Source: Pararhodospirillum photometricum DSM 122
GTDB lineage: Bacteria; Pseudomonadota; Alphaproteobacteria; Rhodospirillales; Rhodospirillaceae
Assembly: GCF_000284415.1 (NCBI RefSeq)
Contig: NC_017059.1
Span: forward strand, 2,996,219 to 3,031,937
Reading direction: 5' to 3'
Length of the DNA stretch: 35,719 nucleotides
The notes under the pieces were generated by a model. That model had not been told where the DNA came from. It saw only the letters and a list, made by a program, of their open reading frames with translations, and ran no database searches. Below are positions 1 to 35,719 of this stretch, piece after piece; the first letter of the stretch is position 1; each line of letters opens with the position of its first letter. A program made the translations under genes and the position numbers.

Positions 1-41
1 CACTTGCCATCGAGAGGGTCGTTCTTGGATCGCTCGGTCAT
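1..41 (-). CDS. 5' end of an unidentified gene after hemD (partial)
   Basis: An ATG at 41-39 on the minus strand overlaps the hemD stop codon (ATGA, 4 bp) and opens a frame reading MTERSKNDPLDGK before the window ends. The overlap suggests translational coupling to hemD. Only 13 codons are visible, so the product cannot be identified. In related alphaproteobacteria a mitofilin-like membrane protein gene often follows hemD, which makes that a reasonable guess by synteny only. Confidence 0.5.
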   Translation of the reverse strand, partial: MTERSKNDPLDGK

Positions 42-841
42 GACCGGGAGTCCCCCATGCTTGGTCGGTTCCGAATCAAGGAAGGCGGGGGAGGGCTGGG
101 CGCCCGATCGGCGTCGAGCGCGGCCAGGAGGGACTCCTGGGTCGGCTCGGCGGCCACCCGCACGGCGTGGAAGGAAAGGTCGCCCAGGGCCTGGGCCACG
201 GCTGGGCTCAGGGCATAGACCGTCACCTTGGAGAGGACACCCGTCAGGCCGGCGTCGCGAACCAAGGTGGCGAAAGTGGCGGCGGTGCGCGGTGAAAACA
301 GCAGCACGGCATCGAGCGTCCCGGCCTGGAAGGCCCGGACGGTCTCGGGGGAGAGAGCCCGCGCCGGAAGCGCCTCGTAGAGAACATGGCGGCGAATCTC
401 GAAGCCGGCCGGGGCCAGGGCGCCGGGCAGATCTCCGGCGACCTTGCTGCCGGCGGCGTGCACCAGGGGACCGCGCGAGGGCTGGGCCAAGCGCCGGATC
501 ATCTCGCCCAGGGCGACCACATCGCCCTCGGCGCTGTGTACCTGGGTGAAGCCCACCTCACGCGCCACCCGCGCCGTCAGATCGCCAACGGCGTAGACGG
601 GCAAGCGGCGCTCCTTGCTGGCCGCGGCAAAGGCCCGCACACCATTCGCGCTGGAGAAGATGAGGCCTTGGGCCTTGGCGAGGTCGCTCTTGAGAGGATC
701 CCGGCGCCAGAACGGGCGCCGGTCCGATCCCCTCACGTGAATGACCAAAAGAGGTTCAAAAACGATGTCGATGCCCCGCTCCCGCAGGGGAAGCGCGACG
801 CGCTCGGCGTCGTCGCGGGGACGTGTGATGAGCGCGCGCAT
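38..841 (-). CDS. hemD: Uroporphyrinogen-III synthase
   Basis: Cyclises hydroxymethylbilane to uroporphyrinogen III, with inversion of ring D, in cytoplasmic haem/chlorophyll/cobalamin synthesis. The 267-residue protein opens with MRALITRPRDDAE, the usual HemD start, and carries two alternating Rossmann-like halves with SSANGVRAF near residue 65 and LLFSPRTAATF near 180. These are typical of this poorly conserved family. The frame is open further upstream into hemC, but ATG 841 is chosen because it follows an AAGGAGGG ribosome site at 855-862 and begins the conserved part. The gene lies 49 bases after hemC on the same strand, the standard hemCD order. Its stop overlaps the next start. Confidence 0.9.
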   Translation of the reverse strand: MRALITRPRDDAERVALPLRERGIDIVFEPLLVIHVRGSDRRPFWRRDPLKSDLAKAQGLIFSSANGVRAFAAASKERRLPVYAVGDLTARVAREVGFTQVHSAEGDVVALGEMIRRLAQPSRGPLVHAAGSKVAGDLPGALAPAGFEIRRHVLYEALPARALSPETVRAFQAGTLDAVLLFSPRTAATFATLVRDAGLTGVLSKVTVYALSPAVAQALGDLSFHAVRVAAEPTQESLLAALDADRAPSPPPPSLIRNRPSMGDSRS

Positions 842-890
842 ACTCCGACCGACTCCCTCCTTCGTCGGGACTGCCGTCCGTTCCAAAGCC

Positions 891-3045
<2,155 letters not shown>

Positions 3046-3057
3046 AGGCGTGAGTAA

Positions 3058-3090
3058 GGAAGGCGGGGAGGCCCGGCCTCCCCGCCTTCC
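3058..3090. repeat. Palindromic element copy 1 (tsaD 3' end)
   Basis: Perfect 15-bp inverted repeat (arms GGAAGGCGGGGAGGC and GCCTCCCCGCCTTCC) around a 3-base CCG loop, 12 bases after the tsaD stop. It belongs to the dispersed family seen seven more times in this window. Compared with the usual core arms CTGGGGAGGC / GCCTCCCCAG, both arms carry matched changes that keep pairing. It may act as a transcription terminator, though no T-run follows. Confidence 0.85.
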
Positions 3091-3147
3091 CTCCTCTCCC
3101 CCCGTGTGGTCCTTGAGTGCCGAGGAGGAATGCGCCATAACCGCCCC

Positions 3148-4155
3148 ATGAGCGAACCACTCTCCACTTTGGCCGTAATCGGTGGCGGCGCCTGGGGCAC
3201 GGCCCTGGCCCAAACCGCCAGCCGCGCCGGCCGCTCGGTCTGCCTGTGGGCGCGTGAGCCCGAGGTGGCCGAGGCCATCACCACCCGGCACGAAAACCCC
3301 GATTTTCTGCCCGGTGTCCCCTTGGAGCCCGCCATCCGCGCCACCAGCGACCTTGCCCAAGCCCTCGAGGGGGCCGAGGCCGTGCTGGTGGTTTGCCCGG
3401 CCCAGGCCCTGCGCCCCGTTCTGGCCGCCGCCGCCCCCCATTGGCCAAGCGGCGCGCCCATGGTGCTGTGCGCCAAGGGCGTGGAACTGGGCAGCGGCCT
3501 GTTGATGACCGAGGTCGCGCACGAGGTGTTGCCCACCGTGGCCCAGGCCGTGCTCTCGGGCCCGACCTTCGCCAAGGAAGTGGCGCTGGGTCGCCCCACG
3601 GCCGTGACCATCGCCGCCGCCGATCCTGCCTTGGCCGAGCGGCTGGTGAGCGCCCTGGGCACCCGCACCTTCCGCCCCTATGCCGCCAACGATCCCGTTG
3701 GCGCCGAAGTCGGCGGCGCGGTCAAAAACGTTCTGGCCATCGCCTGCGGCGTGGTCGAGGGCCTGGGCCTGGGCGACAATGCCCGCGCCGCCCTCCTGAC
3801 CCGGGGCTTGGCCGAAATCATCCGCCTGGGCCGCGCCCTGGGCGCACGGCCGGAAACCCTGTCGGGCCTCTCGGGCCTGGGCGACCTGATCTTGACCGCG
3901 ACCAGCGCCCAGTCGCGCAACTTCTCGCTCGGCTTTGCGCTGGGCGAGGGCCAGAGTCTGGAGAGCCTGCTCAGTGGTCGGCGCACCGTGGCCGAAGGTG
4001 TCCCCTCGGCCAAGGCCGTGGTCGCCCTGGCCGAACGCCACGGCATCGAAATGCCGATCTGCGCCGCCATCAACAACCTTCTGGCCGGGGCCCACGACGT
4101 GGCCGGCGCCATGGAAGCCCTGCTGTCTCGCCCGCTGCGTGCCGAAACCGACTAA
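3148..4155 (+). CDS. gpsA: NAD(P)-dependent glycerol-3-phosphate dehydrogenase
   Basis: Reduces dihydroxyacetone phosphate to sn-glycerol 3-phosphate for phospholipid synthesis, in the cytoplasm. The 335-residue protein begins with the nucleotide-binding loop [13 protein letters not shown] (residues 9-21). It has LCAKGVE near 107-113, [10 protein letters not shown] near 136-145, the catalytic lysine in [10 protein letters not shown] (Lys193), and the C-terminal helical domain with [11 protein letters not shown]. The start is uncertain. ATG 3148 gives the family's usual N-terminus, but the purine-rich GAGGAGGA at 3122-3129 touches an in-frame ATG at 3130, and a GTG exists at 3106. It follows tsaD after a palindromic element. 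Confidence 0.95.
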
Positions 4156-4362
4156 GGGATCAACCCTGGGCGACGAGACTCGCGTCATCCCTTTCCCGTC
4201 GCCCTTTTACAGCCCCCGCCTGAGAGTGCCGGCGCTCCCTCGCTTTCGACGAGTGGCTAGACCGCCTTCCTTGTGCTAGAGTTATCACTGGAACCACCGC
4301 CGGGATATAAAGTCCCCCGCCGGCGCGGGGCATGGGCCTGCGGACAGCGACCAGGACATTGT

Positions 4363-7263
4363 ATGGTAAAGGTGTTCACGGAACGCACGCTGCCCGCGCT
4401 TCAGGTCCTGGGGATGCTGGGAACCACCTTGATCATTGCCCTTGGTCTTGGCACGTGGTCCATCACCTCTTTTACCGATTATATTGGGCGGACCCTGGAC
4501 GATGTCGAGGCCCAGGCCCACCAGGAGCAGGAGGCCCTGCTGGACCGGCAGGTCAGTTCGCTGCTGGCCCAGCTTGAACAGCAGCGCACCACGGTGGAAG
4601 CGAGCCTCAAAAGCGACCTGCGCGCCCAGACGAGCCAGGCCGTGAGCATCGCCCAAACGGTTCACGACCAGCTCCGGGGAACCCTGCCCGAAGCCAAGGT
4701 CCGCCAGATTGTCCTTGAAAGCCTGCGACCCCTTCGGTTCTCCAGCGGGCGCGGCTATGCGTTTGTCCTGGACCGCACGGGCACCATTTTGCTCCACCCG
4801 GTGGAGCCGGGGCGCGAGGGCGGATCGGGTCTTGACATCCGCGACCCCCAAGGAGGGGTTCCGGTGCGCCAAATCCTCTCTCCCCCGGCCGATGGCTTTG
4901 TCCGCTACCTCTGGACCCCCTCGGGCTGGAGCGAGGCCCGCCACAAGATTTCCCACGTGCGCCCCTTTGCCCCCTACGACTGGCTGATTGGCGTTGGCGA
5001 TACCCTGGAGGCCGTGGACGACGATATCCGCAGCCGGGCCTTGCCCCAGGTCCGCGCCGTGCATTTTGGCACCAGCGGCGCCGTGCTGGTACTGGCGGCG
5101 GAACCCGACCGCGAACTCGCCGCCTTGGCCCCGGGGCTCTCGCCCTCGCGCCTGGATGCGGACGAGGCGTGGCTGCGGCGCCAACCCGGGGGCGAGGCGC
5201 TGATCCAACGGATCCGCTCGGCGCTGGCCTCGGGAGAGCGCTCCCTGACCTTGGATCTGCCCGACCCCTCGGGGCATCCCCCCAGCCCGCGCTTGGTACG
5301 CCTGGGCCTGTTCAAGCCGTGGAACTGGATCTTGGTGGCCAGCATCGACTTGGCCGACGTCACCCGGCTGGTCAACGCCCGGCGCGCGGCCCTGGAACAT
5401 CAGATTGTCGAACACCGCAAGACCCTGGGGGAGGTGATTATCTTTGTGCTGCTCGGAGCGGGGGGCGTGGCGGCCGGAGTCGGGGGCTGGATGAACCGCC
5501 TGTTGACCCGTTACCGCAACGATCTGGAACAACGCAGCGCCGCCCTGGCTGAGAGTGAACGAAAACTGCGCCTCTCGGCCCGGGTGTTCGAGAGTGCCTC
5601 CGACGCCGTGGTCATCACCGATACCCGCAACCTCATCGTTGCCGTCAATCCCTCCTTCACACGCATGACCGGCCATGCGCTCGAAACCTTGCGGGGGCGC
5701 TCGGTGATGCTGCTGGTCTCGGATCGGCATGACATCCGCTTTTTGGCAACACTGCGTCGCACCTTGCGGGAAAACGGCGGCTGGGCCGGCGAGGTGTGGA
5801 TCCGCCGCGCCGATGGCTCCGTGTTCTTGAGCGGCCTCGCCATCACCCTGGCCCGCGAGCCCGATGGCCGGGTCACCCACCACATCGGGACCTTCGCCGA
5901 CATCACCGACCGCAAGGCGGCCGAGGAGCGAATCCGTCAGCTCGCCTATTTTGACCCCCTGACCCAACTCCCCAACCGTCTTTTGCTGCGTTCGCGCCTG
6001 ACCCAGGCGCTGGCGGCGGCCCAGCGCCTGCGGATCAACGGGGCGGTTTTGTTCATCGATCTCGACAACTTCAAAACCCTCAACGACACCCGGGGCCATG
6101 ATATCGGCGACAAGCTGCTGATCGAGGTGGCGCGGCGCCTGCGCGACACGGTGCGCGAGCGCGATCTGGTGGCGCGCCTAGGGGGCGACGAGTTCGTGGT
6201 GATCTTGCCCCACCTCGACCCGGACGGCGCCGAGGCCGCGACCCAGGTCGAGCGGGTGGCGGAAAAAATCCTGAACGCGCTCAACCTCCCGTGCGAGATC
6301 GAAGGAACGAGCCACGTCATCACCCCCAGTATCGGCGCCTGCCTGTTCCCCAATGACAATGATAGCGTGGACACGGTGCTCAAGCACGCCGACACGGCCA
6401 TGTATCAGGCCAAGGCGCGCGGCCGCAACCGACTGAGCTTCTTCGAGCCCGCCATCCAAGACGCCCTGATGCGCCGCTCGCGCCTGGAAGCCGACTTGCG
6501 CGCCGCCGTGACCCGCGAGGAATTTACCCTGTACTACCAGCCGCAGGTGGATCACACGGGGACCTTGGTAGGGGCCGAGGTCCTGGTGCGCTGGAACCAT
6601 CCCCACGCCGGCTTGGTCCCGCCGGGCGAGTTCATCCCGCTGGCCGAGGAAACCAGCCTGATCGGCCCGATCGGCCGGCAGGTGCTGGAGCAGGCCTGCA
6701 GCCGCATCGCGCACTGGAACAGCCTGGGTCTGGGCCAATCCCTGACCATTGCGGTTAACGTCAGCGCGGTTCAATTCCGCGACCCGACCTTTGTCACCCA
6801 GGTGCTTGATCTCCTGTCGCGCCATGGCATTGATCCCAGCCGGCTCAAGCTGGAACTGACGGAGAGCCTGATCCTCGACGACGTGCAAGGCTCGATCGTG
6901 ACCATGAACCGCCTGAAGGCCGAGGGCGTCGGCTTCTCGATGGACGACTTCGGCACCGGCTATTCGTCGCTGTCGTATTTGAAACGGCTGCCGCTGGACC
7001 AACTCAAGATCGACCGCTCGTTCGTCGAGGACGTGACCACCGATCCCAACGACGCGGTGATTGTCCGCACCATCATCGCCATGTCGCGCAGCCTGGGCCT
7101 GGATGTTCTGGCCGAAGGGGTGGAACGCCCCGAACAGCGGGCCTTTCTGGTGGCCAACGGTTGTCAGGTGTTCCAGGGCTATTTGTTCAGCCCGCCGGTC
7201 GATACCAGCACGTTCGAGGCCATGCTGACGGGACGAATCGGCTTTGTTCCCAGCCGCCGCTGA
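4363..7263 (+). CDS. Membrane PAS-GGDEF-EAL protein with periplasmic cache-like sensor
   Basis: A 966-residue cyclic-di-GMP protein. A membrane segment spans about residues 11-36, followed by a long periplasmic part (about 37-355) with a cache-like core (GYAFVLDRTGTILLHP near 131-146; DWLIGVGD near 206-213). A second membrane segment lies at about 357-375, then a PAS domain at about 400-520. The GGDEF domain has an intact active site (607-611) and an inhibitory RxxD site (598-601) five residues before it. The EAL domain (about 705-950) reads EVL at 739-741, but DDFGTGYSSL (861-870), LKIDR (881-885) and AEGVE (917-921) are intact. Cyclase and phosphodiesterase activity both look possible; the ligand is unknown. 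ATG 4363 follows AGGA with 7-base spacing. It is placed between gpsA and yciI, apart from other signalling genes. Confidence 0.92.
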   Translation: MVKVFTERTLPALQVLGMLGTTLIIALGLGTWSITSFTDYIGRTLDDVEAQAHQEQEALLDRQVSSLLAQLEQQRTTVEASLKSDLRAQTSQAVSIAQTVHDQLRGTLPEAKVRQIVLESLRPLRFSSGRGYAFVLDRTGTILLHPVEPGREGGSGLDIRDPQGGVPVRQILSPPADGFVRYLWTPSGWSEARHKISHVRPFAPYDWLIGVGDTLEAVDDDIRSRALPQVRAVHFGTSGAVLVLAAEPDRELAALAPGLSPSRLDADEAWLRRQPGGEALIQRIRSALASGERSLTLDLPDPSGHPPSPRLVRLGLFKPWNWILVASIDLADVTRLVNARRAALEHQIVEHRKTLGEVIIFVLLGAGGVAAGVGGWMNRLLTRYRNDLEQRSAALAESERKLRLSARVFESASDAVVITDTRNLIVAVNPSFTRMTGHALETLRGRSVMLLVSDRHDIRFLATLRRTLRENGGWAGEVWIRRADGSVFLSGLAITLAREPDGRVTHHIGTFADITDRKAAEERIRQLAYFDPLTQLPNRLLLRSRLTQALAAAQRLRINGAVLFIDLDNFKTLNDTRGHDIGDKLLIEVARRLRDTVRERDLVARLGGDEFVVILPHLDPDGAEAATQVERVAEKILNALNLPCEIEGTSHVITPSIGACLFPNDNDSVDTVLKHADTAMYQAKARGRNRLSFFEPAIQDALMRRSRLEADLRAAVTREEFTLYYQPQVDHTGTLVGAEVLVRWNHPHAGLVPPGEFIPLAEETSLIGPIGRQVLEQACSRIAHWNSLGLGQSLTIAVNVSAVQFRDPTFVTQVLDLLSRHGIDPSRLKLELTESLILDDVQGSIVTMNRLKAEGVGFSMDDFGTGYSSLSYLKRLPLDQLKIDRSFVEDVTTDPNDAVIVRTIIAMSRSLGLDVLAEGVERPEQRAFLVANGCQVFQGYLFSPPVDTSTFEAMLTGRIGFVPSRR

Positions 7264-7377
7264 TCGCCCCAGGCTCGCCGTCTCCGCCACGCCTTTTCCT
7301 GGAAGACCCTGAGACAACGACTGTGGCATGGTAGGGCAGGGGGCCCCGTCTGGCCCCGGTCCATGGGAGATCCTTGC

Positions 7378-7677
7378 ATGTTGTTTGCGGTGTATTGCCT
7401 CGACAAACCCGACCACGCCGAGGTCCGGCTCGCCAACCGCGAGGCCCATCTGGCCTATGCGCGGTCGTGGGAAGCCCAGAAAAAAATCGTGTTCGGCGGC
7501 CCCCTGCTGTCCCCCGATGGCTCGGCCATGATCGGCAGCCTGCTGGTGTTCGACGTGGCCGACCAAGCCGAGGCCGAGGCCTTTTGCGCCGGCGATCCCT
7601 ACGGCGTGGCCGGCCTGTTCGCCTCGGTGACGGTCACGCCCTACAAGCTCCTGCTGGGCACCCGCGCCCAGGGTTGA
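7378..7677 (+). CDS. YciI-like protein
   Basis: A 99-residue protein of the YciI/YCII family, a small ferredoxin-like fold of unclear biochemical role. It shows MLFAVYCLDKPDH at the start, NREAHLAYARS with the family's conserved R-x-x-H (about residues 20-25), and GGPLLSPDGSAMIGSLLVFD in the middle, the family core. The ATG at 7378 is preferred to an upstream in-frame ATG at 7363 because the family starts here and GGGAGAT precedes it. It lies 28 bases before the EVE-domain gene, and the two are probably co-transcribed. Confidence 0.88.
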   Translation: MLFAVYCLDKPDHAEVRLANREAHLAYARSWEAQKKIVFGGPLLSPDGSAMIGSLLVFDVADQAEAEAFCAGDPYGVAGLFASVTVTPYKLLLGTRAQG

Positions 7678-7705
7678 CCCGCATCGCCCCAAGGAGATCC
7701 TCGGC

Positions 7706-8131
7706 ATGGCTTACTGGCTGCTGAAGTCCGAGCCCGGCACATGGTCGTGGGATGATCAGGTGGCCAAGGGCACCGAACCCTGGGACGGGGTGCGCAACGC
7801 GCAGGCCCAAGCCAACCTGAAAGCCATGCGCGAGGGGGATCTCGCGTTTTTTTATCACTCGGTGACCGAAAAGCGCATCGTGGGGATCGTCGAAATCGTG
7901 GGACCGTTCAGGGCCGACCCCACCGATCCCAGCGGACGCCATGGGCTGGTCGAGGTCCGGGCGGTCCAGGCCGTGCCCACCCCCATTCCCCTGGCCGCCA
8001 TCAAGGCCGACCCGGCCCTGGCCCATCTGGGACTGGTCCGCCAATCACGCCTCTCGGTAGTGCCCATCGACCCCGAGGCGTGGGAGCGCCTGCGCCGGAT
8101 GGGAGGACTGCCGCCTGCACCCTTCCCGTGA
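7706..8131 (+). CDS. EVE domain-containing protein
   Basis: A 141-residue single EVE domain (PUA-like fold) protein; EVE domains bind modified nucleic-acid bases. The family signatures are all visible: [15 protein letters not shown] (3-17), [16 protein letters not shown] (26-41), GDLAFFYHS (44-52), and GIVEIVGPF near 60. ATG 7706 follows AAGGAGAT (7691-7698) with ideal spacing. It is commonly found beside tsaD, gpsA and yciI in alphaproteobacteria, which fits a housekeeping RNA-related role; the exact target is not known from sequence. Confidence 0.93.
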
Positions 8132-8289
8132 GGCAAGCCCTTCGCCCTCACCACCAAACCCCAGGCGAACGCGACGGGAAGGGTTGTTTTTCGGAACGCC
8201 TGCCCCCAAAGTTCCCGGGCCTGTTTCAACGTCCGGGGCCTGAATCCCGGGCCACATTAAAAACTTTGAACACGTTGGGAGAGTTATCC

Positions 8290-10227
<1,938 letters not shown>

Positions 10228-10233
10228 CCTCCT

Positions 10234-10259
10234 GGGCCTCCGAGTCCCTTCGGAGGCCC
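10234..10259 (+). terminator. Putative acs terminator hairpin
   Basis: Seven bases after the acs stop is a perfect 10-bp stem (GGGCCTCCGA / TCGGAGGCCC) with a 6-base loop, followed by a C/T-rich tract (CTCTCTCTCCTCC) rather than a pure T-run. This structure differs from the dispersed palindrome family. Confidence 0.7.
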
Positions 10260-10296
10260 CTCTCTCTCCTCCTGGCCGCGAGACGGATCCTTCGCC

Positions 10297-11304
10297 ATGA
10301 CCATCCTTGTCACCGGGTCAGCCGGCTTCATCGGCAACCATGTGGCCCTGCGTCTTCTGCAAGCGGGACACCAGGTGGTCGGCGTCGATTGCCATACCCC
10401 CTATTACGATGTCCGTCTCAAGGCGGCGCGCACCGAGCGCCTGCTGGCCTTCCCCCGGTTTCGCGAGGAGCGCATCGACCTCGCCGACGCCGAGGAGACG
10501 GCCCGGGTGTTCGAGGTTTACCGCCCGCGGCGCGTCGTGCATCTCGCGGCCCAAGCTGGGGTCCGCTATAGCCTGGAAAACCCCCGGGCCTATGTGGATT
10601 CCAACCTGATGGGGACCTTTACCGTGCTGGAAGGCTGCCGCTCGGTCGGGGTCGAGCACTTGGTGTTTGCCTCCACCAGTTCGGTCTATGGCGCCAACCG
10701 CGAGCAGCCGTTTAGCGAACACCACGCGGCCGACCATCCCCTGACCTTTTACGCCGCGACCAAGCGGGCCAATGAAATGATGGCCCACTCGTATGCCCAT
10801 ATGTTCAAGCTGCCCTCGACCGCCCTGCGCTTTTTTACCGTGTATGGCCCGTGGGGGCGGCCGGACATGGCCTTGTTCTTGTTTACCGAGGCAATCCTTA
10901 AAGGCGAGCCGATCAAGGTCTTTAACCACGGCGACATGGTGCGCGACTTCACCTACATCGACGATATCGTCGAGGGCATCGTGCGGGTTCTCGACACCCC
11001 CCCGTTGCCGGTCCCGTCGCTGGAGGGCATCCCCGACCCGGCCACCAGCCCGGTGGCGCCGTTTCGCGTCTACAACATCGGCAACAGCCGGCCGGTCACG
11101 TTACTGCGCTATATCGATCTGGTGGAAGAGGCCCTGGGCATGACGGCGCGCAAGACCATGCTGCCCATGCAAATCGGCGATGTGCCCGGCACCTGGGCCG
11201 ATGTCTCCGACCTCTCGAACGACACGGGCTATCAGCCCTCGACGCCGGTTGAGGAGGGGGTGCGGCGGTTCGTGGCGTGGTATCGCGCGTTTTATAAAAA
11301 ATAA
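10297..11304 (+). CDS. NAD-dependent epimerase, UDP-glucuronate 4-epimerase type
   Basis: An extended short-chain dehydrogenase of 335 residues that probably interconverts UDP-glucuronate and UDP-galacturonate for surface polysaccharide. Visible are the NAD loop GSAGFIG (7-13), HLAAQAGVRYS near 82-92, the serine strand STSSVYG (126-132), the catalytic pair in YAATK (Tyr152, Lys156), FFTVYGPWGRPDMA near 178-191, and RDFTYIDDIV near 210. The GVRYSLENP and GPWGRPDMA stretches are typical of the CapI/LspL glucuronate epimerase branch. It is alone between acs and acnA, with no glycosyltransferases nearby, so the polysaccharide it serves is unknown. Confidence 0.87.
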   Translation: MTILVTGSAGFIGNHVALRLLQAGHQVVGVDCHTPYYDVRLKAARTERLLAFPRFREERIDLADAEETARVFEVYRPRRVVHLAAQAGVRYSLENPRAYVDSNLMGTFTVLEGCRSVGVEHLVFASTSSVYGANREQPFSEHHAADHPLTFYAATKRANEMMAHSYAHMFKLPSTALRFFTVYGPWGRPDMALFLFTEAILKGEPIKVFNHGDMVRDFTYIDDIVEGIVRVLDTPPLPVPSLEGIPDPATSPVAPFRVYNIGNSRPVTLLRYIDLVEEALGMTARKTMLPMQIGDVPGTWADVSDLSNDTGYQPSTPVEEGVRRFVAWYRAFYKK

Positions 11305-11312
11305 AAAAGGAA

Positions 11313-11338
11313 GTCTGGGGAGGCTCGCCTCCCCAGAC
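11313..11338. repeat. Palindromic element copy 2 (epimerase/acnA convergent ends)
   Basis: Perfect 12-bp arms GTCTGGGGAGGC / GCCTCCCCAGAC around TC. An A-rich run (AAAAAATAAAAAAGG) lies just before it on the plus strand. Read on the minus strand the hairpin is therefore followed by a T-rich tract and looks like a good intrinsic terminator for acnA. It lies between two convergent gene ends. Confidence 0.88.
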
Positions 11339-11349
11339 CCCTCCGTTCC

Positions 11350-14023
<2,674 letters not shown>

Positions 14024-14125
14024 GGGGGATCTCCTAGAGTTTCCAAGCATGACAAAAGACCCGCCCCAGGGACGGCATCTTCGGATCAAGGCATGGATGG
14101 AGCGCCACCATGACGTCCCGGACGG

Positions 14126-14141
14126 CCGGGCCTCGGCCCGG
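14126..14141. repeat. Short GC hairpin upstream of acnA
   Basis: A 7-bp perfect inverted repeat, CCGGGCC / GGCCCGG with a TC loop, about 105 bases upstream of the acnA ATG. It is not a member of the dispersed palindrome family. It may be in the acnA leader or promoter region; no function is assigned. Confidence 0.4.
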
Positions 14142-14231
14142 GGCGTAAGGAAAGTTTACACCACACTGGACGGCCGCTGTCCAGAGGCTTCCTCAGGGGG
14201 AAATCCGTCGCCCGGTCGGGGTGGCTGTGTT

Positions 14232-14273
14232 CTTTGGTCCAGCCCATGTGTTAACATGGGAGAACAACCAAAG
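14232..14273. promoter_or_regulatory. Nested inverted repeat before the binding-protein gene
   Basis: Two inverted repeats share one centre: outer arms CTTTGGT (14232-14238) and ACCAAAG (14267-14273), inner arms CCCATGT (14243-14249) and ACATGGG (14254-14260) around GTTA. The structure ends 30 bases before the start of the PhnD-like gene. Candidate roles are a repressor/activator site or an RNA leader hairpin; the sequence does not decide between them. Confidence 0.5.
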
Positions 14274-14303
14274 ACGTGCGTCCAGCCTTCTGGCGAGGCG
14301 ACC

Positions 14304-15161
14304 ATGGGAAGTGAGCAGGCAACATCCCGCAAGGACATCGGGCGACGCACCCTTTTGCGACTCGCGGCCCTGGCCGTTCTTGGGGGACGGTCGGCCTGGG
14401 CTACCGATTTCGTGATTCTTGCCATCCTGCCCTATGCCTCGCCCAGCGACATCCTGGACAAGCACGTCCGGCTGAGGGACTACACCGCGCGAGTGCTGGG
14501 GCGTCCGGTCGAGCTGGTCTCCGCCCCCACCTTCGACGCCTTTGTCGCCGCTACCGAACGCGGGGAGTACGATATCGTGCTCACGGCCCCCCATATGGGG
14601 CGGCTGGCGCAGCAGCGCGACGGCTGGCATCCCCTGGCCCAGACCGGTTACCAAAAGGAAGCCGTGGTGATGGCCCGCGACCCGGAGCTGCGCACCTTGA
14701 GCGACTTGCGCGGGCGCACCCTGGCGGTGGGGGCCTTCGCCTCATTGGCCTATCAGATCATCGCAAGGACATTGCGCGACCACACCCTGGAGCCCGGACG
14801 CGATGTGAGCTTGCTCGAAACACGCAGCTTTTCCAACGTGATGAGCACGCTTGACCGCGGCGAGGCCGATGCCGTGATCACCACACGCCGCCACGTGCTC
14901 CTGGATGAGACGCCAGAGGCCAAGGGCATCCACGAAGTTTATGTCGCGCCACCGGTGCCGGGATTTTTCGTTTTAAGCCATCCCCGGCTGGACCAGGAAG
15001 CCCGGTCCCGCTTGGCAACGGCCTTGCTCGGCTTTCAAGACAGCCCCGAGGGGCGGGCCTATCTGGACCAAAACGCCCTTGTCGATTTTCGGCCGGTGGA
15101 CGAGGCGGTCATGGCCAGTTTGGATCCCTATACGGCCTGCCTGATCCCCCCCTCGCCCTGA
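14304..15161 (+). CDS. PhnD-like periplasmic substrate-binding protein
   Basis: A 285-residue protein of the phosphate/phosphonate (PhnD/SsuA-type) binding-protein fold. The N-terminus has twin arginines (14-15) before a hydrophobic stretch and a likely cleavage after AWA (residue 33), so export by Sec or possibly Tat. LAILPYASPSDI begins the mature fold, followed by EYDIVLTAPHMGRLA and LSDLRGRTLAVGAFASLAYQI, typical of the family. No ABC permease or ATPase gene is near. Instead the gene ends 14 bases before a histidine kinase, so it probably delivers a ligand signal to that kinase rather than feeding a transporter. Start ATG 14304 follows GCGAGG; an ATG at 14256 is in frame but inside an inverted repeat. 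Confidence 0.85.
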   Translation: MGSEQATSRKDIGRRTLLRLAALAVLGGRSAWATDFVILAILPYASPSDILDKHVRLRDYTARVLGRPVELVSAPTFDAFVAATERGEYDIVLTAPHMGRLAQQRDGWHPLAQTGYQKEAVVMARDPELRTLSDLRGRTLAVGAFASLAYQIIARTLRDHTLEPGRDVSLLETRSFSNVMSTLDRGEADAVITTRRHVLLDETPEAKGIHEVYVAPPVPGFFVLSHPRLDQEARSRLATALLGFQDSPEGRAYLDQNALVDFRPVDEAVMASLDPYTACLIPPSP

Positions 15162-15175
15162 GAAAGGACAACGCC

Positions 15176-17392
<2,217 letters not shown>

Positions 17393-17398
17393 GGGGGC

Positions 17399-17440
17399 AA
17401 GGAAGAGGAAAGGGGGGGGGGAAAGGAAAGAAAAAGAAGG
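17399..17440 (+). repeat. 42-base homopurine tract
   Basis: All bases from 17399 to 17440 on the plus strand are A or G, including a run of ten G at 17412-17421, just after the kinase stop. It leads directly into palindromic element copy 3. Other copies of that element also have an A/G-rich leader, so this is probably an expanded form of the same element. Confidence 0.7.
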
Positions 17441-17476
17441 CTGGGGAGGCGCGGCCTCCCCAGACCCCTCGGTCTG
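17441..17476 (+). repeat. Palindromic element copy 3 (kinase/mazF convergent ends)
   Basis: First hairpin: 10-bp arms CTGGGGAGGC / GCCTCCCCAG around GCG (17441-17463). Second hairpin: CAGACC / GGTCTG around CCTC (17461-17476), sharing its first three bases with the end of the first. The A/G-rich leader lies upstream. It sits between two convergent genes at the left edge of the accessory island. Confidence 0.9.
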
Positions 17477-17485
17477 TTAAGGGAG

Positions 17486-17824
17486 TCAGTCAAAAAGGGG
17501 GGCGAGCCTTGCCAAGACTTCATCCATGAGGTCGGGCGGCAGGGTTTCCACCCAGCGACCGTTGCGGACCGTCAGATCTAGTACGCGGGGCTGGTCACAG
17601 CGAACCAAACCAGTGGTGGTCGTGCCCACAAGAGCCACAGCAAAGCCAAGGCCCCGGGCAAACCCACCTCCATTCGTGATGGGCAAGACAACCGGCAACC
17701 CGGTCGCCTGATTGAAGTCATCGGGCGACACAACAAGAACGGGCCGGTGTCCGCGTTGCTCCCGGCCTTTCGTCGGCTCCAAATCGACCCAATAGATATC
17801 GCCGCGTTTCGGCGTCTGGCTCAT
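17486..17824 (-). CDS. mazF: MazF/PemK-family mRNA interferase toxin
   Basis: A 112-residue type II toxin of the MazF/PemK/ChpB family, a ribosome-independent endoribonuclease that cuts mRNA at short motifs. It shows KRGDIYWVDLEPTKG (6-20) with the family's basic and acidic core, RGHRPVLVVS (24-33), PVVLPITNG near 44-52, and the GLVRCDQPRVLDL stretch. The ATG overlaps the antitoxin stop by 4 bases (ATGA at 17824-17821), so the pair is translationally coupled. Cleavage specificity cannot be read from the sequence. Confidence 0.95.
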   Translation of the reverse strand: MSQTPKRGDIYWVDLEPTKGREQRGHRPVLVVSPDDFNQATGLPVVLPITNGGGFARGLGFAVALVGTTTTGLVRCDQPRVLDLTVRNGRWVETLPPDLMDEVLARLAPLFD

Positions 17825-18078
17825 ATCAGCTCACCGCCAACGGCAGGCGACTCCCCCCATTCCCGATCCTCGGCCGTTTGTGGCTGCGAATAGTCAGAGG
17901 CGGCCAGCAACTCGGCCATGGTGTAACGACGCCGCACCTTTGGCTCAACGACAAGGCGGCCATTCTCGACCGAGAGGCCGACTTTCCCTCCAGCGGATAA
18001 ATTCAGGACATCAAGCAGCGCCGGAGGAACCGCCAGCATCACCGAACCGCCAACTTTACGAAGATTGGTCGTGTGCAT
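17821..18078 (-). CDS. mazE: MazE/PemI-family antitoxin
   Basis: An 85-residue antitoxin. Residues 1-50 (TTNLRKVGGSVMLAVPPALLDVLNL) form an AbrB/MazE swapped-hairpin DNA-binding domain. The acidic C-terminal tail (about 55-85) is the part expected to wrap around and block the toxin. It is first in the operon, as usual for type II systems, and overlaps mazF by 4 bases. ATG 18078 follows GGGAGG. A 12-bp palindrome lies 16 bases upstream and is a likely autoregulatory site. Confidence 0.92.
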   Translation of the reverse strand: MHTTNLRKVGGSVMLAVPPALLDVLNLSAGGKVGLSVENGRLVVEPKVRRRYTMAELLAASDYSQPQTAEDREWGESPAVGGELI

Positions 18079-18094
18079 CTACGCCTCCCTATTG

Positions 18095-18106
18095 TATATT
18101 AATATA
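18095..18106 (-). promoter_or_regulatory. Putative mazEF promoter/operator palindrome
   Basis: TATATTAATATA is a perfect 12-bp palindrome immediately upstream of the mazE ribosome site. On the minus strand it contains a -10-like TATATT, with only a weak -35-like TTTCTG 17 bases before it. MazE-type antitoxins usually bind palindromes overlapping their own promoter, so this is the natural operator candidate. Confidence 0.5.
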
Positions 18107-18369
18107 ACACAGATCGCACTCTTCAGAAACCCATTTGAAGGGAGTGTTGCAAGATGCAGGTGATCGTCACCTCATGTCGTGGACATTTCCCAGCGGGACT
18201 GGGATCCCTGGTGACCATTGCAGGTTCGCGAGGAGCCGGCGAGGCCGGTACGCCAATCAGTGTCTCTGCGACCTACTTAGAGCCGGAACGCTTCAGAGCA
18301 TATTCGGCTAAGCCGTATTCTGCCGTAAAGATCTTGGCTGGCTCGCGTTGGCACCTTTCATAGATCGCC
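18107..18369. other. Intergenic stretch between mazE and the nuclease remnant
   Basis: Holds no recognisable gene. A plus-strand frame of 69 codons (18154-18363) has AAGGGAG about 10 bases upstream of its ATG, but the sequence resembles no family I know and it lies in degraded surroundings. It may be a gene remnant or chance. Confidence 0.35.
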
Positions 18370-19852
18370 TCAGTCCTCTTCGACCGGCGCGGTAGCCCGC
18401 GCCGGTGGGCGCTGGCGCGCTAATGGCGGTATGCTTCCGTTCCGGGGGGTGAAGTGATTTTTATAGGCTTCGATCAAGTTTTTCTCGCGCGTATTGCCAC
18501 ATACTCTCAATACGTCCTGGGGACCGAGAAGGTCGATCGTGTAGCGGTTGGGTTTAATCTTCTCTTTAGCATTATTAAATAGCGCGAGGATATCTTCGCT
18601 GATCGGTGCGCTTGTCCAGAATTCAAAGTGAGCGGACAGATTTTTCCATTCTGGATGCTGACAAATATAGGCGTAGGCAGTCGGTACATTGTGCTGGAGC
18701 CAGCGCTTGAACTGCTCGTCCGGGATGATTCCATACGGGCTGTAGCCCTTGCACTCTATAGCAAAGACCCGCTGGTTTGGCTGGATGATAAGGACGTCGA
18801 TCTCGGCTTTACCCTTATCCGGCACATTGAAGATCCGGTTCATCGTGACGTCGCCTGGGTTCAAGCGCCTCACGATGTCGGCGACCATATACTCGAACAG
18901 AGCGCCCCTTAGTTGGTTTGTCGCGCCTTTAATCGCGTTCAGCATGCGGAAGAGATTGTCCCACTGCTCGGGATCGAAGGTGGAATAAGCCGCGCTCGTC
19001 CCAAGAGAGCGTCTCTCTGGAAGCGGTTAGCGATCAGGATCTGCATGCAGGGGCCGAGATTACGCAGAACGCGCAGGGTCGCGCACTTGCGGATGAAAGG
19101 TGCGGCGCCATCGAGCGTGATGTCGGAAGCGAGATTGACATCTCAGGCGACAAAGCCCGGCTTGGGCTTACCTTCGCGTGTGAAGCGGACGACAGCGCTC
19201 AGATAGGAGGGCGCACTCAGGTCCCAGACAAAGGTGCCGACCTGCGGCAATTCCTGATCGGTGCGGGTCCTTACCGAATTGTAGCTCGCGATCCCCAGAT
19301 TGCGCAGGTAGTCACGAACTGCGGAGAGAAGAATCTCCTCGGTGAAGAGGCGGGCACGCCTCTCGGCGGTGCCGACAGTGTAATATTCCTCGTCCTGTAC
19401 GAGCGCCACGCACTCACCGATCCCAGGGACAGCTACCGTCCTGACTAGGCCCGCCTCGGTCAAGCGCTGGAGCACTGTCTCAGCAGCAAGATGCTTGCGT
19501 TGGCGGACGGGAGACCCGCTGATGATCGGGAATTGCCGGGCTGGCACCATGCCGCCGTTCTGGCGGAGCGCCGCGATCGCGTAGCCCAGGGCTGAATTGT
19601 TCTCAATCAACGTGGTTGCGAGCCGGCGCCAATATTCTGGAGATCCGAACTGCCTCTCCAGATACATGAAGTGCGCGTTTCGCGGTAATATACGCCGGCT
19701 AGCCGCCGTATATTACCGCGCACGCGCGATAGGCGTTGGCGTTGGCGTGCGGCGGCTGACGAAATCCCCAGACGTTCGACAAGCGCGGCAGCAAGTTCGC
19801 TTGAGAGCGAAGGACCGAGATCGTTCAGGATGTCTTCAATCGGTTCGACCAT
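18370..19852 (-). pseudogene. Broken gene: winged-helix protein with C-terminal PD-(D/E)XK nuclease domain
   Basis: Three minus-strand frames read as one protein of about 490 residues. Part one (from ATG 19852) is MVEPIEDILNDLGPSL... to LAGVYY; near 19705-19715 it must shift to reach RNAHFMYLERQFGSPEYW. Part two contains a winged-helix-like stretch (RKHLAAETVLQRLTEAGLV) and meets TGA at 19143-19145. The same frame stays protein-like after the stop (DVNLASDITLDGAAPFIRK). Near 18990, in a CTCTCT run, it shifts again to STFDPEQWDNLFRML and into the last 191 residues. That part has LRGALFEYMVADIV, then EIDVLII and VFAIECKGYS, the D...E-x-K arrangement of PD-(D/E)XK nucleases. A DNA-cutting, possibly defence-related role is inference. 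At least three lesions argue for a pseudogene. Confidence 0.72.
19681..19720. repeat. 40-bp near-perfect palindrome inside the nuclease remnant
   Basis: Arms CGCGGTAATATACG (19681-19694) and CGTATATTACCGCG (19707-19720) match perfectly. The centre is itself the palindrome CGGCTAGCCG with one C mismatch on each side. The structure lies at the point where the nuclease gene changes frame. Confidence 0.9.
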
Positions 19853-20058
19853 TGAGCGCCTTATGTCACACTGCGCTTTTAATAGTTAGAAAACATGTTA
19901 CCATCGTCCTTTTTGCACCCCTTGCTCATCACATTGATTTTTTGGATAATTTTAGGTCCAAACCGCTCTATGTGAGAGCCAACGTCACAGTCGTGTGTCA
20001 CATGGGGCTAAAAAACAGAGTTCGGCCTTCTCAGATCCGAGTCCTAAAGGGGGGTATC

Positions 20059-20115
20059 ATGACTGATCAGGTCATCGACAAAATTAAGTACGCCCAAACA
20101 GTGAACGCTCGGTGA
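20059..20115 (+). CDS. 18-residue mini-ORF with strong ribosome site
   Basis: ATG 20059 follows AAAGGGGGG at 20046-20054 with 4-base spacing and encodes MTDQVIDKIKYAQTVNAR before TGA. It could be the intact 5' end of a truncated gene, a leader peptide, or chance. Its position at the right end of the accessory island favours a remnant. No function is proposed. Confidence 0.25.
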   Translation: MTDQVIDKIKYAQTVNAR

Positions 20116-20207
20116 ACTGCTGATACCACGGACACGTCCAGGCGCTACACCGACCCACTCAGAAAGCAGCCGCCTTAAACCGTGCTTCGACCAAAGGAAT
20201 GGAGGGG

Positions 20208-20232
20208 TCTGAGGAGGCGAGCCTCCCCGGCC
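20208..20232 (-). repeat. Palindromic element copy 4 (inverted, right edge of island)
   Basis: A slightly imperfect copy: arms GAGGAGGC / GCCTCCCC around GA, with the A/G-rich leader on the minus strand (CTTTCTTTCTCTTTCTT on plus, after the palindrome). The orientation is opposite to copy 3, so the two bracket the 17.4-20.2 kb island as inverted repeats. Confidence 0.8.
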
Positions 20233-20384
20233 TTTCTTTCTCTTTCTTCGGGCTTCTTCACCGGACTTCCCCGGCAACGTACACTCACCAAGAGCGGCTT
20301 TGCACCGCGCACCGATCACCACTATAGCTACTCGCGCTAACTTTTTCAACACAGAGTGGCCAACCCCACAGAGCGGAGCACCCC

Positions 20385-20915
20385 ATGATCCTGGATGAGT
20401 TTTTGCCGACGTATCAGTTCAGCGAGACGCATGCCTGTACGATTGCGGCGGCGCCGGGGGCGGTCGTGGGGGCGGTGGCCTCCTACCGGGTTGAGAGTGA
20501 CCCGGTGATCCGCTGGGCGCTGGCTGTGCGTGAGGCGCCGGGGCGGTGGTGGGGGCGGGGGGAGAAGGCGGCCAAGGCGTTTGGGCTGGATGACTTTACC
20601 GTGCTGGCGCGCACCGAGACGGCCTTGGTCTATGGGCTGGTGGGGCGGTTTTGGGCCCTGGATTTTGGCCTGCGACCGATCGCCGACGCGGCGGCGTTTG
20701 CGGCGTTCCGGGAGGCGGGGGTCGCGAAGCTGGTGCTGGGGTTTGAGACGGAAGAGGCGGGGGAGGGCCGAACCCGGCTGGTGACGCAGACGCGCGTTTT
20801 GTGCCCTGATGAGGCGGCGCGGCGGTCTTTTCTTCCGTATTGGGTGCTGATCCGCCCGGTCAGTGGCTTGATCCGCCGGCGCATGTTGGCAGCGATCAAG
20901 CGGCACGCTTCATAG
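20385..20915 (+). CDS. SRPBCC-like (DUF2867-type) conserved hypothetical protein
   Basis: A 176-residue protein that looks like a conserved family with a helix-grip/SRPBCC-type fold. It has an N-terminal MILDEFLPTYQFSETH, a central FTVLARTETALVYGLVGRFWAL, and a C-terminal TRLVTQTRVLCPDEAARRSF followed by YWVLIRPVSGLIRRRMLAAIK. Such proteins are annotated as DUF2867 or polyketide cyclase-like; the ligand is unknown. ATG 20385 is preceded by CGGAG at good spacing. The third codon positions are strongly G/C, like the core genome and unlike the island on its left. It converges on sdhB. Confidence 0.82.
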   Translation: MILDEFLPTYQFSETHACTIAAAPGAVVGAVASYRVESDPVIRWALAVREAPGRWWGRGEKAAKAFGLDDFTVLARTETALVYGLVGRFWALDFGLRPIADAAAFAAFREAGVAKLVLGFETEEAGEGRTRLVTQTRVLCPDEAARRSFLPYWVLIRPVSGLIRRRMLAAIKRHAS

Positions 20916-20940
20916 CGGGCTTTTTAAGGCCCCGAGAGGT

Positions 20941-20963
20941 CTGGGGAGGCCGCGCCTCCCCAG
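20941..20963 (-). repeat. Palindromic element copy 5 (SRPBCC gene/sdhB convergent ends)
   Basis: Arms CTGGGGAGGC / GCCTCCCCAG around CGC on plus (GCG on minus). The leader AAGAAGGTAAGG and the trailing AGACCTC are on the minus strand, so this copy is inverted. It sits between two convergent gene ends, 17 bases from the sdhB stop. Confidence 0.9.
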
Positions 20964-20980
20964 CCTTACCTTCTTCCAGC

Positions 20981-21763
20981 TTAGCTCGCGCGCTGGAACA
21001 TCTTGATCTTGAGCTGACCGATGGCCCGGCCGGGGTTGAGACCCTTGGGGCAGGTGGCGGTGCAGTTCATGATGGTGTGGCAGCGGAACAGACGGAACGG
21101 GTCGTCGAGCTGGTCGAGGCGCTCGCCGGCGGCTTCGTCGCGGCTGTCGAAGATCCAGCGGGCGGCCTGCATGAGCACGGCGGGGCCGAGGTAGCGGTCG
21201 CCGTTCCACCAATAGCTGGGGCAACTGGTGGTGCAGCAGAAGCACAAGATGCACTCCCACATGCCGTCGAGCACGGCGCGTTCGTCCGGGCTCTGGAGGC
21301 GCTCGCCGTTGGGGGGTGCTGGGGTGTCGGCCTTGAGCCAGGGCTCGATCGCCGCATACTGGGCATAGATATGCGACAGGTCGGGCACCAAGTCCTTGAC
21401 GACCGGCAGGTGGGGCAGGGGGGTAATGACCACATCGCCCTTGATGTCGGCGATGGGCTTCAAGCACGCGAGGGTATTGTTGGTGTCGATGTTCATCGAG
21501 CACGAGCCACAGATGCCTTCGCGGCAGGAGCGCCGGAAGGTCAGGGTCGGGTCGATTTCGTTTTTGATCTTGATCAGGGCGTCAAGAACCATGGGCCCGC
21601 AGGCATCCATATCGACATGGAAGGTATCCATGCGCGGATTGCCGCCCTCTTCGGGATCCCAGCGGTAGATCTTGAACACCCGCACATTGGTCGCCCCCGC
21701 CGGCGCCGGGAAGGTTTTTCCCGGCTTGATGCGGCTGTTGGGGGGAAGCAAAAACTCAACCAT
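20981..21763 (-). CDS. sdhB: Succinate dehydrogenase iron-sulfur subunit
   Basis: Carries electrons from the SdhA flavin to ubiquinone in complex II. The 260-residue protein has the [2Fe-2S] cysteines in [10 protein letters not shown]...LAC (Cys80, 85, 88, 100) and the ferredoxin-type cysteines in [11 protein letters not shown] (171-181) and [14 protein letters not shown] (Cys228, 234, 238), supplying the [4Fe-4S] and [3Fe-4S] clusters. All ligands are present. It is last in the sdhCDAB operon, 50 bases after sdhA, and is followed by a palindromic element that may end the transcript. Confidence 0.97.
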
Positions 21764-21813
21764 TGAAGCCTCCAGCCTGTATCCGTCGTCTGATCCTTAC
21801 CCGTTCCCGCGCC

Positions 21814-23598
21814 TTAGTAGACGCGAGCCTTGGGCTCGATGTAGGGGACGTCGGGGCTGAGGGTGTAGGTGTGGACCGGGCGATAGCCCAGCGTCACCTT
21901 GCCCCCGGCGTCGATCCAGGCCAGGGAGTGCTTCATCCAGTTGGCATCGTCGCGCTCGGGGAAGTCCTCGCGGGCGTGGGCGCCCCGGCTTTCCTGGCGG
22001 GCGGCGGCGCCGTGGATGGTCGCCTTGGCGCAAGCCATGAGGTTTTCCAACTCCAGGGCCTCGGCGAGGTCGGTGTTGAAGACCAAGGAGCGGTCGGCCA
22101 AGCGGATGTCATCGACGGTGGTCGCGATGCGGTCCACGGCGGCACAGCCCTCGGCCAGACTCTCGGCGGTGCGGAACACGGCGGCATCGCGCTGCATGGC
22201 GCGCTGGAGATCGTCGCGGATCTCGGCGGTCAGGCGGGTGCCCTTGGCGTTGCGCAGGCGCTCCAGGCGGGTGCGAGCCATCTCGTCGGTATCGGACTTG
22301 AGCGGCTTGTGCGGCTGGCCCGGACGGATGACCTCGGCGGCGCGCAAGGCGGCGGCCCGGCCGAACACCACGAGGTCGAGCAAGGAGTTGGTGCCCAGAC
22401 GGTTGGCGCCGTGGACCGAGACGCAGGCGCATTCGCCGACGGCCATCAGGCCGGGGAAGACGCGGTCGGGATCGTCGGCGGTCGGGGCCAGAACCTCGCC
22501 CTTATAATTGGTGGGAATGCCGCCCATGTTGTAGTGGACGGTGGGCAGGACGGGCAGGGGCTCGCGGGTGGCATCGACGCCGGCGAAGATCTTGGCGGTT
22601 TCGGTGATGCCGGGCAGGCGGGCATGCAGCACGTCGGCGCCCAGGTGCTCCAGGTGCAGATGGATGTGGTCGTTGTGCGACCCCACGCCGCGCCCTTCGC
22701 GGATTTCCACGGTCATGGCCCGGCTCACCACGTCGCGGCTGGCCAGATCCTTGGCGGTGGGGGCATAGCGCTCCATAAAGCGTTCGCCCTTGGAATTGGT
22801 GAGGTAGCCGCCCTCGCCGCGCGCGCCCTCGGTGATCAGGCAGCCCGAGCCGTAGATGCCGGTCGGGTGGAACTGCACGAACTCCATGTCCTGGAGCGGC
22901 AGGCCGGCGCGCGCCACCATGCCGTTGCCGTCGCCGGTACAGGTGTGGGCCGAGGTACAAGAGAAGTAGGCGCGGCCGTAGCCGCCGGTGGCCAACACGG
23001 TGGTGTGGGCCTTGAAGCGGTGCAGGCTGCCGTCTTCCATGCACCACGCGATGACGCCGCGGCACTCGCCGTCCTCGATCAACAGATCAAGGGCGAAGTA
23101 TTCGACGAAAAACTGGGCCTTGTACTTCAGCGACTGCTGGTACAGCGTGTGCAAAATGGCATGGCCGGTGCGGTCGGCGGCGGCGCAAGCGCGCTGAACC
23201 GGGGCTTCACCGAAGTTGCGCATATGGCCGCCGAACGGGCGCTGGTAGATCTTGCCCTCGGGCGTGCGCGAGAAGGGCACGCCGGCATGCTCCAGCTCGT
23301 AAACGGCCGGAATGGCCTCGCGGCACATGTATTCAATGGCGTCCTGGTCGCCCAGCCAGTCGGCACCCTTCACGGTGTCGTACATATGCCACTGCCAGGA
23401 GTCCTCGGCCATGTTGCCAAGGGCCGCGCCGATGCCGCCCTGGGCGGCGACGGTGTGGGAGCGGGTGGGGAACACCTTGGTGACGCAAGCGGTACGCAGG
23501 CCCGCTTGCACCATACCAAAGGTCGCCCGCAGGCCCGCGCCACCGGCGCCGACGACCACCGCGTCGTATTCGTGATCGATGATCTCGTGCGAAGCCAT
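21814..23598 (-). CDS. sdhA: Succinate dehydrogenase flavoprotein subunit
   Basis: Oxidises succinate to fumarate with covalently bound FAD on the cytoplasmic face of the membrane. The protein has 594 residues. It shows the FAD loop [12 protein letters not shown] (15-26), FAD attachment at His48 in [11 protein letters not shown], the substrate-site [20 protein letters not shown], and [16 protein letters not shown] 23598 is chosen because [17 protein letters not shown] fits the family start; the frame upstream overlaps sdhD. It is 7 bases after the sdhD stop and 50 bases before sdhB. Confidence 0.98.
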
Positions 23599-23605
23599 CT
23601 TGCGG

Positions 23606-23992
23606 TCAGCCTCCGACGCTGAGCTTGAGGATGGAAACGGTGGCCAGCGCGGCCCCCAAGGCGGCATACAGCTTGGTCGCGAACACCACGACATTACGCG
23701 CCGTATGGTTCTGGACGTAGTCCTCCAGAATCACGATCAGCCCCAGCATGCCATGGTAGAAGGCACAAAGGACGGTCAGCAGCATCAAGGCGGCGTTGAT
23801 GGGCGAGCCCATGAAAGCCACCACCTCGGCGTGAGACGCGCCCAGGTTGGGAATGATCGCCACAAACACAAACCACAGCACCAACGGCACCAGGGCGATG
23901 GCGGGCAGGCGCTCGGCCATCCAGTGCGAGGCGGCGCCTTCCTTGGCGGCACCAAGACCCCGGGCGCGGCCCAGAGACGAACGAAGAGACAT
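23606..23992 (-). CDS. sdhD: Succinate dehydrogenase membrane anchor subunit D
   Basis: A 128-residue membrane anchor with three hydrophobic segments (about 29-50, 62-89 and 101-124) and [17 protein letters not shown], where His80 is the expected haem b ligand and Asp-Tyr (91-92) line the quinone site in this family. It starts at ATG 23992, 14 bases after sdhC, and ends 7 bases before sdhA. The order sdhC-sdhD-sdhA-sdhB is the standard operon. Confidence 0.94.
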
Positions 23993-24006
23993 CACGTTCT
24001 CCCTTG

Positions 24007-24402
24007 TCAGACGGCGGCGAGGCCGGCGATCCACGCCAGCACCGACAGCACCACGGCGGAGCCAATGGCCACGGCTCCGGTCTTGCGCAGCGTGGGCATG
24101 TCGAAGCCGAAGCCCGTGTCCCAGAGCAAGTGACGAAGGCCGTTGGTCAGGTGGTAGAACAAAACCACCGTGAGGCCAAACAGGACCAAATATCCAAACC
24201 AGGAGCCATAGAAGCCCTGGATCGCCGCAAAGGCGCTTTCCCCCATCGCCGCGGCAACGATCCACAGCAGGAAGAAGAACGTGCCCGCCGTCATCAGCAC
24301 CGCGCCGAAGACGCGGAACGTGATGGAGAGCATCGATGTAACCTTGGTGTGCAGCTTGTAAACCTGAAGGTGGGGGGAGAGCGGCCTGGGATGCGTTTTC
24401 AT
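24007..24402 (-). CDS. sdhC: Succinate dehydrogenase cytochrome b556 subunit
   Basis: A 131-residue membrane anchor with the family start RPLSPHLQVYK (6-16), SITFRVFGAVL (26-36), three membrane segments, and YHLTNGLRHLLWD, where His84 is the expected axial haem ligand. ATG 24402 is chosen because homologues begin here; the longer open frame upstream runs through the promoter region. It is the first gene of the operon. Confidence 0.95.
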   Translation of the reverse strand: MKTHPRPLSPHLQVYKLHTKVTSMLSITFRVFGAVLMTAGTFFFLLWIVAAAMGESAFAAIQGFYGSWFGYLVLFGLTVVLFYHLTNGLRHLLWDTGFGFDMPTLRKTGAVAIGSAVVLSVLAWIAGLAAV

Positions 24403-24508
24403 GGCGTCAGCCTCGTGCGCGGGTCGGCTGGGGCAAAAGGAGACACGACCCGACCCGGGGCCCCATGGGGCCGCCGAGACCATGCCTCCCTTTTCGGCAA
24501 TGCGGGTT

Positions 24509-24537
24509 TGCATACCGGTTCCGTGGGGTCAAGTCAA
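24509..24537 (-). promoter_or_regulatory. Putative sdhCDAB promoter
   Basis: On the minus strand TTGACT (24537-24532) is separated by exactly 17 bases from TATGCA (24514-24509), about 107 bases before the sdhC ATG. This fits a sigma-70-type promoter with a good -35 and a moderate -10. The leader between them is otherwise unremarkable. Confidence 0.4.
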
Positions 24538-24618
24538 CGCGACTCCCGCCTTCTCGTTGACACGTTCTGGTCACATTCGCGAATAAAACTCGTTCTCAAA
24601 AAAGAACCAAGGGGAAGA

Positions 24619-24653
24619 CTGGGGAGGCGGGCCTCCCCAGGCCCCTCGGCCTG
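24619..24653 (+). repeat. Palindromic element copy 6 (M32 peptidase 3' end)
   Basis: First hairpin arms CTGGGGAGGC / GCCTCCCCAG around GG (24619-24640); second hairpin CAGGCC / GGCCTG around CCTC (24638-24653). Compared with copy 3 (CAGACC / GGTCTG) the second hairpin has an A-T pair replaced by G-C on both arms, a compensatory change. It lies just past the carboxypeptidase stop. Confidence 0.9.
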
Positions 24654-24665
24654 TTGGGGGAGAGC

Positions 24666-26186
24666 TTACGCTTCGTCCAGATAGCGGCGGCGCAGGTGGG
24701 CCTTGAAAACGGCGGCATCAAGGGGCCGGCCGGTCGCTTCGGTCAGCAGGGCGTCGGTGGACAGCACGCTGGCGCGGGCGTGAACCATGCGGCGCAGCCA
24801 GTCGAGCAGCGGCCGACCATCGCCCTCGGCCAGGGCGGCGGGAATGCCGGGCTCGGCCTCCTGGGCAGCACTGAAGAGTTGGGCCGCCGTCATGGCTCCC
24901 AGGGTGTAGGTGGGGAAGTAACCCCAGGCGCCGTCGTACCAGTGGATGTCTTGCAAGCAGCCCCGGCGATCGTCGGGCGGACGCACACCGAGCAGGCGCT
25001 CCATCAGATCCCCCCAGGCCCCCGGCAGATCGGCCACGGCGAGGTCACCGGCGATCAGGGCCCGTTCCAAGCGGGTGCGCACGATAACATGGGCGGGGTA
25101 GGTGACCTCGTCGGCCTCGACCCGAATGAAGCCGCGCTCGACCCGGGTCACCGCCCGACGCACCGCATCGACCTCCCAGGCCGGGCCGCTCCGGCCAAAA
25201 TGGGCGCGCCACAGCGGCACGGCGTGGGCCAGCCAAGCCCGCGAGCGGCCCACCTGCATTTCCCACAACAGGGATTGGCTTTCGTGCATACTCATGCCCC
25301 GAGCCCGGCCCACCGGCTGGGTCCGCCACGCCTCGGGCAGGCCCTGCTCATAGAGGGCATGGCCGGTTTCATGGATCACGCCGAACAGGGCCGAGAGGAA
25401 ATCTTCTTCGTCGTAGCGGGTGGTCAGGCGCACGTCGCCCGGGGTGCCGCCGCAAAACGGATGCGTCGAGACATCCAAGCGCCCATGGCGGAAGTCGAAG
25501 CCCATCTGGGCCATGGTCGCGCGCCCCAGGGATTCTTGAAGGGCGCGGGGGAACGGACCCTGGGGCCGGGGCGGCGCCCCCACCCGGGCCTGATGGGCCA
25601 GCACCTCGTCGAGGAAGGCAGGCAGGAAGGTTTCCAGGTCGGCAAACAGCGCGTCGATGCGCGCGATGGAGCCGCCCGGCTCGTATTCATCAAGCAAGGC
25701 ATCGTACAGGCCGGTTCCCAGGGCCGCCGCCTTGGCCTCGGCGCTTTGGCGCACCAACCCCAAGAGGGTTTCGAGGGCGGGTTGGACCGCCTTGAAGTCC
25801 GAGTCCTGCCGGGCGCCGCGCCAAATCGCCTCGCAGGTGCTCGACGCGTGCGACAGGGCCTCGACCAGAGCGCGGGGCAAGGCCGTGGCGTGGGCGTGGC
25901 GCCGACGGATCTCGGCGAGGTTGGCCTGATGCCACACGGCATCCGGCACGCCCTCCCACGCGGCGGCCTCGGCGGCGGCCAACAGGTCGGGCAGGTCGGG
26001 CGCGGTCAGCAGCTCGTGATGCAGGCCACTCAACACGGCAAGCTGGGTGGCGCGCTCGGGGGCGGCGCCCTCGGGCATCATGGCCGCCCGGTCCCACTGC
26101 AAGATGGACAGGGCATCCTCCAGGGCCGAGAGACGACCAAAACGCTCCAGCAAGGCGGCGGCGGCCGGCGGGATCGGGCTTGGCAT
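24666..26186 (-). CDS. M32-family carboxypeptidase (carboxypeptidase Taq type)
   Basis: A 506-residue zinc carboxypeptidase that removes C-terminal amino acids from peptides in the cytoplasm. The zinc site HETGH is at 272-276 and the third ligand Glu302 lies in MHESQS. Other M32 signatures visible are STHPFC (240-245), DVRLTTRY (251-258), IRVEADEVTYPAH and CLQDIHW. Length and all motifs match the family. It is divergent from elbB across 76 bases. The dispersed palindrome after its stop separates it from the sdh operon on the same strand. Confidence 0.94.
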   Translation of the reverse strand: MPSPIPPAAAALLERFGRLSALEDALSILQWDRAAMMPEGAAPERATQLAVLSGLHHELLTAPDLPDLLAAAEAAAWEGVPDAVWHQANLAEIRRRHAHATALPRALVEALSHASSTCEAIWRGARQDSDFKAVQPALETLLGLVRQSAEAKAAALGTGLYDALLDEYEPGGSIARIDALFADLETFLPAFLDEVLAHQARVGAPPRPQGPFPRALQESLGRATMAQMGFDFRHGRLDVSTHPFCGGTPGDVRLTTRYDEEDFLSALFGVIHETGHALYEQGLPEAWRTQPVGRARGMSMHESQSLLWEMQVGRSRAWLAHAVPLWRAHFGRSGPAWEVDAVRRAVTRVERGFIRVEADEVTYPAHVIVRTRLERALIAGDLAVADLPGAWGDLMERLLGVRPPDDRRGCLQDIHWYDGAWGYFPTYTLGAMTAAQLFSAAQEAEPGIPAALAEGDGRPLLDWLRRMVHARASVLSTDALLTEATGRPLDAAVFKAHLRRRYLDEA

Positions 26187-26262
26187 GGGCGAGGGTTCCC
26201 CGTATCAGCAAAAGGAAAGGAAACGCGAGCGGCGCGTGTCCTTACTATGAGGAGGAGCCCCC

Positions 26263-26928
26263 ATGACAGACAAGCCCCGCTTTGCCGTGGTTCTTTCCGG
26301 CTGCGGCGTCTTCGATGGCGCTGAAATCCATGAGAGCGTCCTGACCTTGCTCGCCATCGACCGGGTGGGCGCGGTGGCACAGTGCTTCGCCCCCGACATT
26401 CCCCAGGCCCATGTGGTCGATCACCGCACCGGCGCGGTGGTCGAGGAAAGCCGCAACGTGCTCACCGAAGCGGCCCGCATTGCGCGCGGCTCGATCGCCG
26501 ATCTGGCGACCTTCGATCCCCAAGCCTTCGATGTTTTGATTTTCCCAGGCGGCTTCGGTGCGGCCAAAAACCTGAGCCGCTTTGCCTTCGACGGCCCGGC
26601 CTGCACGGTGGATCCCTCGGTGGAACAGGCCATCAAACAGGCCCACGCCGCCGGCCTGCCGATCGGCGCTTTGTGCATTGCCCCGGCGGTGATCGCCCGG
26701 GTGCTGGGTAAGGGCACCTTGACCATCGGCACCGATGCCGACACCGCCAAGGCTCTGGAGCGCCTGGGGGCCACCCATCAGGGTACGGCGCCGACCGAGA
26801 TCGTTATCGACCGCGCCAACAAGATCGTGACCACCCCGTGCTACATGCTGGCCACCCGCATTTCCCAGGTGGCCGAGGGGGCCGAGGCCACGGTGCGGGC
26901 CCTCCTGACCCTGCGCGAGACGCCTTAA
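26263..26928 (+). CDS. elbB: ElbB-type isoprenoid biosynthesis glyoxalase
   Basis: A 221-residue DJ-1/PfpI-superfamily protein of the ElbB group, linked to isoprenoid synthesis and reported to have weak glyoxalase activity. Visible are VVLSGCGVFDGAEIHESV (9-26), which is diagnostic for ElbB, the nucleophile-elbow region LCIAPAVI with its cysteine near residue 145, DVLIFPGGFGAAKNL (about 90-104) and TTPCYML near the C-terminus. ATG 26263 follows GAGGAGGA. It is a single gene, converging on secB across a palindromic element. Confidence 0.93.
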   Translation: MTDKPRFAVVLSGCGVFDGAEIHESVLTLLAIDRVGAVAQCFAPDIPQAHVVDHRTGAVVEESRNVLTEAARIARGSIADLATFDPQAFDVLIFPGGFGAAKNLSRFAFDGPACTVDPSVEQAIKQAHAAGLPIGALCIAPAVIARVLGKGTLTIGTDADTAKALERLGATHQGTAPTEIVIDRANKIVTTPCYMLATRISQVAEGAEATVRALLTLRETP

Positions 26929-26936
26929 GGCAAAGG

Positions 26937-26971
26937 CTGGGGAGGCGCGGCCTCCCCAGACCCCACGGTCT
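26937..26971 (+). repeat. Palindromic element copy 7 (elbB/secB convergent ends)
   Basis: First hairpin arms CTGGGGAGGC / GCCTCCCCAG around GCG (26937-26959); second hairpin AGACC / GGTCT around CCAC (26958-26971). The last base pair runs into the secB stop codon (26970-26972), so the element touches coding sequence. Confidence 0.9.
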
Positions 26972-27428
26972 AGGCGTTCCCCGCCTCGGCCATGTAGCGC
27001 TGGCGATACAGCGCCGTGAAGTCGAGTGGCTGGATCATCAGGGGCGGGAAGCCGCCGTCGCGGGTGGCATCGGACAAGATGCCCCGGGCAAACGGGAACA
27101 GCAGCCGCGGCACCTCGATCAGCAGCATCGGGCGCAGGTGCTCCTCGGGCAGGGTGAGGGTAACAACCGCGCCGTACTTCAGTTCGGCCACGAAGGCGAC
27201 CAGATCGGGAAAACGGCTTTCGACCTGGAAATGCAGCACCACCTCAAAGGCTTTTTCGCCCACCGAGGTGGCATTGACATCAATATTGATCGACACCTCG
27301 GGGGTCTTGTCGAGGCGGGTGAAGATCATGGGAGCGTTGGGGACCTCGAAGGACAGGTCCTTGATATACTGGCCGTTGATGATCAGCGGCGGGGTATCGG
27401 CACCGCTGGCTTGGGGATCCTGGCTCAT
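26970..27428 (-). CDS. secB: Protein-export chaperone SecB
   Basis: A 152-residue tetrameric cytoplasmic chaperone that holds preproteins unfolded and hands them to SecA. Signatures are NGQYIKDLSFEVPNAP (18-33), INIDVNA, EVVLHFQV, LLIEVPRLLFPFAR and ILSDATRDGGFPPLMIQPLDF, all typical. It is transcribed on the minus strand after fxsA, with a 73-base gap. Its stop codon is part of a palindromic element. Confidence 0.96.
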   Translation of the reverse strand: MSQDPQASGADTPPLIINGQYIKDLSFEVPNAPMIFTRLDKTPEVSINIDVNATSVGEKAFEVVLHFQVESRFPDLVAFVAELKYGAVVTLTLPEEHLRPMLLIEVPRLLFPFARGILSDATRDGGFPPLMIQPLDFTALYRQRYMAEAGNA

Positions 27429-27501
27429 GAAGTCCTATCCTGACTGGAGCAAAGCGACCGCCGAGGCGGCCCGCCAGAGGTAGCACGCACCGAAGCGGCT
27501 C

Positions 27502-28008
27502 TCAACGGTCGGCCTTGGGGGGCTGGTCAGCGGGACGCGCCCACGGGTTTTCTTCCTTGCCGACCCCGCCCGCCGTGACGTCGAGGTACTCGGCGTCGAT
27601 CACCTGGGGCTGGGATGCGGTCGGACTGGCCGGACCGGCGGGGGTCATGAACATCCCCTGGTGTCCCTCCAGCCACTGGCGCAAAACGGCCCGCACCGGG
27701 GGCAACAGCAGCAAGATGCCCCAGATGTCGGTGAAAAATCCGGGAACCAGCAACAAAATGCCGCCGATGAGGATACAGGCCCCGTCAAACAGCTCCTGAA
27801 CCGGCAAAATGCCGGCATTGACGCTCTCGCGCGCTTTTTCAAGGGTGCTCACCCCCTGATGGCGCACCAGCATCGTCCCGGCAACCGCGGTGAGGAGGGT
27901 CAGCGCCACGGTGGGCACCACGCCGATGGCGCTGCCCACCTTGATGAACAGACTGATCTCAATCACCGGGACGCCCACGAAGATCAGGAAGAGAACCAGA
28001 AATGCCAT
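27502..28008 (-). CDS. fxsA: FxsA-family membrane protein
   Basis: A 168-residue inner-membrane protein of the FxsA family (named for suppression of F exclusion of phage T7). It has hydrophobic segments at about 2-20, 25-42 and 68-98, with VPVIEISLFIKVG, GTMLVRHQG and GGILLLVPGFFTDIWGILLLLPPVR, which are the family's hallmarks. The tail is polar and low in complexity. ATG 28008 follows AAAGGA; an upstream in-frame ATG (28029) adds seven residues and is less likely. It precedes secB on the same strand, a common alphaproteobacterial order. Confidence 0.92.
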   Translation of the reverse strand: MAFLVLFLIFVGVPVIEISLFIKVGSAIGVVPTVALTLLTAVAGTMLVRHQGVSTLEKARESVNAGILPVQELFDGACILIGGILLLVPGFFTDIWGILLLLPPVRAVLRQWLEGHQGMFMTPAGPASPTASQPQVIDAEYLDVTAGGVGKEENPWARPADQPPKADR

Positions 28009-28204
28009 GGCTTGCCGTCCTTTGCCCACGATCCCATGTTAGAGTCCATCCCGGGGACCATAGCATCGGCCCTTGCCCGTGCAACCAAGAACCCGTCCGG
28101 GAGGCGCCAACGATCTCTCTCGCAAACGGCGAAGAGCGGTGGTACGCGACGCTCACATGGGGTAGGGTTCCCCGATCGGCAAAAAAAACCGGCCCAGGGC
28201 GGAC

Positions 28205-28867
28205 ATGAACGACGGTCTTCAGTATATCGACATCATCTTTATCGCCATGGTTGCTGCGTTCTTGGTTTTGCGTCTGCGCAGCGTCTTGGGACGGCGCACA
28301 GGCGACGAGCGCAAGCGTCCCAATCCTTTAACCCCTGGGGAAGACGTTGGCGACAACGTGGTGGCCCTTCCCGGGCGCGCCCCCCTCCAGGCTGCGGGAA
28401 CCCCGGGCTCGGTGGCGGGCGGACTGGCCCGCCTGCGCCTTGCGGATCCATCCTTTTCGCCCGACGCCTTCTTGCAAGGCGCGCGCTCGGCGTTTCAGAT
28501 GATCCTCATGGCTTATGCCAAGGGCGACCGCGACACCTTGAAACCCCTCCTCTCCCCCGAGGTGTTTCGCAACTTCTCCGGGGCCATTGAGGCCCGGGAA
28601 AAGGCCGGCGAAACCATGGAAACCGATCTGCTGTCCTTCAAGGACGTGGATTTCACCGCCGTCGATGTGCGCGACCGGGATGCCTATATCAGCGTGCGGT
28701 TCGTGACCGAGCAGGTCAACACCGTGCGCGATCCGGCCGATGCCGTGGTCGAGGGCAACCCCAACCACATCGAGGTGGTCACGGACGTCTGGACCTTCTG
28801 CCGGACCATCGGATCCGCCGATCCCAACTGGGAACTGGTGGCGACCCAGGTGCCGGAGGAGGCGTGA
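28205..28867 (+). CDS. Tim44-like domain protein
   Basis: A 220-residue protein with one N-terminal membrane segment (about 7-25, IIFIAMVAAFLVLRL) and a C-terminal Tim44-like domain (about 85-215). That domain shows FLQGARSAFQMILMAYAKGD, LSPEVFRNF and EVVTDVWTFCRT. It is the bacterial relative (TimA) of the mitochondrial import motor subunit; the role in bacteria is little defined but membrane-associated. It is divergent from fxsA, and its stop overlaps the GTG start of mltA by 4 bases (GTGA), so the two are translationally coupled. Confidence 0.9.
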   Translation: MNDGLQYIDIIFIAMVAAFLVLRLRSVLGRRTGDERKRPNPLTPGEDVGDNVVALPGRAPLQAAGTPGSVAGGLARLRLADPSFSPDAFLQGARSAFQMILMAYAKGDRDTLKPLLSPEVFRNFSGAIEAREKAGETMETDLLSFKDVDFTAVDVRDRDAYISVRFVTEQVNTVRDPADAVVEGNPNHIEVVTDVWTFCRTIGSADPNWELVATQVPEEA

Positions 28868-30012
28868 GCGTGTCCCAACAGGCATGCGTCGTCCGGCGTG
28901 CCGCCCGGCTCGGCGCCGTGGGGCTGACCTTGGCGCTGGCCGCCTGCGCCGCCCAGGGGCCCACCCGCTCCCAAGGCGATGGCCGGGTGCATTACCAGCC
29001 CGCAAGCTTCGAGACCCTGCCCGGCTGGGCCGACGACCAGCCGCGCGAGGCCACCACGGCCTTGCTGCGCTCGTGTGCCCGGTTGCGAACCTTGCCGGCG
29101 TCGAGCCCCGTGGGGCCGGCGGTGCTGGGCAGCCGCGCTGGGGATTGGGGACCGCCCTGTGCGGCCTTGGAGCAAGCCTCGCGCACCGGCACCGTGCGCG
29201 AGGCGCTGGTCCGCTCCTTTCAGCCCTGGCAGGTCATTGGTCCCGACGGACCCGAAGGCCTGTTCACGGGCTATTATGAGGCGACCCTTGACGTCTCGTT
29301 CACGCCAAGCGCTGTATACGCGACCCCGGTCTATGGCCAGCCCCCCGGCTGGACCGAAACCTCGGGCGTGACCCGCCCCGATCGGGCGGCGATCGAGGAC
29401 GGCGCCTTGGCAGGGATCGCCCCGGTTTTGATGTGGGCCCGCGATCCGGTGGATGTTTTCTTTTTGCACATCCAGGGCTCGGGGGTGGCGCGGCTGCCCG
29501 ATGGCCGGTCCCAGCGCATTGGCTTCGCCGGCTCCAACGGCCATCCCTTTGTCGGGATCGGCGCCTTGATGCGCAAGCGGGGCCTGGGCGACGGTTCCTC
29601 CATGACCGCCATCCGCACGTGGCTGCGGGCTAATCCCGCCGAGGGCCGCGCCCTGATGCGGGAAAACCCACGCTACATTTTCTTTAGAACCGTCGAAGGC
29701 GAGGGGCCGATCGGCGCGCAGGGGGTGGCGCTGAGTGCCGGGCGTAGCCTCGCCGTCGATCGGGATCACATTCCCCTGGGGGCCCCGGTGTGGGTCGCGA
29801 CCTCCGACGCCCAGGGCCGGACGGTGGCCCGCCTGATGGTCGCCCAGGATACCGGCGCGGCCATCAAGGGCGCCGTGCGCGGTGATGTGTTCTGGGGGAC
29901 TGGCGAGGAGGCCTTGGTGCATGCCGGGGGCATGCGCTCGCCGGGGTTCTTGTGGGTCCTGTTGCCAAGGGGAGCGGTTGTGGCCCAAAGCGCATCAGGG
30001 ACGCAGGGCTGA
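28864..30012 (+). CDS. mltA: Membrane-bound lytic murein transglycosylase A
   Basis: A 382-residue lipoprotein that cleaves peptidoglycan glycan strands to 1,6-anhydro ends in the periplasm. The N-terminal signal ends in a lipobox LAAC (Cys28). The MltA domain follows with LFTGYYEATLDVS near 135-147, FFLHIQGSGVARL near 200-212, and GFAGSNGHPF. The C-terminal 3D barrel has DRDHIPLGAPVWV and AQDTGAAIKGAVRGDVFWG, containing the catalytic aspartate region. The start is GTG, overlapping the Tim44-like stop. Confidence 0.94.
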   Translation: MSVSQQACVVRRAARLGAVGLTLALAACAAQGPTRSQGDGRVHYQPASFETLPGWADDQPREATTALLRSCARLRTLPASSPVGPAVLGSRAGDWGPPCAALEQASRTGTVREALVRSFQPWQVIGPDGPEGLFTGYYEATLDVSFTPSAVYATPVYGQPPGWTETSGVTRPDRAAIEDGALAGIAPVLMWARDPVDVFFLHIQGSGVARLPDGRSQRIGFAGSNGHPFVGIGALMRKRGLGDGSSMTAIRTWLRANPAEGRALMRENPRYIFFRTVEGEGPIGAQGVALSAGRSLAVDRDHIPLGAPVWVATSDAQGRTVARLMVAQDTGAAIKGAVRGDVFWGTGEEALVHAGGMRSPGFLWVLLPRGAVVAQSASGTQG

Positions 30013-30023
30013 AGGCTTGAAGG

Positions 30024-30046
30024 CTGGGGAGGCGCGGCCTCCCCAG
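30024..30046 (+). repeat. Palindromic element copy 8 (mltA 3' end)
   Basis: Arms CTGGGGAGGC / GCCTCCCCAG around GCG, 11 bases after the mltA stop, followed by AGACCCCTCCC but without the second hairpin seen in copies 3, 6 and 7. It separates mltA from the lut genes on the same strand. Confidence 0.9.
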
Positions 30047-30167
30047 ACCCCTCCCATCCCTAAAGTTTCCCCGGAACGCCTTGTCAAGCGGCGTCGGCTT
30101 CGCCATCCTGGGGCCGCCGAAGCGTCGGCCTTCCCTTTTTGGATCATCCTGACGGGTTCAACGGATC

Positions 30168-30929
30168 ATGAGCACTGCCGCCAACGCCCCCGTGGTGGGC
30201 GTTTTCGTCACCTGTGTCGCCGATCTGATGCGCCCCACGGTGGGGCTCGCAACGGCGGCCTTGTTGGAAAAGGCCGGATGTCGGGTGGTCGTGCCCGCCG
30301 GCCAGACCTGTTGCGGCCAAATGGCCTTCAATGCCGGCGCGCGCGACGAGGCCGCCGCCCTGGCGCGTCAGGTCATCGCCTTGTTCGCCGAGGTGGACTA
30401 CGTGGTGGTGCCCTCGGGGAGTTGTGCGGCCATGATCCGCCAGTACCCGGAGCTGCTGCCCGGCGATCCCACCGCCCAGGCCCTGGCGGCGCGCACCCAC
30501 GAGCTGCTGAGTTTCCTGTGCGATGTTTTGAACTGGGACGGGCTGGACGCCGCTTTTGACGCGGTGGTGACTTACCATGACTCTTGTTCGGGCCTGCGCA
30601 CCTTGGGAATTTCGGCCCAGCCCCGGCGCTTGCTGGGGCAGGTCAAGGGCCTGACTCTGCGGGAGTTGGCAACGCCGGAGGAATGCTGCGGCTTTGGCGG
30701 ATCGTTTTGTCTCAAGTTTCCTGAACTGTCGGCCCGCCTGACCTCGGAAAAGCTCGACGCCGCCGAGGCCACCGGGGCCGAGACGCTGTTGGGGGGCGAT
30801 TTGGGCTGTTTGCTGTCGCTGGCCGGACGGGCGCGGCGCGAGGGCCGGACCTTGCGGGTGCGTCACGTGGTCGAGGTTTTGGCGGGCATGGCCGAGGGCC
30901 CGGCCCTGGGTGAGGAGACGCCGTCATGA
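30168..30929 (+). CDS. lutA: L-lactate utilisation protein LutA (CCG-domain)
   Basis: A 253-residue subunit of the LutABC complex, which oxidises L-lactate to pyruvate through iron-sulfur proteins. It has two cysteine-rich CCG domains: TCCGQMAFNAG (Cys48-Cys49) with SGSCAAMI (Cys86), and YHDSCSGLRTLG (Cys140) with CCGFGGSFCLKFP (Cys173-Cys174). Its stop overlaps the lutB ATG by 4 bases. The upstream 155 bases hold palindrome copy 8 and no obvious regulator site; no lactate permease or LutR gene is in view. A role with a related 2-hydroxyacid cannot be excluded. Confidence 0.92.
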   Translation: MSTAANAPVVGVFVTCVADLMRPTVGLATAALLEKAGCRVVVPAGQTCCGQMAFNAGARDEAAALARQVIALFAEVDYVVVPSGSCAAMIRQYPELLPGDPTAQALAARTHELLSFLCDVLNWDGLDAAFDAVVTYHDSCSGLRTLGISAQPRRLLGQVKGLTLRELATPEECCGFGGSFCLKFPELSARLTSEKLDAAEATGAETLLGGDLGCLLSLAGRARREGRTLRVRHVVEVLAGMAEGPALGEETPS

Positions 30930-32357
30930 TCCCCACCAGCCACCGCTTTGCCGCCCAGGCGCGCGCCGCTCTCACCAACGAGACCCTGCGCTTTTCGCTG
31001 GGCACCATGAAGACCGGCTTTCGCCAGCGGCGCCTAGCCGCCGCCCAGGCCCTGCCCGAGTTCGAGGCCCTGCGCGATCGGGCCCGCGACCTCAAGACCC
31101 ATGTGCTCGACACCCTGCCGACCTTGCTGGAAGCCTTCGAGGCGCAGATGACGGCCAACGGTGGCACCGTCCACTGGTGTCGCGATGCCACCGAGGCACG
31201 CGCCGTGGTCTTGGACCTGTGCCGAGCCGCCGGGGCGCGCACGGTCACCAAGTCGAAGTCGATGATCTCGGAGGAGATCGCGCTCAACGACCATCTGGAG
31301 GCCCACGGCATCACCCCGGTCGAGACCGACCTGGGCGAGTACATCATCCAGTTGCGTCACGAGCCGCCCAGCCACATCCTGGCCCCGGCGATTCACCTGC
31401 GCAAGGAACACGTGGCCGAGGCCTTCCGGGCCGCCCATACCGACCTTGATCCCGAGCGCCCCCTGGTCGAGCCGCGCCAGATCCTCGACGAGGCCCGCGC
31501 CTTGCTGCGCGACGCCTTCCTCAAGGCCGACGTCGGCATTACCGGCGCCAACATGCTGGTGGCCGAAACCGGTACGGTGGTGCTGGTGACCAACGAGGGC
31601 AACGCCGATCTGACCCGCTTGTTGCCCGCCACCCAGATCGTGCTGGCCAGCCTGGAAAAGGTGGTGCCGACCCTGGAGGATGCTGCCCTGATCTTGCGCG
31701 TGCTGGCCCGCTCGGCCACCGGGCAGGAGATGAGCACCTACACCTCGTTCATTTCCGGCCCGCGCCGGGACGCAGAACAAGACGGCCCCAGCGCCTTGCA
31801 CGTGGTGTTGATCGACAATGGCCGTAGCGCCTTGCTGGGCTCGTCCTCGCGCGAGATCTTGCGCTGCATCCGCTGCGCCGCGTGCATGAACCACTGCCCG
31901 GTCTATGGCGCGGTGGGCGGGCATGCCTATGGCTGGGTCTATCCCGGCCCCATGGGCTCGGTGCTGACCCCGGCGTTGATCGGCCTCGACAAGGCCCAAG
32001 CCCTGCCCGAGGCTTCGACCCTGTGCGGCCGCTGCCAGTCGGTGTGTCCCGTGCGCATTCCCCTGCCCACCTTGCTGCGCCTGGGCCGGGAAGAGGCGTG
32101 GCGTCGCGGCCTGACGCCCGTGGTCCAGCGCACGGCGATTGCCGCTTGGGGAGCGCTGACCCGCCACCCGGCCTTGTATCATCGCCTGACCCCCGTGGGC
32201 GCCCGGGCGCTGCGCGCCCTGGCCGGCCGGCGGGGTTTGGTCCCGCTCGCCCCGCCGCCTGGGGGGCTGGCTGCGCGAGCGTGACCTGCCGGCTCCAGAG
32301 GGGGCGACCTTCCGCGCCCGTTGGGCCCGCCGGGGTGGCCCCGACAAGGAGGGGTGA
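30926..32357 (+). CDS. lutB: L-lactate utilisation protein LutB, 3' end shifted out of frame
   Basis: The LUD-domain iron-sulfur subunit of the lactate oxidation complex. The open frame (30926-32284, 452 residues) has TKSKSMISEEI (108-118), ITGANMLVAETGTVVLVTNEGN (205-226), and two ferredoxin-like sites: CIRCAACMNHC (Cys314, 317, 320, 324) and CGRCQSVC (Cys367, 370, 374). It then ends early as GGLAARA-stop. Dropping one G of the six at 32261-32266 restores the usual LutB tail GWLRERDLPAPEGATFRARW and ends at TGA 32355-32357, giving about 476 residues. The lesion is a real shift or a homopolymer read error. The catalytic part is unaffected. Confidence 0.92.
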
Positions 32358-32359
32358 GC

Positions 32360-32884
32360 ATGGCTGGCGAAGGCGCGCGCAGCCGTTCAGAGAAAGAAAA
32401 GCGCGACATTGATTTGCATGCCCGTCTGCGCACGGCGCACGACAACGGCGATATCATAATTTACACCAACTTCCCGCACCTCAATCGGGGCGGGTCGCCG
32501 GTGTTCAGCATTGGGGACAACATTGGGCCGCTCCTGGTGATGATCATGGGCTCGGTCGCCTGTATGTTCATCAATCTGATCGTCGGACTAGCGGCGCTGG
32601 TGGTGGCCACGTTGTTTTATGCCTTTGGCGTGCGGCCGTGGATTGCCCGGCGCCTGCGCGAGCGGACCATCCGCCTGATGCTGGCCAACGTGAACAACTG
32701 GCGCATCCTGTGGCGCTTTGGCGGGATCATTGTGGCGCTGGCCAGCAACCCGCGCATTGGCTGCGCCGCCCCGGACTCCGATTGGCGGGCCATTGCCCGG
32801 AAATTTGTGGCGTCGGCCCAGGGGCCGGGCCTGGGCGGCCGGGGGCAGCGCCTGCTCCCGCCCCCAGACGATGACAGAGGCTAA
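32360..32884 (+). CDS. Small membrane protein of unknown function within the lut cluster
   Basis: A 174-residue protein I do not recognise. The N-terminus is charged (ARSRSEKEKRDIDLHARL), followed by DIIIYTNFPHLNRGG. A long hydrophobic region at about 56-90 is probably a two-helix membrane hairpin, and a basic stretch VRPWIARRLRERTIRLMLANVNNWRIL suggests a cytoplasmic amphipathic segment. ATG 32360 follows AAGGAGGGG and lies 2 bases after the restored lutB stop; lutC follows after 12 bases. The tight spacing suggests it belongs to the operon, perhaps anchoring the Lut complex to the membrane. That role is inference only. Confidence 0.75.
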   Translation: MAGEGARSRSEKEKRDIDLHARLRTAHDNGDIIIYTNFPHLNRGGSPVFSIGDNIGPLLVMIMGSVACMFINLIVGLAALVVATLFYAFGVRPWIARRLRERTIRLMLANVNNWRILWRFGGIIVALASNPRIGCAAPDSDWRAIARKFVASAQGPGLGGRGQRLLPPPDDDRG

Positions 32885-32896
32885 AGGGGGCCGGAG

Positions 32897-33521
32897 ATGA
32901 CCACCGCGCGCAGCGCCATTCTTGATCGCCTTCGTCACGCGGCGGGCAGCGAAAGCCACGCCACACCGGCCCCCGCGCCCTTGATTCCCGGACGCGCGCT
33001 TGGGGATCCGGCCGCCTTGGTCGAGGCTTTTTCTGGCCCGGGTTCACACGGCGGCCGGAACCGCCGAGCGGGTGGCCCCGGCCGCGGTGGCGGCCGCGGT
33101 GGCCCGCTGGCTGGGTGGGCTGGGTGTGGCACTCGACGTGGTGACCAGCCTCGACAGCCCTTTGCGCGACGGGGAAGCGGGCTTGCGGGTGCGCCAGGGT
33201 CGGCCCACCCCCGAGGACCGCACCGCCGTAGTGCCCGCCCTGGCCGGGGTGGCTGAGACGGGCAGCGTGATGGTCGAGGCGACAGCGGATCGCCCGGGGC
33301 TGTTGAGCTTTTTGCCGGAAAACCACATCGTTCTCGTCAAGCGCTCCGACGTGGTAGGCAGCCTGGACGCGGCTCTCCAGCGGCTGCGCGCCGGAGGAAT
33401 GCCGTCATCGGCGGTTTTTATCACGGGGCCGTCGCGCACCGGCGACATTGAACAGACCCTCCAGCTTGGGGCTCATGGTCCCTTGCGTTTGCATGTGCTG
33501 CTCATCGATGACCCGGCGTAA
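32897..33521 (+). CDS. lutC: L-lactate utilisation protein LutC, frame broken near the 5' end
   Basis: LUD-domain subunit LutC. The ATG at 32897 (after GGGGCCGGAG) opens MTTARSAILDRLRHA... to LVEAF. The rest of the protein continues in another frame as LARVHTAAGTAERV to LLIDDPA. Removing one T of the five at 33028-33032 joins VEAF-LARVHTAAG and gives about 207 residues, normal for LutC. C-terminal signatures are intact: AETGSVMVEA, LSFLPENHIVLV, FITGPSRTGDIEQTLQLGAHGP. The last 14 bases overlap the smr gene. Confidence 0.9.
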
Positions 33522-34122
33522 ACTCTCCGACGACGACAGCGACGTCTGGCGCCTGCTGACGCAATCGGTGACGGCGCACGAGCGGCAGGGCGGCCAGCGG
33601 GTGGCGCCGCCGTTGCATCACCCGGTGCGTCCCCGGGCCGAGGGAGCGTCTGGAGATCCGGCGCCAGCCCTGCCGGGCAATTTATCACCGGCCGGTCGCC
33701 TGCCCCAGCCGGCCCCGCGCCCCGCGCTAGCCAAGCTCGACTCCTTGAGCGAGGGCGCCCTCAAGGACATGGACGCCCGCACGGCACGGCGCTTGCGCCA
33801 GGGCCGCACGCCGATCGACGCCAAGCTGGATTTGCATGGCATGACACAAATTCCGGCCCACGCCGCCTTGCTGTCGTTTTTGCGACGCGGGCAGGGGCGG
33901 GGCTGGCGCTGTGTGCTGGTGATTACCGGTAAGGGCTTTCGTGGCGGCGAACCCGGCGTGCTGCGCCAAGCGGTCCCTAAATGGCTGGATGGCCCGGACA
34001 TGCGCCCGCTGGTCGTTGGCTATGCCCCCGCGCAGATCGAGGATGGCGGCCTGGGCGCGCTATACGTCCGCCTGCGCCGCACAGGTGGCGCGCGGCAAGG
34101 GTGCGGGCGATTTTTTCAGTGA
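33508..34122 (+). CDS. Smr/MutS2-type domain protein
   Basis: A 204-residue protein with a C-terminal Smr (small MutS-related) domain, a nucleic-acid nicking or binding module. Key motifs are KLDLHGMTQ (about 110-118), VLVITGKGF (about 139-147) and the terminal GALYVRLRR. The N-terminal 85 residues are proline-rich and probably disordered. ATG 33508 overlaps lutC by 14 bases. The final residues after LRR (TGGARQGCGRFFQ) extend past the usual family end. The stop codon directly abuts the stop of the convergent phage-type gene, so the 3' end may have been altered by insertion there. The usual alphaproteobacterial neighbour is mltA; here lut genes intervene. Confidence 0.9.
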   Translation: MTRRKLSDDDSDVWRLLTQSVTAHERQGGQRVAPPLHHPVRPRAEGASGDPAPALPGNLSPAGRLPQPAPRPALAKLDSLSEGALKDMDARTARRLRQGRTPIDAKLDLHGMTQIPAHAALLSFLRRGQGRGWRCVLVITGKGFRGGEPGVLRQAVPKWLDGPDMRPLVVGYAPAQIEDGGLGALYVRLRRTGGARQGCGRFFQ

Positions 34123-34368
34123 TCATGCCGACTCCTCCAGTCTTGACAGCTCTTCGCGGCCGGCATCGGTCAGCATGTAAATACCCAACACCCTTAGGCC
34201 CCCTGGCGCAAAGCGGATTTCAACAAGCCCTTTTTTAATGAGGCTATTGATGATATTGAGTCTTGCCCCCTCTAATTTTACTTTTGGGCCAGACTGCCGA
34301 AAGATGATGATTTTTCTAACATTGCCGGCCTTAATGGACTTGAGGGTTTCTTTCTGGAGGGGCGTCAT
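34123..34368 (-). CDS. Small winged-helix-like protein of a phage-type module
   Basis: An 81-residue protein with a pattern like a winged helix: LQKETLKSIKAGNV, then LNIINSLIKKGLVEIRFAPGG, then IYMLTDAGREELSRL. This is a common layout in small phage and transcription-related proteins. Codon use is notably less GC-rich than the neighbouring core genes. Its start overlaps the stop of the next upstream gene by 4 bases. Its stop touches that of smr (TGATCA at 34120-34125). The function is unknown. Confidence 0.7.
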   Translation of the reverse strand: MTPLQKETLKSIKAGNVRKIIIFRQSGPKVKLEGARLNIINSLIKKGLVEIRFAPGGLRVLGIYMLTDAGREELSRLEESA

Positions 34369-34631
34369 TCCCCGCCCTCCAGCTTGGCGATAACGGCCGC
34401 TGCAATCATGATCGCTTCCTGCAGGGCGTTGTCGATCTCCTCCAGGTCCTGCAACGAGGCCCCGCCGGAGCGAGTATGGGCTTCGAGGGCGGCGACTTCC
34501 TCCAGGGTTGCCAGCATGTCGGCATTGACGGCCCGCAACGCCCGGATCTCATCCACCGCCTCGGCGGCAAGCTCATCGGTCGCGCCGTCGGCGCAAAGCG
34601 CGTCGCAAATGCGGTCGCAGATGTCGATCAT
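34365..34631 (-). CDS. Small acidic helical protein of a phage-type module
   Basis: An 88-residue protein, acidic and apparently all-helical (DELAAEAVDEIRALRAVNADMLATLEEVAALEAH). It resembles no functional family I can name. The ATG at 34631 shares one base with the stop of the RecT-like gene (TAATG), and its stop overlaps the next start, so it is translationally embedded between its neighbours. It is probably an accessory protein of the phage recombination module. Confidence 0.7.
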   Translation of the reverse strand: MIDICDRICDALCADGATDELAAEAVDEIRALRAVNADMLATLEEVAALEAHTRSGGASLQDLEEIDNALQEAIMIAAAVIAKLEGGE

Positions 34632-35572
34632 TACCTCGCCTCCTGGTCAGGGTCAAAAAGCCGCCTAGCCATCTCATCAATAGCAACCATAAGGCCCGCA
34701 TAAGCTTTCGGCGCCGCCCGCTCGGCCTCGGCCATCTCGGCGGAGTTGGCCTCCTGGATGGCGTTGAAGTGCTCGATCGTCAGCGCGGCGCCCAGGGCGT
34801 CCGCCAGCAGGCGCAGCCATGCGGGGTAGTCCTTGAGGCCGTTGGTGTTGTCAGGGACGGGGATGGGGGTTAGGGCCGCATTGACCTCACCTGTCACGGG
34901 GTCGAAGTCTTTTTCAGGCGGGCATGCGGAAATTTCGGCCATCAAGGAAGCCGCCGCGCTTCCGATTGGCGCCCCGCCCCGCCCAACCTGGACCTGCACC
35001 TCTGCTTCGTCCACGCTCAACGCCCCAAGAAGCGCTTCCGGGGCGTACAGCCTGGCCCAGGCCCGGCCCGCGTAGTATTGCAACTGGATGTCGGGTTGCG
35101 TCTTCCATAGTGGCGAGTTGCGAGTGGTGATCGTGTTCGCCGTGACCTCAAGCAAGCGCGGCGCACTCTCTCCGGCCAGGGTGCCGCGCACGACGCACAC
35201 GCGGTTCGGCCAGGACCCGCTCAACTCGTAATGCAGGCGCCCAACAACCATCCCACTGGCGTACAGGATGGCAACCATCGCCTTGGCGCCATACGACAAG
35301 ACGTCGTTGACCACAAAGGTGTCACCGGCCAGGAGGTACGGGTTCATGCCGGCCTGATAGGCCACCATGCACACCGACATCGCCATGCCCGGGTTATTTC
35401 GGAGGTGCTTTGGAACAGCCGGCCCGCTCGCCGCCATCATTCGCGCGACCTCGACCATTTCGACAAACGTGCCGGGCGCGAAAGCCACTTGGGCGGTCTG
35501 ACCGGCCCGCATGGTGGCTAGGGCACCTTGGTCGAATCCCCGCTGCGGGGCCGGAAGATTTTGCGTGCTCAT
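34631..35572 (-). CDS. RecT-family phage single-strand annealing protein
   Basis: A 313-residue protein resembling RecT annealing proteins, which bind ssDNA and pair complementary strands during phage recombination. Supporting stretches are CMVAYQAGMNPYLLAGDTFV (about 73-92), LSYGAKAMVAILYASG, and YYAGRAWARLYAPEALLG (about 166-183), the family's R-W-x-R-x-Y-x-P-E core. The C-terminal third is variable and acidic. It overlaps the upstream gene by 4 bases (ATGA) and the downstream gene by one base, as in a compact phage operon. No integrase or structural genes are in view. Confidence 0.8.
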   Translation of the reverse strand: MSTQNLPAPQRGFDQGALATMRAGQTAQVAFAPGTFVEMVEVARMMAASGPAVPKHLRNNPGMAMSVCMVAYQAGMNPYLLAGDTFVVNDVLSYGAKAMVAILYASGMVVGRLHYELSGSWPNRVCVVRGTLAGESAPRLLEVTANTITTRNSPLWKTQPDIQLQYYAGRAWARLYAPEALLGALSVDEAEVQVQVGRGGAPIGSAAASLMAEISACPPEKDFDPVTGEVNAALTPIPVPDNTNGLKDYPAWLRLLADALGAALTIEHFNAIQEANSAEMAEAERAAPKAYAGLMVAIDEMARRLFDPDQEAR

Positions 35573-35719
35573 GCCGCGAACTCCTTGATTTCGTCGGCTT
35601 CTTCATTCGGCGCCGAGAACTCGCCCGCATCGCGCCGGGCCTCCAGTTGCTTCTCTGCCCACCCCGGCAGGTAAAGCGTCTCCATCCCTGGCCCAGGCCA
35701 GCGACCCTCCTCAAGGCAC
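35569..35719 (-). CDS. 3' end of a gene upstream of the RecT-like gene (partial)
   Basis: The frame entering from the right edge reads LEEGRWPGPGMETLYLP, then GWAEKQLEARRDAGEF, then ends EIKEFAA with TGA at 35571-35569, overlapping the RecT-like ATG by 4 bases. The position immediately before a RecT gene is where a phage exonuclease (YqaJ/lambda Exo or RecE type) usually lies, so that is the best guess, but the 49 visible residues do not prove it. Confidence 0.6.
   Translation of the reverse strand, partial: CLEEGRWPGPGMETLYLPGWAEKQLEARRDAGEFSAPNEEADEIKEFAA

Follow-up and report, generated by a model that had tools for sequence, protein, structure and literature searches.

In a stretch of 35,719 nucleotides of the genome of Pararhodospirillum photometricum DSM 122 (contig NC_017059.1; hereafter the window), a preliminary description made from the sequence alone recognised eight copies of a palindromic element at the 3' ends of genes, and left two readings of it: a REP/BIME-type repeat or a lineage-specific bidirectional terminator. 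Which of the two the element is, or whether it is both, is the question considered here. Our analysis lent support to the REP/BIME-like and the gene-3'-end-like character alike, as the element occurs genome-wide, is rarely found inside genes, is sited at 3' ends and forms inverted doublets.

The window copies and the architecture of the element

A hairpin was present at all eight places; seven of them are clear members of one family, but the copy at 3058 is a look-alike (Table 1). A covariance model was built from 70 sequences, including the two window copies at 17427 and 20190, and full-length matches to it were obtained for the seven copies (E values from 1.7e-14 to 5.4e-9). Copy 1 has GGGGAGGC/GCCTCCCC in common with the family, but 4 of its 20 arm positions are changed; no orientation could be assigned to it, and it is absent among the covariance-model matches listed (300 of 329). 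Genes were called by a simple codon-model gene finder of our own, which gives rough start codons and fuses some neighbouring genes; for the sister species Pararhodospirillum oryzae it was retrained on that species. By the calls in the window, four of the eight copies lie in convergent gaps, three in tandem gaps and one (20209) in a divergent gap, and seven of the eight are 8-25 nt from a stop codon, in agreement with the description of copies just after stops and often between convergent genes. As described, copies 4 and 5 run opposite to the remaining copies with an assigned orientation.

Table 1 Hairpin copies in the window (window positions)
Copy	Type	Element	Core	Strand	Location
1	look-alike hairpin, GCGGGGAGGCCCGGCCTCCCCGC	3058..3090	3063-3085	.	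between tandem TsaD and Gly3P dehydrogenase genes
2	full element	11301..11355	11315-11336	-	between NAD epimerase-family gene (+) and aconitase (-); flanking stops at distances of 10 and 13 nt
3	full element	17427..17482	17441-17463	-	between histidine kinase gene (+) and PemK/MazF-like gene (-)
4	full element	20190..20244	20209-20230	+	divergent gap by own gene calls; no adjoining called stop
5	full element	20922..20977	20941-20963	+	between unnamed ORF (+) and succinate dehydrogenase iron-sulphur-type gene (-)
6	full element	24605..24659	24619-24640	-	25 nt past M32 carboxypeptidase stop (-), before sdh genes (-)
7	full element	26923..26978	26937-26959	-	between ElbB-like gene (+) and SecB (-); stops 8 and 10 nt away
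8	full element	30010..30065	30024-30046	-	11 nt past stop of MltA-type gene (+); canonical strand opposite to gene

The canonical element is asymmetric, GAGGGGT-CTGGGGAGGC-n2-3-GCCTCCCCAG-CCTTcccTTTTT, and a single copy is about 54 bp long, with a stem of 10 bp starting with CT and a loop of 2-3 nt. One side is an unpaired GAGGGG(T) foot; on the other, the hairpin is followed on the canonical strand by CCTT and a T-rich tail, whose main T-tract starts about 8 nt past the stem. For five of the seven true window copies the preliminary description had followed the strand that does not carry the T-rich tail; as the element is asymmetric, what it called an A/G-rich leader is this tail in reverse. 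The statement that T-runs are mostly missing was likewise not confirmed, as it depends on the strand; on the canonical one a T-rich tract is present, although its T content at +5 to +14 of the window copies spans 2 to 8 of 10.

Copy number and conservation of the arms

Across the whole genome 564 exact arm pairs (cores) were counted and a reversed-pattern control gave 0, so that the repeat is genome-wide and far above chance. A genome sample of 1.64 Mb contained 396 copies, which extrapolates to about 940 (roughly 900) in the genome.

Matched changes in the arms had been taken as a sign of selection on structure, for which the larger sample gives weak evidence. Among 194 sampled copies, 16 arm positions were changed on both sides (14 of them still Watson-Crick) and 122 on one side only, so that broken or weakened pairs outnumber compensated ones, an outcome that the preliminary description had counted as speaking against it; in the 70-row alignment, 3 cells were changed on both sides. 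As one-sided changes far outnumber two-sided ones, the arms are conserved mainly as sequence, and on these two data sets conservation of structure only was rejected. The second hairpin described for copies 3 and 6 turned out not to be a family feature: a stem of at least 6 could be formed by 13.8% of 391 copies and by 14.1% after upstream parts had been exchanged between copies, and none of its six pairs clearly covaried, the observed value being reached in at least 46 of 500 shuffles.

In Neisseria and Haemophilus, inverted pairs of DNA uptake sequences double as terminators, and the present element, in which one 10-mer is paired with its inverse at gene ends, looks similar at first sight. 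However, 836 kb contained 11 single arms outside the elements, compared with 6.2 on average (sd 6.7) for 146 permuted 10-mers. As this is no enrichment, the usual form of uptake sequence, with many single copies in genes, was rejected, and we consider it highly improbable that the family consists of uptake sequences with terminator-forming pairs.

Placement of single copies and inverted doublets

The 396 sampled copies were distributed over tandem gaps (205), convergent gaps (117), divergent gaps (49), the inside of predicted genes (19) and sample edges (6). Of the 19 'inside' copies, 11 start less than 80 nt from a gene 3' end according to the gene-finder calls, 5 more carry 3-4 mismatches in the arms, 1 is near a predicted start, and the 2 exact mid-gene ones are flanked by matches to two unrelated Pfam domains, the gene finder having most likely fused two genes there. 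Nearly all copies are thus intergenic, and a random placement within genes, which would have spoken against the preliminary description, did not occur. The median distance after a stop was 12 nt in convergent gaps (nearest stop) and 18-26 nt in tandem gaps. The element was carried by 106 of the 182 convergent gaps in the sample; the median gap measured 58 nt, close to the length of the element itself.

This siting after stops and the occupancy of convergent gaps also favour a rival explanation, namely that the element is a non-mobile functional terminator consensus copied by gene conversion and selection, its doublets being back-to-back terminators. The same is true of the rarity of other hairpins in occupied gaps: among the convergent gaps of 20-400 nt in the first half of the sample, 3 of 57 with the element also held another hairpin, versus 6 of 22 without it (p 0.012). 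One objection comes from the tandem gaps, where the sampled elements show no orientation bias, 93 pointing the same way as the gene and 110 the opposite way (p 0.26); therefore the element is not an ordinary one-way terminator. The T-tract facing downstream of the tandem gene was richer in T (5.38 vs 4.66 of 10, p 0.0048); the first half sample by itself gave p 0.011, the second p 0.11. In convergent gaps the corresponding comparison was not replicated between the halves (5.46 vs 4.33 in the first, 4.66 vs 4.96 in the second). Wrongly oriented singles were not accompanied by extra hairpins (14/76 vs 12/62, gaps up to 400 nt), and this, together with the unbiased orientation, means that the function must go beyond termination at the T-tract.

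The distribution of doublets is a second objection. Forty-eight close pairs (less than 250 nt apart) were found, 38 of them with their feet inward and 17 with a spacer of 54-56 nt; singles dominate, 300 of the 396 copies (three quarters) having no neighbour within 250 nt. Singles favour 3' ends (97 convergent, 23 divergent) and inverted doublets seem not to (7 convergent, 13 divergent; p 6.7e-5); per gap of at least 40 nt, inverted doublets occupied 7/182 convergent, 13/181 divergent and 18/557 tandem gaps, these being small numbers. The doublets are also better conserved, with 0.42 arm mismatches versus 0.84 for all 273 singles (p 5e-4), which is a REPIN-like pattern. Exact copies made up 73% of doublet members (n=74), and 58%, 47% and 36% of convergent, tandem and divergent singles, respectively. 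The latter gradient would agree with a terminator consensus, but the difference between convergent and divergent singles reaches p 0.068 only, and the recurrence of the doublet spacer sequence in both orientations, as well as the frequency of doublets in divergent gaps, argues against it. Taken with the unbiased orientation, we regard the terminator consensus as a rather unlikely explanation.

As for the term 'lineage-specific bidirectional terminator', the placement and the contrast with the sister species fit it, whereas the unbiased tandem orientation is not that of an ordinary one-way terminator. In P. oryzae, hairpins occurred in 25 of 57 convergent gaps of 20-400 nt; this core, for which the gap sample was enriched, accounted for three, and other sequences for the rest. 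The element was absent from P. oryzae in nine of nine shared gaps (best match with at least 5 mismatches). With aligned blocks 70-81% identical, the two species are too diverged for this absence to count as evidence of empty sites.

Relation to known repeats and proposed origin

The preliminary description had proposed looking for a RAYT-type transposase, and none was found in the genome: there was no match to Y1_Tnp (PF01797), and the best E of the REP-transposase NF047646 was 0.57, below the cut-off, while the profile-search controls were positive. A RAYT-driven REPIN was rejected on this ground. Among 37 genomes, this one included, Y1_Tnp was present in 12, and not in the exact-core genomes G000, G001 and G020. 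One of the six relatives with model matches, G018, has 18 of these and Y1_Tnp copies, and of 13 genomes of other carriers two had a Y1_Tnp match, one barely over the cut-off. The known REP tags were rare too, GTAG being at the hairpin foot in 1 of 391 copies, while CGTC or GACG lay no more than 8 nt from a foot in 7 of 391. In their place stands the one-sided GGGG foot, likewise in 21 of the 27 other organism groups sampled.

According to Bertels and Rainey (2011, PMC3116915), REPIN doublets surpass singlets in conservation and are less tied to particular positions. The present element resembles REP/REPIN sequences as described there in its short hairpin, hundreds of intergenic copies and inverted doublets at preferred spacing, and differs in the GGGG(T) foot instead of GTAG, in the lack of a RAYT match and, compared with the Pseudomonas fluorescens REPINs, in the predominance of singles, which at gene ends look functional and not like mere remnants. 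With the CGTC-tagged REPs (Di Nocera et al. 2013, PMC3733652) it shares, as far as that account goes, an alphaproteobacterial host, the absence of an associated transposase, a mostly head-to-head dimeric arrangement and, in convergent gaps, closeness to both stop codons. Unlike in these, the stem is 10 bp starting with CT and not 8-9 bp starting with A-T pairs, the loop has 2-3 nt and not 4-5, and the hairpin occurs in Acetobacteraceae, from which CGTC repeats were reported missing in the same paper. Like intrinsic (Rho-independent) terminators, it has a G/C hairpin followed by a T-rich tract on one strand and is sited after stops; unlike them, one sequence is common genome-wide, with a displaced T-tract and no orientation bias. 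Rfam gave 0 matches in the window at gathering scores, and with relaxed settings the region 17380-17540 yielded 24 matches, all weak (best E 0.1) and far from their gathering scores. Four 15-16-base strings of the element occurred in none of the papers searched, nor did any of these papers combine palindromic repeats with Pararhodospirillum; the main text of the RepRanger paper (PMC12306157) contains no rhodospirill- words, photometricum or roseomonas.

The foot mirrors the purine arm, and this raises another possibility, that GAGGGG-TCT-GGGGAG-n-CTCCCC is structural DNA with the potential for a class I (purine-motif) intrastrand triplex, kept or spread for an effect on replication or recombination, with gene-end placement as a by-product. 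The sequence order fits class I, and such a triplex allows A or T opposite the stem A; in 71 GGGG-footed cores from other taxa this base was A 44, T 21, C 6 and G 0 times, and 17 of 21 organism groups had no base other than A or T there. Roseospirillum parvum by itself contributed 16 of the 21 T. The counts in this genome were A 313, G 32, T 17 and C 15 (n=377). We take the Rhodospirillum photometricum DSM 122 of a 2015 triplex survey to be the organism studied here. That survey (Holder et al. 2015, PMC4666352) lists it as one of the genomes in which triplex motifs exceed 500, almost all of them G/C, but notes that in such genomes about 77% of these motifs have 7-nt stems and may be chance. 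The G/C-rich purine-motif triplex potential is shared with BoxC/TM-ECO, for whose placement the survey's account reports no regulatory trend (PMC4666352); TM-ECO is class II (pyrimidine-purine-purine), whereas the sequence order of the canonical strand here is that of class I (purine-purine-pyrimidine), and 3'-end placement is strong here. The stem variants in the genome number 14 copies, too few for foot-stem covariation, shared ancestry can explain the conserved bases, and structure by itself leaves the 3'-end placement unexplained. We think it improbable that the triplex accounts for the family.

We favour, with a probability of about 0.6, a REP-type repeat without a RAYT that was exapted as an orientation-tolerant transcript 3' end; the copy number, the asymmetry, the placement, the doublets, their different conservation and the absence of RAYT matches are observed, while past mobility, termination and mRNA protection are its parts that we infer. 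In this view the element would be a mobile repeat of the REP type, belonging to an undescribed subtype, that has become a common gene-end signal. It probably spread as an inverted doublet of two hairpins, with GGGG feet inward, T-rich tails outward and often the 54-56-nt spacer, in a REPIN-like manner, but in what is at present a genome without RAYT. Singles just past stops may have been kept because they form transcript 3' ends: the strong hairpin would stop RNA polymerase where a T-rich tract follows, and in the opposite orientation would at least block 3'-to-5' decay, perhaps after Rho-dependent termination, so that one copy could serve two convergent genes. More tentatively, the family may be a third tagged REP class, with a one-sided GGGG(T) foot and the CTGGGGAGGC hairpin, found across Acetobacteraceae, Rhodospirillaceae, Rhodobacteraceae and others without its own RAYT, which in one lineage became the standard 3'-end signal, replacing diverse hairpins such as the sister species still has, and whose foot acts via an intrastrand triplex; this extension seems doubtful to us as a whole.

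If the favoured reading is true, a mobile hairpin family rewrote many gene 3' ends in one lineage, and repeats of this kind can turn into general gene-end signals. It raises the question of what mobilises REP-type repeats in bacteria without RAYTs. The contrast with P. oryzae and the existence of two forms, seemingly position-free doublets and 3'-bound singles, make the question of whether REP-type repeats are parasitic or functional a testable one.

Copy number and anatomy of the element

The genome carrying the window is a single contig of 3,876,289 bases, in which exact CTGGGGAGGC-N1-5-GCCTCCCCAG occurred 564 times and the reversed pattern, taken as control, 0 times; the genome-wide count proposed in the preliminary description thus showed the hairpin to be abundant. 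In a first sample of 41 stretches (836 kb, the window among them), 104 copies were exact and a further 43, 32 and 13 had 1, 2 and 3 arm mismatches, respectively; the reversed sequences of the same stretches gave 0, 0, 0 and 2 at 0, 1, 2 and 3 mismatches. The density in a second sample of 40 more stretches was equal. Both samples together yielded 396 copies in 1,635,719 bases (at most 3 arm mismatches, plus three copies with 4 mismatches yet at least 9 pairs), which extrapolates to about 940 copies in the genome if they are spread evenly. We concluded that the element is real, abundant and of the REP type. Scattered N bases were present in the sampled stretches.

A position matrix assigned an orientation to 192 of 194 copies. 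In this orientation, the canonical strand reads a C-rich start, an AGGAACC-like stretch, GAGGGGT and a 10-bp stem with a loop of mostly 2-3 bases, followed on the 3' side by CCTT, pyrimidines and a T-rich tract reaching about +13. The element is asymmetric; 321 of 391 copies show the GGGG foot at positions -5 to -2. Of the seven copies in the window that are clear members, five have the canonical strand on minus, and the preliminary description therefore saw those five reversed; orientation over the sampled chromosome is balanced (198 plus, 193 minus, 5 unassigned; n = 396). Other genes noticed in the window are listed in the table.

Other features of the window
Feature	Window position	Strand	Observation
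Aconitase gene	11350-14089	-	Split across two overlapping reading frames, as after a frameshift or sequencing error; Pfam Aconitase positions 7-270 in one frame, 272-463 and the C-terminal domain in the other
PemK/MazF-like toxin gene adjoining MazE-like antitoxin gene	17486-18078	-	
RecT-family gene	34631-35572	-	Close to the window end; possible prophage trace

Placement between genes and pairing of copies

According to our own gene calls (1,397 genes in the sampled stretches), the 396 copies were distributed over tandem gaps (205), convergent gaps (117), divergent gaps (49), the 'inside' of genes (19) and sample edges (6). Eleven of the 19 'inside' copies start at most 80 nt from the gene's 3' end. 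Another 5 differ from the arms at 3-4 positions, and 1 is close to a predicted gene start; the 2 exact ones (loci L262 and L287) have a match to a different, unrelated Pfam domain on either side, and in each case two genes were most likely called as one. Random placement within genes, one of the outcomes named beforehand as refuting the preliminary description, was not observed. Elements occupied 106 of 182 convergent, 36 of 181 divergent and 180 of 953 tandem gaps, including 0 of 396 tandem gaps below 40 nt, which could hardly fit one. In convergent gaps, copies lay a median of 12 nt from the nearest stop; in tandem gaps this median was 18 nt for copies in the opposite orientation and 26 nt for those in the same orientation. 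Since occupied convergent gaps have a median length of 58 nt (97.5 nt for unoccupied ones), the element fills almost the entire gap.

Among the 48 element pairs at most 250 nt apart in the sample, the feet point inward and the tails outward in 38, the arrangement is the other way round in 8, and both elements run in the same direction in 2; a spacer of 54-56 nt with a recurrent sequence, in both orientations, separates 17 pairs. The inverted doublets (feet inward) fell into tandem (18), divergent (13) and convergent (7) gaps, and the singles into 158, 23 and 97, respectively (p 6.7e-5 for divergent versus convergent gaps). Singles 'inside' genes (16) or at sample edges (6) were excluded. Exact copies made up 73% of doublet members (n = 74; gap at most 70 nt), 58% of convergent (n = 95), 47% of tandem (n = 156) and 36% of divergent singles (n = 22), with p 5e-4 for doublet members versus all singles and p 0.068 for convergent versus divergent singles. 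Doublets are thus better conserved than singles, as are the REPINs of Bertels and Rainey (PMC3116915), who regard singlets as remnants.

Mobilisation and occurrence in other taxa

The search for a RAYT-type transposase suggested in the preliminary description gave no match to Y1_Tnp and none above cut-off to the REP transposase in the DSM 122 genome, positive controls being detected; the element is without a detectable RAYT. Roseospirillum parvum has 35 exact cores, and Y1_Tnp was not found in its genome; most of the cores that were read lie within a longer multi-hairpin repeat. Several hairpins (CAAAGGGGC, CTGGGGAGGCC, a long AAAACCCC hairpin and CCAAGGGGGC) make up a long composite repeat that recurs at many sites in this species (L091-L110) and has the core in common with the element studied here. 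Four other relatives, G018, G012, G008 and G014, gave 18, 14, 2 and 2 covariance model matches, respectively; of these, G018 has Y1_Tnp.

The full element, foot and tail included, was not found across the genome collection, which may exclude the DSM 122 genome; the core alone occurred in at least 118 stretches. It was found in DSM 122 only among 385 genomes drawn from the class and in three of 73 genomes of the family, and the motif is therefore scattered. Carriers among the matches listed include Roseomonas, Pseudoroseomonas, Rhodovarius, Litoreibacter, Maritimibacter and a Desulfovibrionaceae MAG, and GGGGT-tagged cores were present in 14 of 17 genomes tried, in up to 32 copies. The 80 listed of the at least 118 stretches were sorted into 27 organism groups. 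Among these listed matches, 71 of 90 cores carry a GGGG foot on one side only and 0 on both, the one-sided foot occurring in 21 of the 27 groups (background rate about 1.5%); these 21 include the relatives R. parvum and Pararhodospirillum oryzae, and the groups are not all independent. Roseomonas sp. GC11 (L190, L211, L147, L200) has the same hairpin in short arrays of 2-3 at a spacing of 38-40 bases.

The foot (GAGGGG) is a mirror image of the purine arm (GGGGAG), which is the order of a potential class I intrastrand triplex as defined by Holder et al. 2015 (PMC4666352), where R. photometricum DSM 122 is among the genomes with more than 500 motifs, nearly all G/C. A foot of this kind appears to be undescribed within the literature searched.

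The sister species and a putative role at gene ends

P. oryzae NBRC 107573 was the sole same-genus genome among 60 relatives; it has 6 exact cores and 16 model matches. The element is present in DSM 122 in 9 of the 57 syntenic gaps compared, and all 9 P. oryzae equivalents have no element, the best match showing at least 5 mismatches. Of 57 convergent P. oryzae gaps of 20-400 nt, sampled with enrichment for the core, 25 contained a hairpin, with the element's core in three and different sequences in the remainder. In DSM 122, another hairpin was seen in 3 of 57 occupied versus 6 of 22 unoccupied convergent gaps (p 0.012; first half sample). The element is now the commonest hairpin at gene ends in one lineage.

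The T content from +5 to +14 of tandem singles was 5.38 when the T-tract faced the gene's downstream side (n = 69) versus 4.66 otherwise (n = 87; p 0.0048), with p 0.011 in the first and 0.11 in the second half sample. Convergent singles had 5.12 (p 0.066 versus opposite-oriented tandem singles), and the sign was reversed in the second half alone (4.66 vs 4.96). Orientation relative to the tandem gene was the same in 93 and opposite in 110 copies (p 0.26), and extra hairpins beside opposite-oriented singles were not in excess (14/76 vs 12/62). We conclude from these sequence patterns that the hairpin itself probably matters whichever its orientation and that the T-tract may add to its effect; the likeliest use of the element would be 3'-end formation.
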